The notes beneath the pieces are model-generated. The model worked only from the letters and a program-made list of their open reading frames with translations, made no database searches and was not told where the DNA came from. The position numbers and the translations under genes are program-made. Source: Bacteroidaceae bacterium (GTDB taxonomy: Bacteria > Bacteroidota > Bacteroidia > Bacteroidales > Bacteroidaceae). From it: a DNA stretch of 64,000 bases. The DNA lies in contig JAGBTN010000017.1 in assembly GCA_017631315.1 (NCBI GenBank), positions 1 to 64,000 of the forward strand, written 5' to 3'. Each line of letters opens with the position of its first letter. Within the stretch, counting starts at the first letter, position 1. Below are positions 1 to 64,000 of the stretch, one piece after another.

Positions 1-146
1 GGGCTTTTTTGTTTTGTCGCCGTCAGTTGTCCTCGGCCTGCGCCGTCAGGCGGTCGAGAGGGTTTTGCTCTTTTGCTTTGTGTGGTGCTGCTTTGCTTGA
101 TGTTCCTTCAGCCGTCTGAATATAGGTGCTTTATCCTTCTGCGGGA

Positions 147-234
147 AAAGGTTAACCCAATTGCCGATAATGCTTAACCTTTCTGGCAATAATGGTTAAC
201 CTAATTGCCGATAATGGTGAAGGGTTTTGGATGG
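147..234. repeat. 22-bp-period array, GGTTAACC family (locus a)
   Basis: Units start at 147, 169 and 191, with a degenerate fourth at 213. Each carries a core like AATGGTTAACC or AATGCTTAACC followed by a variable tract ending in TTGCCGAT or TGGCAAT. Unit 1 and unit 3 are inverted complements (AGGTTAACC..ATTGCC against GGCAAT..GGTTAACCT), so the array can fold into a hairpin with the middle unit as its loop. Confidence 0.85.
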
Positions 235-413
235 GGAGGTTATGGTGCTGTTGTCTCGGCGGCAGGGTTTGCTGTGCAATGGGTGAGGCTTTGGGGTGTT
301 TGGGGGATTGGCTTTATTTGTGTTTTTTGCGGTTCGGCGCTTATTTGTTTTTAATGGTATTCTCTGTGGGGAAGTCAAAAGTGTGATGTAAGGAAAAAAA
401 AGTTTTGCATTGT

Positions 414-444
414 TTTGTTCTTATTGGAAATATCCGTACCTTTG
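414..444 (+). promoter_or_regulatory. Promoter of the carB leader
   Basis: TTTG at 414-417 and TACCTTTG at 437-444 are 19 bp apart, a close match to the Bacteroides -33/-7 consensus. Transcription should start near 450, giving carB a 5' leader of over 200 nt that contains a small reading frame and a terminator-like hairpin. Confidence 0.75.
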
Positions 445-461
445 TATGCGCAATTGAAACT

Positions 462-551
462 ATGATGCAGACCAGTTACTTTATAACACAGATGCGAGAC
501 GAAAAGCAGATGACGTCTGGCATTGATGTTTGTTTAGTAATAAATTATTAA
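462..551 (+). CDS. Putative 29-residue leader peptide of carB
   Basis: The frame opens with tandem ATG codons about 12 nt after the predicted transcription start and ends with TAA at 549-551. It contains MMQTSYFITQ near the start and DVCLVINY at the end. Its stop codon touches the left arm of a U-tailed hairpin (550-590), the layout of a ribosome-controlled attenuator. An internal pairing between ATGCAGAC (465-472) and GTCTGGCAT (515-523) could form an alternative fold. The peptide has only one arginine codon and no run of any single amino acid, so the sensed signal is not obvious. Attenuation is my inference; the reading frame and hairpin are visible. It could also be a chance frame inside a small noncoding RNA. 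Confidence 0.45.
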   Translation: MMQTSYFITQMRDEKQMTSGIDVCLVINY

Positions 552-590
552 CCACTTTCGCTGTTTTTTTAGCGCAGGTGGTTTTTTTTG
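550..590 (+). terminator. Intrinsic terminator or attenuator in the carB leader
   Basis: ACCAC pairs with GTGGT and CGCT with AGCG around a T-rich loop, followed by eight T residues at 82-89 of the 500s (582-589). It sits between promoter and carB start, so it should either end a short RNA of about 140 nt or control read-through into carB. Confidence 0.7.
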
Positions 591-668
591 GAACTGCTCT
601 TGTGTTCTCTTTGAAATAGAGACGTTTGCGATAAATGAATACTCTAAAATATAAAAACTGATAATATT

Positions 669-3600
669 ATGCAACTGAAGAAAGTTCTCGTATTAGGTAG
701 CGGTGCGCTGAAGATTGGTCAGGCTGGTGAGTTTGACTATTCTGGCAGTCAGGCTTTGAAGGCACTGCGTGAGGAAGGCATCTATTCGGTGCTGGTGAAC
801 CCCAATGTGGCAACCATTCAAACCAGTGAAGGTGTTGCCGACAAGGTCTATTTCCTGCCTATCACTCCATATTTCATTGAGGAGATTATCAAGAAGGAGC
901 GTCCTGATGGCATTATGTTGGCTTGGGGCGGCCAGACTGCTCTCAATGTCGGTACGGCTCTCTATTTGAATGGCGTGCTGGAGAAGTATGGTGTGAGTGT
1001 GCTTGGTACAAGCGTGGAATCTATCATGAATACTGAGGACCGTGACCTTTTTGTTAAGGAACTGGACAAGATTGACATGAAGGTTCCCACAAGCCGTGCT
1101 TGTGAGACGATGGAGGAGGCTGTTGCAGCAGCTCATAGCATTGGTTTCCCCATTATGATTCGTTCGGCTTATGCACTGGGCGGCTTGGGCAGCGGTGTTT
1201 GTAAGGATGAGGAGACTTTCCGCAACATTGCTGAGAGTGCTTTCACTTTTGCGCCTCAGGTGCTCGTTGAAGAGAGTCTGAAGGGCTGGAAGGAGATTGA
1301 GTTCGAATGTATTCGTGATGCGAACGATCATTGCTTCACGGTTGCTTCTATGGAGAACTTCGACCCGCTCGGCATCCATACCGGCGAGAGTATCGTTGTG
1401 GCTCCTACCTGTTCGCTGACTGAGGAGCAGGTGAAGATGTTGCAGGAAATCAGTGTTAAGTGCGTACGTCATTTGAACATCGTGGGTGAGTGCAACATCC
1501 AGTTCGCATTCAACGCTGTTACAAATGACTATCGTATTATCGAAATAAATGCTCGCCTGTCTCGTTCTTCCGCTTTGGCAAGTAAGGCCACGGGCTATCC
1601 CTTGGCATTCGTTGCAGCAAAGATTGCTCTCGGCTATACACTCGACCAGATTGGCGAGATGGGTACTACAAACAGTGCATACGTTGCTCCTTCTCTTGAC
1701 TACCTCATCTGCAAGATACCTCGTTGGGACCTCACTAAGTTTGCAGGTGTAAGCCGTAAGATTGGCTCAAGCATGAAGTCTGTGGGTGAGATTATGAGCA
1801 TCGGTCGCTCGTTCGAAGAGATGTTGCAAAAGGGCCTGAGAATGATAGGTCAAGGCATGCACGGCTTTGTGTGCAACGAGCACATCAATTTCGACAACCT
1901 CGATGAGGAACTCGCTAACCCGACAGACCTCCGTATCTTTGCTCTTGCTCAAGCACTCGAGGAAGGCTATACCGTAGAACGCATCGAGGAATTGACGAAG
2001 ATAGATCCTTGGTTTATCGAACGTTTGAAGAATATCGTTGACTTCAAACATAAGTTACAGACATACAATGCCATCGAGGAACTGCCTGCTGACGTATTGC
2101 GCCAGGCAAAGGTTCTTGGCTTCAGCGACTTTCAAATTGCACGCTGCGTCATGGATACTTGCGCAGGAAACATGGAGAAGGAAAACCTGCAGGTGCGTGA
2201 GTATCGTAAGAAACTCGGAATCCTGCCCGCAGTCAAGCGTATCCCGACTGTTGCCAGCGAGCATCCCGATTTGACAAACTACCTTTACATGACTTATGCA
2301 GTAGAGGGTTATGACGTTAATTACTACAAGAACGAGAAATCAGTTATCGTTCTTGGCAGTGGAGCTTATCGCATCGGCTCAAGTGTAGAGTTCGACTGGT
2401 GTTCTGTCAATGCTATTGAAACAGCACGCAAGTTGGGCTACAAGAGCATCATGATTAACTATAATCCCGAAACTGTTTCAACAGACTATGACATTTGCGA
2501 CCGCTTGTATTTCGACGAATTGTCGTTCGAACGCGTGCTCGACGTTATAGACCTTGAATCTCCCCGCGGTGTGATTGTATCAACAGGCGGTCAGATCCCT
2601 AACAATCTTGCGATGAAACTTTATCGCCAGAGTGTGCCCATCCTCGGAACTTCGCCCATCAGCATCGACCGTGCAGAGAATCGCGGTAAGTTCTCGGCAA
2701 TGCTTGACAAGCTTGGCATTGACCAACCTCGTTGGAGTGCCTTGACAAGTATGGAGGATGTGAAGCAGTTTATCGACGAGGTGGGCTATCCTGTTTTGGT
2801 TCGTCCGTCGTATGTTCTCTCTGGTGCTGCTATGAATGTTTGCTATACCGACGAGGAGTTGGAGCGTTTCCTGCAGATGGCAAGTGAGGTGAGCAAGGAG
2901 TATCCTGTTGTCATCAGCCAGTTTATGACTGAGACAAACGAGGTAGAGTTCGATGCAGTTGCTCAGAATGGTGAGATTGTGGAGTATGCAATCTCTGAAC
3001 ATGTAGAGTATGCCGGTGTACATTCTGGTGATGCTACGATGGTATTCCCTGCTCAGCAGATCAGTTTTGCAACGGCGCGTCAGGTGAAGAAGATGAGTCG
3101 TGCTATCGCCAAGGAGTTGAACATCAGTGGTCCTTTCAATATTCAGTATCTTACAAAGGGCAGAGATGTGAAGGTTATTGAATGTAATCTTCGTGCGAGT
3201 CGCTCTTTCCCGTTTGTCAGCAAGGTGTTGAAGCGCAATTTCATTGAGACTGCTACGCGCATTATGCTTGATGCTCCTTATGCTAAGCCCGACAAGAGTG
3301 CTTTCGACATTGACCATATTGGTGTGAAGGCCAGCCAGTTCTCTTTTGCTCGTTTGCAGAATGCCGACCCCATTCTTGGTGTTGATATGAGTTCTACGGG
3401 CGAGGTTGGCTGCATTGGCGAGAGCTTCGAGGAGGCTTTGTTGAACAGCCTTATTGCAACCGGTTATAAGATTCCTAACAAGGAGAAGGGTGTAATGATC
3501 AGCAGTGGTGGCACGAAGGAGAAGGTTGATATGCTTGATGCTGCTCGTATGTTGACGAAGGCTGGCTATACGATTTATGCCAGTGAGGGCACTGCGAAGT

Positions 3601-3890
3601 TCTTGAATGAGAATGGTGCGAAGGCGATTGCTGTCAGCTGGCCTGATGAAGAGAAGCCTGGAATGGAGAATGTGATGCAGTTGATTTCAGACCATCGTTT
3701 CGATCTTGTGGTTAATATCTCCAAGAATCGTACTAACCGTGAGCTTAGCAATGGCTACAAGATTCGTCGTGCTGCTATTGATCACAACATTCCTTTGATT
3801 ACTAATGCTCGTCTGGCAAGTGCCTTCATTGAATCTTTCTGCATGCTTTCTGTTGATGACCTCAACATTAAGAGCTGGAACGAGTATTAA
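669..3890 (+). CDS. carB: Carbamoyl phosphate synthase large subunit
   Basis: Makes carbamoyl phosphate from bicarbonate, ATP and glutamine-derived ammonia, for pyrimidine and arginine synthesis, in the cytoplasm with CarA. The 1,073 residues are the full family length. Two homologous halves are visible: the first opens with VLGSGALKIGQAGEFDYSGS, the second near residue 560 with VIVLGSGAYRIGSSVEFDW, each followed by an ATP-grasp region (EINARLSRSSALASKATGYP in the first, ECNLRASRSFPFVSKVLKRN in the second). The last 130 residues form the MGS-like allosteric domain (GVMISSGGTKEKVDML). The ATG at 669 places the nucleotide-binding motif right at the N terminus, as expected. No carA is adjacent inside the window. 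A leader with a possible attenuator precedes it, and a glycosyltransferase follows after 3 nt. Confidence 0.97.
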   Translation: MQLKKVLVLGSGALKIGQAGEFDYSGSQALKALREEGIYSVLVNPNVATIQTSEGVADKVYFLPITPYFIEEIIKKERPDGIMLAWGGQTALNVGTALYLNGVLEKYGVSVLGTSVESIMNTEDRDLFVKELDKIDMKVPTSRACETMEEAVAAAHSIGFPIMIRSAYALGGLGSGVCKDEETFRNIAESAFTFAPQVLVEESLKGWKEIEFECIRDANDHCFTVASMENFDPLGIHTGESIVVAPTCSLTEEQVKMLQEISVKCVRHLNIVGECNIQFAFNAVTNDYRIIEINARLSRSSALASKATGYPLAFVAAKIALGYTLDQIGEMGTTNSAYVAPSLDYLICKIPRWDLTKFAGVSRKIGSSMKSVGEIMSIGRSFEEMLQKGLRMIGQGMHGFVCNEHINFDNLDEELANPTDLRIFALAQALEEGYTVERIEELTKIDPWFIERLKNIVDFKHKLQTYNAIEELPADVLRQAKVLGFSDFQIARCVMDTCAGNMEKENLQVREYRKKLGILPAVKRIPTVASEHPDLTNYLYMTYAVEGYDVNYYKNEKSVIVLGSGAYRIGSSVEFDWCSVNAIETARKLGYKSIMINYNPETVSTDYDICDRLYFDELSFERVLDVIDLESPRGVIVSTGGQIPNNLAMKLYRQSVPILGTSPISIDRAENRGKFSAMLDKLGIDQPRWSALTSMEDVKQFIDEVGYPVLVRPSYVLSGAAMNVCYTDEELERFLQMASEVSKEYPVVISQFMTETNEVEFDAVAQNGEIVEYAISEHVEYAGVHSGDATMVFPAQQISFATARQVKKMSRAIAKELNISGPFNIQYLTKGRDVKVIECNLRASRSFPFVSKVLKRNFIETATRIMLDAPYAKPDKSAFDIDHIGVKASQFSFARLQNADPILGVDMSSTGEVGCIGESFEEALLNSLIATGYKIPNKEKGVMISSGGTKEKVDMLDAARMLTKAGYTIYASEGTAKFLNENGAKAIAVSWPDEEKPGMENVMQLISDHRFDLVVNISKNRTNRELSNGYKIRRAAIDHNIPLITNARLASAFIESFCMLSVDDLNIKSWNEY

Positions 3891-3893
3891 GGC

Positions 3894-5024
3894 ATGCACA
3901 TTCTTGAACTCCCTTCTTTCTTCCCGCCTCACGGCGGTCTGTTCTGCCTGGAACAGGCAAGGGCTTTGAAGGCTGCGGGTCATGAGGTGCGCATTGTGAG
4001 TGTTGTGGAACTGGGCGTCACGTTGGACCGCTGGTTTTACCTCACGGCACCTTGGCGAGAGGAGAGAAGGGAGTTGGAGGGTGTGGAAGTTTTCTGCACT
4101 TATATGCGGGCTGTCCCTAAGGCGGTCCGCTATAATGTTAATTATTGGATAAGTCTTTGTGAGAAGGCTGTCGACAGGTATATTGTCCGTTTTGGCAAGC
4201 CTGATGTTCTGCATGCTCATTGTTGTAAGAGTGCGGGCTTGGCGGCCGAGGCGATTTCCCGACGTTTGGGTATTCCTTTTTTCATTACGGATCATATTCC
4301 TTCCGGTTTTTACGAGCGTGACTTCGGGCAGGGATGGCAGCGACATGCTTGGCTGAAGGAGCGGATGCGTTGTGCTTACGAGGCTGCAAGGTGTGTGATT
4401 CCTGTCAGTCGGGAACTGGTGGACGACCTTGTGCCTTACTTTGGCAGGGGTTATCACTATTGTCCTATTTCTAATGTTATCGATACGGATTTCTATTCTT
4501 TCCGTGAGCGTAAGCCTCTTGGAGGCCGTTCGTTTGTTTTTTGTTGTCTGGCTGTTGCTGATGTCTATCGCAAGGGTTATGATGTTTTGGCAGAGGCTGT
4601 CAAGCGGTTGGACAATGTGACGCTCCACATTGCGGGGCAGGGTACGGATTCTCGTTGTATGCGCGAACTTTTTGCGGGACTGGCGAATGTGCATTTCCAT
4701 GGTCATTTGGACAAGGCTGGTGTGCGTTCTTTGTTGTGGGAGAGCGATGCTTTGGTGTTGCCAAGCCGCAGCGAGGCGCAGCCGTTGGTTGTGCTGGAGG
4801 CTCTTTCTACGGGTATTCCTGTGGTCGGCACCGAGTGCCTGCCGACTTCTCTCCGTGTGCCCGATGCTTGTCTGATTGCCCCCATTGGCGATGCCGGGCA
4901 GTTGGCAGAGGCGATGCGGAGCGTGATGAGTATGCCTTGTTCTCGTGAGTATTCTGCTGCTGTGCAGCGCATGGCTTCACCTTCTGTTGTGGCAAGTCAG
5001 TTGACGTCGCTCTTCGAGAGTTGA
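3894..5024 (+). CDS. GT4-type glycosyltransferase
   Basis: A 376-residue GT-B fold glycosyltransferase. The N-terminal half starts with a typical acceptor-domain strand (HILELPSFFPPHGGLFCLEQ) and contains PDVLHAHCCKSAGLAAEA. The C-terminal nucleotide-sugar domain shows NVIDTDFYSF, a glycine-rich CLAVADVYRKGYDVL segment, and the family E-x7-E region in SRSEAQPLVVLEALSTGIPV. It probably transfers a sugar from a nucleotide donor to a cell-surface glycan; donor and acceptor cannot be read from sequence. No signal peptide or membrane span is evident. The start is 3 nt after the carB stop, so it is likely co-transcribed, though the pairing has no obvious metabolic logic. Confidence 0.85.
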   Translation: MHILELPSFFPPHGGLFCLEQARALKAAGHEVRIVSVVELGVTLDRWFYLTAPWREERRELEGVEVFCTYMRAVPKAVRYNVNYWISLCEKAVDRYIVRFGKPDVLHAHCCKSAGLAAEAISRRLGIPFFITDHIPSGFYERDFGQGWQRHAWLKERMRCAYEAARCVIPVSRELVDDLVPYFGRGYHYCPISNVIDTDFYSFRERKPLGGRSFVFCCLAVADVYRKGYDVLAEAVKRLDNVTLHIAGQGTDSRCMRELFAGLANVHFHGHLDKAGVRSLLWESDALVLPSRSEAQPLVVLEALSTGIPVVGTECLPTSLRVPDACLIAPIGDAGQLAEAMRSVMSMPCSREYSAAVQRMASPSVVASQLTSLFES

Positions 5025-5134
5025 TTCTGCCGAGCCTTTATCCGGCTGATATTCTGCGTGTTTTGTTGGGCCCGCAGGCGATGGGGATGTATGTCGTTTG
5101 CCTCGCAAATATACGCCTTGTGCTTTGTCCGAAA

Positions 5135-5222
5135 ACATCTACTGCCTGATTGCCCGAAATGGTTAACCTTTCCGGCCGACTTGACGTGCCTCGTTGCCCA
5201 ATTAGGCAGTAGATGTTTTTCT
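5135..5222. repeat. Mixed 22-bp-period array with inverted outer units (locus b)
   Basis: Four 22-bp units start at 5135, 5157, 5179 and 5201. The second has the AAATGGTTAACC core of the other arrays. The first begins ACATCTACTGCC and the last is its inverted complement, giving arms AAAACATCTACTGCCT (5132-5147) and AGGCAGTAGATGTTTT extending to about 21 bp with one mismatch. Two unit families therefore share one array in register. Confidence 0.85.
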
Positions 5223-5294
5223 TGAAGGCGTGCCGTCTGACAATGCTGGAGCAACATTTCCCTAAAAAAAGCATAATAAATTCTGTCTTTATAC

Positions 5295-5323
5295 TTGAGA
5301 TTGTAAGGTTTTTTTTAACTTTG
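5295..5323 (+). promoter_or_regulatory. Promoter of the ricin-lectin-like/sulfatase operon
   Basis: TTG at 5295-5297 and TAACTTTG at 5316-5323, 18 bp apart, match the Bacteroides -33/-7 pattern upstream of the gene at 5454. Confidence 0.6.
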
Positions 5324-5453
5324 CATCGTTAGAATATGGCTTTCGTGTTTTTGCCCAATTTGTGGCTTCACATACGGGCATGTAATGGAATTTGCACTTT
5401 CTGCACGACGTTAAATAGAGAAAGTATATACAATCACATTAATTTATATTAGC

Positions 5454-6887
5454 ATGAAGAAAAATCTACTCCTTCTTTTTGCCGTTCTTTGTTCGGTACA
5501 ATCAATGTTTGCCCTCACCATCGAGAGCGGTCAGTACTACACCATTGCAAACCGCAATGATGTCAATCTCTATGTCAAGGACACCGGTGCCGACATCATC
5601 CAGATGGGTGCGCTCGACGATGCCTGCTTCTGGCAACTCATCGCCACAGACAACCAGGGCTGCTACTATCTCCGCAACAAGAAGACAGGCCGCTATGCAC
5701 AGCAGTGCAGCACTTCGGCAGAAGTCAACGTCACCATGGGAGACAGCCCGGTGGAATACCGTGTGAAGGAATGTCCCGCAGAGGGAACCGACATGTTCGG
5801 CCTGACATCCACCAACCAAAGCAACTGCGAATTCACCTCTGGCTGCATCGGTTGGAACTGGAAAGGCGACAATACCGTACAGACCTTTGCCGCTGCAGCC
5901 GGAACCAACCACCGCTCATTCTGGAAATTCACCCTGGTAACTCCCCCGATGGTCATCAGCACAAATAAGGTCTATGTCATGTCAAACCGTCAGGACAACA
6001 ACGTCTATATCAAGGACAACGGCGGTGACGAACTCGCAATGGGCGCACTGGACAATGCCAGTCTCTGGCAGTTCGAAGACGCAGGCAACGGCCAGTTTTA
6101 TGTCAAGAACGTAAAGACCGGCCGCTATGCACAAGCCTGCTCCGCAACAGCAGAAGTACCCGTCGTGATGGGCAACACTCCCGTAGCATACGTTATCCTC
6201 AACTGTAGCGAAAAAGAAGGCAACGATTGCTTCGGACTCACCTCTGCCGACCAGGCAAACACCTCTTTCACCGCTGGCTGCATCGGCTGGAACTGGCGCA
6301 ACGACAACATCGTACAGACCTACGCATCCGAAGCCGGAACCAACCATCGCTCCTTCTGGAAATTTACAGAACTCGAGCCTCAAGCAATCACCACCTCAGG
6401 CTATGCCACATACTATGCCGCAGAAGATGTCCTCATCCTCGGTGCACAAGCCTACACCGCCACAGTAAAAGGCACCTACGTAAGTCTTAACGAAGTTGCC
6501 GACGTCCCAGCCGGCTCAGCCGTTGTCCTCAAAGGAACAACCTTCGCAACCATTGCAAGAACAGCCCAAAGCGACATGTCAGCCAACGACCTCGTGTCCT
6601 CAACAGGCATCACAGCCGACGGCACACAATACGTTTTGGCAGACAACGAAGGCAAAGTAGCCTTCTACAATGTAACCGCAGGCACAGGCATCCCCGCAGG
6701 AAAAGCCTACATCACCAGCACCGCAGGCATCAAAGCCTTCTACTTCGAAGGCAATAATCCAACAGATATCAAAGCCATCCCCAACGAAAACCTCAACGTA
6801 GAGAACATCTACAACCTTGCCGGACAACGCCTCAACAAGATGCAAAAAGGCATCAACATCGTAAATGGTAAAAAGATACTAAAGTAA
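5454..6887 (+). CDS. Secreted protein with two ricin-lectin-like repeats and C-terminal sorting tail
   Basis: A 477-residue protein with an N-terminal signal peptide (KKNLLLLFAVLCSVQSMFA). Two homologous repeats of about 140 residues follow (roughly 24-160 and 168-305). Each opens with YxxxNRxDxNxYxKD, contains KTGRYAQ and GCIGWNW, and ends GTNHRSFWKFT, a pattern reminiscent of beta-trefoil carbohydrate-binding modules. After a linker domain the chain ends in NLAGQRLNKMQKGINIVNG plus KKILK, a tail common on secreted Bacteroidales proteins. The same repeat occurs once in the sulfatase 12 nt downstream, so the pair probably handle the same glycan. The sugar specificity and the lectin role are inferred. 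No catalytic domain is recognised. Confidence 0.7.
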   Translation: MKKNLLLLFAVLCSVQSMFALTIESGQYYTIANRNDVNLYVKDTGADIIQMGALDDACFWQLIATDNQGCYYLRNKKTGRYAQQCSTSAEVNVTMGDSPVEYRVKECPAEGTDMFGLTSTNQSNCEFTSGCIGWNWKGDNTVQTFAAAAGTNHRSFWKFTLVTPPMVISTNKVYVMSNRQDNNVYIKDNGGDELAMGALDNASLWQFEDAGNGQFYVKNVKTGRYAQACSATAEVPVVMGNTPVAYVILNCSEKEGNDCFGLTSADQANTSFTAGCIGWNWRNDNIVQTYASEAGTNHRSFWKFTELEPQAITTSGYATYYAAEDVLILGAQAYTATVKGTYVSLNEVADVPAGSAVVLKGTTFATIARTAQSDMSANDLVSSTGITADGTQYVLADNEGKVAFYNVTAGTGIPAGKAYITSTAGIKAFYFEGNNPTDIKAIPNENLNVENIYNLAGQRLNKMQKGINIVNGKKILK

Positions 6888-6899
6888 AAAAGAACAACT

Positions 6900-9875
6900 A
6901 TGCGATACAAATACCATCGCGCACTGAAAGCATTGCCCGCCCTCCTGCCGGCAGTCGCCTTCGCACAACAAGCGCAACGCCCAAACATCATGCTCATCCT
7001 CGTCGATGACATCGGATATTCCGACATCGGATGCTTCGGTGGCGAAGTCGAAACACCTAACCTCGATGCCCTCGCAACATCAGGCATGCGTTTCACACAG
7101 TTCTACAATTCCGGTCGCAGCTGCCCCTCACGAGCCCAACTCATGACGGGACGTTATGCACAAACCGTTGGCATAACAGGCATGGGGCAAAGCCTTTCAC
7201 GAGACTGTGTCACTATACCCGAAGTCCTTCGCGACGCCGGATACCATACAGGCATGACCGGAAAGTGGCACCTTTCCCTTACCCAAGGATTAGGCAACAA
7301 CGTCGATCAAATGAAATGGCTGGCCCATCAAAGTACGTTCAACAATCGTCCTTTCGCACCAATCGAAACCTATCCATGCAACAGAGGCTTCGATCAGCAC
7401 TGGGGAACCATTTGGGGCGTTACCGATCACTTCGACCCGTTCTCTCTTGTGCATAACGAGGAACCTCTCTTTACCGATGGCATTCCCAAGGACTTCTATT
7501 ATGCCGACTTCGTCGCGGATAAGACGATAGATATGTTGGACGAGATGACTGCCGACGGCAAGCCTTTCTTCATGTATGTTGCTTTCCAGGAACCGCATTG
7601 GCCTGTGCAGGCAAAGGAAAAGGATATTGCTAAGTATAAGGGTAAGTTCGATGATGGTTGGGATGCGATGCGCGAACGCCGTTACAATCGTATGCTTGAA
7701 CTTGGCCTTATCAATGCTGAGGAGATGCCTGTCGTTGAGAATGCATCCGGCCGTAAATGGGCGAATGAGACAAACAAGGCTTTTCAGGCTGCAAATATGG
7801 AGGTGCATGCGGCTATGATTGACTGTGTGGACCAGAATATTGGTCGTATTATTGATGAGTTGAAGCGTCGTGGTCTTTATGACAACACTTTGATTATCTT
7901 TACTTCTGACAATGGTGCTTCGAGTGAGAACCATGGCATTGGCAGTTTCGACCGTCATGATCGTACTCGTGATGGTCAGATGGTTGTTCATAATTCGCCT
8001 ACGCCTGGTGGTCAGTTGACATATAATTATCTGCATACTGGCTGGGCTGGGGCGGTGAATACGCCTTTCCGTTATTGGAAGACGACGCAGTTCCATGGTG
8101 GTGTGGCTGCTCCTACTATTGTGCATTGGCCTGCCGGTATGGCGGAGGCGAAGGAGGGTTCTATCATGTCGCAGCCTTGCAGTTTCCTTGATGTGATGCC
8201 TACTTGTATGGAACTTGCGGGTGCTTCTTATCCTTCGTTCTATGGTGGCAACAGCATTAAGCCGCTTTGTGACGAGGCTCGCAGTTTTGTTTCTTTGCTT
8301 CAGGAGAGGGACGAATGGGATGACGAGCGAGTGATGTATTGGGAGCACGAGAGGGGTAAGGCTGTACGCAAGGGTAATTGGCGTCTTACTGCTTTGGCTA
8401 ATGGTGGCTGGCAGTTGTTTGATTTGGCTCATGACATGGCGGAGTCGAACAATGTTGCTGCGGAGTATCCGGAGAAGGTTCGTGAGATGAAGTCGATGTG
8501 GAACGCTTGGGCAAGGAATGTTGGTCTGGGTGTGGCGGAGGATATTGCCGATACGAAGACAGAACTTATCTTCCATTATCCTTTCGACGGCAATCTGGAG
8601 GATGCATCTCCTTCCGGGTATGTGCTTACTCCGAGTGCGAATGGTGTGTCTTACGGTAGTGGTAAGGCTGGCAAGGCTTTGCATCTTAATGGCAATGCTC
8701 AGTATGTCGATTTGAATACTACCGGTATTTTTGATACGCGCACCACGCAGACGACGTTCTGTGCATGGGTGTTCGACGAGAATACGTCTGCTCCTAATGC
8801 CGGCAATCAGACGGAGAATGGTGTTTACTTTCGCGACGAGGTTATTCTGGCTCAAAAGGATAATGCCGGCACGGGCCGTCTTTATCTTTATGCCAGGGCA
8901 GAGGCTCCTACGGGTGGTGGCGAGCCGACGTTTTTCTACAATAACTTTCTGGGTGCTTCCCAGCAGCGTGCAACGGCCGGTTCTCTCAAGCCGGGTACGT
9001 GGCAACATGTCGCTGTTGTGTGCAATCCTGTGGACCAGAGTATCACTTATTATATAAATGGTGAGCGCGACTGTACTGTTGGCGCGCCGACTTTCGAAGC
9101 GTGTACCGGTGGTTTCCGCATTGGCGGACACAAGGCGGGCAAGGATTATTTCAAGGGTTACATAGACGATGCGTGGTTCTTCAAAGGTGTTCTTTCTGCA
9201 GAACAGATTAAGCAGATTTATGCCGGCACGTTCGACCCTTCTCCTTTTTATCCGAGCAATGACGACGACGAGCCTGCCGTGGAGAATTGGCCCCTGAAGG
9301 CTCAGGCATACACCATCCGCAATTTCAGCGGCACGCCGGCTTATATGGTTGACAATAGGGCGAGCGACAACCGCATTACCTGCGAGGGTAGTGTGGGAGA
9401 TGCGGCTTATTGGGTGTTCGAGCCAACGGCGAATGCCCACTGCTATTTCGTGCGAAATGTGAAGACCGGCCGTTACATTCAAGGCTATGCCAAGACTTCT
9501 GGCAGCATTGTTCGCATGGGCAGCGATGCCGTGGAGTACTATGTGGCCTCCTCAACCGCAGAGGGTGGCAGGTATGGCTTTGCGTGTACTTCGGTCACTC
9601 CTCACGACTTCTCTGCCGGAACCATCGGGCTGAATTTGCGGGCAGAAAGTAATCAGGCCGATTGCCTGGTGCAGACGTATGCTGCTGCCGCCGGCACAAA
9701 CCACCGTTCTTTCTGGACACTCGACGTTGTCCCCGACGATATTATTACCGGAATGGTGCTCCCTGTGCCGAATTCTACAGCAGACATGCCGACCTACGAC
9801 TTGCTCGGACGGCGGATAGCCAGAGGCTCTTCAGGCATCCATATTCAGCAAGGGAAGAAATACCTGCGCAAGTAG
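6900..9875 (+). CDS. Secreted sulfatase with LamG and ricin-lectin-like domains
   Basis: A 991-residue type I sulfatase, expected to remove sulfate esters from a host or plant polysaccharide. The maturation motif CPSR is at residues 75-78 (SGRSCPSRAQLMTGRY), so Cys75 would become formylglycine, which in anaerobes needs a radical-SAM maturase not found here. Metal-binding residues show in LILVDDIGYSDIG and TSDNGAS. The N terminus has a short signal-like stretch ending near AFAQQ. Domain order: sulfatase about 25-545, a LamG-type concanavalin fold about 555-780 (FHYPFDGNLED), a ricin-lectin-like repeat about 800-944 matching the two in the preceding gene, and a sorting tail (YDLLGRRIARGSSGIHIQQG). 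Codon use changes sharply around 7,480. Confidence 0.92.
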   Translation: MRYKYHRALKALPALLPAVAFAQQAQRPNIMLILVDDIGYSDIGCFGGEVETPNLDALATSGMRFTQFYNSGRSCPSRAQLMTGRYAQTVGITGMGQSLSRDCVTIPEVLRDAGYHTGMTGKWHLSLTQGLGNNVDQMKWLAHQSTFNNRPFAPIETYPCNRGFDQHWGTIWGVTDHFDPFSLVHNEEPLFTDGIPKDFYYADFVADKTIDMLDEMTADGKPFFMYVAFQEPHWPVQAKEKDIAKYKGKFDDGWDAMRERRYNRMLELGLINAEEMPVVENASGRKWANETNKAFQAANMEVHAAMIDCVDQNIGRIIDELKRRGLYDNTLIIFTSDNGASSENHGIGSFDRHDRTRDGQMVVHNSPTPGGQLTYNYLHTGWAGAVNTPFRYWKTTQFHGGVAAPTIVHWPAGMAEAKEGSIMSQPCSFLDVMPTCMELAGASYPSFYGGNSIKPLCDEARSFVSLLQERDEWDDERVMYWEHERGKAVRKGNWRLTALANGGWQLFDLAHDMAESNNVAAEYPEKVREMKSMWNAWARNVGLGVAEDIADTKTELIFHYPFDGNLEDASPSGYVLTPSANGVSYGSGKAGKALHLNGNAQYVDLNTTGIFDTRTTQTTFCAWVFDENTSAPNAGNQTENGVYFRDEVILAQKDNAGTGRLYLYARAEAPTGGGEPTFFYNNFLGASQQRATAGSLKPGTWQHVAVVCNPVDQSITYYINGERDCTVGAPTFEACTGGFRIGGHKAGKDYFKGYIDDAWFFKGVLSAEQIKQIYAGTFDPSPFYPSNDDDEPAVENWPLKAQAYTIRNFSGTPAYMVDNRASDNRITCEGSVGDAAYWVFEPTANAHCYFVRNVKTGRYIQGYAKTSGSIVRMGSDAVEYYVASSTAEGGRYGFACTSVTPHDFSAGTIGLNLRAESNQADCLVQTYAAAAGTNHRSFWTLDVVPDDIITGMVLPVPNSTADMPTYDLLGRRIARGSSGIHIQQGKKYLRK

Positions 9876-9883
9876 TCAGAAAA

Positions 9884-9971
9884 ACAGGTTAAGGGTTTTG
9901 GCAATAATGGTTAACCATTCCGGCCAAAACCCTTAACCTTTATTCAAATAATGCTTAACCTTTTTGGAGGA
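9884..9971. repeat. 22-bp-period array with 17-bp inverted arms (locus c)
   Basis: Units start at 9884, 9906, 9928 and 9950 between convergent genes. Unit 1 and unit 3 contain perfect 17-bp inverted arms, AGGTTAAGGGTTTTGGC (9886-9902) and its complement (9923-9939). Both arms depart from the usual core in a matching way, which keeps the pairing. Unit 2 (AATGGTTAACC core) forms the loop. Confidence 0.88.
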
Positions 9972-10014
9972 CAACCTTGTGCCTTATTCCCGAATTGGCA
10001 GAAGTCGCTGAATG

Positions 10015-10536
10015 TCAAGGTAGTAATCTCGGTGTAGAATCGTTCTGCCAAACAGCAATAGGGTAGGCCTCGGTGGGCATGTCGAACTTGCAGATGTTAG
10101 GCATCTTGTAGGGCTTCTCTTTCTTCGGCCTATAGGGAATCTCGTTGGGAAGAATGGGCGTAATCTCCATCTTGGCGTAGCCGACATGGATAATGCCCAA
10201 CTTCCTGGCAGCGGCACGGCTGAGGTCGAGGACGAAACGCTTGGAGTAGGGACCACGGTCGGTGACACGGACAACCACAGAACGGCCGTTGCGCGGATTG
10301 CGCACCTGGAGCAAAGTGCCGAACGGAAGCCTCAGATGTGCACAAGTCATACTGTCGCGATGGTAAAACTCGCCGTTTGCCATGCGCAGACCATGCAACA
10401 TGTTCGCATAATACGAAGCATAGCCCTTGAACATATTTTCGTGGTCGAGAATCAACGAATCCCTGCCTTCTGCCAGCATCGCAGTGCTACAAAAGAAGAA
10501 CAGATAAAAGGCTGCAAACAATCTACTCATCGACAA
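10015..10536 (-). CDS. rlpA: RlpA-like septal/peptidoglycan lytic transglycosylase family protein
   Basis: A 173-residue protein with a signal peptide (LFAAFYLFFFCSTAMLA) followed by a double-psi beta-barrel domain of the RlpA family. GYASYYANMLHGLRMANGE matches the start of the family domain, MTCAHLRLPFGTLLQV carries the conserved histidine, and VRVTDRGPYSKRFVLDLSRAA the conserved aspartate of the lytic transglycosylase active site. It likely cleaves peptidoglycan strands lacking stem peptides. There is no lipobox and no SPOR domain, so it is the short periplasmic form common in Bacteroidetes. It is divergent from the polysaccharide-export pair and convergent with the sulfatase. Confidence 0.88.
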   Translation of the reverse strand: MSMSRLFAAFYLFFFCSTAMLAEGRDSLILDHENMFKGYASYYANMLHGLRMANGEFYHRDSMTCAHLRLPFGTLLQVRNPRNGRSVVVRVTDRGPYSKRFVLDLSRAAARKLGIIHVGYAKMEITPILPNEIPYRPKKEKPYKMPNICKFDMPTEAYPIAVWQNDSTPRLLP

Positions 10537-10648
10537 ACAAAAGCCTCATGTTACATAATTCGGGTGCAAGTTAGGAATTTCTTTCTGATAAACAGAGCGA
10601 AACAAGCGTTTTTTTTCATTAAATAGCCCAAGTATGATTTTTTTTTAG

Positions 10649-10656
10649 TAATTTTG
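10649..10656 (+). promoter_or_regulatory. -7 box before the export lipoprotein
   Basis: TAATTTTG about 27 bp before the start codon at 10683 fits TAnnTTTG; a clear -33 box was not seen. Confidence 0.5.
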
Positions 10657-10682
10657 CGTGCTAAACTTTTGAATAATAGAAA

Positions 10683-11501
10683 ATGAAAAGCATAAAAAAT
10701 CTGCTCCCCGTGTGTATCATCTGCCTTGGATTCTTCACATCCTGCATCTCAAACAAAAAGATGATATACCTGCAAGGCGCAACACAAGAATACGCCGTAC
10801 CACAGGAAATAAAAGACTATTTCGAACTGAAGGTACAGCCCGACGACCAACTCGCCATCTCCGTGTCAAGCAAAGACGCAGAGCTGCTCGTCCGCTTCAA
10901 CAACAACACACTCATAGGCGGCGGCAATAATTCACAGACAGGCACAAACACCGTCAACGTCTCCTCCGGCGTCTCCTATTTCCGCGTCAATAAAAACGGA
11001 GACATCGAGTTCCCCATCTTCGGCACAATCCACGTCGGCGGAATGACAACAGGCGAGATATCAGCACTCATACAGAACCGCATGATTGGCGAAGGCTACA
11101 TCAACGACGCCGTAGTCAACACAAAAATAATGAGCTTCAAGGTAACCGTCATGGGCGACGTCAAAGCACCCGGCACACAAACCTATCAAGGAGAACGCCT
11201 CACCATACTCGAAGCACTCGGCAAAGCAGGCGACCTCACAAACACAGCCCACCGCAATAACGTCCTCGTTATCCGCGAAGAAAACGGCTTGCGAAGAGCC
11301 TATGAAGTCAACTTGCTCGACAATCAATCAGTCTTCAGCTCACCCGCATACTACCTGCAGCAGAACGATGTCATCTACGTACAACCCAATAAAAGCCAAC
11401 GCGTAAAAGGCAGCACGAGCTACACCTGGCTCTCCGTCGGCAGTACCGTTGTCGGCATGATCGTCAGCATCGTATCGCTCATCGTCGCACTCAAAAGATA
11501 A
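10683..11501 (+). CDS. Wza-like polysaccharide export lipoprotein
   Basis: A 272-residue outer-membrane polysaccharide export protein. The signal peptide ends in a lipobox (GFFTSC), so Cys21 or so is lipidated. The poly_export domain is visible (KVQPDDQLAISVSSKDAELL, then YFRVNKNGDIEFPIFGTIHV), followed by SLBB-type repeats (VTVMGDVKAPGTQTYQGERL, ILEALGKAGDLTNTAHRNNV). A C-terminal hydrophobic stretch (VGSTVVGMIVSIVSLIVAL) spans the outer membrane as in Wza. It forms the exit channel for an exopolysaccharide with the Wzc-like kinase 9 nt downstream. No glycosyltransferase or polymerase genes follow, so the rest of the pathway is elsewhere. Codons favour C and A endings, unlike the second half of the next gene. 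Confidence 0.9.
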   Translation: MKSIKNLLPVCIICLGFFTSCISNKKMIYLQGATQEYAVPQEIKDYFELKVQPDDQLAISVSSKDAELLVRFNNNTLIGGGNNSQTGTNTVNVSSGVSYFRVNKNGDIEFPIFGTIHVGGMTTGEISALIQNRMIGEGYINDAVVNTKIMSFKVTVMGDVKAPGTQTYQGERLTILEALGKAGDLTNTAHRNNVLVIREENGLRRAYEVNLLDNQSVFSSPAYYLQQNDVIYVQPNKSQRVKGSTSYTWLSVGSTVVGMIVSIVSLIVALKR

Positions 11502-11510
11502 TAAATACCC

Positions 11511-13934
11511 ATGGACGCAAACAATAACAACACAACTGCACGCCGTCGTGTAGCCAGGAACAGCATAACAGAAGAAACCCTCACCTTCCGCGACATATAC
11601 GACATGTTTGTCGCCAACAAAATGTGGTTCCTTCTCTCCGTCATCGTCTGCCTCGCACTCTCACGACTTTACCTTGCCACACAAACAAACATCTACCAGC
11701 GACAGGCCGTAATGCTGGTAAAGGACGACAATGGTCAAGGAGGCAGCCGACGTTCCAACATCAGCACAGATGCATTGATGCAGCTGAACGGCGTCCTTGC
11801 CGGTACAAGTGTCAAGAATGAGGTCTTCATTCTTCACTCTTTCCAACTGGCACAAGAGGTAGCCAAAAAGCTTCAACTGGACGTTATGTACAGCGTACGT
11901 TCCGGATTGCGCAACGTTTCGCTCTACGACAAGCGACCCTTTACCGCCAACTTCACAACAGAATTTACCGTTCCGGCAAGCTTTATGCTGACAATCGACA
12001 GCTGCGGAGGCGGAAACATCACAGATGTTCAGTATGGACCCCTCATGAAAGAGTCCGATTTCACAGCAAAAGTTGAGTGGGGAAAAGAGGTGAAGACACC
12101 ATTTGGCAACTTCGTTTTGACTCCCGACACCGCCATGTTGGAGATTTTTGTTGGTATGAGTGTTAAGGTTCAGCGCATCAGTGTGGAAGACGCCGCCATC
12201 ATTTTGTACAATAAGGTTTCGAGTGGTGAGGTGGACAAGGAGAGCACTTTGGTGCGAATCACTTGCACGGATTCCAACATTCAACGTGCTGATGACATCT
12301 TGAACGGTTTGCTTAATGCTTATAAGCAGAGCATCATCGACGATAAGAACCAGATTGCCAAGAGTACTTCCGAGTTCATTGAGGAGCGAATTGCTCTCAT
12401 TCATTCCGAACTGAGTGATGTTGAGGGGCAGATGGCTGACTTCAAGCAGACCAGTGGCCTTGTGGACCTTAAGGCGAGCAGCGATGCTATCATTACGCAG
12501 AGTAGTTCTGCCCGCCAGCGTACCATACAGGCTGAGATGCAGTATTCTATGGTGGGATACTTGGTTGACTATGTTACTCAGAACATGGGCGAGAACAGTC
12601 TTATCCCGACGATGGGTGGCATCAACGACACTGGCATTGCTTCTCAGATTTCGAACTACAACCAGATGATGTTGAACCGCAATCGTTTGGCTGAGAACAC
12701 TTCGGCGAACAGTCCGACTATTCATGACATGGACCTCAATCTCTCGCAGATGCGTGCTGCGGTTCTTGCTTCTCTCAAGGGTTATAGTGAGAGCCTTAAG
12801 TTGCAGGTGGACAGGGCAAAGAAGGAGGAGGTTGCGCTGATGGGCAGTATCCAGGCTGTTCCTCAGAAGGAGAAGCAGGTTATTGACATTGCCCGCCAGC
12901 AGGCTATCAAGGAGACGCTGTATACTTATTTGTTGAACAAGCGTGAGGAGACGGCTCTTCAGCTTGCTATTACCGAGGCGAATATCCGTGTTGTGGAGAG
13001 ACCTTTTGGCGACCGTCATCCCATTGCTCCGCGTACTCAGGTGACTATGCTTGTTGCCTTGATGCTTGGTTTGATGATACCTTTTGTTGTGTTCTTCCTG
13101 AGGAGGTTCTTCGATACCACGGTGCATGGTCGTCGTGATGTAGAGAAGTTCACTACGATACCTATTTTGGGTGAGGTGCCTCACGGTCAGCCTGGTACTG
13201 GTGAATCTGAGATTATTGTGAGCAAGCAGAACGATGATGTTCTGACGGAGGCATTCCGTATGTTGCGATTTAACATGTCGTTTATCAATAAGGATGCGCG
13301 TGTCATTATGCTGACGAGTACCATGCCTGGCGAGGGTAAGACGTTCATCAGTGGTAACTTTGCTGCTACGTTGGGCATTACGGGCAAGAAGGTGGTGCTT
13401 GTAGATGCGGATATCCGCAAGCGTACCAGAAGTCGTTTGATGTCGATGGATAAAACTTTGGGTTTGACGTCATATCTTTCCGGCTCGGTGGACGATGTGC
13501 GCAGCCTGATTGTTACGAAGAACAAGGAGTGCAACCTGGACTTTTTGCCGGCGGGCATTATGGCTCCCAATCCGGCGGAGTTGCTGATGACGGGCCGTTT
13601 GGAGCAGTGCATCGAGGATTTGAAGAAGTATTACGACTATATTGTCATCGACAATGTGCCTGCTCAGGCGGTGGCTGATGCCGGTATTGTCAATCGTGTG
13701 GCGGACTTCACCATATATGTTTTGCGCGAGACGAAGATTGACCGTCGTTTCCTTCCCGAACTGGAACGCTTGCATCAGGAGAAGATTTTCAATCACCTCT
13801 GCATCGTTATCAACGACAGTCGTGCGAAGACCAAGAAATATGGTTACGGCTATGGTTATGGCTACGGTTATGGTTACGGCTATGGCAGAGCGGAGGAGAA
13901 GAGCCGCTGGAAGAAGTTGTTCTCCCGTAAGTAG
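11511..13934 (+). CDS. Wzc-like polysaccharide co-polymerase and tyrosine autokinase
   Basis: An 807-residue inner-membrane protein that sets exopolysaccharide chain length and phosphorylates itself. The N terminus has a Wzz domain with a membrane span near 40-58 (MWFLLSVIVCLALSRLYLA), a long periplasmic coiled-coil region, and a second span near 510-530 (VTMLVALMLGLMIPFVVFFL). The cytoplasmic BY-kinase has Walker A at about 603-612 (STMPGEGKTF), Walker A' (VVLVDADIRKR) and Walker B (YDYIVIDNVP). The C terminus carries a tyrosine cluster of eight alternating Tyr-Gly pairs (about 777-793), the expected autophosphorylation site, encoded by a near-perfect hexanucleotide repeat. Codon use shifts from C/A-ending to T/G-ending around 12,090. 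Confidence 0.93.
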   Translation: MDANNNNTTARRRVARNSITEETLTFRDIYDMFVANKMWFLLSVIVCLALSRLYLATQTNIYQRQAVMLVKDDNGQGGSRRSNISTDALMQLNGVLAGTSVKNEVFILHSFQLAQEVAKKLQLDVMYSVRSGLRNVSLYDKRPFTANFTTEFTVPASFMLTIDSCGGGNITDVQYGPLMKESDFTAKVEWGKEVKTPFGNFVLTPDTAMLEIFVGMSVKVQRISVEDAAIILYNKVSSGEVDKESTLVRITCTDSNIQRADDILNGLLNAYKQSIIDDKNQIAKSTSEFIEERIALIHSELSDVEGQMADFKQTSGLVDLKASSDAIITQSSSARQRTIQAEMQYSMVGYLVDYVTQNMGENSLIPTMGGINDTGIASQISNYNQMMLNRNRLAENTSANSPTIHDMDLNLSQMRAAVLASLKGYSESLKLQVDRAKKEEVALMGSIQAVPQKEKQVIDIARQQAIKETLYTYLLNKREETALQLAITEANIRVVERPFGDRHPIAPRTQVTMLVALMLGLMIPFVVFFLRRFFDTTVHGRRDVEKFTTIPILGEVPHGQPGTGESEIIVSKQNDDVLTEAFRMLRFNMSFINKDARVIMLTSTMPGEGKTFISGNFAATLGITGKKVVLVDADIRKRTRSRLMSMDKTLGLTSYLSGSVDDVRSLIVTKNKECNLDFLPAGIMAPNPAELLMTGRLEQCIEDLKKYYDYIVIDNVPAQAVADAGIVNRVADFTIYVLRETKIDRRFLPELERLHQEKIFNHLCIVINDSRAKTKKYGYGYGYGYGYGYGYGRAEEKSRWKKLFSRK
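13838..13886 (+). repeat. Coding hexanucleotide repeat (Tyr-Gly tail)
   Basis: About eight copies of TAYGGY encode the alternating Tyr-Gly tail of the kinase. Third positions vary between C and T. Loss or gain of whole 6-bp units would keep the frame while changing the number of phosphorylatable tyrosines. Confidence 0.85.
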
Positions 13935-13959
13935 GACGTTTGATTTTCTTTCTACAATA

Positions 13960-13990
13960 GAAGCGCACCCCATCGGCGGTGCGCTTTTTC
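13960..13990 (+). terminator. Terminator of the export operon
   Basis: AAGCGCACC pairs with GGTGCGCTT across CCATCGGC-type loop bases, followed by TTTTC, 25-30 bp after the kinase stop codon. Confidence 0.85.
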
Positions 13991-14015
13991 ATTGCCTTTT
14001 AGGAGTGTCGTCAAT

Positions 14016-14103
14016 AATGCTTAACCTTTTTGCCCATAATGCTTAACCTTTCTGCCTGTAATGGTTAACCTTTTTGGCAATAATGCTTAACCATTATTTT
14101 TAT
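14016..14103. repeat. 22-bp-period array, GGTTAACC family (locus d)
   Basis: Four units start at 14016, 14038, 14060 and 14082, each beginning AATGCTTAACC or AATGGTTAACC and followed by a T-rich tract and a GCC-type end. This is the most regular copy in the window. It lies between convergent wzc and rodA, after a normal hairpin terminator. Confidence 0.9.
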
Positions 14104-14167
14104 CCATTTGCGTAGATGGTTCCGGATGGCTGGTTTTGTGTGTGGGAATGGTCTGCTGGAGGTGTTG

Positions 14168-15673
14168 TCAGCGTTGCATGCGGTCGCGTCCGGCATCTAT
14201 CCTTAAGAAGGAAAAGAGCAGGATGGTGAATCCCCAAAGCGATGAACCTCCGTAACTGAAGAATGGGAGCGGAATGCCTATGACCGGCGTCAGGCCAAGC
14301 ACCATGCCAACGTTGATGAAGACATGAAAGAGGAAGATGCTCAGCACACAGTAGCCATATACTCGCCCGAACGTGTAGGGCTGCCTCTCTGCCAGATGCA
14401 GCAGCCTCAGAATGAGCGTCAGGAAGAGCAGCAGCACAACGGCACACCCGATGAAACCCTCCTCCTCGCCTACGGTACAGAAGATGAAGTCGGTGTCCTG
14501 TTCCGGCACATATTTCAGTTTTGTCTGTGTGCCGTTGAGGAATCCCTTGCCTTTCAGCCCGCCCGAACCAATGGCAATCTTTGCCTGTATCACATTGTAA
14601 CCGGCGCCTCTGGGGTCGTCTTCCAGACCGAGCAGAACACGGATGCGTGTCTGCTGGTGTGGCTCCAGAACATTGTTGAGCACGAAGTGTGTGGAATAGA
14701 AAAAGCCGATGCTGCCTAATGTGAAGAGGGCAATGAGCAGATAGGACATCATGCGCTCGCGCAGCGAAAGGTAGAGCAGGTAGAAAACCAGCAGACCATT
14801 GGCAACGACCATGGCCCAAACGGCATTGCAGGGATAGACATATTTTGCAAAAAGCATGGCTGCAGCATCAACCAGCAGCAGCGTCCCTATCAGGTTCCTC
14901 CTCGAAGATGAGGCCTTCCTGCCTTCTCCCTTCGAGGATGACTTGGTGTAGGTCAGCATAAAGCCTACAGTGAAGACCTGGATAAGCAGCATGACAAGCC
15001 CATGGCCAAGGCTCATCTGCTCGATGCCCCACAGCGGCTCGTCGGCAAACCGAACGCCTACAACAAAATAGACAATAGCAGAAATGGCTGTAAAAAGGAT
15101 GCTGCCAGGCATGCCTTCGCGATAGAGAACCAGAAACAAGGCACTGTAAACCAGCGCACTGCCCGTCTCCTTTTGCATAACAATCAAGCCCATGGGCAGA
15201 ACAATCAAAGCAATGCCTATGATGAGGTCACGCCAGTTCCTGACGTCAAACCCATAGATGCTCATCACTTTCGCCAGGCACAGTGCCACACCAAACTTGG
15301 CAAACTCCGCCGGCTGAATGCTGAAACTGCCTATCTTAATCCACGACAGAGAGCCCTTAATATCGTGAGCCAGGAAAGGCGTCGCAAGCAGTAACACCAA
15401 AAAGCCTAAATATATAATGTATGAGAGCGATTCGAAAATCCGGTCGTCCAGCATCGTAATGAGAAGAGCAAGCAATAAGGAGGTGCCAATCCAAACAATC
15501 TGCATGCCACTGCGGGAAGAGAAGTCAAGAATGTTGCCAGCCTGGTCGTAGTCGTAACTTGCTCCGCAGACACTCATCCACCCCAATGCCAGCAAGACAA
15601 GGTAGATGAAAATTGTCACCCAGTCCAGCGAACCCAACAGCGAAGGCGTCTTCTTCTTGTTCTTTGCGTTCAT
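14168..15673 (-). CDS. rodA: Rod-shape SEDS glycosyltransferase RodA
   Basis: A 501-residue polytopic SEDS protein that polymerises lipid II glycan strands during cylindrical wall growth with PBP2. Many membrane segments are evident from the start (WVTIFIYLVLLALGWMSVCG). Family landmarks include SLSWIKIGSFSIQPAEFAKF and the C-terminal VIGIPLPFFSYGGSSLWGF. It is somewhat longer than E. coli RodA because of an insertion around residues 240-330 (KSSSKGEGRKASSSR then extra spans), as in other Bacteroidetes. It is the last gene of the rod-shape operon, 17 nt after mrdA. A close paralogue FtsW is the main alternative, but operon context favours RodA. Confidence 0.95.
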   Translation of the reverse strand: MNAKNKKKTPSLLGSLDWVTIFIYLVLLALGWMSVCGASYDYDQAGNILDFSSRSGMQIVWIGTSLLLALLITMLDDRIFESLSYIIYLGFLVLLLATPFLAHDIKGSLSWIKIGSFSIQPAEFAKFGVALCLAKVMSIYGFDVRNWRDLIIGIALIVLPMGLIVMQKETGSALVYSALFLVLYREGMPGSILFTAISAIVYFVVGVRFADEPLWGIEQMSLGHGLVMLLIQVFTVGFMLTYTKSSSKGEGRKASSSRRNLIGTLLLVDAAAMLFAKYVYPCNAVWAMVVANGLLVFYLLYLSLRERMMSYLLIALFTLGSIGFFYSTHFVLNNVLEPHQQTRIRVLLGLEDDPRGAGYNVIQAKIAIGSGGLKGKGFLNGTQTKLKYVPEQDTDFIFCTVGEEEGFIGCAVVLLLFLTLILRLLHLAERQPYTFGRVYGYCVLSIFLFHVFINVGMVLGLTPVIGIPLPFFSYGGSSLWGFTILLFSFLRIDAGRDRMQR

Positions 15674-15690
15674 GATTCCCGTCAGTTTGT

Positions 15691-17535
15691 TTAGTTAATC
15701 CTGTAAAGATGCCTGTCCTCAAACTCCGAAGCCGTAGCCTCGCTTTCCTCCGAAAGCCCGCCGTTAATGTACTGCTCCATCATCAATGCCCCGATGGGAA
15801 CACCATATGTTGCTCCCCAAGAGCCATTCTCCACATAAACACAAATGGCAATCTTCGGGTTCTCACGAGGCGCAAATCCCATGAACACACTGTGGTCCTG
15901 ACCATGAGGGTTCTGCGCCGTGCCGGTCTTTCCGCACACTTCGTAGGCAGAAGAATTGGCTGCACGGCAAGTTCCGCCTAACACCGCCTGGCGCATACCC
16001 TCGATGACGGCATCGTAATGCTTGGGATGAACCATCGTATGATGCTTGCGAGTGTAAAGCGTATCAAGTGGCATTCCCTGTACCTCCTTTACAACGTGCG
16101 GAACAATGTAATAGCCCCTGTTCGCAATCGTTGCACCAAGGTTGGCAATCTGCAAAGGAGTCAGATTGACCTCGCCCTGCCCGATGCTGATACTTATTAC
16201 GGTCAGACCACTCCATCTGTTGCGATATACCTTGTCGTAGAACGGAGCGTTCGGAATCATGCCACGCTTTTCGCCGGGCAAATCTATGCCAAGCTTGTAG
16301 CCGAAACCCATGCTAACCATGTGATCCTTCCACCTGGTCATCGCATCTCCCACCGTCTTATACTTCTGTCTGTTGCCGAACATGTAATACAAGCCCCAGC
16401 AAAAGTATCCATTACACGAAGTCGCAATCGCAGGAACAAGAGGCAACGGAGAACCATGCGCATGGCAACCAACCTTAAGACCCTTGAAGTGGAAACCATG
16501 ACTGCACGGATAAGCACTCGCTGGCGTAATGATACCCTCTTGCAGAAACGTAAGTGCCTGGCTCGTCTTGAAGGTAGAACCAGGCGGATACTGCCCCATG
16601 ATACCACGGTTAAGAAGAGGCTTGTGCGGGTCGTTTGCCAACATCTTCTGGCTCTTGCCACGCTGTCGGCCCGTCATGATTCGAGGATCATAAGTCGGAC
16701 TCGACACCATACAAAGCACCTCGCCAGTACTCGGCTCAATGGCAACAATGCTGCCAAGCTTGCCTTTCATTAGCCTTTCACCCAAAGCCTGCAACTCGAT
16801 GTCAATACTCATCGTAAGGTTTCGGCCAGGAATCGGTGCAACATCAAACTTACCATTCTGATAACGTCCCTTGATACGCCCGCGGACATCTCGCAACAGA
16901 ATCTCCATACCCTTCTCTCCGCGCAACATGGTTTCATAAGAACGTTCTACACCAAGCTTGCCAATGTAGTCGCCACTTCGGTAATAGCTGTCATCTTCAA
17001 TGTCTTTCGGACCGACCTCGCCCACATCACCAAGCAGGTGGGCAGCATTCGGATAGTTGTATTGGCGGATACTTCGTTTTTGAATATAAAAACCGGGAAA
17101 GCGGAAAAGCTTCTCCTGGAAACGGCCGAACTCCTCGGTAGAAAGCTGGCTCATGAAGAGTTGCTGCGTGTAAGGACTATATCCAGGATTGCGGCGGTAG
17201 TCTTTAATCTCCTCCATTCTGCGCTCATACCACTCGCGAGTAATATCAAGACTCTCACAAAGATCAAGCGTATCTACACCTTGCTGCTCCTTCATGATGA
17301 CCATAACATCATAAGCAGGCTGATTATAAACCAGAAGTTTCCCGTTCCGATCGGAAATGGCACCCCTGGCCGGATATTGTATTCGTTTTAGGAAAGCATT
17401 GGAGTCGGCACTGATTTTGAAGTCTTCGCTGAGCAGTTGAAGCGTAAAAAGACGTATAAGATAGACAATGATGATGACCACTGCCGTACCACCTATTACG
17501 TATTTACGTTTTTCAAGCTCGTAGTTCCCCTCCAT
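15691..17535 (-). CDS. mrdA: Penicillin-binding protein 2 (elongation transpeptidase)
   Basis: A 614-residue class B PBP that cross-links peptidoglycan for rod elongation, working with RodA. A single N-terminal membrane anchor is at about 13-35 (VIGGTAVVIIIVYLIRLFTL). The dimerisation/pedestal domain starts with YPARGAISDRNGKLLVYNQP. Transpeptidase motifs are complete: SxxK at Ser320-Lys323 (PPGSTFK), SxN at Ser373-Asn375, and KTG at 536-538 (VCGKTGTAQ). The start at 17535 gives a normal short cytoplasmic tail before the anchor. It lies 8 nt after mreD in the operon. Confidence 0.96.
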   Translation of the reverse strand: MEGNYELEKRKYVIGGTAVVIIIVYLIRLFTLQLLSEDFKISADSNAFLKRIQYPARGAISDRNGKLLVYNQPAYDVMVIMKEQQGVDTLDLCESLDITREWYERRMEEIKDYRRNPGYSPYTQQLFMSQLSTEEFGRFQEKLFRFPGFYIQKRSIRQYNYPNAAHLLGDVGEVGPKDIEDDSYYRSGDYIGKLGVERSYETMLRGEKGMEILLRDVRGRIKGRYQNGKFDVAPIPGRNLTMSIDIELQALGERLMKGKLGSIVAIEPSTGEVLCMVSSPTYDPRIMTGRQRGKSQKMLANDPHKPLLNRGIMGQYPPGSTFKTSQALTFLQEGIITPASAYPCSHGFHFKGLKVGCHAHGSPLPLVPAIATSCNGYFCWGLYYMFGNRQKYKTVGDAMTRWKDHMVSMGFGYKLGIDLPGEKRGMIPNAPFYDKVYRNRWSGLTVISISIGQGEVNLTPLQIANLGATIANRGYYIVPHVVKEVQGMPLDTLYTRKHHTMVHPKHYDAVIEGMRQAVLGGTCRAANSSAYEVCGKTGTAQNPHGQDHSVFMGFAPRENPKIAICVYVENGSWGATYGVPIGALMMEQYINGGLSEESEATASEFEDRHLYRIN

Positions 17536-17543
17536 TATGCAGA

Positions 17544-18050
17544 CTATTTTTGTGGATTGCGAACGTGTTCTACCAAAACAATCAGTATCAATGAGGCAAG
17601 ATAGCTTACCAGCATACTGATGAAAATGTCAGTAAAATGGAAGTATGAGAAACCTTCAAGGGCGAAATAAACGATGTGATGGAACAGCAGAAGAAGGGCA
17701 ACAAATTGAAAATAGTTCCATCTTCCCATTGTGGAGAAAGAGGGATACAACTCTTCATCTGAGTCGCGGGGAGCCATAAATGCCAGTATTGGAGGCTGGG
17801 CAAATGCAATAAATGTCAGGGCTGCCGAGCTGATACCTGCTGTTCCTGCAAAGATGTCGGCAATAAGGCCTATGCAGAATCCCCAAAGTAGTGCAGCAGA
17901 GCGGGATATTCCCATGGGCAATGTGATGACGATGAGCGGGCATAATAATGGTGCTCCGTAACCCCAAGGATGTACATGGTTGAGGATAAGCACTTGTATT
18001 GTCAGTAGCAATAGTGCCCATGTTAGTCGTTTCAGTATGGGAATTATCAT
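17544..18050 (-). CDS. mreD: Rod shape-determining protein MreD
   Basis: A 168-residue hydrophobic protein with about five membrane spans (ALLLLTIQVLILNHVHPWGY near the start; GFCIGLIADIFAGTAGISSA in the middle; VSYLASLILIVLVEHV near the end). The G-x2-ADIF motif region is typical of MreD. Its start overlaps the mreC stop by 4 nt, which indicates translational coupling. It helps anchor the elongasome in the inner membrane. The assignment rests on hydrophobic pattern, length and operon position. Confidence 0.88.
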   Translation of the reverse strand: MIIPILKRLTWALLLLTIQVLILNHVHPWGYGAPLLCPLIVITLPMGISRSAALLWGFCIGLIADIFAGTAGISSAALTFIAFAQPPILAFMAPRDSDEELYPSFSTMGRWNYFQFVALLLLFHHIVYFALEGFSYFHFTDIFISMLVSYLASLILIVLVEHVRNPQK

Positions 18051-18880
18051 CGTAAGCGGAGGGAATCTAGTTCTTTTTTATTGAGGTTGCTGATGACATT
18101 TACGTGTCTGAGGTTGCTCATGTCTGTACCAAGAAGGATTTCCAACTCGTAGGCAAGTCCGTCGCTGCTGTTCTTTATCTTTGCTACTTTGCCAAGAAAT
18201 ATTCCTGCAGGGAATACGTTGCTGAATCCGCTGGTCTCCACAATGTCGCCAACTTTAATGTGTGCATGACGAGGAACATCTTCCATGTATGCTCGAAGGG
18301 TGTTGCCTCCTTTCCATTTCAGGTAGCCGAAGTAGTCTGTTCTGCGTAGGCGGCAGCTGATGCTGCTATGGCTATTGAGGATGGATATTACGAGAGAATA
18401 GTGTGGTGTGACGGCACTAACGATGCCTACGACGCCTGTTCCGCTTACGACGCCCATTTCCGGTTCTACGCCAGCATTACTTCCTGCGTTAATGACGAGC
18501 AGGTTGTCTCTGTTTCTGACGCTGTTGTCGACGATGTGTGCTGGAATGAGTTTTATGTCTTGCAGCAATGTGTTTTGCTTTTTCTCTGTGGCGGAACTGT
18601 CTTTTAGTGCATCTGCCAGCAGGTGGCGAAGGCTGTCGGTTTCGTGTTGCAAGAGGATGTTACGTTGCACGAGTTCGGCATTTTCTGCCGGCATTCTTAG
18701 GTATGCGAATGCTTTTGCTTCCCATTCATGTACGTAGGCTGCGGCGGTATTGGCTTGTGTAAACCAGATGCTGCCTTGATAGCTGTTGTACTTGAAAAGC
18801 AGTAATCCACTGAGCACTTCCAGGAGGAGGAAGATTGCCCAGTGGATGTAAGCAGTTATGCGTTCGACGAAATCGTGCAC
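18047..18880 (-). CDS. mreC: Rod shape-determining protein MreC
   Basis: A 277-residue bitopic protein: one N-terminal membrane span (YIHWAIFLLLEVLSGLLLF), a coiled coil of about 40 residues (VQRNILLQHETDSLRHLLAD), then the MreC beta domain (VNSVRNRDNLLVINAGS-like segment, GVVSGTGVVGIVSAVTPHYS, VGDIVETSGFSNVFPAGIFL). It links periplasmic PBP2 to cytoplasmic MreB. It is preceded by mreB with 2 nt spacing and overlaps mreD by 4 nt. Confidence 0.94.
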   Translation of the reverse strand: MHDFVERITAYIHWAIFLLLEVLSGLLLFKYNSYQGSIWFTQANTAAAYVHEWEAKAFAYLRMPAENAELVQRNILLQHETDSLRHLLADALKDSSATEKKQNTLLQDIKLIPAHIVDNSVRNRDNLLVINAGSNAGVEPEMGVVSGTGVVGIVSAVTPHYSLVISILNSHSSISCRLRRTDYFGYLKWKGGNTLRAYMEDVPRHAHIKVGDIVETSGFSNVFPAGIFLGKVAKIKNSSDGLAYELEILLGTDMSNLRHVNVISNLNKKELDSLRLR

Positions 18881-18882
18881 AA

Positions 18883-19902
18883 TTACATGAGGAATTCGAA
18901 GTTCTCGATGTTTTTCAGTGCGACTCCGGTTCCTTTCGCTACGCTATGGAGGGGGTCGTCTGCGACGTGGAATTCGATATTTATTTTATCTGTCAGTCGT
19001 TTTGCCAAGCCTCTGAGCAGTGCGCCGCCACCTGTGAGCCAGATGCCGTTCTTGACGATGTCGGCATAGAGTTCGGGCGGTGTCTCTTCGAGTGCACCGA
19101 GTACGGCGGTTTCTATCTTTGCGATGGTTTTTTCGAGGCAGTGTGCAATCTCCTGATAGCAGACGGGAACTTCCATTGGGAGGGCTGTGATGCGGTTTGG
19201 ACCGTGTACGATGTAGTCGTCCGGTGCATCTTCTCCGAGGTCGGTCAGTGCTGCTCCGACGTGTATTTTGATGCGTTCTGCCATGCGTTCGCTGACTTTG
19301 ACGTTGTGCTGACGGCTCATGTATTCCTGGATGTCGGCAGTGAGTTCGTCGCCTGCGATGCGAAGGCTTTTGTCGGCTACGATGCCTCCGAGGGAGATGA
19401 CTGCGATTTCGGTGCTACCACCGCCTATGTCGACAATCATGTTGCCTTCCGGTGCGAGTACGTCGAGACCGATTCCGATGGCTGCTGCCATGGGTTCGAA
19501 GATGAGATGTACTTCGCGTCCGCCGGCATGTTCTGCGCTGTCGCGTACGGCTCTCAGTTCTACTTCGGTGCTTCCGCTGGGGACGCCGATGACCATTTTC
19601 AGTGATGGTGAGAAGAGTCGGTTGCCGGAGTGTACCATTTTGATGAGGCCGCGCATCATTTGTTCGCAGGCGTTGAAGTCTGCGATGACGCCGTCGCGGA
19701 GTGGGCGGATGGTGCGAATCTCGGGATTTGTCTTTTCGTACATCATCTTTGCCCTGTCGCCGACGGCTATCATGCGCTCTGTTCGGCGGTCGAGGGCAAC
19801 AACGCTGGGCTCGTCGACCACAATCTTGCCATCGCAGATGATGATGGTGTTGGCCGTGCCGAGGTCCATTGCTATTTCTTTATTGAGGGAAAACCAGTTC
19901 AT
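18883..19902 (-). CDS. mreB: Actin-like rod shape protein MreB
   Basis: A 339-residue bacterial actin. The phosphate-1 region IAMDLGTANTIIICDGK, the phosphate-2 region MIVDIGGGSTEIAVISLG and the adenosine motif IWLTGGGALLRGLAKRL are all intact, and the length is normal. It forms membrane-associated filaments that guide MreC, MreD, PBP2 and RodA. The ATG at 19902 lies 36 nt after the shortened purH, leaving no room for a lost formyltransferase domain between them. Confidence 0.97.
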   Translation of the reverse strand: MNWFSLNKEIAMDLGTANTIIICDGKIVVDEPSVVALDRRTERMIAVGDRAKMMYEKTNPEIRTIRPLRDGVIADFNACEQMMRGLIKMVHSGNRLFSPSLKMVIGVPSGSTEVELRAVRDSAEHAGGREVHLIFEPMAAAIGIGLDVLAPEGNMIVDIGGGSTEIAVISLGGIVADKSLRIAGDELTADIQEYMSRQHNVKVSERMAERIKIHVGAALTDLGEDAPDDYIVHGPNRITALPMEVPVCYQEIAHCLEKTIAKIETAVLGALEETPPELYADIVKNGIWLTGGGALLRGLAKRLTDKINIEFHVADDPLHSVAKGTGVALKNIENFEFLM

Positions 19903-19938
19903 TTACGTGATTGGTATTTCAGGGATGTTTATTCGAAT

Positions 19939-20532
19939 TTACTTTGCGAACCACTGGTGGATGGCGGTGTCGTAGTGGCTGCTGACGCCGAATGCTTGTG
20001 TTGCGAACCATTTGCGGTCTGCCAGTTCGCTTTGTGCGCCTTGCTTTTGGAGCAGTTCGAGCAGGGGTTTGTATTCTGCTTTTGAGGGTACGATGATGAC
20101 GTCGTTGAAGTTCTTTGCTGCTGCACGGATGAGACTGATGCCGCCTATGTCAATCTTTTCGATGATGTCGGCTTCGCTTGCGCCTGATGCAACGGTGTCT
20201 TCGAAGGGATAGAGGTCTACGATGACGAGGTCGATGGCGGGGATGTCGTATTGTTGCATCTGCTGCTGGTCGCCTTCATGCTCGCGACGACCGAGGATGC
20301 CGCCGAACACTTTGGGGTGGAGGGTCTTTACTCTGCCGCCCAGGATGCTGGGGTAGGTGGTTACGTCTTCTACCTTCTTGCAGGGGATGCCGAGGCTTTC
20401 GATGAATGACTGTGTGCCGCCTGTTGAGAGCAGTTCAACACCTTCTGCGTGAAGAGTGCGCAGAATCTCTTCTAGTCCGTCTTTGTGGAATACGGATACC
20501 AATGCGCGCTGGATTTTCTTTGTCTGTGACAT
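19939..20532 (-). CDS. purH: Stand-alone IMP cyclohydrolase (N-terminal half of PurH)
   Basis: A 197-residue protein matching only the N-terminal MGS-like IMP cyclohydrolase domain of PurH: RALVSVFHKDGLEEILRTL, ELLSTGGTQSFIES, GGRVKTLHPKVFGGIL and IEKIDIGGISLIRAAAKNF. It closes the IMP ring in the last step of purine synthesis. Full PurH is about 510 residues and continues into an AICAR transformylase domain (LRYGENPHQ motif); here the frame ends in a clean stop right after the YDTAI segment and mreB begins 36 nt later. I chose the ATG at 20532 because an upstream in-frame ATG (20619) adds an unrelated low-complexity tail. The purH-mre gene order is typical of Bacteroidales. The missing domain must be encoded elsewhere if the pathway is complete. 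Confidence 0.88.
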   Translation of the reverse strand: MSQTKKIQRALVSVFHKDGLEEILRTLHAEGVELLSTGGTQSFIESLGIPCKKVEDVTTYPSILGGRVKTLHPKVFGGILGRREHEGDQQQMQQYDIPAIDLVIVDLYPFEDTVASGASEADIIEKIDIGGISLIRAAAKNFNDVIIVPSKAEYKPLLELLQKQGAQSELADRKWFATQAFGVSSHYDTAIHQWFAK

Positions 20533-20954
20533 GGTTTTATTAGGTTTAGTGTTAAATTTCAGGGGGTTGTTCTCCTCCGGCAGGTGGGACTGTGGAGGGG
20601 ACTTCTTTTGCGTGTGCAAAGATACAACATTTCTAAGAAATGTGCCTAATGTTTTGTGGACTTTTTTCTGAAATCATTTTGCCGTCTGTGTATGCTCTGC
20701 TGTTGTCGGTTTTTGTTTTGCAGTTGACATTTTGTCGGTCTTTGTGGCAGATTTGCTTACATTTTGTATTCTTCGTATCTTGCGAGAGTGGCGCGAATTT
20801 GTTCGACCTGTACCCGGGTACGGATTGGCGGCAAGGAAGGCGAAAATCCTAACTGTCTGATTCTGTTTGTCATGTGCTTTGGGTGTGTGGGAATGGTGGG
20901 CAATTTTGCCCAAAATGCTGTGGGAAGTCTGGATTTTTGGCCTGCCTTTTCCTT

Positions 20955-21022
20955 TGGAAAGGTGAGGGAAATTTGCCAAATAGGCGTGTCGCGTTTGTCG
21001 ACATCTACTGCCGAGTTTGCCA
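20955..21022. repeat. Degenerate 22-bp-period tract
   Basis: Consecutive 22-nt segments end near TTTGCCA, TTTGTCG and TTTGCCA. The third begins ACATCTACTGCC, identical over 12 bases to unit 1 of the array at 5135. Spacing is right but sequence similarity between units is weak. Confidence 0.4.
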
Positions 21023-21040
21023 ACTCCTTGTTTTGTGTGG

Positions 21041-21075
21041 GAAAAAAGACAATGCCCCGCCGGCTGGCGAGGCAT
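21041..21075 (-). terminator. Terminator of the epimerase gene
   Basis: On the minus strand ATGCCTCGCC pairs with GGCGGGGCAT around a 4-nt loop, then TGTCTTTTTT follows. It lies about 110 bp beyond the epimerase stop. Confidence 0.8.
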
Positions 21076-21184
21076 AATTTACTCTATTTTGTCCCGGTTT
21101 ACAACTCAAAACCAGGTAGCAAAAAGTCAGAAAAAAGCGTATAATGGCGACAGAATGTCATCCGTTCTGTGGCGAAGAGTGGCT

Positions 21185-22231
21185 TTAGAGCCAGCCTTCC
21201 TGCTTGTACCAGCGTATGCTTTCCTCTACGCCCTTTTCGAGGGTCCACTGTGGCGCATAGCCGAAATCGGCAATGGCGGGGGCAATGTCGCACTGCCAGT
21301 TGCGCTGCGAGAGGATGTGGTATTTGTCGTCGTTCAAAGCCGTCATCTTGCCGGTCAGACGGCTCATTTTTCCGCCAAGCCAGCAAACGGCTCGCAACAG
21401 GCACAGGGGCAACTTCAGGTGCAGCACCCATGGATTGCCGAGATGCTGCTGCACGAGGTCGCTGTAACTGCGGCTGTTGTAGATCTCACCATCGCTCAGG
21501 AAGTAGGCTTTGCCTTCGGCGTCGGGCGACACCATGCTCTTGAAGACGGCTTGCACGACATCGTCCACATAGACAAACGTAATCTCCTGAGGCGTCAGCC
21601 CTGCGGCAACATCGATGTGCTGCTTTATGCTCTGTGCCATAAGGAAGTAGTCGCGTTCGCGAGGACCATAGACACCCGTCGGGCGCAGTATGGTGAAGGG
21701 GAAATCCTTTTGCTCCATGAGGAACTGTTCGGCTGCCAGTTTGCTCTTGCCGTAAATGGTGTTCGGCTGCGGTTCGTCGGTGAGGAGGATGGGTTCGTAC
21801 ACCCAAGGATTCTCTGCCGACGGGCGACGGACAGGCTTCTCCTTGATGGCGCCGAAGATGCTCAAACTGCTCAGGAAAACAAAACGGCGTGGCACCATTC
21901 CCGTTTCGCGCAAGGCATCGATGAAGTTACGTGTGCCATCCGTGTTCGTGCGGAAGAAGTCTTCGGCATGCAAGCACTTCGTCGCACCGGCAGCATGCAC
22001 GATGTAGTCCCAGCCCTCTCCGCCCATTTCCGTCTTGTAGGCGAGAAGTTGCGAACACAATTTCTTGGTGTTCCGCATATCGAGCTGCGCAAAATGGATG
22101 CGCTCGTCTTGCAGATATTTCTTACTGCTTGTGGCGCGAACGCCAGCCCAGGTGTCGAAACCCTGTCGGATGGCTTCCTCCACGATGAAACTTCCAATGA
22201 AGCCACTGGCTCCTGTGATGAGTATTTTCAT
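21185..22231 (-). CDS. NAD-dependent epimerase/dehydratase (extended SDR)
   Basis: A 348-residue extended short-chain dehydrogenase. The Rossmann motif is at the N terminus (KILITGASGFIGSFIVEEA), which is why I start at 22231 rather than the ATG nine codons upstream. The active-site YxxxK is in NTIYGKSKLAAEQFL, with the partner serine in FLSSLSIFGAIKE. HAAGATKC matches the usual HxAA segment. It probably acts on a nucleotide sugar or similar substrate, but specificity is not readable. It follows the SNF2 helicase gene after 36 nt and may share its transcript. Confidence 0.85.
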   Translation of the reverse strand: MKILITGASGFIGSFIVEEAIRQGFDTWAGVRATSSKKYLQDERIHFAQLDMRNTKKLCSQLLAYKTEMGGEGWDYIVHAAGATKCLHAEDFFRTNTDGTRNFIDALRETGMVPRRFVFLSSLSIFGAIKEKPVRRPSAENPWVYEPILLTDEPQPNTIYGKSKLAAEQFLMEQKDFPFTILRPTGVYGPRERDYFLMAQSIKQHIDVAAGLTPQEITFVYVDDVVQAVFKSMVSPDAEGKAYFLSDGEIYNSRSYSDLVQQHLGNPWVLHLKLPLCLLRAVCWLGGKMSRLTGKMTALNDDKYHILSQRNWQCDIAPAIADFGYAPQWTLEKGVEESIRWYKQEGWL

Positions 22232-22267
22232 AATTTCTGTTCCCCCGGATTGCCCCACGAGGGAGGG

Positions 22268-24529
22268 TTATTGATTGTTATTCAGTATCTGTGTGATGGC
22301 ATCGGCAAGCCTCTTGGTCTTTTCCGGAGACTGGAGAATGTCGCGCAGCGAGGCGAGGAAGGTGATAATCGTGTCCTCCGAAGGTACATTCTTTCCGGCA
22401 TCTTCGCCCGAAGGTACATCTTCTTGCATCGGCTTCTCCTCGAAGGGAACTTGGCCCCCCGTTTTAGCCGGCGAGGCAGACAATGTCTGTGCTATTTCGC
22501 TCATAAAGCCTTTGAACCGCTCTTCGCTGAGGAAAATGGTGTCGTCGCCGCCGTCGAGCGCACCCTCGAACATGGAACGTTTGAAGCGCAGCCTCTCTAT
22601 CATCTTCTCCTCTATCGACCCTTTCGAGACAAGGCTCAGCACTTGTATGGGCATTTCCTGCCCAATGCGATAGATACGACCTACGCGCTGCTCCAGAATG
22701 GCAGGGTTCCAAGGCAAGTCAAGGTTGATGATAATGCTGGCTGCCTGAAGGTTGAGCCCCGTAGAACCGGCATCCGTTGAAAGAAAAATACGGCAGTCGG
22801 GGTCGTTCGTAAAGCGGTCGATGAGTTCGCTCCTCTTCTGCGCAGGCACACCACCATGCAGACACTCGTAACGAATGTTCTTGGCGTCGAGTTCCGCCGC
22901 CACAATTCTGGTCATGCGCTCCCATTCGCTGAAGATGACAATCTTGGCCGTGCCGCCGTCCAAAGCGTCGCAAAGAATGTTCATCAGTTCGGCGACTTTC
23001 ACGTCGTAGCGGTTCTCACCATCCTGATCGATAATATAAGTGCTGTCTGCCAGCATACGCATTTGTCCAAGCATGAGCAGCAGTCGTCGTCTTTCTTCTT
23101 CGCCCAAACTGCCTGTCCGTTGCCATTTGCTCACCAGTTTCGCTACCGCATTCTCTAACTCATCGTGACGACTTTGTTGCACAGGCGTCATGGGAATGGA
23201 CAAGAACTGGTCGGTGCGCTTCGGCAACTGCAATTGGATACTTTGTTTGGTACGCCTAATCAATGTGTTTTTCAGGCGTTCTCTGATGTCGCTGAGGTTC
23301 TTGTAGCCGACAGCCTTGCCCGTTTCGGGGTCGGTAACAATATGGTCGTATCGGAAACGGAATAGCGGAGCAAGGCAATAGGGGTCGGCAAGTTGCACGA
23401 TAGAAACAAGTTCATCGAGTTTGTTCTCAAGCGGTGTGCCCGAAAGCAGTACATTATAGTGTGCATCGATGCGTCGTACCGCCTGAGCCAACTGAGTGTT
23501 CCAGTTTTTGAGCCGCTGCACCTCGTCCAAAACAAGCAGGTCGGCAGAAATGCGGTCAAGTGTCTTTATGTCGTTTGCCAACGACTGATATGAAACAATC
23601 TTGTAGTGTGCCGGTGCATTATACAGTTCGGTGCGTCGGGAGGCATAGCCTTCCACAATCACAATTTGCTTGCCAGTCGCTCCTACAAACCTCTCAATTT
23701 CACTTTTCCATTGGTACTTGAGCGAATTAGGGCAAACGATAAGTACACTCTCTGCCATCTTTTCGCGGAGATAAATCTCTGCCAGGCAAATGGCTTGCAC
23801 CGTCTTTCCCAATCCCATTTCATCGGCAATGATGGCTTTGCCCGCTTTGAAGGCAAAACGAATACCCTCCTTCTGATAGGGGTATAGTTTGGTGGTAAGC
23901 AGGGCATCCAACGCCTCGTCGGTGTAAATGCTCTCAGCAAGTTTGATTCTTCCCAGCCGTTCGCGCTCACTTATGACAGCCTCCAAGGCATCTGGATAAC
24001 AGCGAAAGTCGGGGTCAATACTGCGTGCTTTCTCTATAAAGGTGTCGAAATGTGCAACTGCTTCCGGGCGTAAGACAGCTGCCTGGTCAAAGTATTCTTG
24101 TGAAAGGGCAGTCAGTTCCTTGCGATGAGCTTCGCCTATACGGATACGGATGCAGCGCTGTCCGCGATAATCGACATAAACAGACGAGTAATCTGGTTCT
24201 TCGCGATGCACCTCTTTCCCTTCTGCTTGTAGCCATAACTTCACACCTTCCACATGTTTGCATGTGCCAAGTCCGGAAGTTCGAAAGTCTGGACACGAAC
24301 AATAGTTCCAGGGGCTGTATTCTCCTCGATAGATGATTTTATATTGATGGCGTGACCTTGGATTGCGCACCTTGTACTCTCCTGGGCTGAAAAGCGAACT
24401 TGTTTCGCTGATGATAAAGCGTTCGCGTTTGGCTTGCTCCTGCCTTAAGGCTACCTGCCACTCTTCCAATCCCATGTCGACGGGTTTTATGGTATTGCTC
24501 AGCCTATGCTGGTTGCGTTGACTGTCCAT
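22268..24529 (-). CDS. SNF2-family DEAD-like helicase with SWIM zinc finger
   Basis: A 753-residue Swi2/Snf2-type ATPase, expected to translocate on or remodel nucleic acid-protein complexes. A SWIM zinc finger is at Cys77-x-Cys79...Cys90-x-His92. The SNF2 core has Walker A at 236-243 (DEMGLGKT), DEVQ at 335-338, LLSGTPLENKLDELVS, and the C-terminal helicase half with FLSTDAGSTGLNLQAAS and WNPAILEQRVGRIYRIGQ. I start at the ATG at 24529 because the Bacteroides promoter box TACCTTTG ends only 15 nt upstream, and the longer frame runs through that promoter. The tail repeats VPSGEDAGKNVPSED. Similar bacterial proteins have unclear roles; some occur near defence genes, but nothing here supports that. 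Confidence 0.9.
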   Translation of the reverse strand: MDSQRNQHRLSNTIKPVDMGLEEWQVALRQEQAKRERFIISETSSLFSPGEYKVRNPRSRHQYKIIYRGEYSPWNYCSCPDFRTSGLGTCKHVEGVKLWLQAEGKEVHREEPDYSSVYVDYRGQRCIRIRIGEAHRKELTALSQEYFDQAAVLRPEAVAHFDTFIEKARSIDPDFRCYPDALEAVISERERLGRIKLAESIYTDEALDALLTTKLYPYQKEGIRFAFKAGKAIIADEMGLGKTVQAICLAEIYLREKMAESVLIVCPNSLKYQWKSEIERFVGATGKQIVIVEGYASRRTELYNAPAHYKIVSYQSLANDIKTLDRISADLLVLDEVQRLKNWNTQLAQAVRRIDAHYNVLLSGTPLENKLDELVSIVQLADPYCLAPLFRFRYDHIVTDPETGKAVGYKNLSDIRERLKNTLIRRTKQSIQLQLPKRTDQFLSIPMTPVQQSRHDELENAVAKLVSKWQRTGSLGEEERRRLLLMLGQMRMLADSTYIIDQDGENRYDVKVAELMNILCDALDGGTAKIVIFSEWERMTRIVAAELDAKNIRYECLHGGVPAQKRSELIDRFTNDPDCRIFLSTDAGSTGLNLQAASIIINLDLPWNPAILEQRVGRIYRIGQEMPIQVLSLVSKGSIEEKMIERLRFKRSMFEGALDGGDDTIFLSEERFKGFMSEIAQTLSASPAKTGGQVPFEEKPMQEDVPSGEDAGKNVPSEDTIITFLASLRDILQSPEKTKRLADAITQILNNNQ

Positions 24530-24544
24530 AGCGTTCTTTTTCTG

Positions 24545-24574
24545 CAAAGGTACGAATTTATTCATAATTCTCAA
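24545..24574 (-). promoter_or_regulatory. Promoter of the SNF2 helicase
   Basis: On the minus strand TTG (24574-24572) and TACCTTTG (24552-24545) are 19 bp apart. The -7 box lies 15 nt before the start codon, so the mRNA leader would be under 12 nt. Confidence 0.75.
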
Positions 24575-24575
24575 C

Positions 24576-24604
24576 TTGAAATTCATATTTATTTCATACC
24601 TTTG
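24576..24604 (+). promoter_or_regulatory. Promoter of the acyl ligase-acyltransferase gene
   Basis: TTG at 24576-24578 and TACCTTTG at 24597-24604 are 18 bp apart. Its -33 box is next to that of the opposite promoter, so the two face away from each other across one base. Confidence 0.75.
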
Positions 24605-24626
24605 CATCGCAAAACTATATAAATTT

Positions 24627-27119
24627 ATGATAGACCTTAATAAGATTGCCGTCATCAGTGGCGAGTATAGTGTGAAATACAGCGAGCTTCTTAAGCGCGT
24701 TGAACTGTATGCCAAGGTGACTCCTCAAGGAAAAGAGACCAAAACCATTATCTTGAGCGAGAATCGCTTAGGCTGGGTGTATAGTTTTTTTGCAGTTTGG
24801 CTGCAGGAAGGCATTGCTGTTCCGGTAGATGTTACTTCTACGGCTGGGGATATTGCATATATTCTTCGCGACTGTCAGCCTGATGCTGTTTGGGTTTCGA
24901 AAGAGCGTGAGGCTGTTCTTCTTGAAGCAATTCAGGAGGCAGGCATCGAGACGAAGGTTCTTATTATTGATGATTATGAGTTTTTGCCTTTGGCGGAAGA
25001 GCCAACAACGTCAATTTTGCCATGGACTGCGTTGAGCGAACCGGACAATGATGATACGGCAGTCATTATTTATACCTCTGGCACAACGGGCTCGCCTAAA
25101 GGTGTTATGCTCAGTTATGCCAACTTGATGGCTAATATACATGCAGTGTCACAGAATGTTCCTATCTTCAATCAGGATCGCCGCACGCTGATTTTATTGC
25201 CACTCCATCATATTTTGCCGCTTTTGGGCACAATGATTGCTCCTATTTTTGTTGGTGGTGGTGTAGCTATCAGCCCGTCTTTGACAGGTCCGGACATCAT
25301 GGATACGCTTTGTCGCGGCAAGGTTAGCATTATGGTAGGTGTGCCTCGTCTGTGGCAAACGCTCTATGTTGGCATTAAGAAGAAGATAGATCAGTCGGCG
25401 GCTGGCCGGGCGCTCTTTGCTTTGTGTAAGGTTGCAAAGAGTCGAACCCTCAGCAGAATTTTGTTCAATTCCGTTAGAAAGAAGATGGGTGGCCATGTGG
25501 ATTATTGTGTTTGCGGTGGCGCTGCTTTGGATAGGGAAATAGGTGAGGGGCTGCGTGCTATTGGCCTTGATGTTCTTGAGGGCTATGGCATGACCGAAAC
25601 TGCTCCTATGATATCCTTTACTCGCCCCGGCGATTACATTCCCGGCTGCTCGGGCTTGCCTTTGCCTGGCATTGAATGTAAGTTGGTGAATGGTGAGTTG
25701 TGTGTAAAGGGCCCCAATCTGATGAAGGGATATTATCAGCGTCCGGAGGAAACTGCGGCTGTTATTGACAGTGACGGTTTCTTGCATACGGGCGACCTTG
25801 CATCGTTCGATTCCGCGGGCCGTATTACGATAACCGGCCGTACGAAGGAGATTATTGTTTTGAGTAACGGTAAGAATGTTCAGCCGAACGAAATTGAGTT
25901 CAAACTGGAGAAGTACGATGATTATGTTAAGGAAGCGGCTGTTGTTCAGGATGGCGATAAGCTTTGTGCTATTATTGTGCCGCAAAAGGATTGGGCTGCT
26001 GCGTTGACAGACGATGAGGCGGCAGCTCAGTTGAAGCGCGAGGTAGTAGAACCGTATAATATGACCGTTTCTGCTTATAAGAAGATTATGAGCGTTCTTG
26101 TCTATCGTGGTGATTTGCCTCGCACGAAGCTCGACAAGTTGCAGCGCTTCAAGCTTAAGGAAATTCTGAAGAACGAGCAGGGTGCGAGGAGCAAACAGCA
26201 CGAGGAGAAGGCTGAGCCAACCTTCGAAGAATATATCTTGCTGAAGCGTTTCATAGAGCAGGAGAAGGGCGTTAAGGTGCATGCGGCAGACCACATCGAG
26301 ACGGACCTTGCGTTGGACTCTTTGGACAAGATAAGTCTTCAGGGTTTCATTGAAAACACTTTCGGCACTTTCGTCAATGCCGATGAGATGCCTGCCTTCC
26401 CCCATGTGGAGGCTCTTGCTGAGTTTGTTGCCAAGCAGAAGACGCGTATGGAGGTGGAGACAGTGGACTGGAACCAACTTCTTCATGCCCCTGTAGATGC
26501 TTTGACATTGCCTACGGCCGGTTTTGCTTACCGCTTGTGCTCGCGTATCTTCAAGTGGTTCTTCTGTTTGTATAACTCACTTACCGTGAAGGGCAAGCAG
26601 AATGTGCCGGAGACGGGTGCTTGCATTTTGGCTCCCAATCACCAGAGTTTTATTGATGGTCCGCTGACCTTGGCAGGTATTCCTTGGAGCGAGCTGGGCG
26701 AGTACTACTTCTATGCCACAGAAGAGCATGTTCGTGGCGAACGTCGTCGCAGCATGGCGGCCAAAAGCAACATCATAGTTATGGAACGTGCTAACCTGAA
26801 GGAGTCCGTTCTGAAGCTTGCTAAGGTTCTCAGGGAAGGCCATCGTGTTGTTATCTTCCCGGAAGGTGCCCGTACGCACGACGGTGGAATGATTCCTTTC
26901 AAGAAGACTTTTGCCATACTTGCCAAGGAGCTTCAGGTGCCCATCGTGCCTGTGTGCATCGATGGTGCTTACGATGCTTTGCCTCGTAGCGGTCGTTTCA
27001 TGAAGCCGAAGCACATTGAATTAACCTATTTGCCTGCCATAAAGCCGACAGACAACCAGACATACGACGAGTTGACCCGTCAGACACAGGATGCAATTGA
27101 AGCGGTTTTGGCCAAGTAA
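24627..27119 (+). CDS. Acyl-activating ligase / carrier domain / lysophospholipid acyltransferase fusion
   Basis: An 830-residue three-domain protein. An AMP-dependent acyl ligase occupies about 1-520, with the signature IIYTSGTTGSPKGVML at 148-163 and GYGMTETAPMISF and HTGDLASFD further on. A carrier-protein segment follows (about 535-610) with the phosphopantetheine serine at 565 in LALDSLDKI. The C-terminal PlsC-type acyltransferase has NHxxxxD at His672-Asp677 and EGAR at 746-749 (FPEGART). This suggests a fatty acid is activated, loaded on the built-in carrier, and passed to a lysophospholipid or glycerol phosphate, similar in logic to E. coli Aas with an added carrier. The start at 24627 follows the promoter; an upstream ATG overlaps the -33 box. 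The next gene overlaps by 29 nt. Confidence 0.9.
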   Translation: MIDLNKIAVISGEYSVKYSELLKRVELYAKVTPQGKETKTIILSENRLGWVYSFFAVWLQEGIAVPVDVTSTAGDIAYILRDCQPDAVWVSKEREAVLLEAIQEAGIETKVLIIDDYEFLPLAEEPTTSILPWTALSEPDNDDTAVIIYTSGTTGSPKGVMLSYANLMANIHAVSQNVPIFNQDRRTLILLPLHHILPLLGTMIAPIFVGGGVAISPSLTGPDIMDTLCRGKVSIMVGVPRLWQTLYVGIKKKIDQSAAGRALFALCKVAKSRTLSRILFNSVRKKMGGHVDYCVCGGAALDREIGEGLRAIGLDVLEGYGMTETAPMISFTRPGDYIPGCSGLPLPGIECKLVNGELCVKGPNLMKGYYQRPEETAAVIDSDGFLHTGDLASFDSAGRITITGRTKEIIVLSNGKNVQPNEIEFKLEKYDDYVKEAAVVQDGDKLCAIIVPQKDWAAALTDDEAAAQLKREVVEPYNMTVSAYKKIMSVLVYRGDLPRTKLDKLQRFKLKEILKNEQGARSKQHEEKAEPTFEEYILLKRFIEQEKGVKVHAADHIETDLALDSLDKISLQGFIENTFGTFVNADEMPAFPHVEALAEFVAKQKTRMEVETVDWNQLLHAPVDALTLPTAGFAYRLCSRIFKWFFCLYNSLTVKGKQNVPETGACILAPNHQSFIDGPLTLAGIPWSELGEYYFYATEEHVRGERRRSMAAKSNIIVMERANLKESVLKLAKVLREGHRVVIFPEGARTHDGGMIPFKKTFAILAKELQVPIVPVCIDGAYDALPRSGRFMKPKHIELTYLPAIKPTDNQTYDELTRQTQDAIEAVLAK

Positions 27120-27723
27120 GGACGAACTTGGTAATACATGGACGCATCTGGGAGGTGCAGTCTTTGCTTTGAGTTCCATGTGGCTGGCATGGATGGCTGC
27201 CGAACAAGGGCCTTTGATGACGTTCGGAGTCGTCTGCTTTCTGGTGGGAATGTTCTTTATGTTCCTCAGCAGCACTGTGTATCATTGGGTGCGCAACGAG
27301 CGTCTTAAGAGCATTTTCCGCAAGTGCGACCACATAAGTATATATATTATGATAGCCTGTTCCTATACGCCAATCCTGGTCGGCGTTGTGGGAGGCTGGC
27401 TTGGCTGGTTTGTTTTTGCCTTGCAATGGGCAGCGGTGATAGGCGGTGCCTTCTATAAGATATATGCATTAGGGCGTTGGCCTCGCCTCTCGTTGGCAAT
27501 CTATCTGGTGATGGGGTGGAGCATCGTCCTCATAGCCGAACCGGTCTTTAAATCGCTGACGCCGCTGACGATGTGCCTGCTCGTTGCCGAAGGTTTGTTC
27601 TATACTGGAGGAACATATTTCTTTGCCCACGACGAACGCCCCTATTTCCACGTCGTCTGGCATGTCTTTGTCTTGCTTGGTGCGCTCGCACATTGGGGGG
27701 CAGTACTTACATTGCTTATATAG
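27091..27723 (+). CDS. Hemolysin III / PAQR-like membrane protein
   Basis: A 210-residue membrane protein of the HlyIII family (YqfA/PAQR superfamily) with about seven spans. The conserved metal-site elements are present: LSSTVYHWV, KCDHISIYIMIACSY and the C-terminal YFHVVWHVFVLLGALAH. Members are thought to be zinc-dependent membrane hydrolases related to ceramidases, and some alter membrane composition. The start lies inside the end of the acyltransferase gene (29-nt overlap, different frame), implying coupled translation and a shared role in membrane lipid handling. That role is my inference. Confidence 0.88.
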   Translation: MQLKRFWPSKDELGNTWTHLGGAVFALSSMWLAWMAAEQGPLMTFGVVCFLVGMFFMFLSSTVYHWVRNERLKSIFRKCDHISIYIMIACSYTPILVGVVGGWLGWFVFALQWAAVIGGAFYKIYALGRWPRLSLAIYLVMGWSIVLIAEPVFKSLTPLTMCLLVAEGLFYTGGTYFFAHDERPYFHVVWHVFVLLGALAHWGAVLTLLI

Positions 27724-27732
27724 GTTGCCGGA

Positions 27733-27820
27733 AAAGGTTAACCATTATGGCCGGAATGCTTAACCATTATGCCCTGAAAGGTTAAGCATTATTCCCAATT
27801 AGGCACGCCATGTTTTCCGG
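27733..27820. repeat. 22-bp-period array (locus e)
   Basis: Units start at 27733, 27755, 27777 and 27799. Unit 2 (AATGCTTAACC) and unit 3 (GGTTAAGCATT) are exact inverted complements. The last unit continues as CCCAATTAGGCA, matching the end of the array at 5135. A small hairpin, GCCATG with CATGGC, follows directly. Located between convergent genes. Confidence 0.85.
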
Positions 27821-27951
27821 CATGGCACACGATGTTCTCTGTCGTGATGCTATGTGTTGTAAAATCAGTAGTATAAAGATAAACGATACGCCCCTTTGCA
27901 CAATAACAAGGAGCGAAGAGAAATCCGCAATTCCGATGCGCCGCCGTACTA

Positions 27952-28221
27952 CTATCTGCGGCGTTTGCGTAAAGAAAAGATAGAATTTATGCTCGAGAAA
28001 ATGTTGGAGCAAAAGCGGAAACCTTGATAGATGAGGATTCCTTTCGTGATGAGGCGGCCTACGCTCTGCATCCTGTTCGATGCCTGAGGAGAAGCCGTGC
28101 CGGTCATGCTGCGGACATTCTCCAGCATTGTTGTACGCGACGTCTGCAACTGCTCTTTTACTGCCAGTTTCCTTTCCCTGATGGCGGCAAGGACATTGGG
28201 CGAGTTTGCAATGCCATTCAT
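27952..28221 (-). CDS. Small protein of the YtxH/holin-like operon, unknown function
   Basis: An 89-residue protein, not recognised. It begins MNGIANSPNVLAAIRERKL, continues with a basic, helix-prone region, has a modest hydrophobic stretch (SVGRLITKGILIYQGFRF) and ends in a basic tail (LRKRRR). I start at 28221 because this ATG overlaps the stop of the upstream gene (ATGA), which indicates coupling; the longer frame is antisense-like read-through into that gene. Context suggests a membrane-associated accessory of the holin-like protein. Confidence 0.65.
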   Translation of the reverse strand: MNGIANSPNVLAAIRERKLAVKEQLQTSRTTMLENVRSMTGTASPQASNRMQSVGRLITKGILIYQGFRFCSNIFSSINSIFSLRKRRR

Positions 28222-28580
28222 GGTGTCTCCTCCTTTCCTATGCTCTCGTCGACAATTAACTTTGCAATAAAGCGCGTTACGGGTTGCACAATCCATCGCT
28301 TCCTGGCAATAAGAATAATTGCAATTATGAGCAGCATGGCTCCGCCCATAATGGCAAAACTCCATGCACTGCCCACAATGTTAGCAAGCCATAACGCAAG
28401 GGCTACCACAAGAAACAGGAGTGCCGCCAGAGCAAATATCAGACACAAAATAGTGGTAAGCGCTGCAGAGAGGAGCACGCTCAACTTCTCTGCAGTGTCC
28501 AACTTCAGATATTCTTTCTGCAACTCCAGATAATTCTTCGCTTCATTCCAGAGCGTTCGAAAACTGTCAGAATAACTCAC
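28218..28580 (-). CDS. Holin-X-like small membrane protein
   Basis: A 120-residue protein with an amphipathic N-terminal helix (RTLWNEAKNYLELQKEYLKL) and two adjacent membrane spans (LSAALTTILCLIFALAALLF and GSAWSFAIMGGAMLLIIAII). This is the layout of the phage-holin-like DUF1469/holin-X family, which in Bacteroidetes is usually chromosomal and found next to YtxH proteins rather than in prophages. There are no phage genes here. It likely acts in envelope stress or membrane organisation; no lysis role is implied. It lies between the YtxH gene (54 nt upstream) and an overlapping small gene. Confidence 0.8.
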   Translation of the reverse strand: MSYSDSFRTLWNEAKNYLELQKEYLKLDTAEKLSVLLSAALTTILCLIFALAALLFLVVALALWLANIVGSAWSFAIMGGAMLLIIAIILIARKRWIVQPVTRFIAKLIVDESIGKEETP

Positions 28581-28634
28581 AATTTATCGTTTTGAGTGAT
28601 GTTTTCTCCCCGTCCGAGGAGACTGTCAAGGCAT

Positions 28635-28847
28635 TTATTCCTCAGCCTTGGCTGCTTGCAACTCTTCGGCAATCTCGTCAACCAGGTCAGACATCTCCTG
28701 ACGGTTGAGTTTAATGCCGCGCTTGCGCAAAGCCTCGGCAATTTTCTCACGCAGGTCGCTGCCCTTCTCGGGAGCAAAAAGCAAACCACAAGCTGCGCCT
28801 ACAAGCGCACCACCAATGAATGTTGCAAGAAAATCAAATGCTTTCAT
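28635..28847 (-). CDS. YtxH-like stress protein
   Basis: A 70-residue protein with an N-terminal glycine-rich membrane segment (FLATFIGGALVGAACGLLFAP) followed by a charged helix (EKGSDLREKIAEALRKRG). The GxxxGxxxGxLFAP-KG-x-LR pattern is diagnostic of the YtxH family, general-stress-associated small membrane proteins. First gene of a three-gene minus-strand operon. A possible -7 box (TAAATTTG) lies at 28888-28895. Confidence 0.85.
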   Translation of the reverse strand: MKAFDFLATFIGGALVGAACGLLFAPEKGSDLREKIAEALRKRGIKLNRQEMSDLVDEIAEELQAAKAEE

Positions 28848-28968
28848 CGTTTCTATGTTTTAAGTGTTACTTTTACATTGTCTGCCACAAATTTAGTCTT
28901 TTTTTGTTTACCTCCCATGCTTAAATGCAGAAAAAATGTTGTAAAAAAGGTTTTTTTTGCCTGTTTTG

Positions 28969-28999
28969 TTGCGTTTTCGGGCAAAAAGCACTACCTTTG
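28969..28999 (+). promoter_or_regulatory. Promoter of the SPOR lipoprotein gene
   Basis: TTG at 28969-28971 and TACCTTTG at 28992-28999, 20 bp apart, about 50 bp before the start codon. Confidence 0.7.
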
Positions 29000-29048
29000 C
29001 GTGCAAAATAAAAGGAATAAGAAACCTCTCAAAAACATAATCCGACTT

Positions 29049-29537
29049 ATGAAAAAGATTCTTTTGATGTGTGCTGCTGTATGTGCAGTGTTCGCAATGT
29101 CATCTTGCAAAAGCAAGGAAAGTGCCTACAAGAAAGCTTATGAGAAGGCAAAGGCTCAGCAGGGTGCAACAACAACTCCAACAACAACACCCGTTCAGCA
29201 GGTAACAACTCAGACTGTTACTCCTGTAACCACTACTCCTGTTGCTGACTACAGCAATGTAGCCGTTCGCAACGAGAACGTGACCTTCGTAGAAGGCAGC
29301 CCCTTGAAGCAGTATGGTGTGGTTGTAGCATCTGTAACTATTAAGAGCAATGGTGTGGCTCTCATGCAGAAGCTTGCTGGCCAAGGCTACAACAGCTGCG
29401 TTGCTCAGGCTCAGGTGAACGGCCAGACCTTCTATCGTGTTGTTGCTTGCAGCTACGACACTAAGCCCGAGGCTGCACAGAAGCGCGCCCAGCTCGAGGG
29501 ACAATATCCCGGTGCTTGGTTGCTCTACAAGAAGTAG
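29049..29537 (+). CDS. SPOR-domain lipoprotein
   Basis: A 162-residue lipoprotein. The signal peptide ends in the lipobox MSSC (Cys20). A Thr/Pro/Gln-rich linker (TTTPTTTPVQQVTTQTVT) leads to a SPOR domain of about 75 residues (GVVVASVTIKSNGVALMQKL to PGAWLLYKK). SPOR domains bind denuded glycan strands, which usually means septal or wall association. I start at 29049 because it gives a proper signal peptide and lies downstream of the promoter; the open frame extends further upstream but without signals. Codon use (GTT, AAG, GCT rich) suggests high expression. ruvX follows after 21 nt. Confidence 0.88.
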   Translation: MKKILLMCAAVCAVFAMSSCKSKESAYKKAYEKAKAQQGATTTPTTTPVQQVTTQTVTPVTTTPVADYSNVAVRNENVTFVEGSPLKQYGVVVASVTIKSNGVALMQKLAGQGYNSCVAQAQVNGQTFYRVVACSYDTKPEAAQKRAQLEGQYPGAWLLYKK

Positions 29538-29558
29538 TCTCCCTCTTATGTAGATAAT

Positions 29559-29978
29559 GTGGGAAGAGTTCTCGCAATAGATTATGGGGTCCGTCGCACC
29601 GGTTTGGCTGTGACGGACCCTTTGCAGATTATTCCGGGTGGGTTGACGACGGTCGAGACGCCCAAACTCCTGGCTTTCCTGAAGAGTTACCTTTCGAAGG
29701 AAGACGTGGAGCGTTTCGTTGTCGGGCTGCCCAAGCAGACTAACGGGCAAGACAGCGACAACCTGCCACGCGTGCAGGCATTCGTCGAGCAATTGAAAAA
29801 AACATTCCCTGCTGTTCCTGTTGATATGTGGGACGAACGCTATACCAGCGTGCTTGCCCAGCAAGCCATCTTGCAGAGCGGTATAGGCAAAATGGCTCGT
29901 CGCAACAAGGCACTTGTGGACGAGGTGAGTGCAACCATCATCCTGCAAGGCTGGATGGAAAGGAGACCTCTCCTTTAA
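29559..29978 (+). CDS. ruvX: Putative Holliday junction resolvase / pre-16S rRNA nuclease YqgF
   Basis: A 139-residue RNase H-fold protein of the YqgF/RuvX family. The first acidic motif is VLAIDYGVRRTGLAVTDP, then RFVVGLPKQTNGQDSD, VDMWDERYTSVLAQ and the C-terminal LVDEVSATIILQGWM, all with the expected acidic residues. In E. coli the family member matures the 16S rRNA 5' end. The start is GTG at 29559; the overlapping ATG at 29557 is out of frame. It belongs to a run with def and the TPR protein. Confidence 0.92.
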   Translation: MGRVLAIDYGVRRTGLAVTDPLQIIPGGLTTVETPKLLAFLKSYLSKEDVERFVVGLPKQTNGQDSDNLPRVQAFVEQLKKTFPAVPVDMWDERYTSVLAQQAILQSGIGKMARRNKALVDEVSATIILQGWMERRPLL

Positions 29979-30006
29979 TTATAAATTTTGAACTTAGAAT
30001 ACAGTC

Positions 30007-30564
30007 ATGATTTTACCGATATACACTTTTGGCCAGCCTGTGCTCAGACAAGAGGCTGAGGAAATAGACAAGGATTATCCCGAGTTGCAGCAGCTCATCA
30101 AGGATATGTACGAGACGCTTGAGCGCAGCGAAGGCATTGGTCTGGCTGCTCCGCAAGTGGGGCTCCCCATAAGGCTTGCCATCATCAATCTCGACGTCAT
30201 CAGCGAAGACCTGCCCGAATACAAAGGTTACATCAAGACCTTCATAAACCCTTACATCGAGGAATACGACGAGACAGAGGAGGACGTTATGGAAGAAGGC
30301 TGCCTCAGTCTGCCCGGTATTCACGAGAAGGTGAAACGTCCCACACGTATTCGTGTGACCTATCAGGACGAACAATTCCAGGAGCACGACGAATGGGTTG
30401 ATGGTTATCTGGCTCGTGTCATGCAGCATGAGTTCGACCATCTCGACGGTCGTGTCTTTACCGACCATCTGAAGGGTCTGCGCAAGCAACTCACGAACCC
30501 CAAACTTCAGGACATCCGTAAGGGAAAGTTCGTTTGTGGCTACAAGGTGAAAGTCAAGAGATAG
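30007..30564 (+). CDS. def: Peptide deformylase
   Basis: A 185-residue metalloenzyme that removes the formyl group from nascent peptides. All three motifs are present: GIGLAAPQVG, EEGCLSLPG (metal-binding Cys) and MQHEFDHLDG (HExxH). Length is normal. It starts 28 nt after ruvX and the TPR gene begins 4 nt after its stop. Confidence 0.97.
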   Translation: MILPIYTFGQPVLRQEAEEIDKDYPELQQLIKDMYETLERSEGIGLAAPQVGLPIRLAIINLDVISEDLPEYKGYIKTFINPYIEEYDETEEDVMEEGCLSLPGIHEKVKRPTRIRVTYQDEQFQEHDEWVDGYLARVMQHEFDHLDGRVFTDHLKGLRKQLTNPKLQDIRKGKFVCGYKVKVKR

Positions 30565-30568
30565 GCTA

Positions 30569-32527
30569 TTGAAGAAGTTCCTCCCCATAATTCTTTTTGT
30601 GTTTAGTCTGAGCCTTACGGCACAGATTAACACAGACCGCGTCCTCCTGATGGGACGCAATGCTTTGTATTACGAGGACTATGTGCTTGCCATTCAGCGT
30701 TTCAACATGGTCATCGGCGTGAAGCCCTGGCTTGGAGAGCCTTACTTCTACAGAGCTTTGGCGAAGTATTATCTTGAGGATTATCAGGGAGCAGAGATAG
30801 ATTGCAGCCATGCTGTAGAGCGCAATCCTTATGCCTTGAACCATTATGTTCTCCGTGCATTGTGCCGTATCAATCAGGACCGTTATGCTTTGGCCGAGGA
30901 GGATTACAGAAAGGCCATCTCCATCAACCCTTTAGAGCGCAATTCGTGGCATAACATCGTGCTGTGTCAGATAGAACTCAAGCAATACGAGAAGGCAGAT
31001 TCTTCGCTCGACGTAATGCTCCGCCATTGGCCTCACGATGCAGAACAATACACCATGAAGGCGCAGGTGTCGTTGCTCCGTACAGACACCGTGCAGGCCG
31101 AGAAGTGGGTGGACCGTGCACTCGGGAAAAACGAATACGACGGCAAGGCCTGGAGCATGAAAGCCATGTTTCAGGGACTGCGGGAGGAGTACAAGGAGGC
31201 GGAGTCGTCGCTCGACAAGGCCATAATGCAGATGCCCCGTATGGCAAACCTTTATGTCAATCGTGCTTTGACCCGCTATCATCAAGATAATCTGCGGGGA
31301 GCAATGTCCGACTACGATGCCTGCCTCGACATTGAGTCGCGCAACTACCTTGCCCATTACAATCGAGGCTTGCTCCGAGCCAGTGTGGGAGAAGACAATC
31401 TTGCCATCGAGGACTTCAATTTTGTGCTCGAACTGGAACCGGACAACACCATTGCCCTTTATAACCGTGCTTTGCTCCTGGACAACATAGGCGACTATAA
31501 CGGTGCCATACGCGACATCAGTGCTGTCATCAAGGACTATCCCGAGTTCTGGGAGGGCTACCGTCGGCGTGCATCCATCAGGCGGAAGGTGGGAGACACT
31601 TATGGTGCAGAGCGCGACGAGTTCAAACTTCTGCAGGCTCGGCTGGATGCTGCCGCTGGCAAGAAGCAACCGGTGCGGACGCGCAAGAAGAGCGAGAAAA
31701 GGATTGAAGACTACGCTGCTCTGGTCGAAGAAGATACCCACGAGGAAGAAAACGAGTATGTCAGCGAGTATCGTGGCAAAGTGCAGAACCGCCAGGCAGA
31801 GTTGAGGCCGCAGCCCATCTATTCTCTTGCATATTATAAAAAGGAATCAGAGACGAATCCTTACATTGCATACTGCTCGGAATTGGAGAAACTCAATGCC
31901 GCCCATGCGCTTCCACAGCAGTTGTATCTCACCGACCGTGAAGCCCCGCTGACAGAGAAGCAAACCGAAAAGCGCCAGGCATCGGTGATCGACCTCACAC
32001 AGAAGATAGAGGAGAAGCCCGACGACAGGGACTTGCTTTTGCAGCGAGCATTGGATTACTACCATCTTCGCGACTTCGAGAATGCCGTCTACGACATGAC
32101 GGCCCTGCTGCAGACTCGTGGCGCAGACGTGCTGGCACTTGTGTTGCGTGCCCAATGTCGTTTTGCCCAACTCGAAGTGTCGCGTACCACTGCAAGTGCA
32201 TCCGACTTGCGTTTGGGCTATCTTATGGTCGTCCAGGATTATAACAAGGCATCCGACCTCGTGCCAGACGTGCCCTTCCTGCACTACAATGTAGGTTGTG
32301 TGGAGGTGCAGTTGGCAGACTATGTGGCAGCACAGAAGTCGTTCAGCCGTGCCATAGCGTTAGACCCTCATTTCCCCAGTGCCTATTACGGACGAGGTGT
32401 TGCCTACATCCTCGGCGGACAAATAGAAGAAGGTTTGAGCGACCTCTCGCAGGCAGGCGAGTTGGGACTTTATACGGCCTACAACCTCATCAAAAAGTAC
32501 TCGAAAGAGAAGGGCAAGGAAAAATAG
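30569..32527 (+). CDS. Secreted tetratricopeptide-repeat protein
   Basis: A 652-residue protein with a signal peptide (KKFLPIILFVFSLSLTAQ) and two blocks of TPR motifs (about 30-360 and 480-640), separated by a charged, disordered linker (about 370-470). Repeats such as NYLAHYNRGLLRASVGEDNL and NTIALYNRALLLDNIGDYNG are clear. It is probably periplasmic or envelope-bound and scaffolds other proteins. The start is a TTG 4 nt after def; it places the signal peptide correctly and no ATG does so. Function beyond scaffolding is unknown. Confidence 0.85.
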   Translation: MKKFLPIILFVFSLSLTAQINTDRVLLMGRNALYYEDYVLAIQRFNMVIGVKPWLGEPYFYRALAKYYLEDYQGAEIDCSHAVERNPYALNHYVLRALCRINQDRYALAEEDYRKAISINPLERNSWHNIVLCQIELKQYEKADSSLDVMLRHWPHDAEQYTMKAQVSLLRTDTVQAEKWVDRALGKNEYDGKAWSMKAMFQGLREEYKEAESSLDKAIMQMPRMANLYVNRALTRYHQDNLRGAMSDYDACLDIESRNYLAHYNRGLLRASVGEDNLAIEDFNFVLELEPDNTIALYNRALLLDNIGDYNGAIRDISAVIKDYPEFWEGYRRRASIRRKVGDTYGAERDEFKLLQARLDAAAGKKQPVRTRKKSEKRIEDYAALVEEDTHEEENEYVSEYRGKVQNRQAELRPQPIYSLAYYKKESETNPYIAYCSELEKLNAAHALPQQLYLTDREAPLTEKQTEKRQASVIDLTQKIEEKPDDRDLLLQRALDYYHLRDFENAVYDMTALLQTRGADVLALVLRAQCRFAQLEVSRTTASASDLRLGYLMVVQDYNKASDLVPDVPFLHYNVGCVEVQLADYVAAQKSFSRAIALDPHFPSAYYGRGVAYILGGQIEEGLSDLSQAGELGLYTAYNLIKKYSKEKGKEK

Positions 32528-32704
32528 CCTTCCCTGCAGTCCTGACCAACAATTTGTGCGTTGTCTGGCATTGAAGTCAGGACGTCGGAAACGGTCTTTC
32601 AAGTAGAAATAAAATCTCCCCCCGAAGCAGATTCCCAACACCACGCGTCCATTTTTCCAAGTGGACTGCAGGCGCGAAAATCTGCCACTCGTAGGCTTGT
32701 AAAA

Positions 32705-32792
32705 CTTCTCGTGAGTAATTGCCAAAGTTCTGCAGAGAAGTTGCCCGACTTCTCTGCAGAAGTTGGCGAAGTTCTCTGGAGTGTTGTTTTCC
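32705..32792. repeat. 22-bp-period array, CTTCTC family (locus g)
   Basis: Units start at 32705, 32727, 32749 and 32771 and begin CTTCTC or GTTCTC. Units 2 and 3 contain a perfect 14-bp inverted repeat, TTCTGCAGAGAAGT (32728-32741) and ACTTCTCTGCAGAA (32748-32761), with a 6-nt loop. The first unit (CTTCTCGTGAG) resembles the array inside the gene at 59170-59889. Confidence 0.85.
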
Positions 32793-32864
32793 TCTCATGT
32801 CTTGTCCGCACGGAAGAATAGAATGATTTCTTTTTCAATCAACAGAGATTTTATTCAAATATAT

Positions 32865-32895
32865 TTTGTTTGTGTTGCCTTGTTTCGTAATTTTG
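32865..32895 (+). promoter_or_regulatory. Promoter of the arabinofuranosidase gene
   Basis: TTTG at 32865-32868 and TAATTTTG at 32888-32895 are 19 bp apart, 23 bp before the start codon. Confidence 0.75.
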
Positions 32896-32918
32896 CATAG
32901 ACTAATACATTTAAAACC

Positions 32919-34436
32919 ATGAAAAAGCATCTATTGATTTTACTATGTCTGCCTTTTATGGCGCACGCGCAGAACACAATGAACATTGTGGAGGGAAGTA
33001 GTCCAATAAAATACAACAACATGATATTTGGACACTTCATTGAACATTTCGACACTCAAATCTATGGTGGAATCTTCGATCCAAACTCGAAATTCGCCGA
33101 CGAAGATGGTTTCCGTACAGATGTGATCGAGGCTCTCAAGCAGATTAAAGTGCCTATCGTGCGTTGGCCTGGCGGTTGTTTTGTTTCCACGTATCATTGG
33201 GCGGATGGCGTCGGACCTGAGCGTCAACCAGTTTACGACAAGACCTGGCAGGTGGAGGACCCTAACACTTTCGGTACGGACGAATACATAAAATGGTGTC
33301 GTAAAGTAGGATGCGAACCATATATCTGCACGAACGCCGGTACGGGAACGCCTGAAGAGATGAGCGACTGGGTGGAATACTGCAACCTGAGTGTAGGTAA
33401 ATGGGGGCGTATGCGTATGGCCAACGGATATACTGAACCACACAATGTGAAATACTGGAGTGTAGGCAACGAGAACTGGGGCGCTCACGAATTGGGAGCA
33501 CGCACCGTGCAGGAGTGGGGACCTCTTGTTCGCGAGAGTGCCAAGCTGATGCTCAGCGTAAGCAAAGACCTGAAATTGTTTGCGGCGGCTACTTCGAACA
33601 AGAACTGGACACTGCCATTGTTGCGCGAAGCCGGCCGTCATCTCAACTACATTTCCATCCATGGCTATTGGGATCCTCTGTTTCATCATAACAACCCGGC
33701 TCCATTCATTGATTGCATGATGAAGACAGATGCTCCGGAGCAAGACATCCAGCGCACGATAGGCATTCTGGAAGAAGCCGGATTTGGTGGAGGACGCATC
33801 AAGATAGCCTATGATGAATGGAACCTCAGGAACTGGCACCATCCCTGGCACGGGAACTTTCGCCGTGGCTTCGACTTGGAAGCACGACGCAAAAATGATA
33901 TCCCATCGCAATATACGATGGCAGATGCCTTGTTTTCTGCATGTTTCCTCAATGCTTGCCTTCGTCATGCCGACATCGTAGATATTGCATGCTTTTCGCC
34001 TATTGTCAACACAAGAGGTGCCATTTTTGTTCACCCGGAAGGAATCCTCAAACGAACAACCTACCATGTGTTCGACATGTATGTAAACCTGCTCGAAGAC
34101 TATGTGCAGCCAATTGACTGGAATACAGAACGACTTGAGGGTAATAAAAACACATCGACAGGCGTCCTCGACGGAGTACTTACCGTTAGCGAAGACGGAG
34201 CACGCTATGCTTTAGTCGTTGTAAACAAAGACCCTAAACAAAGTCGTAAACTGACTCTTGCAATAAACAAGAAACTGCCGCGTCGCATAGAAGGAAAAGT
34301 CCTTTGCGGAGCATCTCCTGATGACTACAATGAGATAGGTGCAGAAAATCGTGTGACACCCGAAGACCGTATGTTCGTCTTGAAAGACGGAAGTGTGGAA
34401 TTGCCTCCGCATTCCTTGACGGTGCTACGCTTCTGA
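32919..34436 (+). CDS. Secreted alpha-L-arabinofuranosidase, GH51
   Basis: A 505-residue retaining glycosidase that removes terminal arabinofuranose from arabinan or arabinoxylan. The signal peptide (HLLILLCLPFMAHAQ) sends it to the periplasm. GH51 landmarks are FGHFIEHFDTQIYGGIFDP, IVRWPGGCFVSTYHWADGVG, the acid/base Glu185 in VGNENWG and the nucleophile Glu300 in AYDEWN. The C-terminal beta domain ends in ELPPHSLTVLRF. It stands alone with its own promoter, and a broken surface-protein remnant follows. No SusC/SusD pair is nearby, so the uptake system for its products lies elsewhere. Confidence 0.94.
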   Translation: MKKHLLILLCLPFMAHAQNTMNIVEGSSPIKYNNMIFGHFIEHFDTQIYGGIFDPNSKFADEDGFRTDVIEALKQIKVPIVRWPGGCFVSTYHWADGVGPERQPVYDKTWQVEDPNTFGTDEYIKWCRKVGCEPYICTNAGTGTPEEMSDWVEYCNLSVGKWGRMRMANGYTEPHNVKYWSVGNENWGAHELGARTVQEWGPLVRESAKLMLSVSKDLKLFAAATSNKNWTLPLLREAGRHLNYISIHGYWDPLFHHNNPAPFIDCMMKTDAPEQDIQRTIGILEEAGFGGGRIKIAYDEWNLRNWHHPWHGNFRRGFDLEARRKNDIPSQYTMADALFSACFLNACLRHADIVDIACFSPIVNTRGAIFVHPEGILKRTTYHVFDMYVNLLEDYVQPIDWNTERLEGNKNTSTGVLDGVLTVSEDGARYALVVVNKDPKQSRKLTLAINKKLPRRIEGKVLCGASPDDYNEIGAENRVTPEDRMFVLKDGSVELPPHSLTVLRF

Positions 34437-34469
34437 GAATGTATACTTACATCAATATTCAACTCTTAA

Positions 34470-34853
34470 ATAATTCTAATATGTACGTCACTATGTAAGA
34501 TTGTATTCCCGGAAAAGTTAAAAACTCTCGGATTGGGTGTATTTAAGGGCTGTCAATTAGATACGCTCGTGATAAAAGGAAATCTTGACGACAGTAGTAT
34601 AAAGAAGTTGCTTCTAGATTTAGATGGGTCGACAACGATTTATGTGCTTGAATCGGAAGTGGAGCGTTATCGTAAATTATATTCTGGGACAGTGTTGCCT
34701 TTGGATGCCACAGGAATAGATGCTGTTGCAGACCTTCCTTCGAAGACAAGAGAAACCTTCGATCTGCAAGGCCGCCGCATCGGTAAGGCTCAAGAGGGCA
34801 TCAACATCATCCGCAACACTGACGGCACGACAAAGAAGGTGTTGACGAGATAA
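34470..34853 (+). pseudogene. C-terminal remnant of a BspA-like leucine-rich-repeat surface protein
   Basis: Reading from 34470 in frame, with no ATG or signal peptide, gives IVFPEKLKTLGLGVFKGC followed by LDTLVIKGNLDDSSIKKLL. This is the pattern of LRR_5 (BspA-type) repeats. The usual repeat-end segment (TTIYVLESEVERYRKLYSGT) follows, and then the sorting tail (TFDLQGRRIGKAQEGINIIR). It looks like the 3' end of a large surface-protein gene whose front has been lost; 33 bp separate it from the arabinofuranosidase stop, so a deletion joined the two. A TTG at 34533 could start a short peptide but is unlikely to be used. Confidence 0.7.
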
Positions 34854-34881
34854 CGACAAATTCAAATCTTCACATATACAT

Positions 34882-34916
34882 AAGCATCTGCATTCGCTTG
34901 CAGATGCTTTTCTTTT
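34882..34916 (+). terminator. Terminator after the LRR remnant
   Basis: AAGCATCTGCA pairs with TGCAGATGCTT around a 6-nt loop, followed by TTCTTTT. Confidence 0.88.
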
Positions 34917-35000
34917 ATATATAGTTGCTGTTTTGTTGCTTTTTCCGCCATTTCGTGTAAATTTTTCGAACCTTAATTTTCTAATCTTGTTTTTTTATCA

Positions 35001-35008
35001 TACCTTTG
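35001..35008 (+). promoter_or_regulatory. -7 box of thrS
   Basis: TACCTTTG 28 bp before the thrS start codon; the -33 region is AT-rich without a clear TTG at 19 bp. Confidence 0.55.
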
Positions 35009-35035
35009 CACCCCAAACAATACATTATATATAAT

Positions 35036-36988
35036 ATGGTTAAGATTACCTTCCCCGATGGCTCTGTTCGTGAGTACGAGAATGGCGTCACAGGTTATGA
35101 GATAGCACAGAGTATTTCGCCTCGTTTGGCACAGGACGTTGTTGCCTGTGGCGTGAATGGCGAGACAACTGAACTCAACCGCCCCATCAATGCGGATGCA
35201 GACATTAAACTCTACAAGTTCGAGGACGAAGAAGGCAAACACGCCTTCTGGCACACCAGTGCCCATCTCCTTGCCGAAGCACTGCAGGAACTTTATCCCA
35301 ACATTCAGTTCGGCTTCGGTCCTGCCATCGAGAACGGATTCTTCTACGATGTGCTTCTGCCCGACGGCAAGCAGATAGGCGAAGGCGACTTCAAGATGAT
35401 TGAAGACAAGATGCTGGAACTCGCTCGCAAGGACGAGGCAGTGGTGCGCAAGGAAGTTGGCAAGGCCGACTGTCTGGCTCAGTTCAAGGCTGCAGGTCAG
35501 ACTTATAAGTGCGAACATATCGACCAGGATCTGGAAGACGGCAGCATCACAACCTACACTCAAGGCAACTTCACCGACCTCTGTAAAGGTCCGCACATCG
35601 TCAGCACAGGCATCATCAAGGCTGTCAAGTTGATGAGCATTGCCGGTGCATTCTGGCGTGGCGATGCAACGAAAGACCAGATGCAGCGTCTCTATGGCAT
35701 CTCCTATCCCAAGAAGAAGATGCTCGACGAGTATCTCGTTATGCTCGAAGAAGCCAAGAAACGCGACCATCGCAAGATTGGCAAGGAGATGGAACTCTTC
35801 ATGTTCAGCGAACGTGTGGGTAAAGGTCTCCCCATCTGGCTTCCCAAAGGCACAGACCTTCGTCTTCGTTTGCAGGAAATGCTTCGCAAGATACAAAAGC
35901 AGTACGGATATCAGGAAGTGATTACTCCCAACATTGGCGGTAAGAACCTCTATCAGACTTCTGGTCACTGGGACCACTACGGCAAGGACAGTTTCCAACC
36001 CATTCAGACTCCAGAAGAAGGCGAAGAATACTTGCTCAAGCCCATGAACTGCCCCCATCACTGTGAGATATTTGCCAACCGTCCTCGCTCTTACAAGGAA
36101 CTGCCTTTCCGCTGCGCAGAGTTCGGTACTGTCTATCGTTACGAGCAGAGTGGTGAACTTCATGGTCTGACACGTGTACGTTGCTTCACCCAAGACGATG
36201 CACACATCTTCTGTCGTCCCGACCAGGTGAAGAAGGAGTTCATCAACGTGATGGATATCATCCAGCGCGTGTTCACAACATTCAATTTCAGCGAAGAGAA
36301 CGTAGAAGTACAAATCTCATTGCGCGACCCGAACAATAAAGAAAAATATATCGGCTCCGACGAAGACTGGGCAAGCGCAGAGCAGGCCATCATCGATGCT
36401 TGTGCAGAGAAGGGCATGAAGGCTCGTCAGGAACGTGGCGAAGCAGCCTTCTATGGTCCTAAACTCGACTTCATGGTGAAGGATGCCATCGGACGCCGTT
36501 GGCAGCTCGGCACAATTCAGGTGGACTATCAGTTGCCACAGCGATTCCAGTTGGAATATATCGGCGAGGATGGACAGAAGCATCGCCCCGTTATGATTCA
36601 CCGCGCTCCGTTCGGTTCAATGGAACGTTTCTGCGCTGTGCTCATCGAACACACTGCCGGACACTTCCCCTTGTGGCTTACACCCGACCAGGTTGCCATA
36701 CTTCCTGTAAGCGAAAAGTATCAGGAGTATGCAGAGAAACTGAAGGCATACTTCGACACACAGAACGTGCGCAGTGTCATCGATGACCGCAGCGAAAAGA
36801 TTGGTCGCAAGATTCGTGATACTGAACTCAAACACATTCCTTATATGCTCATCGTCGGCGAGAAAGAACAGGCAGACGGCACAGTTAGCTTCCGTCAACG
36901 TGGCGGTGGAGAGCAGGGAAGCATGAAATATGAAGAATTTGCAAATAAAATTCTTGAAGAAGTGCGTAGAATGACAGAAAAGTGTTAA
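35036..36988 (+). CDS. thrS: Threonyl-tRNA synthetase
   Basis: A 650-residue class II synthetase that charges tRNA-Thr. Domains in order: TGS ([18 protein letters not shown]), the editing domain with [11 protein letters not shown] and [14 protein letters not shown], the catalytic core ([37 protein letters not shown]) and the anticodon-binding domain from about 550. I start at 35036 because the TGS domain begins there and the -7 box sits just upstream; a longer frame starts inside the promoter. The stop codon overlaps a likely infC promoter. Confidence 0.97.
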
Positions 36989-36993
36989 CTTTG
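36986..36993 (+). promoter_or_regulatory. -7 box of infC overlapping the thrS stop codon
   Basis: TAACTTTG begins with the TAA stop of thrS and lies 20 bp before the infC ATG. No strong -33 box is seen. Confidence 0.5.
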
Positions 36994-37013
36994 CAGCCGC
37001 TTAAATAAAATTA

Positions 37014-37673
37014 ATGAAGAAACCTACCCTGAAACAACAGTATCGCGTTAACGAGCAGATTCGTGTTCGCGAAGTTCGTATCGTTGGCGACGATATTGAA
37101 AGCTGCGTAATTTCAATATCAAAGGCATTGCAGATGGCAGAGCAGCGTGGTGTAGATCTCGTTGAGATTTCACCCAATGCAGAGCCTCCCGTTTGCCGCC
37201 TGATTGATTACAGCAAGTTCATCTATCAACAAAAAAAACACCAGAAGGAAATAAAAGCCAAGCAGGTGAAGGTAGATGTCAAGGAGATTCGTTTTGGACC
37301 GCAAACGGACGACCACGACTACAACTTCAAGCTGAAACATGCTCAGGGCTTCCTCAATGATGGCGACAAGGTGAAGGCCTACGTTTTCTTCAAGGGTCGT
37401 AGCATCCTCTTCAAGGAACAAGGAGAAGTACTCCTGTTGCGTTTCGCTGCCGACTTGGAAGAATATGCCAAGGTTGAACAGATGCCACAACTCGAAGGAA
37501 AGCGCATGATAATGTTCCTCGCACCGAAAAAACAAGCAAGTGCAACAAAGAAGCCAGAAACCGCTTCTGATGCAATTGTTGCTGAACAGGTTCGCGAGAA
37601 GAAGGCACCACAGCAGAAGGCGCGCAAGGAATACACTGGTCCTAAGGTAGAGGGCGAAGATTTCGACGATTAA
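37014..37673 (+). CDS. infC: Translation initiation factor IF-3
   Basis: A 219-residue IF-3 that keeps 30S subunits free and checks start codons. The N domain shows [16 protein letters not shown] and [19 protein letters not shown]; the linker is lysine-rich; the C domain shows [20 protein letters not shown] and [13 protein letters not shown]. It has an extra charged C-terminal tail of about 45 residues, common in Bacteroidetes. It starts at a normal ATG rather than the rare ATT/ATC codons that autoregulate infC in E. coli. Confidence 0.97.
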
Positions 37674-37719
37674 TAAGATTTCGTCTCCCCTTCGAGAGAT
37701 ATAATAATGTATAAAAGAC

Positions 37720-37752
37720 AGTGCGTAACGCCTGGTATATGCGTTGCCACGT
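37720..37752 (+). promoter_or_regulatory. Possible ribosomal-protein leader structure before rpmI
   Basis: In the 111-nt infC-rpmI gap, GTG..AACGC pairs with GCGTT..CAC around a short loop. L20 often autoregulates this operon through an mRNA structure at this place, but I cannot match this hairpin to a known leader class. Confidence 0.3.
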
Positions 37753-37784
37753 CATTATTAATAATTAATTAACAAAAAACAATT

Positions 37785-37982
37785 ATGCCAAAAGTAAAGA
37801 CTAACTCCGGCGCAAAGAAGAGATTCGCTTTCACCGGAACTGGCAAGGTAAAGCGTCGTCACGCTTATCACAGCCACATTCTGACAAAGAAGACAAAGAA
37901 GCAAAAGCGCAACCTCGATCACACAGCAATTGTTGTGACCGACAACATGAAGCAGGTTCGCGACCTTTTCTGCCTCCGCTAA
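37785..37982 (+). CDS. rpmI: 50S ribosomal protein L35
   Basis: A 65-residue basic protein with the L35 pattern: [20 protein letters not shown], then [20 protein letters not shown]. Part of the infC-rpmI-rplT group. Confidence 0.96.
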
Positions 37983-38082
37983 ACCTCTGAATCAGAAAGA
38001 AACAGTTTTAACTTTAGTTATTAACAGAATGCTTAGCACATAAAGAACGCTCTGCGTCGCTAACATTCAAAAAAAAAAAATT

Positions 38083-38427
38083 ATGCCAAGATCAGTAAAT
38101 CATGTAGCTTCAAGAGCTAAGAGAAAGAAAATTCTGGGTCTGACCAGAGGTTACTTCGGTGCCCGTAAGAATGTATGGACCGTTGCCAAGAATACTTGGG
38201 AGAAGGGTCTTACCTATGCTTTCCGTGACCGTCGTAACAAAAAGCGTAACTTCCGCGCTCTTTGGATTCAGCGTATCAATGCCGCTGCTCGTATGGAGGG
38301 TCTCAGCTATAGCCAGTTGATGGGTCTTCTGCACAAGGCTGGCATCGAGATTAACCGTAAGGTTCTTGCTGACCTCGCTGTTAATTACCCCGAAGCTTTC
38401 AAGGCAATCGTTGCTAAGGTAAAGTAA
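38083..38427 (+). CDS. rplT: 50S ribosomal protein L20
   Basis: A 114-residue protein with the L20 signature: [40 protein letters not shown] and [19 protein letters not shown]. It binds 23S rRNA early in assembly. A run of 12 A residues lies directly before the start codon, which fits A-rich translation signals in Bacteroidetes. Confidence 0.97.
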
Positions 38428-38469
38428 GCAAGGCTGACTAATCCGATTAGGATTTACAGAATCAATTCA

Positions 38470-38505
38470 GGAGAGTAATGACTTATGTCGTTGCTCTTCT
38501 TTTTT
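38470..38505 (+). terminator. Terminator of the ribosomal protein operon
   Basis: GAGTAATGAC pairs with GTCGTTGCTC (two G-U pairs), followed by TTCTTTTTTG. Confidence 0.75.
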
Positions 38506-38518
38506 GTAGTTGATTGTT

Positions 38519-38566
38519 AGACAAAGAAAGAGCGCAGTGCGTGTGCATTGCGCTCTTTCTTTGTCT
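38519..38566. terminator. Long bidirectional hairpin between rplT and tRNA-Gln/tyrS
   Basis: Arms of 22 bases (starting AGACAAAGAAAGAGCGC) pair with one G-U wobble around a GTGT loop. A-rich and T-rich arm ends allow it to stop transcription from both sides. Confidence 0.85.
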
Positions 38567-38584
38567 CCTTGTGGGAGTGAGAAG

Positions 38585-38655
38585 TTGGACTACCTGGGTT
38601 CGAACCAAGACTAAGAGAACCAAAACCTCTTGTGCTACCATTACACCATAGCCCA
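38585..38655 (-). tRNA. tRNA-Gln (anticodon TTG)
   Basis: On the minus strand the acceptor arm TGGGCTA pairs with TAGTCCA, the anticodon stem AGAGG pairs with TCTCT around loop TTTTGGT (anticodon TTG), and the T arm is CTTGG-TTCGAAC-CCAGG. CCA is not encoded. It would be transcribed after tyrS or from its own signal. Confidence 0.93.
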
Positions 38656-38757
38656 ATCCAAATCCAAACGTTTTATCGTTTGCGGCTGCAAAGGTACGAC
38701 AAATAATTTAATTTACAAAATTATTAAAATTAAATTTACTTGTTTTGCCTTGCTTTT

Positions 38758-40062
38758 TTACTTTGCTATGAGCAGGAAGTACTTTTTCTTGCCTTGCTGA
38801 ACGAGCAGGTATTTGTTGTCGAGTAAATCTGCTTCTGTAACCATTTGGTCGAAGGTGGCGAGTTTTTCCTTGTTGAGGCTTACGCCGCCACCTTGGGTGA
38901 GTTTGCGCATCTCTCCTTTGCTGGGGAAGCATTGTGTGTGCTCGGCAAAGAGGTCTACGGCTTTTGTGCCTTCGCCTTGGAGCAGTTCTTTGTTTATTTC
39001 GAACTGCGGTACGCCGCTGAATACGTCGAGAAGTGTCTGCTCATCGAGTTTTACGAGGCTTTCTTTGGTTGACTTGCCGAAGAGGATATTGCTGGCTTCG
39101 AGTGCCTGTTCGTAGTCTTCTTGGCTATGCACCATGATGGTGAGTTCTTCTGCCAGGCGTTTTTGCAGCGAGCGACGGCCTGGGTCTTGCCTGTGTTCTT
39201 CGATGAGGGCATCGATGGTGGCTTTGTCGAGGGAGGTAAATATCTTGATGTATCGTTCTGCGTCCTCGTCGGCTACGTTGAGCCAGAACTGGTAGAAGGC
39301 ATAGGGGCTTGTGCGGTTGCGGTCGAGCCAGATGTTGCCTTTTTCGGTTTTTCCGAACTTTTTGCCGTCGGACTTTGTGATGAGTGGGCAGGTGAGGGCG
39401 TAGGCTTCGTTTTCTCCGCCGAGTTTGCGACGGATGAGTTCTGTGCCTGTGGTGATGTTGCCCCATTGGTCGCTGCCGCCCATCTGCAGTTTGCAGTTTT
39501 TGGTCTGGTAGAGGTGGAGGAAGTCATAGCCTTGCAGGAGTTGGTAGGTAAACTCGGTGAACGACATGCCGTCTTGTGCTTCTCCGTTGAGGCGACGTTT
39601 CACGCTGTCTTTTGCCATCATGTAGTTTACGGTGATGCACTTGCCGATTTCTCGAGCGAAGTCGAGGAATGAGAAGTCTTTCATCCAGTCGTAGTTGTTG
39701 ACCAGTTCGGCGCGATTGGGTGCGTCGCTTTCGAAGTCGAGAAAGTGTGCCAGTTGTTTTTGTATGCAGGCTACGTTATGTTGCAGTGTTTCTTCGTTCA
39801 GGAGGTTGCGTTCCTGGCTTTTTCCGCTGGGGTCTCCTATCATGCCTGTGGCTCCGCCTACGAGTGCGATGGGCTTGTGGCCGCAGCGTTGCAGGTGGCG
39901 CAGCATCATTACGCCGCACAGGTGGCCGATGTGCAGGCTGTCTGCTGTTGGGTCGATACCGACGTAGGCCGAGACTTGTTCTTTCTGCAGTAATTCTTCT
40001 GTACCGGGCATCATCTGGTGGACCATGCCCCTCCATGTTAGTTCTTCAACAAAATTTAACAT
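38758..40062 (-). CDS. tyrS: Tyrosyl-tRNA synthetase
   Basis: A 434-residue class I synthetase that charges tRNA-Tyr. The HIGH motif is in [13 protein letters not shown], the tyrosine/ATP site in [19 protein letters not shown], and a KMSKS-like loop in [16 protein letters not shown]. The C terminus holds an S4-like RNA-binding domain ([14 protein letters not shown]). A -7 box TATCTTTG lies at 40115-40122. Confidence 0.97.
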
Positions 40063-40114
40063 GTTTATTGTGATTTGATGAGTTATAATTCTCTATTGTT
40101 TATTTATTTTAATG

Positions 40115-40122
40115 CAAAGATA
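40115..40122 (-). promoter_or_regulatory. -7 box of tyrS
   Basis: TATCTTTG on the minus strand, 53 bp before the tyrS start codon. Confidence 0.6.
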
Positions 40123-40168
40123 CAAAAAGGTGCGCTAAAATGCCCGTTCTTAACATCATTTAACACGC

Positions 40169-40177
40169 GGGGGGGGG
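40169..40177. repeat. G9 homopolymer in a divergent promoter region
   Basis: Nine consecutive G residues lie between tyrS and the TRL-like lipoprotein gene, 17-26 bp upstream of the TAAATTTG box at 40195-40202. This overlaps where a -33 element would be. Confidence 0.9.
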
Positions 40178-40194
40178 TATTGGTAAAAAATGTG

Positions 40195-40202
40195 TAAATT
40201 TG
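40195..40202 (+). promoter_or_regulatory. -7 box of the TRL-like lipoprotein gene
   Basis: TAAATTTG followed by a leader of about 90 nt before the start codon at 40300. Confidence 0.5.
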
Positions 40203-40299
40203 CAAAAAATAGAAATCATTAAGCGCAGTCTGTGTGGAGTCGTCTCACCATACTTTTGCTGCGAATATTAATATGAGACGAATATATTTTCAACTAATT

Positions 40300-40575
40300 A
40301 TGAAAAAGTATTTTTTCCTTGCAGCAATCCTTTGTGGTATGGCCAGCTGCTCAAGTGTCGCTCCTGTGGCTGCTACTTCTAACAATGTAGGTTCAAAGTG
40401 CGGTACTGCAACTGAGACCCGTATCCTTGGTCTCTTCCCCTTCGCAGGTGACCACGGCATTAACGCGGCTGCTAAGAACGGTGGTATCAAGAAGATTTCT
40501 CATGTTGACGTTCAGAAGTACAACATTCTTGGCCCCGTCTACACAAAGACTACTACTAAGGTTTATGGCGAATAA
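40300..40575 (+). CDS. TRL-like family lipoprotein
   Basis: A 91-residue lipoprotein with lipobox GMASC (Cys17). The mature part carries the TRL-like pattern: GSKCGTATETRILGLFPFAG, then GDHGINAAAKNGGIKKISHVD. TRL-like proteins are small secreted proteins of unknown role. I start at 40300, where the signal peptide begins; upstream in-frame codons have no signal. Abundant T-ending strong codons suggest good expression. A perfect 30-nt palindrome terminates it. Confidence 0.8.
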   Translation: MKKYFFLAAILCGMASCSSVAPVAATSNNVGSKCGTATETRILGLFPFAGDHGINAAAKNGGIKKISHVDVQKYNILGPVYTKTTTKVYGE

Positions 40576-40602
40576 ACTTTTGTCCACGAATTGAATAGTC
40601 TT

Positions 40603-40640
40603 GTGGGATGCACCAATATTGGTGCATCCCACACTTTTAT
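40603..40640 (+). terminator. Perfect palindromic terminator
   Basis: GTGGGATGCACCAAT pairs with ATTGGTGCATCCCAC with no mismatch (40603-40632), followed by ACTTTTAT. It separates the lipoprotein gene from the next gene 24 bp on. Confidence 0.85.
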
Positions 40641-40656
40641 ATTACATAATTTTGGT

Positions 40657-41175
40657 ATGAGATATTTATCAAAAAAACTTTTCTTCGTTCTTCTGTTGTT
40701 TTGCAGTTTGTCGGCATTCGCTAAAGAACGTTATAGTGTTAGGGTTCTTCCTGACGGAAATATGTATTTCTTCATGCCTTACAAGTTGAAGGGAAGTTCT
40801 GGTACTATGTTGCAATATGATATGACGCAACTCTCGTATTCAGATTCCGTCGCCATCAATATGACACTTACTTCACCGATGGGGCGTGTGAAGAGCATCC
40901 GTCTTTTCTCGGGTGAGGAGAATTATTCCACTACTCAGTATGAACTCTTCTTTCAGGAACGGGCAGGCTCTCGCTTCAATACTCGAATACATATAGATTG
41001 TCCGTTAAGCAAATTCAGGCGGTTGTTCTCTTGCTCGGTTCCTCTCACTATTGAGCTTATGATGGAAGATGGAAAGCATTATGCTTTTACTTATAAAACG
41101 AAAACATGGCAGAAGGAAGTGAGTTTTGTTTCTGAGGTGCAGGAAATGATTGCTTATAGTAACAGTCGTCAATAA
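40657..41175 (+). CDS. Secreted protein of unknown function
   Basis: A 172-residue protein with a signal peptide (LSKKLFFVLLLFCSLSAFA) and no recognised domain. The mature part is beta-rich in appearance (KERYSVRVLPDGNMYFFMPY, YALTYK-like segments near the end) and contains two cysteines. I start at 40657 because upstream frame overlaps the palindromic terminator. No promoter is clear, so it may depend on read-through. Confidence 0.6.
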   Translation: MRYLSKKLFFVLLLFCSLSAFAKERYSVRVLPDGNMYFFMPYKLKGSSGTMLQYDMTQLSYSDSVAINMTLTSPMGRVKSIRLFSGEENYSTTQYELFFQERAGSRFNTRIHIDCPLSKFRRLFSCSVPLTIELMMEDGKHYAFTYKTKTWQKEVSFVSEVQEMIAYSNSRQ

Positions 41176-41236
41176 TTTATGTTGTTAATCTCTTTTGCAA
41201 GAACGGTTTTACAACATCCCTGGGGATGCCTCTAAA

Positions 41237-41324
41237 ATAGGTTAAGGGTTATTGCAAAAAGGGTGTACCATTATGGCCGTAATGTTTAACCATTATGTTC
41301 AGAATGGTACACCTTTTTTTAGGG
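41237..41324. repeat. 22-bp-period array with covarying arms (locus f)
   Basis: Units start at 41237, 41259, 41281 and 41303. Units 2 and 4 carry GGTGTACCATT and AATGGTACACC, exact inverted complements in which the usual TTAAC has become TGTAC on both sides. Unit 4 runs into seven T residues, so the whole can act as a terminator. Unit 1 nearly equals unit 1 of the array at 9884. Confidence 0.88.
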
Positions 41325-41392
41325 AAGGCAACAGGGCTTTTATCCTTACCCCGAAGGAAAGGAACAGAAATCCATACTTTGTGTGAAAACAT

Positions 41393-41414
41393 AAACGCCG
41401 CTGATGCGGCGTTT
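41393..41414 (-). terminator. Terminator of htpX-lemA
   Basis: AAACGCCGC and GCGGCGTTT pair around TGAT, just beyond the htpX stop on the minus strand. Confidence 0.8.
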
Positions 41415-41436
41415 GGTGCTCCTTGTATATGGAACT

Positions 41437-42435
41437 TCAGAATTGTTCCAGATAGGCAATGCGGCTTTCTATGCTTGGATGTGTGCTGAAGAGGTTGCTC
41501 ATCATATTGGTGAACTCGCTGGCAAAGGCTTTCGGACGGACGATGAAGAGCTGTGCCACGTCTTCACGATCAACGCCGCCGAGTCCCGGATCGTTGCTGA
41601 TTTTGCGCAGTGCAGAAGCCAGGGCTAAGGGGTTGCCGCAGAGTTCTGCTCCGCCGGCATCGGCCATGTATTCGCGTTTGCGACTAATGGCAAAGCGCGT
41701 AAGCATTGTGAAGAAATAGCCCACTGCGGCCAGTACGACGGCAATGACGATGACAACAATCATGCCGCCATTGTTCTTCCCCTCGCGGTCCGAACGGCGA
41801 CTGCTGCCACCGAAGAGGAAGGCGTTCCACAGCATGCGTACAGCCAGACTCAGAGCCGTTCCCATGATGCCTACGAAGATGATGCTCACGATGAGCAGCC
41901 TAGTGTCCCGATTGCGGATATGCGTCAGTTCGTGGGCAATGACGCCGGCCAACTCTTCGTCATTGAGGCGGTTGCAGATGCCGGTTGTCACAGTCACGGT
42001 ATAACTTTTCTCATCTATGCCGCTGGCAAAGGCATTGAGTTGCGGGTCGTCTATGACGTTTATCTTCGGCATAGGCATGCCACAAGCCATCGTCAGGTTC
42101 TCAACGATGTTATACACTCGTGGGTTGTCTCTGCGCTCCAGCGAGCGTGCACCAGTGGCTTGACGCACCATGCTGGCGTTCGTGAAGTAGGAAATCAGGA
42201 ACCAGATGCCGACGATGCCCACCACCCAAGGCAGTGCTTCGAGAAAGGCCGCATTGGCAGTCGCCGTGTCGACAACGAAACGGCTGCTTTGATAGCCGTC
42301 GGGGACTTCATACATGTTTGTGATAGCCAGGAAAGCATACACCATGCCTAAGACGATACAAGGAAAGAGAATGAGCAGCAAGATGCTCTTCATGTTGTTC
42401 TGCACTTGCTGTGTATGGATGCCTACGTAACTCAT
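41437..42435 (-). CDS. htpX: HtpX-like M48 zinc metalloprotease
   Basis: A 332-residue membrane protease. Spans are at about 17-37 (SILLLILFPCIVLGMVYAF) and 69-84, and two more after the active site (about 185-205 and 235-260). HExxH is at His168-His172 (GVIAHELTHI), and the third zinc ligand is the Glu in REYMADAGGAEL. It degrades damaged membrane proteins. A glycine/serine-rich loop (FGGSSRRSDREGKNNGG) separates the later spans. It follows lemA by 69 nt, a common pairing. Confidence 0.93.
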   Translation of the reverse strand: MSYVGIHTQQVQNNMKSILLLILFPCIVLGMVYAFLAITNMYEVPDGYQSSRFVVDTATANAAFLEALPWVVGIVGIWFLISYFTNASMVRQATGARSLERRDNPRVYNIVENLTMACGMPMPKINVIDDPQLNAFASGIDEKSYTVTVTTGICNRLNDEELAGVIAHELTHIRNRDTRLLIVSIIFVGIMGTALSLAVRMLWNAFLFGGSSRRSDREGKNNGGMIVVIVIAVVLAAVGYFFTMLTRFAISRKREYMADAGGAELCGNPLALASALRKISNDPGLGGVDREDVAQLFIVRPKAFASEFTNMMSNLFSTHPSIESRIAYLEQF

Positions 42436-42504
42436 TTACGATTTAACAATTTACAATATACCATTAAATGTACTCCCTCTGAGGGGAAGGAGTAGGAGGG
42501 TACT

Positions 42505-43068
42505 TTAGAACTTTATCTCCGGTGCTTTGTCGAGAACAACTCTCTCTGCTTCGCCTACGTCGAAGAGAGGTTCCTTGTGGAAACCGAACATGCCGGCAAG
42601 AAGAAAGGCTGGGAACTTCTCTACACCATTGTTCAGTTCCTTCGTCGTGCTGTTGAAGTAGCGACGTGTTGCAGCCAGTTTGTTCTCGATGTCGCTGATT
42701 TCGGTCTGCAACTGCATAAAGTTCTGGTTTGCCTTCAGGTCTGGATATGCCTCGGCTACGGCATGAAGGTTCAGCATTGCTCGTGTCAATTCGTTTTCAG
42801 CCGTAATCTTGTCGTTAATGGAAGTCGCATTCATGGCATTCGCACGGGCAACGGTCACCTTGTCCAGCGTGCCGGCTTCGTGTTGCGCATAACCCTTTAC
42901 GGTAGCCACGAGCTGCGGAATGATGTCGTGACGCATCTTCAACTGTACGTCGATATTGGCAAAAGCATTTTCGCGATTGTTGCGGAGAGTAACCAGATTG
43001 TTGTAAATGCCAATGCACCAAAACACCAGCACAGCAATCACGATGATAATAATTGTTGATGTAGCCAT
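42505..43068 (-). CDS. lemA: LemA family membrane protein
   Basis: A 187-residue protein with one N-terminal membrane span (IIIIVIAVLVFWCIGIYNNL) and the LemA helical domain (RENAFANIDVQLKMRHDIIP, AYPDLKANQNFMQLQTEISD, NKLAATRRYFNSTTKELNNG). Function is unknown but it is regularly paired with HtpX. A -7 box TACCTTTG lies at 43126-43133. The 69-nt gap to htpX holds a GC-rich CTCCCTC/GGAGGG element. Confidence 0.93.
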   Translation of the reverse strand: MATSTIIIIVIAVLVFWCIGIYNNLVTLRNNRENAFANIDVQLKMRHDIIPQLVATVKGYAQHEAGTLDKVTVARANAMNATSINDKITAENELTRAMLNLHAVAEAYPDLKANQNFMQLQTEISDIENKLAATRRYFNSTTKELNNGVEKFPAFLLAGMFGFHKEPLFDVGEAERVVLDKAPEIKF

Positions 43069-43125
43069 AATGATAAAGATATGTTTAATGTAGTTCTACG
43101 TTAGCTTTGATCTCACTATTTTGGG

Positions 43126-43133
43126 CAAAGGTA
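43126..43133 (-). promoter_or_regulatory. -7 box of lemA-htpX
   Basis: TACCTTTG on the minus strand, 57 bp before the lemA start. Confidence 0.6.
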
Positions 43134-43292
43134 CACAAAAATGATGTGATTAAGCCTTTCCGGCAGGGTAATTTTGGGAAAGATTGTGCGTTTTTGTGTA
43201 ATTTTCACATCTTTTAGTAGTATGATGCTGAATTTCTAATATAAAAGTTCTATATTTGCGGGCTAAAAGTTCAAAACAATATAATAAGGTGT

Positions 43293-44156
43293 ATGAGACA
43301 GCTTAAAATTACGAAAAGCATCACCAGCCGTGACAGCGCATCGCTCGACAAGTATCTGCAGGAAATTGGTCGCGAGGCATTGCTCCCTGTTGAAGAGGAA
43401 GTAGAGCTTTCGCAAAGGATACGCAAAGGCGACCGCCGTGCGCTCGACAAACTTGTGCGTGCTAATTTGCGCTTTGTTGTCAGTGTTGCCAAACAATACC
43501 AGAACCAGGGACTTTCCTTGCCAGACCTTATCAACGAAGGTAATGTGGGACTGATTAAAGCGGCCGAGAAGTTCGACGAGACACGTGGCTTTAAGTTTAT
43601 CTCTTATGCCGTATGGTGGATTCGTCAGACCATTTTGCAGGCCCTTGCCGAGCAGAGCCGTATCGTACGCTTGCCCTTGAACCAGGTTAGCGCAGTGAAC
43701 AAGATTACAAAGGCAATGACGAAGTTCGAACAAGAGTTTGAGCGTAAACCCAGTGCTGACGAACTTGCAGAATTGGTAAACGAGTTGCCCGAGAAGATTA
43801 CCGACTCTCTTCGTGCCAGCGGCCGTCACGTTTCCGTGGATGCTCCATTTGTGGAGGGCGAAGAGAATAGTCTTTTGGACGTGATGACCAACCCCGACTC
43901 TCCTATGGCAGATAAGGGTTTGGTAAGCGAAAGCCTCTCAACAGAGATTGACCGTGCTCTGGGTGTACTCAACGAGCGCGAGAAACAAATCATAGAACGC
44001 AGTTTCGGCATCAACAATCAGCCCGAGATGACGCTCGAAGAGATAGGCGAAACCTTCGGTCTTACTCGTGAACGTGTTCGCCAGATTCGTGAGAAGGCTA
44101 TCCGCAAACTTCGTGCCGGCAGCCGTAACAGTCTGCTTCGTTCCTATTTGGGCTAA
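43293..44156 (+). CDS. rpoD: Primary sigma factor (sigma-70, Bacteroidetes short form)
   Basis: A 287-residue group-1-type sigma factor. Region 1.2 [19 protein letters not shown], region 2 [19 protein letters not shown] and [19 protein letters not shown], region 3 [19 protein letters not shown], and region 4 [18 protein letters not shown] to [16 protein letters not shown] are all present. The large region 1.1 of E. coli sigma-70 is absent, as is normal for the main sigma factor of Bacteroides. It recognises the TAnnTTTG promoters seen across this window. Its own -7 box TATATTTG lies at 43251-43258. Confidence 0.95.
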
Positions 44157-44180
44157 ACAAGAAAGACTAGACAATACAAT

Positions 44181-44212
44181 AAAAGAGAGACGCACGAGCG
44201 TCTCTCTTTTAT
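44181..44212 (+). terminator. Terminator of rpoD
   Basis: AAAAGAGAGACGC pairs with GCGTCTCTCTTTT around ACGA. Confidence 0.92.
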
Positions 44213-44270
44213 TATTAATTATATCGCCTCTAATAATTCTTACATATCAATACAAATCCAAATTTATTAG

Positions 44271-44278
44271 TATCTTTG
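44271..44278 (+). promoter_or_regulatory. -7 box of menA
   Basis: TATCTTTG 58 bp before the start codon. Confidence 0.5.
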
Positions 44279-44335
44279 TGCCGCAGATAAACTTAATATC
44301 ACTAAAGCATTCCCTTTTTTACCTTCATTTGAATC

Positions 44336-45217
44336 ATGTTTCTTCTTTGGTTTCGCATTATTAGACCACAGACATTGTTTGCATCGCTTTGTCCTGTTCT
44401 GGTTGGACTTTTAGTGGCACACACATTTATTGGCGATACAACTTCTTTAGGGCACTTGACAGCTCTAGTTACAATTCTTTGCGCTCTGGCATTGCAGATA
44501 TTGAGCAACCTCATTAACGATTATTATGACTACAAACGTGGAACAGACAAACAAGGTCGGGTAGGGTTCAAACGTGCGTTGGCAGAGGGAATGGTACGGG
44601 AAGGTGAGATGCGAACGGCATGTTACCTTACGCTTGCCAGTGCCCTTTTGCTTGGGGCTGTGCTTTGTTATATAGGTGGTTGGGTTATACTGGCGATAGG
44701 CGTAACCGCAATACTATTCGCCTGGCTCTATACCGCCACGCCTTATTCCCTTTCCTATTTGGGCATTGCAGATATTTTTGTCTTCCTTTACTATGGCGTC
44801 ATCGCATCTTTTGGAACCGTTTGGCTGCAATTTAAAGCTGTGGGACAGACATTCGACCTTCATCAATTCTCTCCTTTTTATGCGGGAGCCGTCTGCGGAC
44901 TCATTTCAATGTGCGTACTTGCCATCAACAATATCCGCGACATTGATGATGACCGCCTGTCCGGCAAGCGTACTATTCCTGTGAGGGTAGGGAAGCACAT
45001 CGCACTCGCCATCTTAGGAATCATATTGGCTCTTGTACCATTGTTTGCATGGCTTGCTTTTGGCCAAAGTTTAGCAATTGCAATCGTATTCCCTACAGGC
45101 TTCTTATATTACAAGGTGTTGAGGGCAGAAGGGGCAGGATATAACCGATGTCTTCTGCTGGCGGGCATCGTGAATCTTATCTATGTAGGATTGGTGTGGT
45201 TGAATATCAATGGATAA
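44336..45217 (+). CDS. menA: 1,4-dihydroxy-2-naphthoate polyprenyltransferase
   Basis: A 293-residue UbiA-superfamily enzyme that attaches the polyprenyl tail in menaquinone synthesis, the respiratory quinone of these anaerobes. About eight or nine membrane spans are evident. The first Asp-rich motif is NLINDYYDYKRGTD and the second NNIRDIDDDRLSGKRTIPVR, both intact for prenyl diphosphate binding. It is monocistronic, without other men genes nearby, and ends at a strong hairpin. Confidence 0.93.
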   Translation: MFLLWFRIIRPQTLFASLCPVLVGLLVAHTFIGDTTSLGHLTALVTILCALALQILSNLINDYYDYKRGTDKQGRVGFKRALAEGMVREGEMRTACYLTLASALLLGAVLCYIGGWVILAIGVTAILFAWLYTATPYSLSYLGIADIFVFLYYGVIASFGTVWLQFKAVGQTFDLHQFSPFYAGAVCGLISMCVLAINNIRDIDDDRLSGKRTIPVRVGKHIALAILGIILALVPLFAWLAFGQSLAIAIVFPTGFLYYKVLRAEGAGYNRCLLLAGIVNLIYVGLVWLNING

Positions 45218-45269
45218 CATTCGTCATCTTCATTGACAGCGTCTTTGACTGAGATATGAGGGGAATCCT

Positions 45270-45320
45270 CAGGCGTGCTTAGATGGCGTTGTCATCTAAG
45301 CACGCCTGGTTAGAACTTTT
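45270..45320. terminator. Shared terminator of menA and gltX
   Basis: CAGGCGTGCTTAGATG and CATCTAAGCACGCCTG form a perfect 16-bp stem with a 6-7-nt loop, followed on the plus strand by a T-rich tract. Confidence 0.9.
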
Positions 45321-45322
45321 GT

Positions 45323-46885
45323 TTAGCCGAGTTTCTTGATGGCGTAGTTCATGCGGCGAAGGGTCTCGTCCTTGCCGAGGAATGCTGCCAGTTCATACAT
45401 GTCGGGACCTTGTCCTTCTCCGACGAGACAGATGCGCCATGCGTTCCAGGGCTTAATGCCTGTTTCTGCAGACCAAACGTCGATGACGGCTTTTTGACCT
45501 TCTACTGAGAAGTCATCTACCGTGGCAAGCACGTCGGCAAGTTGTTGCATTTCGGCAGCAGTACCTTCTTTCCAGTTCTTGCGAATGAACTTGTCTTCGG
45601 TGTCGAAACTATCGGGAGCAACGAAGAAGAAACGTGTCAAAGGCCAGAGGTCGCTGACGAAGCTGATGTTGCGCTTGTGCTTTTGGCCTTGTCCGTCGGT
45701 ATATTCGATGACTTTCTGCTTCATCATACGCACCACTTCTGCTTCCTGTTCTGGTGTTGCCTCAATACCTTGCTCGCGGAGCACTTTGTCGAACGATGGC
45801 ACCCACGCTTGGTCGGTTTGTTTCAAGAGATATTGGTGGTTGAACCATGCTGCTTTGATGTAGTCGAACTTTGCACCATTCTTCGAACACTTGCTGAGGT
45901 CGAAGAGTTGTACCATCTCGTCGAGGCTCATCACCTCTTGGTCGTTTCCGGGGTTCCAGCCGAGCAAAGCGAGGAAGTTTACGACCGCCTCTGGCAGATA
46001 ACCTTTTTCGCGGTAGCCGCTGCTCACTTCACCGCTCTTCGGGTCGTGCCATTCGAGTGGGAAGACTGGGAAGCCGAGTTTGTCGCCGTCGCGTTTGCTG
46101 AGCTTGCCGTTGCCGATGGGTTTGAGCAGGAGAGGCAAGTGTGCGAAGCGTGGCATTGTGTCGGCCCAGCCGAAAGCCTCGTAGAGGAGGACGTGGAGCG
46201 GTGCGCTGGGCAGCCATTCTTCGCCGCGAATAACGTGTGTTACCTCCATCAGATGGTCGTCCACAATGTTGGCGAGATGGTAGGTGGGGAGTTCGTCGGC
46301 ACTCTTGTAGAGAACCTTGTCGTCGAGGATGCTGCTGTTTATGCGTACTTCTCCACGAATGATGTCGTCCACAATGACGTCTCTTCCCGGTTCGATCAGG
46401 AAACGAACCACGTATTGTTGACCTTCGGCTATAAGAGCATCGACTTCTTCTTTTGGCATTACAAGCGAGTTGCGCATCTGCATTCGTGTGCTTGCATCGT
46501 ACTGGAAGTTTTCTATTTCTGCACGTTTTGCATCCAGTTCTTCGGGTGTATCAAAGGCGATGTAGGCCTTTCCGCTGTCGAGAAGTTGTTGAACATACTT
46601 TTTATATATGTCGCGACGTTCGCTTTGACGATATGGTCCGTGATTGCCTCCGAAACTCACGCCCTCGTCGAACTTGATGCCAAGCCATTTGAAAGACTCG
46701 ATGATATATTCTTCTGCCCCAGGAACAAAACGTCCGGAGTCGGTGTCTTCAATGCGGAAGATGAACTCACCGCCATGCTGGCGGGCAAAAAGATAGTTGT
46801 ATAGTGCAGTGCGTACACCGCCGATGTGCAAAGGGCCTGTAGGGCTTGGTGCAAAACGTACCCTCACTTTTCTCAATTCGGTCAT
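45323..46885 (-). CDS. gltX: Glutamyl-tRNA synthetase
   Basis: A 520-residue class I synthetase. The HIGH motif is in [20 protein letters not shown], the KMSKS-type loop in [20 protein letters not shown]. The anticodon-binding domain follows from about 340. Length is slightly above E. coli GltX, as in other Bacteroidetes. No GlxRS-type discriminating feature could be judged. A -7 box TACTTTTG is at 46944-46951. Confidence 0.97.
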
Positions 46886-46943
46886 GTGATATTGTTAAGA
46901 GTTAAGAATTAAGATTAAGAAAGTCACTTCTTCTATTTCTGTG

Positions 46944-46951
46944 CAAAAGTA
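46944..46951 (-). promoter_or_regulatory. -7 box of gltX
   Basis: TACTTTTG on the minus strand about 58 bp before the gltX start. Confidence 0.5.
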
Positions 46952-46994
46952 CGAAAAAGTTTGCATTATAGGCTATAGATTAGGGATTATTTAG

Positions 46995-47002
46995 TAACTT
47001 TG
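46995..47002 (+). promoter_or_regulatory. -7 box of the HD phosphodiesterase gene
   Basis: TAACTTTG about 67 bp before the start codon; divergent from the gltX promoter. Confidence 0.55.
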
Positions 47003-47069
47003 CGTACGAAAAGGTGTCCTGTTGACATTTTTTTCTAACTCTGAACTCTTAATTTCTGACTAAAAAACG

Positions 47070-49121
47070 ATGAGCCGATACAATCATAAACACAAACTTG
47101 GCTTTAAGGCATATTTCTATCGTACTCTCTTCTCAGCTATTGCCATCGCTGCTTTGGTGGTTTGCATGCCACATGGAAATACATCGTCCTTCCAATATCA
47201 GAAGGGCGAGCCATGGGAGGAGGAGGCTTTCATTGCGCAAGACAGTTTCCCTATCCTTAAGTCGGCAGAGCAAGTGGCTTACGAGCAGGACAGCCTGAAA
47301 CAGTTTTATGAACCATATTTCCGGCAGGATGTAGATATTACAGAACAGCAGTTGGCGGGATTGCAACAGGACTTCTTAAAGCTTTCTCCGGCGGCTCCAC
47401 ACTACTTCTTGCCTCATTTGCTGAATAAGCTCAGGCATGTTTACTCGGTAGGTATTCTTCCGCCCGACGCTCCGCTTGGCTTTGAGGGAAGGATGCCACG
47501 GCAGATTCGTGTCTATCGGGGTAATGAGTCGAGTGCCAAACCGTTGTCTTCTGTCTTTAGCGAAAAGGCTGCCTACGAATATCTGATGGCAGAGGAAGAC
47601 AGTGTTCGCTTCAATCATAGCCATCTCCGTGGGCTTGATTTGATAAAGTACATTACCCCTAATCTTTTCTACGATGCCCAGAAGAGCCTGCAGCAAAGGC
47701 AAGAAACCGATGGGCGCCTTGTCAAGACGAAGGGTGTGGTGCTGCAAGGACAGAAGATTGTGGATAGAGGTCAGATTGTCGACGACGAGGTGATGAGCAT
47801 TCTCCTTTCGTGGGAACAACATCAGAAGGAGCATAAAATCAGTCCGAAGGAGATGATGTTCCGTGTTGGCGGCAGCATACTCTATATAACCATTCTGGTT
47901 GTCCTGATGATGATGTACTTCCAGCAGTTCCGTAGCGACTATCTCGACAGTCTGCGCACCATTTTGCTTGTCATGACTTTGTCGCTCTTCTTCCCCGTGA
48001 TTACATATATTATTGTTAAACATTCTTGGGGTAGTGTGTATATTGTGCCATATTGTGTGTTGCCGATTATGCTCCGAATTTTCCTCGATTCGCGTACGGC
48101 ATTCGTCACCCATGTCATTGCAATTCTGGCATCGGCCGTAGTACTGACCGACCCTTATACGTTTATTGTGACGCAGATTGTGGCAGGTCTTGTGGCCATA
48201 TATTCTTTACGTGAACTTTCGCAGCGACACGAGTTGTTCCGTGCGGCCATACTCGTCACTTTTGCTGCGCTGCTGACTTCCTTATGCATGGAGTTTGTGC
48301 GAGGCGCAGCCGCAGGCAATCAGGAACTCTCTCGTTGGCCGTATCCGTATTTGATGATGGCTGGTGTGCTTTCCATGCTTGCCTATCTGCTACTTATTCC
48401 CATAGAACGCATCTTTGGTTTTACGTCCATCGTGACGCTTGTCGAGTTGCAGAATGTGAACAATCCCTTGCTGCGTCGTCTTTCGGAAAAGGCCAATGGC
48501 ACTTTCAACCACAGCCTTCAGGTGGCCAACCTGGCTGCCGAGGTGGCTAACAGGCTGGATGCGAAGGCTCAGCTGGTGCGTACCGGAGCGCTCTATCACG
48601 ATATTGGCAAGATGGAGAACCCTGCTTTTTTTACGGAGAATCAGAGTGGAAAGAATCCGCACGACGGGCTACCATATGAGAAGAGTGCGCAGATTATTAT
48701 CCAGCACGTAGAGAGTGGAATGAAATTGGCGGAGAAGTACAGGTTGCCAAAGGCGGTGTCCGACTTCATTTGTACGCATCACGGTTGCAGCCGCACCCGC
48801 TATTTCTATACTTTACGTAAGAACGAATCGCCCAATGTCCCCATCGACGATCGTCTGTTTACTTATCCTGGTCCTAAACCCCAAACCTTGGAGCAAGCCA
48901 TACTGATGATGGCCGATGCTGTTGAGGCAGCGTCGCGCAGCCTGCCTGTCTATACAGAGGAGAGCATCAACACGTTGGTGGAGAAGATAATCGGTGCGCA
49001 GATGGAGGAAGGTAGTTTCAGCGAGTGTGCCATCACCTTCCGTGAAATTACGGAAGCCAAAGAGGTGCTTTGTGCAAGACTGCGCACCATCTATCATACC
49101 AGAATACAGTATCCGGAATAG
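47070..49121 (+). CDS. PgpH-type 7TM HD-domain phosphodiesterase
   Basis: A 683-residue membrane enzyme with the 7TMR-HDED architecture: one N-terminal span, an extracytoplasmic domain of about 220 residues, seven spans (about 265-450), and a cytoplasmic HD domain. Metal-site residues are complete: TFNHSLQVANLA, ALYHDIGKMENPAFF, IIQHVESGMKLAEKY, FICTHHGCSRT and MMADAVEAASR. In Firmicutes this family hydrolyses the second messenger c-di-AMP, so the same is likely here. No diadenylate cyclase is adjacent. Confidence 0.88.
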   Translation: MSRYNHKHKLGFKAYFYRTLFSAIAIAALVVCMPHGNTSSFQYQKGEPWEEEAFIAQDSFPILKSAEQVAYEQDSLKQFYEPYFRQDVDITEQQLAGLQQDFLKLSPAAPHYFLPHLLNKLRHVYSVGILPPDAPLGFEGRMPRQIRVYRGNESSAKPLSSVFSEKAAYEYLMAEEDSVRFNHSHLRGLDLIKYITPNLFYDAQKSLQQRQETDGRLVKTKGVVLQGQKIVDRGQIVDDEVMSILLSWEQHQKEHKISPKEMMFRVGGSILYITILVVLMMMYFQQFRSDYLDSLRTILLVMTLSLFFPVITYIIVKHSWGSVYIVPYCVLPIMLRIFLDSRTAFVTHVIAILASAVVLTDPYTFIVTQIVAGLVAIYSLRELSQRHELFRAAILVTFAALLTSLCMEFVRGAAAGNQELSRWPYPYLMMAGVLSMLAYLLLIPIERIFGFTSIVTLVELQNVNNPLLRRLSEKANGTFNHSLQVANLAAEVANRLDAKAQLVRTGALYHDIGKMENPAFFTENQSGKNPHDGLPYEKSAQIIIQHVESGMKLAEKYRLPKAVSDFICTHHGCSRTRYFYTLRKNESPNVPIDDRLFTYPGPKPQTLEQAILMMADAVEAASRSLPVYTEESINTLVEKIIGAQMEEGSFSECAITFREITEAKEVLCARLRTIYHTRIQYPE

Positions 49122-49148
49122 CAAGACAAGCCTCGAGGCTTGTCTTGC
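49121..49148. terminator. Perfect palindromic terminator overlapping a stop codon
   Basis: A 28-nt perfect palindrome (GCAAGACAAGCCTC and its complement) starts at the last base of the upstream TAG stop and ends 1 bp before the convergent gene's stop. It serves both genes. Confidence 0.88.
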
Positions 49149-49149
49149 T

Positions 49150-50340
49150 TTATTCAATGTTCAGGGCTTTCTTGATGAGCGTCTCGAGTTCTGTGGCATC
49201 AGTTGACAGGGAGAGAATCGTGCCGTCGCGGTCGATGAGGAACATGCCGCCTCCTCCTAAGCCGAGACCATTCTTCTGCCATACATTCAGTTCGTCCCTT
49301 AAGTCGATAAGGCTTTCCCACGGATATCCGTCTTGCCTTGCTGCCTGAATCATATCCTTTGGGTCATTCTCTCGGGCAATGGCTACCACGGTAAAGCCCT
49401 TGTCCTTGTACTTTTCATAAATTGGAATCATGTCCTTGCTGTGCCGACGGCATGGACCGCACCACGATGCCCAGAAGTCGATGAGAGCCACTTTTCCGCG
49501 ATAGAGCGATGACACTTGCACTTTCTTCCCTTCTATGGTGTGAACGTCGAAGTCGTGATAAGGCTTGCCGGGCTTTAGAAGCCATGCCGCTTCGAGTGTG
49601 CGGATGGTGTTGTGAATAGGATTCTCCGGATGAAAGTTTTCATACATGTTGTGATAGAGGCTCATCAGCTTCTGTTTCTGTTCGTCATGGCGGTTATTGT
49701 TGTAGCGCATTTGGTCAGCCATGTCATAGAGCGCATACTGCATGGGATGTTCAGCATAGTATTCCAATTCCCAAGCGCGATATGCGTGGTACAGTTTCTC
49801 GTACTCCTCCTCATACTTTTCCACGCGCTTCACCAGCAAAGAGTCCTCTTCGGGGTTCTTGCCTTGTTTTCGCAACTCCTCCACTAAGGGACGGATTTCT
49901 TTCTCGGCTTGTTTTGATATTTCCTCCATCTTGCCGAGGTATAGCTTCTCTGCCTCTGCATCCATCTTGACCTTCAGCATCTGTTCGGGACCACCACTAA
50001 TGACTTTCCATTTTCCTTCGTCGAAGCGAAGCGTTACGGTTGCACCATTCTCTACAAGAAATTCTGTGTTCGCCAATGAGCCGTGTTCATATTGCTCATA
50101 TAGGAAGACATTGTAGAGCGTCATCTTGTCTGTCTCGACATTGCATAAAAAGCGTCCTTGCACGCCAGCTTTCGCCGTGATGTAATTGTTTGATACTCGC
50201 AAGTCTGTGCCTGCAGGACAGATAATAACTGTCTTGCCTTGTGTCGTGTCTCTCAGTTCGCCCCAAATGTGGCATTTAACTTGTGCCTGCCCTGTCATGC
50301 AGACGATAGCGAGCATGATGGTGATGATAGCTTGCTTCAT
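49150..50340 (-). CDS. TlpA-like thioredoxin-fold protein
   Basis: A 396-residue secreted protein (signal IITIMLAIVCMTGQAQ). The N-terminal part is a DUF4369-like beta domain, the middle is a long charged helix (about 130-190), and the C-terminal AhpC/TSA-TlpA domain has the active site WASWCGPCRRHSKDM near residue 297 and the cis-Pro region GGMFLIDRDG. It should reduce or exchange disulfides in the periplasm. The start is 41 nt after the outer-membrane protein gene, across a T/C-rich spacer, so the two form one operon. Confidence 0.88.
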   Translation of the reverse strand: MKQAIITIMLAIVCMTGQAQVKCHIWGELRDTTQGKTVIICPAGTDLRVSNNYITAKAGVQGRFLCNVETDKMTLYNVFLYEQYEHGSLANTEFLVENGATVTLRFDEGKWKVISGGPEQMLKVKMDAEAEKLYLGKMEEISKQAEKEIRPLVEELRKQGKNPEEDSLLVKRVEKYEEEYEKLYHAYRAWELEYYAEHPMQYALYDMADQMRYNNNRHDEQKQKLMSLYHNMYENFHPENPIHNTIRTLEAAWLLKPGKPYHDFDVHTIEGKKVQVSSLYRGKVALIDFWASWCGPCRRHSKDMIPIYEKYKDKGFTVVAIARENDPKDMIQAARQDGYPWESLIDLRDELNVWQKNGLGLGGGGMFLIDRDGTILSLSTDATELETLIKKALNIE

Positions 50341-50381
50341 ATTTTCTTCTTATTTTCTTATTCTCATATTTTCTAAATTTC

Positions 50382-53300
50382 TTATTCTCTTATTTCCTTA
50401 TTTTCTTCTGACTTTGGCTTCTTGTTCAAGCGCCAAGTGACGTGGAAGAGGGCGTAGGAGGGCAGGACGTTGTAGAAGGTCTCGGTGCGGCCTTGCGCGT
50501 TGATGCTGTGGCGGACGTTGGAGAGCTGGCCGAGCATGTCGAAGCCGTCGAGCTGCAGGAGCAGGTTGCCGTGCATAAGTCGCTTTGTGATGCGTGCATT
50601 CCAGACGAGTTCGTTGGTGTTCATCGTTGCGTCGCTATAGCCTCTGCGCGAGTACATGGTCAGGTCTGTGGCGAGCTGGAAGTTCCATGGCAGTTCAATC
50701 TGTCCGGCGAGACTGTAGTCGAAGTCGAAGACATTGATTCGCGTGAAGTCCGCCCGAGCGCTGGTGGAACGCTGATAGTGCAGGTCGCCTTTTGCCGTGA
50801 GGTCGAGCTTGTCGGTGGGTTTCCACGAGAGAGAAAGCTCGTCGTCGAAGTAGTTGGAGGCCACGACGCTTCGGACATTGTTCATCAAATCAACGCTGTG
50901 ATTGTGTCTGTGCCTGAATGTCTGCTTGAGGCGCAGACGCTCTTTGTGGTCGAGCGGGAAGTCAACGCCGGCAGAAGCATTGGTGTTCCAGTTGCCGTCG
51001 ATGTTCTGCGGCGAACTTGTCCGCACGCCAGTCTGCTTGTCGTAGAGCACGGCTGTGGCGACAGCATCTTGCGTGGCATCGAAACTGAACGAGGCATTGA
51101 CCAGTGTGCGACGCAACTTCTCGCGATAGTTGCCGTAGATGCTGTGGCTGCGCGAAGGGCGAAGATCGGGATTGCCGAGCTGGATGTTGAGCGGGTCGCT
51201 ATCGGTGCGGATATTGAGCAGGCTGCGCATGGAGGGTTGCGAGACGTTCGTCTGATAGCCGCCCCAAATGTTCCGGTTGGTTTTATGATGGGAGTGAGAG
51301 AAGTACAGTCTTGCCGACAGACTGGTGGTGCGGCGGCTCATTGTGGTATCGACCTGTGTGCCCTGCCAGTAGTCGAGCGTCTCATGGATGATGGGCAGCG
51401 AGAGGCTGGCGTTGAGGTTGTTCAATGTTCCTGTTGAGTCGTTGTAGTGACGGAAGCTGTAGCCTATGCTTGGTGCGTTGTTGATGGTCTTGCGGTGCGA
51501 GCGCTGGCTGTTGTCGGCATCGAGCGTTCGCAGCATTTCCTCTGTCGAAGGCAACGTGCCGAGAGGATGCAGCTCTGTGTTCGCCCATTCTTCCATCTGG
51601 TTCAGCAGGTAGAGACTCCTGTTACTTTCATTATTATTATAAGAGAATCCGTCTTCAATCTGAATGTTGTGGTTGTACTTTTGGTCGAGGGCGAAGGTCA
51701 GTTCGGGAATAAGGCTGAAGTCGTGTGTGCGGTCGATGTTGGGACGGTAACGGTTCCTGAAGTCGGATGCCGCCTCAGTCTTTGGGTAATCCAGCAGGTA
51801 GTGCTCGAAGACATCCTCGTATCTGTCGTAGAAGTAGTATTTGTAGTTGAGCATGAAGTTGATGTAGTCGTTGTGGGCAGGACTGACGTTGAAGAAGCCA
51901 TAGTCGTTAATGTTGATGTGACGACCCGTGCCGTGCCGACGCGAGGTGTCGCGGTTGAGGGCATAGCGGCGCAGGAGGTTTCCTGCGTATGGCGTCATCA
52001 GGCTGTCCATCCATGCCTTGCCCCAGCCCTCGGCCACGTCCTCTGCCAGCGTCGCACTCGCGGAGCTGGAGTAGTTCGACCAGTGCAGGTATTCCAGCGA
52101 AACATCGTTGTCGAAATACAAACCCTTGAAGGTTTCCCATAATGTGCCAGGCTTTCGCAGACGTACTTCATGATCTGTGTTCAGGCGAGCATCGTAGCTG
52201 CGGCGCGTGAAGAACGAGCGTCCGTAGGTGTTGCCGCCCTGGAGGAAGGTCTCGCTTGCGGTGTGGTTGGCCTCTTTGCTGTCGGCATAGGTTCCTTTGA
52301 TGCTACCCTGATAACGGAAGTCCTCGCCTTTCTCGTAGAGACCGTTGGCTCCCAAGGTGTAGCTCGTCGTGATTCCCCGCTCCTGTCTTAGTGGCGACCA
52401 CTCGCCCTTCTCGCCTGGCGTGTGGTAGTCGCTCAGGTTGTTGACGTTGGCGAAGAGTGCGATACGCGAGTTCGTGGAGTAGCGCATGGCAAAGGCTCGG
52501 CCGAGGAAGGGTGGGGCTTTCGTCGTCTCTCCGAAGTCCTCCTGACTGCCGAAGCGCTTGCCTATGCCGCCCTCCGCATTCGCGAGCCACGCCGTGTTGT
52601 AGTCGCGCTTCAGTCGTACGTCCATTACCATCTCTTTCTGTGTCGTCTTCTCGCGGATTGTGCCCTTCACGTTGTCGGGTGTTCGCTCGTAGCTTCGGAT
52701 GTCCTTCACCATGTAGGACGGCATGTTGTCGAGGAGCAGCTCGCGGTCGCTGTCGAAGAAGTCCTTGCCGTTGAGCAGCAAGGCATCCACTTTGCGGCCG
52801 TTCACGGTTATCTCTCCTCCGCCTTTCAACTCAACGCCCGGCAGCTTCTTGATGAGTGCGTCGAGCATCGAGCCTTCTGCCATCGAGAAGGCATCCGCGT
52901 CATAGACCAGCGTGTCGCCGTCCATGTAGAACTTCAGCTTAGTGGCCTTCACGACTACTTCATCCATGATGGTGGTGGAGTCGAGAGCCCCCTCTAACTC
53001 CCCCTTGGGGGAGGACTTTTTGGCTCGATGCAGGTAGATGGGCTTCAGGTCGCGGTAGTTTTCGCGCTTGTACATCTTCTGGATCTCGAAGGGAGCAAAG
53101 CGTGTTTGGTAGCCCTTTGCTTCGAGGCGCAACAGGTACTTGCCCGCCTCTTTGATGCTTGCTACGGCGTAGGTGTGGCGCTTGTCATCGTATTTATATT
53201 TATAGCTCTGCACGTGAACAGTATCGACGAAACTGCTGTCGGCAGCACGGAGCAACGTCGCTTTCAGGCTGTCGATGCCGTCATGCGTCAAGTGGTCGGC

Positions 53301-53414
53301 AACTGAGGTATAGACGCTAAGCTCACGCTTCTTCGTCTTTGTTGAGTCCGTCTGGCCGTAAGTCGCCATGCTGAAGAGGGCGAGCAGGAGGGCAATGATG
53401 GTTTGCTTGTTCAT
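50382..53414 (-). CDS. Outer-membrane beta-barrel protein with plug-like N-terminal domain
   Basis: A 1,010-residue protein with a signal peptide (IIALLLALFSMATYGQ), a carboxypeptidase-regulatory-like beta sandwich (about 30-135), a plug-like domain (DALIKKLPGVELKGGGEITV, NGRKVDALLLNGKDFFDSD) and a large C-terminal beta barrel. The pattern fits the OMP_b-brl_3 group, related to TonB-dependent receptors. No clear TonB box is seen, so active import is uncertain. Residues about 131-142 (SSPKGELEGAL region) are encoded by an inserted palindromic element. The promoter shares a two-box motif with the ECF sigma operon. The TlpA-like gene is downstream in the same operon. Confidence 0.85.
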   Translation of the reverse strand: MNKQTIIALLLALFSMATYGQTDSTKTKKRELSVYTSVADHLTHDGIDSLKATLLRAADSSFVDTVHVQSYKYKYDDKRHTYAVASIKEAGKYLLRLEAKGYQTRFAPFEIQKMYKRENYRDLKPIYLHRAKKSSPKGELEGALDSTTIMDEVVVKATKLKFYMDGDTLVYDADAFSMAEGSMLDALIKKLPGVELKGGGEITVNGRKVDALLLNGKDFFDSDRELLLDNMPSYMVKDIRSYERTPDNVKGTIREKTTQKEMVMDVRLKRDYNTAWLANAEGGIGKRFGSQEDFGETTKAPPFLGRAFAMRYSTNSRIALFANVNNLSDYHTPGEKGEWSPLRQERGITTSYTLGANGLYEKGEDFRYQGSIKGTYADSKEANHTASETFLQGGNTYGRSFFTRRSYDARLNTDHEVRLRKPGTLWETFKGLYFDNDVSLEYLHWSNYSSSASATLAEDVAEGWGKAWMDSLMTPYAGNLLRRYALNRDTSRRHGTGRHININDYGFFNVSPAHNDYINFMLNYKYYFYDRYEDVFEHYLLDYPKTEAASDFRNRYRPNIDRTHDFSLIPELTFALDQKYNHNIQIEDGFSYNNNESNRSLYLLNQMEEWANTELHPLGTLPSTEEMLRTLDADNSQRSHRKTINNAPSIGYSFRHYNDSTGTLNNLNASLSLPIIHETLDYWQGTQVDTTMSRRTTSLSARLYFSHSHHKTNRNIWGGYQTNVSQPSMRSLLNIRTDSDPLNIQLGNPDLRPSRSHSIYGNYREKLRRTLVNASFSFDATQDAVATAVLYDKQTGVRTSSPQNIDGNWNTNASAGVDFPLDHKERLRLKQTFRHRHNHSVDLMNNVRSVVASNYFDDELSLSWKPTDKLDLTAKGDLHYQRSTSARADFTRINVFDFDYSLAGQIELPWNFQLATDLTMYSRRGYSDATMNTNELVWNARITKRLMHGNLLLQLDGFDMLGQLSNVRHSINAQGRTETFYNVLPSYALFHVTWRLNKKPKSEENKEIRE
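52988..53023. repeat. Palindromic element inserted in frame in the outer-membrane protein gene
   Basis: CCCCCTCTAACTCCCCC, TT, GGGGGAGG then ACTTTTTGG: a GC-rich palindrome with a T-rich tail, 36 bp (12 codons). It encodes the KKSSPKGELEGA segment between the beta-sandwich and plug domains. Confidence 0.75.
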
Positions 53415-53432
53415 ATTTATACCTGTTATATA

Positions 53433-53461
53433 TATAACGCACGAAAAGGCGAAATGTTAAC
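53433..53461 (-). promoter_or_regulatory. ECF-type promoter of the outer-membrane protein operon
   Basis: On the minus strand GTTAAC, 16 bp, CGTTATA, 18 bp before the start codon. It matches the ECF sigma operon promoter in both sequence and spacing and has no TAnnTTTG box. Confidence 0.6.
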
Positions 53462-53560
53462 TGCCTTGGGGCATGATTTAAGTTTTATTAACAGGAAGCC
53501 TTTCATTTTTCATGTTTTATGATTGATATTGCGGGAAATGTTGTACCTCCCTCAAAAATT

Positions 53561-53632
53561 AAAATCTGCCCCCGCATCATCGCGACGCAGGAGCAGGGTG
53601 GCGCCGTTAGTCTTGTTAACTTTAAAACCGAC
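53561..53632. repeat. Dispersed repeat, copy 1
   Basis: Starts AAAATCTGCCCCCGCAT and includes GGCGCC and GTTAACTTTAAAAC. It aligns with 57491-57556 over about 65 bp with scattered differences. Confidence 0.7.
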
Positions 53633-53674
53633 GGTAAAGGTACATGCCTTCTGCCAAACTGACAAACAAATCCT

Positions 53675-53770
53675 GTTTCAATGTGTTTCACTGCAACGTT
53701 AAAAGATATTGCCAGCACCTCGATTCCTGCAAAGTTACAGATTGTGAAACACATTGAAACACGATGAAAC
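53675..53770. promoter_or_regulatory. Operator-like inverted repeat with 10-bp phased TGAAAC units
   Basis: GTTTCAATGTGTTTCAC (53675-53691) and its exact complement (53744-53760) flank 52 bp. Within them GTTTCA recurs at 53675 and 53685, and TGAAAC at 53745, 53755 and 53765, always 10 bp apart. The last unit lies 24 bp before the -7 box of the TPR-HTH gene. Confidence 0.7.
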
Positions 53771-53793
53771 GCTCCTTTTCGTTTTTTTTTATA

Positions 53794-53801
53794 TAATTTT
53801 G
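53794..53801 (+). promoter_or_regulatory. -7 box of the TPR-HTH regulator gene
   Basis: TAATTTTG 20 bp before the start codon. Confidence 0.55.
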
Positions 53802-53820
53802 CAGCACCAATCCACCAAAC

Positions 53821-55407
53821 ATGAGACATTATTTAATCCTTCTTCTGCTGCTCGCTTCCTGTTCTAATGAGACTATCTTAAGGAAGATGGAGCAGATAAA
53901 GAACTTCGGCAACGAGAGCCCGAGGGAGGCGCTTGCCATGCTCGATTCGCTCGATGTCAGTAGCGAGAGCGAGTACATCAAGAACAAATACAGTTTGCTG
54001 CACATCCGTTTGAGCGACAAGTCAGACATCATGCCCGACTCCGACGAAGAGATAAAGCGGCTGGTAGGATACTTCGAGGCAAAAGGTTCCATCGCGGAAA
54101 AGCAGGAGGGCTATTTCTATGCCGGCAGCACGTACCGTGACTTGCAGGACACGCCCAGGGCTTTGGAGAACTTCTTCAAGTCGCTCGACCTTGCCCTCGA
54201 CTACCCGAAAGAGTGCGACTCCATCATGCTTCGCAACACATACTCCAACCTCACCTACCTCTTCTATATGGTGAAGGATTATCCTGATGCTTTGGAATAT
54301 GGGCTTAAGGAATTGGAGATTTGCAGGCAGACGAAGACCGATGTCGTGATTCCATTCATGCACATCAGGGCTCCGTACCTCGATATGGATAGCTTGCGAC
54401 AGGCGGAGGCAGCAAGTGACTCGGCTTTCGCACACATCATGCAGTCGGGAAACTTCCACAAATATCAGGAGTCGTTGGTCTTTCTGCTGTATAGCTATTC
54501 GTATATAGACAAAGTGGAGAAGGCAAAGAAGTGTCTGCCGCTGATAGAGGGCAATACGTTGGAGGACGGCAATGTATGGCAATGTGTGGCTTTTGCGTTT
54601 TACTATGAGGCATTGGGCAAGAATGACTCGGCTGCCATCTATTGCAAGAAGGTTCTCGAGGATGCGAAGGACACGCTCTATATGTATGATGCAGCAAAAC
54701 ATCTCTTTACATATTACAACGAGTTGGGCGACGAGCGCAATGCCGCCCGATATGCCAAGGCCTACATGGACATAAGCAATGCTTTGGACTTCGGGAGACG
54801 GCAGGAGTTGTCGGCAACGGTCAACAATCAATACAAGTATCACCTCGACCAGAAGGAAGAGCAGCGGCTGAAGGAAGAGAGGGAACGCTACAAGACAATT
54901 CTCCTGCTCCTTGCCCCTTGCTCTCTGCTCCTTATCTCTGTCGGCTACATTCTTTATATGCGAAGGCGGAACAAGCACTTGCAGGACGTCGTCGCCCTCT
55001 CGTCGCAACTGAAGAGGCTCTCCGAAGAAGAGGACAGGCTTCGCGATATGGTCAGGGAGAAGCAGGAACAGAACAAGACCATCCTCCAGTTCCTACACCA
55101 GTCGGAGTTAGAAGGCAAGGCAGAAGATGTCATCCTTGCTGTCCGTCAGTCCTCCACAGGCAAGAGGGACATGACTTCTGCCGAGTGGAAACAACTCTAT
55201 CATGCCGTCGACGAGCTTTACCCGTCGTTCCGGGACAGGCTTCTCAAAGAGCTTGGCACCTTCACGGAACAACAGATTCAGGTCTGCTACCTGATGCGCA
55301 TCGGCCTCTCCAAGCCTCAGATTCAGAACATGGCCAACCTCTCCCGCTCCACCGTCTGGCGCTGGGTCAATAAGTACGATTGGGTAAACACCACGGAAAG
55401 CAAATAA
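53821..55407 (+). CDS. Membrane-anchored TPR regulator with C-terminal helix-turn-helix
   Basis: A 528-residue one-component regulator. The signal sequence carries a lipobox-like LLASC. A TPR-rich region (about 25-335) should lie outside the membrane, followed by a single span near 360-379 (LLLLAPCSLLLISVGYILYM), a cytoplasmic coiled coil (about 385-425) and a helix-turn-helix near 495-519 (GLSKPQIQNMANLSRSTVWR). Related TPR-TM-HTH proteins are common next to surface-protein genes in Bacteroidetes. It presumably senses an envelope signal and acts on nearby DNA; the phased inverted repeat just upstream is a candidate site. A lipidated N terminus would be odd for a bitopic regulator, so the lipobox may be chance. 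Confidence 0.8.
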   Translation: MRHYLILLLLLASCSNETILRKMEQIKNFGNESPREALAMLDSLDVSSESEYIKNKYSLLHIRLSDKSDIMPDSDEEIKRLVGYFEAKGSIAEKQEGYFYAGSTYRDLQDTPRALENFFKSLDLALDYPKECDSIMLRNTYSNLTYLFYMVKDYPDALEYGLKELEICRQTKTDVVIPFMHIRAPYLDMDSLRQAEAASDSAFAHIMQSGNFHKYQESLVFLLYSYSYIDKVEKAKKCLPLIEGNTLEDGNVWQCVAFAFYYEALGKNDSAAIYCKKVLEDAKDTLYMYDAAKHLFTYYNELGDERNAARYAKAYMDISNALDFGRRQELSATVNNQYKYHLDQKEEQRLKEERERYKTILLLLAPCSLLLISVGYILYMRRRNKHLQDVVALSSQLKRLSEEEDRLRDMVREKQEQNKTILQFLHQSELEGKAEDVILAVRQSSTGKRDMTSAEWKQLYHAVDELYPSFRDRLLKELGTFTEQQIQVCYLMRIGLSKPQIQNMANLSRSTVWRWVNKYDWVNTTESK

Positions 55408-55463
55408 CCTCGCGGAAAAGAATAATTCTTCATTCTTAATTCTTCATTCTTAATTTTATTTCG

Positions 55464-55471
55464 TACCTTTG
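55464..55471 (+). promoter_or_regulatory. -7 box of the toxin-antitoxin pair
   Basis: TACCTTTG 29 bp before the antitoxin start, preceded by a 13-bp direct repeat (ATTCTTCATTCTTA) at 55424-55451. Confidence 0.6.
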
Positions 55472-55499
55472 CAGGCATAAAACCTAATACGACGAGATT

Positions 55500-55754
55500 A
55501 TGACGACATTACGTTTACGTGAGGAACTTCTCCGCGAACTTAACCCAATCTTCGACAGCGAGGTGGCGATGCAGAAGACACTCACCGCTCTGCGCGACAT
55601 CCGTCGGGCTGTATTCTCTGAGGTTCCAGCAAGCAAGTCCGCTGTCCGGAAAGGTTGGTCTGCTGCTGCACGCAAAGCACACAAGCAAGGAGATGACCAG
55701 TTGGTCGCTGCCGATGTATTCGACGATGACAAGGTGGGGGACTGGCAATGGTAG
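55500..55754 (+). CDS. Antitoxin-like partner of the MazF-type toxin
   Basis: An 84-residue protein starting MTTLRLREELLRELNPIFDS, helix-rich, with a charged C-terminal tail ending DDKVGDWQW. It is not a recognisable ribbon-helix-helix or AbrB domain by eye, but position and 7-nt overlap with the toxin gene make it the likely antitoxin: it would bind the toxin through its acidic tail and repress the operon. Confidence 0.7.
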   Translation: MTTLRLREELLRELNPIFDSEVAMQKTLTALRDIRRAVFSEVPASKSAVRKGWSAAARKAHKQGDDQLVAADVFDDDKVGDWQW

Positions 55755-56068
55755 AGCAGTTCGATGTCTATTGGGTTGACCTCAACCCGACGGTCGGTGC
55801 TGAGATACAGAAGATTCGTCCCTGCGTAGTGGTAAGCCCTAATGAACTCAACAGGTATCTTGCTACGGTCATCATTATTCCTGTCACATCTGCAGTCCAT
55901 GGCTATCCTTTCCGTGTTGCCTGCCAAATAGACGGACGCGAAGGCGAGATAGTCACCGACCAGATAAGGACGGTTGACAAGAGTCGATTGAAGAAGAGGA
56001 TTACAACACTTGCGCCTGGCGAACAAGCCGAGTTGCAGGACGTGCTCCGTCAGATGTTCTGCGAATGA
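55748..56068 (+). CDS. MazF/PemK-type endoribonuclease toxin
   Basis: A 106-residue type II toxin. Family landmarks are FDVYWVDLNPTVGAEIQKIR with PCVVVSPNELNRY, the VIIIPVTSA strand, and IVTDQIRTVDKSRL with the catalytic threonine/arginine environment. It would cleave mRNA when the antitoxin is lost. It overlaps the antitoxin gene by 7 nt and ends at a hairpin (56075-56106). Confidence 0.92.
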   Translation: MVEQFDVYWVDLNPTVGAEIQKIRPCVVVSPNELNRYLATVIIIPVTSAVHGYPFRVACQIDGREGEIVTDQIRTVDKSRLKKRITTLAPGEQAELQDVLRQMFCE

Positions 56069-56074
56069 CATACT

Positions 56075-56106
56075 CATCCCTCTCCCCATTAAGGCCGAGA
56101 GGGATG
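56075..56106. terminator. Hairpin between the toxin and the convergent secreted-protein gene
   Basis: CATCCCTCTC pairs with GAGAGGGATG around a 12-nt loop. Its CCTCTCCCC composition resembles the palindromic elements at 52988, 59384 and 59715. Confidence 0.7.
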
Positions 56107-56245
56107 AATGTTTCTGTGCATCACTTCGGTGGCTCTTCGCTTCGCTCAGGCGGTTCATTGTCTGTGTTGATTTTACCTTTTATTATATTAAACGCATAGC
56201 CTCGCAAAATATAACGCGAAATGGCGTTAAAGATTCTTAAAGACG

Positions 56246-57352
56246 CTATTCCTTGGGTGCCATGCCTTCGAAGTATGCCTTCTTGCCATTCACGAAGGAC
56301 TTAAGGCTATACCATTCGGTGGGAATCCATTCTACGCCTCTGGTGTTGAGAATGAGGAAGTGGAAGCCGTGGTTGGCAGCTCGCACCTGTATTGAGTTGG
56401 TTTGTTCCGAGATGTTGCGAGTATAGACAGCCAGCATTTTGGAGGGTCTCCCTTCGAAAGATGCGCCATAGTGATATTCGTAGTGTCTGCTCTGCCGACT
56501 ATTGGTAAACCTCAGCGCCATACTATCGATGGCAGCAAGCAATTGCTGGGCGAGCTGCTTCTGGTCTTCAGTTAAAGAATAGATCTTTGCTTCTGTCACG
56601 CCCGCGTAAGCGTATTCTCCATAGTTGACAATATTCATCCATGCTTTCCTGTCTTCTGACTCGTCATCATCCCAGACAGCGCGGGAATATGCTTCATCGT
56701 GCTGCCAGAAGGCATTTCGATGAGTGATGCTGTGCTCGTTGAAGAGGCTTTCGATGTCGTCATTCAGGTCTCCCCAAGTATATGTGTCAGAATATAAGTC
56801 GACACTGGGCAGAGTGACGGTATACTTGAACCGACCTTCGAAGGCATCTTTCGCTTCCCCTGATTCGAGGACGAAGTTGAGAGACTCGTCGGAATAAAAG
56901 TATGTGTATTTGTTATAGCTGTATTTGTGGACTCGCGAGGCATCGCGACAGAAGTTCATGGAATAGAAAATAGTGTCCTTGTAGCCTGTGTGGCTTTCGT
57001 AATGACAAGTGTCCTGTGCCTCTTTTTGCAGATCGGAAAGGGTTCGACGAATAGCCTTCACTTTCTTGTCGAAGCACGCCTTTTCTACTTGCAGCACGCT
57101 ATCTACGAAGAGAGTGTCTTTCCTGCCCCGAATGAGGCCTGGTCTGTAGTAAAAATACAGGGAATAGTCCAAGCTCGGATGACTGCCATAGCCATCCATT
57201 CCACCTCTCTTTACGATAGATGGTGGCCTGTTAAATACTGCTCCTTTCGTTTCCTTGAGTTCTTCAAAGAGCTGGTTTATCTTGGGGTTCACTTGAGCCA
57301 CGGATGTAGCACTCATGAGTGCGGCCATGATGATTGAGATTACCTTTTTCAT
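56246..57352 (-). CDS. Secreted protein of unknown function A
   Basis: A 368-residue protein with a signal peptide (VISIIMAALMSATSVAQ) and no recognised domain. It is rich in Tyr, Asp and Ser, with segments such as YYFRPG-like SLYFYYRPGLIRG, VHKYSYNKYTYFYSD and SLTEDQKQLAQQLLAAIDSM. The C terminus (FHFLILNTRGVEWIPTEWYS) is beta-rich. It lies 210 bp downstream of unknown protein B on the same strand and may belong to the ECF sigma operon, though the gap holds two repeat blocks. Confidence 0.65.
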   Translation of the reverse strand: MKKVISIIMAALMSATSVAQVNPKINQLFEELKETKGAVFNRPPSIVKRGGMDGYGSHPSLDYSLYFYYRPGLIRGRKDTLFVDSVLQVEKACFDKKVKAIRRTLSDLQKEAQDTCHYESHTGYKDTIFYSMNFCRDASRVHKYSYNKYTYFYSDESLNFVLESGEAKDAFEGRFKYTVTLPSVDLYSDTYTWGDLNDDIESLFNEHSITHRNAFWQHDEAYSRAVWDDDESEDRKAWMNIVNYGEYAYAGVTEAKIYSLTEDQKQLAQQLLAAIDSMALRFTNSRQSRHYEYHYGASFEGRPSKMLAVYTRNISEQTNSIQVRAANHGFHFLILNTRGVEWIPTEWYSLKSFVNGKKAYFEGMAPKE

Positions 57353-57397
57353 TGTCTTATTTCATTAGTCTTGTTGCCTGAGATATGCTGTCAAATC

Positions 57398-57463
57398 GAT
57401 TGCACTTACATGTACATGCATTTGCACATACATGTAGGCGCAATTGCATCTTCGTGTAGCAGC
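57398..57463. repeat. 22-bp-period array, ACATGTA family (locus h)
   Basis: Three units start at 57398, 57420 and 57442. They share ATTGCA or TTGCACA at the start and ACATGTA or CGTGTAG in the middle, and two of them end in a GC pair after G. The period is exactly 22 bp. Confidence 0.8.
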
Positions 57464-57490
57464 AAAGAAATGGACTTGTTGGGTTTGAAG

Positions 57491-57556
57491 AAATCTGCTG
57501 CCGCATTTCGCAACGCAGCAGCAGAAAGGCGCCATTTATTAACTCTAAAACTTAAC
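57491..57556. repeat. Dispersed repeat, copy 2
   Basis: Aligns with 53561-53632. It starts AAATCTGCTGCCGCAT and contains CTGCTGC and GCAGCAG as inverted arms, then GGCGCC and TTAACTCTAAAAC. Confidence 0.7.
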
Positions 57557-57562
57557 ATATTT

Positions 57563-59173
57563 TTATTGTTGTTCGTTTGCAGGAAGGTCGCCAACCCTTT
57601 CGAGTACAAAGTCGACGGCTGAAAGCCAACACCCCTTGAAGGGATGCCCCGTGAAGTCCGGGTCGCAGGAAACGCCGTAGGTGAGCTTGCCGTCGCGGAC
57701 CTCGATGCCGTCTATCACTACTTTGTTCCAGCCGTAACCCATTCCGCCGTTTGCCAGAGCGATGCGAACGTCGTTGGGCGAGATTTGTAGTCCCTTCTCG
57801 TCTGCTTCCTTGACGCGAATGGCGGCGTCTCGCCAGATGTCGCCCCCGCGGTCGTCGCAGGCGGGAATCTCGCTCAAGAGCAGGTCTTCGGCCTTTGCAA
57901 AGATGAAGGCACCCGTGTTGCCATGGTAGGAAGTTCTGGCAGCGGCAGTCAACTTGTAGATGCCCGGCTTGAGTTTCGTCTCTTTGCGCTCGGCCGTGTA
58001 TCTCAGTACGCTGTCCTCGTCGGCACAGGCATCGAGGTATTCCAACTCCTTATTGCCCGTGTAGTGCTTACCCGAAACGGCATAGTACCAGCGTCCGTTG
58101 TCGTTCCTTGTCACGGTGAAACCATTGTCGCGAAGGAACTGATGGCGTTTCGTGTCGTGATGGCTCAGGCGGACAGACTCGTTGACCTTCCCCCTCAGGA
58201 TGCTTTCTGCAGCCTTGAAATAGTTTTGTATCTGAGGGTCGCAGTGCTTTGCTTTATCCTCCATGTCGTAGAGTTCCTTCCATATCAATGCGAATTCTTC
58301 GGGTGTGAGAAGGCGTTCGTAGCGTGAGGCTTCACGTTTCAGTGCGAAACCAATCGAGGCGAATTGCGGATTGGGAGTAGCCTTGCAGTATGTGGCGAGC
58401 GCCTCTAACTTGCGCTTCAGGCAGTAAAATCCGTCGTAGAAGTCGGAGAAGTGGTCCATTTGGTGCAATACATCCCGATGATACTTTGCGCTGACTGCCC
58501 ACTTGCCGTCAATATAAGTCGTGTCGATTTCCTGCTTCGGATTGTTCTTTACCGTTTCGCCAACTTTGATGGCCGTGCGGACACTGTCCATCGTGATGCG
58601 GTCGTCTCCCTGTTTAATCTCGACGATTCCCATATCGTAACTAAGATGCTGTGTGATGTAGCCCTTTTTCGCCCCAGTTGGCAGGTCGTCCCATTGCAGG
58701 ATGAAAGCCTGCAGAAGTCCGTCTGGCTTTACATTAAAAATAAGCAACCTCGCGTTCTGGCAGGCGGTGAATATGCAGACGACGTCACGTCCTTTGTCTT
58801 TCGGGCCTATGAATGACCTTAGCCCGCGTGTCGCTTCGCCGCCCGGACCTTTGTGGATGCGGTAGTCTTCCGCTATGTCCCACTGCTCCTCGAACAGCTT
58901 CACAAGTTGCTTCCAGGGCTTTGCATCTTTGCAGGTGAATTTCACAGACATGGCGCTGTCCTTCGGGAAGTCTGTAGGCGGGAAGGTTGTCATGGAATAC
59001 GAGCCTTCGATGATTGTTGTTCTTTTGTCTTTCAGAAAGCTCATGATGGCATTTTGGATGTGGTATGTGCGAACCACTCGCGCTTTGAGCGGCAAAGCCA
59101 GGAACATGCCAAGGAGCAGGATGCTGAGTTGTGTAAGTCTTTTCATAGTGGTATATGTTTTTGTTTGATTCAT
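57563..59173 (-). CDS. Secreted protein of unknown function B (ECF sigma operon)
   Basis: A 536-residue protein with a signal peptide (LTQLSILLLGMFLALPLKA). No domain is recognised with confidence. The first 180 residues (IQNAIMSFLKDKRTTIIEGS, PWKQLVKLFEEQWDIAEDYR, VVCIFTACQNARLLIF) resemble DUF4252/DUF5024-like adhesin-associated modules in style only. The last 170 residues form a beta-sandwich-like carbohydrate-binding pattern (LKPGIYKLTAAARTSYHGNT, VVIDGIEVRDGKLTYGV, WLSAVDFVLERV). The start ATG overlaps the anti-sigma-like stop (ATGA), so translation is coupled and its expression follows the sigma factor. Confidence 0.75.
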   Translation of the reverse strand: MNQTKTYTTMKRLTQLSILLLGMFLALPLKARVVRTYHIQNAIMSFLKDKRTTIIEGSYSMTTFPPTDFPKDSAMSVKFTCKDAKPWKQLVKLFEEQWDIAEDYRIHKGPGGEATRGLRSFIGPKDKGRDVVCIFTACQNARLLIFNVKPDGLLQAFILQWDDLPTGAKKGYITQHLSYDMGIVEIKQGDDRITMDSVRTAIKVGETVKNNPKQEIDTTYIDGKWAVSAKYHRDVLHQMDHFSDFYDGFYCLKRKLEALATYCKATPNPQFASIGFALKREASRYERLLTPEEFALIWKELYDMEDKAKHCDPQIQNYFKAAESILRGKVNESVRLSHHDTKRHQFLRDNGFTVTRNDNGRWYYAVSGKHYTGNKELEYLDACADEDSVLRYTAERKETKLKPGIYKLTAAARTSYHGNTGAFIFAKAEDLLLSEIPACDDRGGDIWRDAAIRVKEADEKGLQISPNDVRIALANGGMGYGWNKVVIDGIEVRDGKLTYGVSCDPDFTGHPFKGCWLSAVDFVLERVGDLPANEQQ

Positions 59174-59889
59174 AATGGGATGTATCGTGTCGTGGTGTCT
59201 ACGAGGTATTCCTCTTGGTAGGCGGTCTCCACTTGCTTTTGGATGATTTTGTTCACCAGGTCCTTGATGCGTTCGTCGGCTCGCATGAGGTCTGTCAACT
59301 CTGCCAGGCAGGTGTTGTCACTGCAGTCGCCCATCTGCTTCTCGAGTTGCGTGAGGTAGTAGTTGAGGCTGTCGGCAGCAGAGCCCCCCTCCAACCTCCC
59401 CCCGAGGAGGGAGGCTTCTTTTCTCCCCTCTCCATGGAGAGGGGTAGGGGGTGAGGCTTTCTCTTCGGCAGACGTCGCTTGTGCCGTCTTCAAACTTCTC
59501 GTGTGAACTTTGGAAACTTCTCGTGTGAAGTTGGCCGACTTCTCGTGTGAACTTTGCGATTTACTCTCGTGTGGTTTTTCGATGACCTTAATGGTGTCTT
59601 TCTGCTCGACAGGCACTTCTTTCGTTTCGGCGAGTTGGGGCTGGCCTTGAGGCTTGAAGTCCCACCAGGCGAAGAGTGCAACGGCTGCAATAAGCACTGC
59701 GGCAGCGGCCAACAGCCCCTCTCTAAACCTCCTCGCGAGGAGGGGGGCTTTTTGGTTTTGAGCCACTAGAGCGTCGAAGAGAGCCTCGTTTTGGTCGAGT
59801 TCGCTTTCAGAGGGCAGTTCCCATTTCTCCTGCTCTATCGGTCGTTTCCCATTGAGGTATTCGTCTATGAAGTGCTTTTTATCCATCAA
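59170..59889 (-). CDS. Membrane anti-sigma-like protein carrying three repeat insertions
   Basis: A 239-residue protein: a cytoplasmic N-terminal segment (HFIDEYLNGKRPIEQEKWEL), one membrane span about 58-76 (GLLAAAAVLIAAVALFAWW), a variable linker and a periplasmic helical end (YYLTQLEKQMGDCSDNTCLA). It overlaps the ECF sigma gene by 11 nt, the usual place of an anti-sigma factor, although it is not a clear FecR or zinc-type anti-sigma protein. Three segments come from repeats: 47-60 (KAPLLARRFREGLL), about 105-135 (22-bp-period array) and about 143-170 (KASPPTPLHGEGRKEASLLG). These lie in or beside the linker and keep the frame open. Confidence 0.75.
   Translation of the reverse strand: MMDKKHFIDEYLNGKRPIEQEKWELPSESELDQNEALFDALVAQNQKAPLLARRFREGLLAAAAVLIAAVALFAWWDFKPQGQPQLAETKEVPVEQKDTIKVIEKPHESKSQSSHEKSANFTREVSKVHTRSLKTAQATSAEEKASPPTPLHGEGRKEASLLGGRLEGGSAADSLNYYLTQLEKQMGDCSDNTCLAELTDLMRADERIKDLVNKIIQKQVETAYQEEYLVDTTTRYIPL
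59384..59456. repeat. Double palindromic element in the anti-sigma-like gene
   Basis: Two adjacent GC-rich palindromes: CCTCCCCCCGAGGAGGGAGG, then CTCCCCTCTCC, ATGGAGAGGGG with a GTAGGGGGTGAGG tail. The composition matches the elements at 52988 and 59715. Confidence 0.75.
59495..59582. repeat. 22-bp-period array inside a coding region (locus i)
   Basis: CTTCTCGTGTGAA recurs at 59495, 59517 and 59539, and a shifted copy lies at 59561-59582. Because 22 is not a multiple of 3 the copies are read in three different frames, none with a stop codon. Confidence 0.9.
59715..59755. repeat. Palindromic element at the membrane span of the anti-sigma-like gene
   Basis: AGCCCCTCTCTAAACC, CCTCGCGAGG, AGGGGGGCTTTTTGG. 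It encodes the KAPLLARRFREGLL segment just before the membrane span. Confidence 0.75.
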
Positions 59890-60391
59890 TGTGTCCTCCT
59901 TCTTTTAATACATTATATATATGTCCGCGTGCGTGACTCAACATCGAACTGACTGTCCTGACATCTATGCCGGTTGCAATCGCTATTTCTTTCGGAGCCA
60001 TTCCGGCTTCTGCAAACATCCGCCAAAGGCGTTGCTCGGAGCGTCGGAGCGTTAGTGCGGCATTGTGTATGGCAGTCCGGAGTTCGCTTTCTTCGAGTGT
60101 CCGGTCTTCATTCGGAGCGGGAAGTGTTGTCTCGTGGCTGATGGTAAGCGATGAGTGAGGCCGCCGCTGTGCCTTTCTCCACACATTGATGCACTCGTGT
60201 TTGGCAATTCTGATGGCCATCCTCTCTGCCTCTATGGGCGAGGACAAAGTGCCCCAAGTCTTCCAAAGGCTAATCATCGTTTCCTGCGCAATGTCTTCGG
60301 CAGCCTCTTCCTCCTTGAAGAAGCTCAGGCCGATGGCTTTTGCTCTTGAACGCAAAATGAGTGCCAAGTGTTCGAATTCCAAGTGTTCCAT
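59879..60391 (-). CDS. ECF-type RNA polymerase sigma factor
   Basis: A 170-residue sigma factor with region 2 (KEEEAAEDIAQETMISLWKT, AERMAIRIAKHECINVWRKA) and region 4 (LTLRRSEQRLWRMFAEAGMA with PKEIAIATGIDVRTVSSMLS), and no region 1 or 3, as for ECF factors. It should direct RNA polymerase to its own operon and probably to the outer-membrane protein operon. The -10-like CGTTATA ends 7 nt before this ATG, so the mRNA is nearly leaderless. Four overlapping or adjacent genes follow on the same strand. Confidence 0.92.
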   Translation of the reverse strand: MEHLEFEHLALILRSRAKAIGLSFFKEEEAAEDIAQETMISLWKTWGTLSSPIEAERMAIRIAKHECINVWRKAQRRPHSSLTISHETTLPAPNEDRTLEESELRTAIHNAALTLRRSEQRLWRMFAEAGMAPKEIAIATGIDVRTVSSMLSHARGHIYNVLKEGGHIDG

Positions 60392-60398
60392 ACACCTT

Positions 60399-60427
60399 TA
60401 TAACGCAAGAAAGAGCTTAATGTTATG
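60399..60427 (-). promoter_or_regulatory. ECF-type promoter of the sigma operon
   Basis: On the minus strand CATAAC, 16 bp, CGTTATA. The same spacing and -10 sequence occur at 53433-53461. Confidence 0.6.
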
Positions 60428-60465
60428 CGAAGTTAAGGATTCTTAACAAAAATTTTGTTCATTTC

Positions 60466-60496
60466 TTTGTTGTTTGTTCGAAAAAGCGTAACTTTG
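60466..60496 (+). promoter_or_regulatory. Promoter of tRNA-Leu
   Basis: TTTG at 60466-60469 and TAACTTTG at 60489-60496 are 19 bp apart, 12 bp before the tRNA. Confidence 0.75.
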
Positions 60497-60508
60497 TGCC
60501 GACCAAAT

Positions 60509-60590
60509 GCGCTTGTGGTGGAATTGGTAGACACGCCAGACTTAGGATCTGGTGCCGCGAGGCGTGTAAGTTCGAGTCTTATCAGGCGTA
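60509..60590 (+). tRNA. tRNA-Leu (anticodon TAG)
   Basis: Acceptor GCGCTTG pairs with CAGGCGT (G-U pairs allowed), the anticodon stem CCAGA pairs with TCTGG around CTTAGGA (anticodon TAG), and a long variable arm (TGCCGCGAGGCGT) marks a class II tRNA. CCA is not encoded. Confidence 0.95.
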
Positions 60591-60643
60591 CATTTTCTTA
60601 AAAAGAAATGGTTGGTCGTAAATCACAAATATCGATTTTGAGT

Positions 60644-62755
60644 ATGGAAAAGATGTGTAAGAAGTTGAGATATTCTTTCTTGCGAAGCATTTTATTGCCC
60701 TGTATCTCATTGGCCACGTTGTTCATGGCTTGCACCGAACAAATCGATACTTCGGCGCGCTATGTGTTCACCGAACGTACTATCGCCAGCTATCTCGATG
60801 AACATTCACAGTTCAGCGAATATGTCCGTCTGCTGAAAGAACAGCCCGTAAGCGAGGTGAGCCAGACAAGTGTCTATCAGCTCATGACTGCCTATGGCTA
60901 CTATACATGCTTCGCACCGACGAATGCTGCCATCCAGCTCTACCTCGACTCGCTTGTAATCAAGAAGATTATCCCCGAGGCAACATGGGAAGCATTTCCA
61001 ACAGAGCGCATGAAGGACAGTATACGTGCCGTCATCGTTCTCAACAGTATTCTCGACGGAACAAAGTTAGACAAGGCATACTTTACAGCCGAATTCCCCA
61101 AGACAAACGAGGAGTTTGACATCAATACGATGGCTGATCGCAAAATCAGTGTCACCTACGACAAAACCGACATGGACAGCCTCTCCATCGACGGCATATG
61201 TCCGCTCTCCAAACGCAATAGAGACATCATTGCCGTCAATGGCTACATCCACGAAGTAGGTTATGTAATCAACCCCAGTAACGAGACGCTCGGTAGCACG
61301 CTGACCAAGTTCGCATCCGATTATTCGTCAAACCTCAGCGTTATGGCACGTTTGGTTGGAGCATGCGGCCTTCTCGACACACTCTCCAAGGTAAGAGACG
61401 AGCGTTATGAAACACTTTACAAAAACGGTGTCTTCAAGGATTTCCACTGGAATCTTCTCAATGTGGACGTTTCTCCACCAGAACATCGTAAGTACGGATT
61501 TACACTATTCGCAGAAAAAGACGAATTCTGGGAAAGAGAGATAGGCAAGGAACGACAGGATATTACCGTGGCAGATGTTATGGACTGGGTGGACAAGAAG
61601 GGCTATTACCCCGATGCCATTAAGGACGATAACTATCAGAGCAACGACAATCTGCTCAACCAATTCGTTACATATCACGTTCTTCCTCAGCGAATCCCTG
61701 TTGACAAACTGGCTCTCCACTACAACGAGAAGGGATACAACTACAAGCTCCAGAACGCTGTTCCCACCATACCCGTATGGGCACACTACATCCCCTTCGG
61801 CAAGCGTCGCCTGTTGCGTATCTGGGAAAGTGCAGAGAGTGGAGGTCCATACCTCAACCGTTTCCCGAAACTCAACAACGGACGTCGTGAGGACTACCAC
61901 GAAAAAGAATGTTCTGAGGAAAACCAAGGCGTCAAGATCAATACAGATGAAGCATCCGGTATCATAAAACTTATCAATGCCATCATCTATCCCATCGACG
62001 AACCGATTGCCTACACCGAAGCCGTTCGCAATAACCTTGCAAAAGAACGTTTGCGTTACGATGCCTTCGAGTTGCAGCCCGAAGCAATGAATAACGACAT
62101 GCGTGTCATGAGTTACTTCACACGCTACTACTTCTCCAGCGACCCTGATAAGCAGTATTTCGACAATCTTACGGTCAATAGTAAAGAGACGAATTTCATG
62201 CTTCTCAATGGACGTGACCAGAATTGGCCCAACTATCAGGCCGACGAAGTGTTGGCAGAAGGTCTTTATGACATCACCATCACACTGCCTCCCGTACCCA
62301 AATACGGCATCTATGAAATCCGTTTGGGTGTATCTACCTATTCCGGCACCCGTGGCATCTGCCAGATTTACTGGGGCTCACGCAAAGACCAACTCGTTGC
62401 TCAAGGCATCCCTGTAAACATGCAACTTGGCGGACAAGACCCGATGCTCGGTTGGGAAAAGGATACAGACGACGATGATTACAATGCCGAAGTTGATAAA
62501 AAGATGCGTAACAACGGCTTCATGAAGGGTCCCGAATACATCGTTGCCAACGCTGGTGGCAGAGAAACCAACCGACTCAGCTCCGGTTCTACCCGACGCA
62601 TCATTGTTCGTGAACCGATGTCCCCAGACGTTACATATTATCTGCGCTTTAAAACAGTGCAGGAAAACAATGAGAAGCAGCTCTTCGTGGACTACCTCGA
62701 ATGGTGCCCGAAAGAGGTTTACGACAATCCTGTTACGCCCGAAGATATCTGGTAA
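60644..62755 (+). CDS. Fasciclin-domain lipoprotein
   Basis: A 703-residue lipoprotein with lipobox FMAC (about Cys29). Two fasciclin-like domains are recognisable: FSEYVRLLKEQPVSEVSQTS with TCFAPTNAAIQLYLDSL in the first, and DITVADVMDWVDKKGYYPDA with LLNQFVTYHVLPQRIPVDK in the second. The last 200 residues form a beta-sandwich domain (GLYDITITLPPVPKYGIYEI, VTYYLRFKTVQENNEKQLFV). Such lipoproteins usually sit on the cell surface beside SusC/SusD nutrient systems; none is present here. I start at 60644 to give a compact signal peptide; 60653 is also possible. It starts 53 bp after tRNA-Leu. Confidence 0.85.
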   Translation: MEKMCKKLRYSFLRSILLPCISLATLFMACTEQIDTSARYVFTERTIASYLDEHSQFSEYVRLLKEQPVSEVSQTSVYQLMTAYGYYTCFAPTNAAIQLYLDSLVIKKIIPEATWEAFPTERMKDSIRAVIVLNSILDGTKLDKAYFTAEFPKTNEEFDINTMADRKISVTYDKTDMDSLSIDGICPLSKRNRDIIAVNGYIHEVGYVINPSNETLGSTLTKFASDYSSNLSVMARLVGACGLLDTLSKVRDERYETLYKNGVFKDFHWNLLNVDVSPPEHRKYGFTLFAEKDEFWEREIGKERQDITVADVMDWVDKKGYYPDAIKDDNYQSNDNLLNQFVTYHVLPQRIPVDKLALHYNEKGYNYKLQNAVPTIPVWAHYIPFGKRRLLRIWESAESGGPYLNRFPKLNNGRREDYHEKECSEENQGVKINTDEASGIIKLINAIIYPIDEPIAYTEAVRNNLAKERLRYDAFELQPEAMNNDMRVMSYFTRYYFSSDPDKQYFDNLTVNSKETNFMLLNGRDQNWPNYQADEVLAEGLYDITITLPPVPKYGIYEIRLGVSTYSGTRGICQIYWGSRKDQLVAQGIPVNMQLGGQDPMLGWEKDTDDDDYNAEVDKKMRNNGFMKGPEYIVANAGGRETNRLSSGSTRRIIVREPMSPDVTYYLRFKTVQENNEKQLFVDYLEWCPKEVYDNPVTPEDIW

Positions 62756-62790
62756 TTATTTGAGTAGAGAAATACTTCTAACATAATAGT

Positions 62791-62835
62791 CAAACAAAGA
62801 AAGCCTCTTCAGCATTTGAAGAGGCTTTTTGTTTG
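62791..62835. terminator. Terminator between the fasciclin lipoprotein and the kinase-like gene
   Basis: CAAACAAAGAAAGCCTCTTC pairs with GAAGAGGCTTTTTGTTTG around AGCATTT. It works in both directions. Confidence 0.9.
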
Positions 62836-62843
62836 CCAAGGGC

Positions 62844-63947
62844 TCAAACATTCAGCACCGAATCGATGAAGTTTCGCATTTCAGGATAATGCTTCTCAAT
62901 ACTCAATAGCAAATGTAATTGATTATTGGCTCTAACGAAATTGTGGTCGGGATACTTGCACTTCCAGTATTTGTCTCCGTTCAGATAGTCCCACAAGAAG
63001 CGCACGCACTGCATATAAGGGAAGAGGGCAGTGGCGTATGGAAGGTTGTCGGTCTCAATAGGCAAAAGGAAATCCTGTGCACTCATGAGATAACCCTCCG
63101 TAAATGCTTTGAATATATCCATCCGGAATTGTACTTTTTCCATTTCAGGGCAATCTTCGGCAACAGTGTTTGCAGCAGTTCGCAGGAAGTCACCATAGTC
63201 GGAAAAGATGAAGTTGTGCATTACTGTGTCAAGGTCAATTATACATATCACTTTACCCTCTTTGTCGAACAGCATGTTGTTAACCTTTGTGTCGCAATGG
63301 CAGACACGTTTTGGCAGAATACCTTCCCGCCCCAGTCGTTCTGCTTTGCACATCTCTTCTGCGCGCGTTCCTATTTCCGCAAGCATTTTCTGTACACGCT
63401 CTTCCTTGACTCTGCCGGCGGGATCTTGTTTGACAACATCGCAGAGTTGTTCAAGCCGGAATTCCATATTGTGAAAATCCTTGATGGTTTCGCCCAGATA
63501 GACGGGTATGTCTGCAAGCATTTTCTGGAAGTTCCCGATGGCTCTACCTGCTTCCCGACTGTTTCCTATGTCAATGTTCTGTTTTGTAATGGCATTATCT
63601 ATGAAGACCATCATGCGCCAATAGGTACCGTCGTTCAACATCGTATAAAGATTACCATCGTTCTTCGTTGGGAGGAAACGCAGGACACGTCGGTCGATGT
63701 CGAGTGTCTCTTTGGCTGCAAGGGTATTCCTTATGTGAGAAGTAACAGCATCTATGTTGTGCATCACCATACCTATGTCTGGGAAGACATGGTGGTTGAT
63801 GCGCTGAAGGACATAGTCGGGTCTGTCTGTTTCGCAGGCCTTTACTTTATATGTGTCGTTGATGAGGCCTTTGCCCAAAGGTTTGATTTCGCAGATAGTC
63901 CCTTCGAAGGCGAATTGCTCCACTATGTTTGTCAGTTTGGTGTTCAA
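62844..63947 (-). CDS. APH-family sugar kinase, N-acetylhexosamine 1-kinase-like
   Basis: A 367-residue phosphotransferase of the aminoglycoside phosphotransferase fold. The nucleotide-binding start (EIKPLGKGLINDTYKV), the catalytic loop VCHCDTKVNNMLFD and the metal site CIIDLDTVMHNFIFSDYGDF are intact. The layout and the QRINHHVFPD segment resemble N-acetylhexosamine 1-kinases (NahK) of gut bacteria, which phosphorylate GlcNAc/GalNAc at C1 for salvage of mucin-type sugars. Antibiotic resistance is unlikely. The -7 box is at 63977-63984. Confidence 0.85.
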   Translation of the reverse strand: MNTKLTNIVEQFAFEGTICEIKPLGKGLINDTYKVKACETDRPDYVLQRINHHVFPDIGMVMHNIDAVTSHIRNTLAAKETLDIDRRVLRFLPTKNDGNLYTMLNDGTYWRMMVFIDNAITKQNIDIGNSREAGRAIGNFQKMLADIPVYLGETIKDFHNMEFRLEQLCDVVKQDPAGRVKEERVQKMLAEIGTRAEEMCKAERLGREGILPKRVCHCDTKVNNMLFDKEGKVICIIDLDTVMHNFIFSDYGDFLRTAANTVAEDCPEMEKVQFRMDIFKAFTEGYLMSAQDFLLPIETDNLPYATALFPYMQCVRFLWDYLNGDKYWKCKYPDHNFVRANNQLHLLLSIEKHYPEMRNFIDSVLNV

Positions 63948-63976
63948 GGTCTGTCGGTTTATATCGTGTTATGGTG

Positions 63977-63984
63977 CAAAGATA
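63977..63984 (-). promoter_or_regulatory. -7 box of the NahK-like gene
   Basis: TATCTTTG on the minus strand, 29 bp before the start codon. Confidence 0.6.
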
Positions 63985-64000
63985 TAAATATAAAATAACA

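What the first reader, a model, noticed from the sequence alone, without database searches (positions are those of the whole stretch)
147..59582. Modular 22-bp-period repeat arrays of several sequence families
At least nine short arrays (147, 5135, 9884, 14016, 27733, 32705, 41237, 57398, 59495; a tenth degenerate tract at 20955) all step by exactly 22 bp although their unit sequences fall into different families (cores GGTTAACC, ACATCTACTGCC, CTTCTCGTGTGAA, ACATGTA). Two families occur in one array in register at 5135. The period, about two helical turns, is kept where sequence is not, so spacing seems to be what is selected or copied. As far as I know 22-bp direct repeats have been reported in Porphyromonas gingivalis, but a shared period across unrelated unit families and mixed arrays is not something I can place. 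Possible roles are phased protein binding, a mobile or slippage-driven element, or gene-boundary structure.
Basis: partly seen in the sequence, partly recalled or inferred. Interest (0 to 1): 0.82.

Follow-up and report, generated by a model that had tools for sequence, protein, structure and literature searches.

The report
Intergenic arrays with fixed 22-bp period
Between the genes of this gut bacterium and of many relatives lie short DNA arrays that step by exactly 22 letters even though the letters themselves differ from family to family and often from species to species, so the spacing rather than the sequence seems to be what is kept.

Summary
Eight of the ten listed sites are clear 22-bp arrays; 5135 holds only as an in-register mixed array; 20955 is weak. 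In 862 kb of the genome lag 22 gives 47 strict tracts (43 intergenic), every other lag from 8 to 69 gives 0-4 except 44 and 66. Units are mostly dyad-symmetric and families mix in register. Between sister species array sequence diverges like flanking DNA, yet cores stay 22 bp apart (46/46 and 41/42) and whole units come or go. At orthologous 3' ends other species of the genus carry 22-bp arrays, often with unrelated units. An oral Prevotella (identity recalled) shows the same period. RNA-structure tests were negative. Best mechanism, inferred (0.35): dimeric DNA-binding proteins sit on dyads two turns apart and form a boundary, mainly away from gene starts. Against it: no protein was found, arrays also lie between divergent genes, conservation of single positions is not shown (15/29 test against 6/14 control sites), and species-specificity of units is strong only for G000 and its sister. 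Ten paper searches found no description.

The parts
150..218 (.). 22-bp array, cores at 150, 172, 194 (GGTTAACC type)
   Evidence: TRF, lag-22 count 27/36 and core positions
5135..5216 (.). mixed array in register: CTACTGCC 5139, GGTTAACC 5161, GGCAGTAG 5205; ends form a long inverted repeat
   Evidence: core positions; RNA fold z -7.2; no autocorrelation
9887..9960 (.). 22-bp array, cores at 9887, 9909, 9931, 9953
   Evidence: 23/36
14012..14092 (.). 22-bp array, cores at 14019, 14041, 14063, 14085, between convergent genes; the minus-strand gene 14168-15673 matches FtsW/RodA/SpoVE
   Evidence: 32/36
27728..27809 (.). 22-bp array, cores at 27736, 27758, 27780, then GGCACGCC in register at 27802
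   Evidence: 30/36
32703..32782 (.). 22-bp array of the CTTCTCTGCAGAAG family; two units inverted to each other
   Evidence: 25/36
41240..41313 (.). 22-bp array, GGTTAAGG 41240, GGTGTACC 41262, GGTACACC 41306 in register, beside an M48 peptidase gene
   Evidence: 24/36
57399..57448 (.). 22-bp array of the ACATGTA family
   Evidence: 27/36
59491..59573 (.). 22-bp array of the CTTCTCGTGTGAA family, inside ORF 59170-59889 (minus)
   Evidence: 31/36

Best explanation
The arrays are a class of mostly intergenic DNA element defined by geometry. Each is a short row (in the GGTTAACC family most often four) of dyad-symmetric cores exactly 22 bp apart. SHOWN: the period, the dyads, mixing of families in register, the location mainly in 3'-type intergenic regions and away from gene starts, constraint on core and spacing with fast-changing linker centres, and turnover of unit families between species. 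INFERRED: homodimeric DNA-binding proteins of the host sit on successive dyads about two helical turns apart and touch their neighbours, so that the pitch comes from the protein and the letters from its specificity. INFERRED: being palindromic, the filament works from both sides as a boundary, most likely a roadblock to transcription between genes. INFERRED: new families spread by recombination or conversion between arrays, which share register.
For: Unrelated families share one period and register. Dyad symmetry beats column shuffles in 88% of 50, 77% of 30 and 55% of 20 arrays. Substitution in arrays like flanks (184/1876 vs 196/1700) but fewer gaps that are not a multiple of 22 (11 vs 33, P 3.5e-4), with +22 and -66 changes; cores conserved (8/320 changed), cores 22 bp apart in 46/46 and 41/42 cases. 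Location: 68 of 222 3'-type against 11 of 66 divergent regions hold an array; median 74 bp from 3' ends, 160 bp from 5' ends. DNA rather than RNA level: order folds no better than permuted, no wobble excess. Other species carry 22-bp arrays with other units at the same 3' ends.
Against: No binding protein was sought or found. Arrays also lie between true divergent genes and, in 4 of 76 cases, inside genes. Against random placement in the same regions, arrays are not enriched right at 3' ends (19% within 25 bp vs 21%); what is seen is distance from 5' ends (7% vs 13%). Single positions are not shown to be conserved: 15 of 29 close non-sister relatives at test sites (0 of 7 at M48) against 6 of 14 at control sites, P 0.75. 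Unit similarity within species exceeds that between species at one locus overall (0.577 vs 0.437), but without G000 and G271 only weakly (0.515 vs 0.473, P 0.06); families such as TTAACGTGTTAA are shared by several species. Some arrays do form long RNA hairpins.
Confidence: 0.35

Rival explanations
1. Bidirectional transcription terminators acting as RNA hairpins: tandem palindromes flanked by A and T tracts stop RNA polymerase from both sides; only folding matters, so sequence drifts.
For: A-rich left and T-rich right ends; terminator-like score in 33% of arrays vs 14% of other intergenic DNA; 3'-type location; three of seven window arrays fold with z of -5 or below.
Against: Array order folds no better than orientation-matched permutations (P 0.16); no G.T over A.C excess on the sense strand (104 vs 89); array-free convergent regions score as terminators more often (47% of 36); a hairpin does not need exactly 22 bp; arrays between divergent genes.
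Confidence: 0.25
2. Neutral minisatellites: replication slippage and conversion between arrays make and keep 22-bp units without function; the period reflects an unknown 22-nt step in the copying machinery.
For: Whole-unit gains and losses (+22, -66), an array whose units all changed together (C1:13026), an exactly inverted linker; linker centres diverge faster than flanks (54/160 vs 196/1700, P 3e-12), as expected if arrays exchange modules.
Against: Ordinary minisatellites have different periods at different loci; here unrelated families share one period. Cores are conserved (8/320 vs flanks 196/1700). Units are dyad-symmetric.
Confidence: 0.25
3. REP/BIME-like elements mobilised by a Y1 (RAYT) transposase.
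For: Intergenic, palindromic, hundreds of copies of the commonest core.
Against: No PF01797 match in 5 of 8 genomes searched, including G000 (87% complete), G271, G177 and G092; contiguous units at one fixed period; many unit sequences.
Confidence: 0.05

Closest known systems
REP/BIME repetitive extragenic palindromes (PMC3733652, passages seen)
   Same: Short palindromic intergenic repeats in high copy
   Different: Here tandem units without gaps at one fixed period, many unit sequences in one genome, no Y1 transposase found in the genome
BrickBuilt of Porphyromonas gingivalis (PMC4596501, abstract and passages seen)
   Same: Intergenic tandem repeat in the same phylum, with unit number varying between strains
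   Different: 23-nt unit of one family inside a MITE with leader and tail, 19 copies; here 22 bp, many families, no such ends seen
TAACTGA heptamer repeats (PMC4679880, abstract and outline seen)
   Same: Abundant short intergenic direct repeats, reported also in five Bacteroidetes
   Different: 7-bp unit of one sequence, in the main species mostly just upstream of start codons
CRISPR arrays (recalled)
   Same: Regular period with palindromic repeat and varying part between
   Different: Varying parts are recombined from a small arm repertoire (39 types among 266), arrays have 2-5 units and lie at many loci
Operators bound by cooperative dimers and plasmid iterons (recalled)
   Same: Dyads or repeats about two turns apart for protein rows
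   Different: One sequence for one protein at few loci; here many families over the genome and no protein known

Membership tests
REP/BIME with RAYT | Y1 transposase (PF01797) in the genome | tested here: not met
   none in G000, G271, G280, G177, G092; present in G138, G208 and weakly G010; G000 is 87% complete
REP/BIME with RAYT | short intergenic palindrome in high copy | tested here: met
REP/BIME with RAYT | conserved terminal tag (GTAG or CGTC) | not tested
   no search for tags was made
BrickBuilt-type MITE | 23-nt unit | tested here: not met
   lag 23 gives 0 tracts in both scans of the genome sample
BrickBuilt-type MITE | leader and tail with terminal inverted repeats | not tested
   flanks were only profiled by composition
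CRISPR | unique spacers between near-identical repeats | tested here: not met
   linkers built from 39 arm types among 266 arms
CRISPR | cas genes nearby | not tested
   no cas search was made
Ordinary minisatellite | period differs between loci of unrelated sequence | tested here: not met
   22 dominates in G000 and G056
Intrinsic terminator | hairpin followed by a T tract | tested here: inconclusive
   33% of arrays, 14% of control regions, 47% of convergent controls
Intrinsic terminator | selection on RNA pairing | tested here: not met
Known structured RNA | match to an Rfam family at an array | tested here: not met
   only two tRNAs in the window
Phased protein-binding array | a protein bound with 22-bp pitch | not testable with these tools
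   needs footprinting or pull-down

The most novel reading that the evidence does not exclude
A bacterial class of chromosomal element defined by period instead of sequence: dyad arrays of fixed 22-bp pitch between genes across a family, whose letters are rewritten as lineages diverge, in step with changing specificity of an unknown DNA-binding protein family; a bacterial counterpart of fast-evolving satellite DNA and its binders.
Probability: 0.3. Interest if true: 0.9.

Novelty: categorically new. Interest (0 to 1): 0.75.

Why it matters
Repeats are normally found by sequence, so a class that shares only its spacing would be missed. Arrays lie in 68 of 222 3'-type intergenic regions (at least 100 bp) of this genome's sample. 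If protein-bound, they point to an unknown boundary system in a large group of gut and oral bacteria, with a factor co-evolving with hundreds of sites; if not, they point to a copying process with a 22-nt ruler. Either can be tested in a culturable carrier.

Tried and rejected
RNA hairpin selection: a first permutation test seemed to show arrays folding worse than chance; with orientation matched the effect vanished, so it reflected unit direction. General inversion of linker centres: 6 of 27 changed units improved by flipping, 6.6 expected; rejected, though one exact linker inversion remains. RAYT: not found. Strict terminator: arrays occur between real divergent genes. Conservation of single positions: among close non-sister relatives, test sites rodA 4/6, polA 4/7, U32 7/9, M48 0/7 (one of the seven with only 120 bp downstream) against controls gltX 6/8 and rpsA 3' 0/6 (several of those stretches begin in coding sequence); P 0.75. 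The array 5' of rpsA in G000 was not found in 4 of 4 relatives. The GGTTAACC pattern itself is near absent outside the genus: one hit each in 7 of 391 other genomes of the phylum sample, so generality rests on sampling by period; stretches of G249, G062, G619, G641, G095, G235 and 3.7 kb of G018 showed no array. The first EM phasing mis-phased part of the arrays and was not used for counts.

Rows dropped before counts: 2 of 27 orthologous arrays truncated by fetched ends; arrays inside genes or at fetched edges in context counts; G000-G271 pairs; one AG-repeat tract and low-complexity tracts. In one search two tracts of G092 are runs of N and one is an AG repeat, so its 5 is really 2. The Fisher test compared arrays of changed net length with single gap events in flanks; the event-to-event test is.
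Full report
CHECK OF THE OBSERVATION. Eight of the ten listed sites are strong at lag 22 and beat every other lag from 10 to 40; 5135 is an in-register mixed array without autocorrelation; 20955 is weak. In 862 kb of the genome (window plus stretches of five contigs) lag 22 gives 47 strict tracts, 43 intergenic, with 22 at lag 44 and 4 at lag 66; all other lags from 8 to 69 give 0-4. The looser scan gives 76 tracts at lag 22 and 7 at lag 21. The pattern GGTTAACC-N14-GGTTAACC occurs 414 times in the genome with up to 3 mismatches, against 13 for the pattern read backwards.

ANATOMY. In the commonest family 8-bp cores (GGTTAACC and variants) sit 22 bp apart: 133 pairs at 22, 84 at 44, 38 at 66, 4 at 88 and at most one at any other distance up to 140. 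The 14-bp linkers are two 5-bp arms around a mostly GC-rich 4-bp centre. Arms come from a limited repertoire (39 types among 266); one arm (ATTAT) usually faces a different one and identical arms rarely face each other, partly because units have a direction. Runs of cores: 4 cores 31, 3 cores 13, 2 cores 11, 5 cores 5, single cores 148. The left edge is A-rich and the right edge T-rich. Other families (CTTCTCTGCAGAAG, CACGTTAAG, AGGCACGCC, ACATGTA, TGACCATTCA) show the same step, and alternative cores continue GGTTAACC arrays in register (26 of 116 ends at offset 22). Dyad symmetry exceeds column shuffles (P at most 0.05) in 88% of 50 GGTTAACC-type arrays, 77% of 30 others and 55% of 20 arrays in other genomes; at other lags with at least four tracts the share is 0-15%, except lag 18 (47% of 15), lag 23 (80% of 5) and lag 27 (67% of 6).

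CONTEXT. With codon-scored gene calls of my own the 76 tracts lie between tandem (40), convergent (19) and divergent (10) genes, inside genes (4) or at edges (3); background regions of at least 80 bp are 186, 59 and 68. GGTTAACC arrays are rarer in divergent regions (5 of 55, P 0.028). Of regions of at least 100 bp, 68 of 222 3'-type and 11 of 66 divergent ones hold an array (P 0.028). Arrays lie a median 74 bp from gene 3' ends and 160 bp from 5' ends, against 81 and 110 for random placement; within 25 bp of a 3' end are 19% (random 21%), of a 5' end 7% (random 13%). So the bias is away from gene starts more than towards gene ends. Several divergent sites are real: genes beside them match FAD_binding_2 and methionine synthase domains, DNA ligase, and S1.

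SISTER SPECIES. Twenty-seven array sites were aligned, 25 used. Substitutions: arrays 184/1876, 35-bp flanks 196/1700. Gap events not a multiple of 22: arrays 11, several offsetting each other, flanks 33 (P 3.5e-4). Net length changed by a non-multiple of 22 in 4 of 25 arrays; one of these (+25) has a 3-bp gap the other way just outside, so it is one unit. One array differs by exactly 22 and one by 66 bp. In 40 orthologous GGTTAACC units the core differs at 8/320 positions, arms at 40/400, linker centre at 54/160; cores are 22 bp apart in 46/46 and 41/42 cases. One array changed all its units together (C1:13026) and one linker is the exact reverse complement (C1:17896).

OTHER SPECIES. Of 18 genomes sampled by period alone, 11 (G177, G205, G010, G138, G208, G060, G280, G188, G092, G056, G165) showed tracts at lag 22 with other units, and seven (G249, G062, G619, G641, G095, G235, G018) none in the stretches taken. 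In 420 kb of G056 (contig of 1,796,408 bases, recalled as Prevotella melaninogenica chromosome I) lag 22 gives 35 tracts, lag 44 12, lag 14 11 and lag 21 9. In the phylum sample the GGTTAACC pattern occurs in 8 of 392 genomes including G000, once in each of the others.

ORTHOLOGOUS SITES. Downstream of rodA, polA, a U32 peptidase and an M48 peptidase, all beside arrays in G000, 22-bp tracts occur in 8, 6, 9 and 3 of 30 genus loci (G000 and G271 included); for the polA and U32 regions the ten control lags from 17 to 27 occur in 0-2 of 60. Among close relatives other than the sister the counts are 4/6, 4/7, 7/9 and 0/7. Control sites where G000 has no 3' array: gltX 6/8, rpsA 0/6. Together 15/29 against 6/14, P 0.75: arrays are common at 3' ends in this clade, and conservation of single positions is not shown. 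Units at one site often differ, for example GGTTAACC, CGCCGCACGCGG, CCCTATAGGG, CACGTG and ATACTAATACCTCGG types at U32. With gltX included and three tracts away from the sites removed, unit similarity is 0.577 within species (n=34), 0.437 at the same locus between species (n=78) and 0.417 for other pairs (n=278); without G000 and G271 it is 0.515 (n=22), 0.473 (n=48) and 0.452 (n=140), P 0.06 for the first two. Same-locus pairs above 0.6 are 0-7% at rodA, polA and U32 but 40% at gltX, where TTAACGTGTTAA units are shared by several species. So families turn over while the period stays, and several families are shared; full species-specificity is seen for G000 and its sister only.

DNA OR RNA. 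Of seven window arrays folded as RNA, three have z of -5 or below, one -2.7 and three between -0.6 and 0. Across 41 oriented arrays the real order folds no better than orientation-matched permutations (P 0.16). Mismatches at dyad pairs on the sense strand of 58 arrays show no wobble excess (G.T 104, A.C 89). Terminator-like signals are commoner in arrays (33%) than in other intergenic DNA (14% of 207) but commonest in array-free convergent regions (47% of 36). This leans to a DNA-level role without excluding termination.

MECHANISM. The step common to all families and species must come from something other than sequence. A protein that binds dyads and touches its neighbour would set 22 bp and let letters follow its specificity; conversion between arrays in register would spread a new family. 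That the step is 22 and not 21 bp fits protein contacts better than free helical phasing (inference). No protein was sought or found.

KNOWN OR NEW. Papers: PMC5771137 and PMC3733652 (passages), PMC4596501 (abstract and passages), PMC4679880 (abstract and outline), PMC5859096 (listing only). Ten searches of an open-access library listed no paper that I recognised as describing period-defined arrays of this kind; most listed papers were not opened and subscription papers are not covered. 'Categorically new' is my judgement of distance from known kinds; the function is unproven.

Noticed in passing
59170-59889 (minus): A 22-bp array of the CTTCTCGTGTGAA family lies inside an ORF whose translation has a hydrophobic stretch; 4 of 76 tracts in the genome sample lie inside called genes.
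   Followed up: partly
50347-50407: An 8-bp repeat tract (TTCTTATT, also read as period 24), not of the 22-bp kind.
   Followed up: no
G000:C1:17896 (sample coordinates) against G271:C4: A 14-bp linker between two palindromic cores is the exact reverse complement in the sister species, as if inverted in place.
   Followed up: partly
G138, G208, G095: The reversed control pattern CCAATTGG-N14-CCAATTGG occurs 47, 53 and 17 times, suggesting 22-bp arrays with that core in these species.
   Followed up: partly
L073 6479-6700: A Chitinophagaceae MAG carries two neighbouring 22-bp arrays with AGGGTTAACCY cores and highly varied linkers.
   Followed up: no
G056:C1:23976-24415: Two longer 22-bp repeats (AGAGTAACAGAGTAAGTAAGAC, about ten units, in a called ORF, and a related tract beside it) unlike the short dyad arrays.
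   Followed up: no
G056:C1 26149, 38080, 76519, 152491, 323304, 366063, 387836, 391084: A CGCCCTTTTGAAGTCC family sits in long gaps between called ORFs, repeated in similar form, perhaps part of a larger element.
   Followed up: no
G000:C1:13026: All units of a five-unit array between divergent genes differ in the same way between the sister species.
   Followed up: partly
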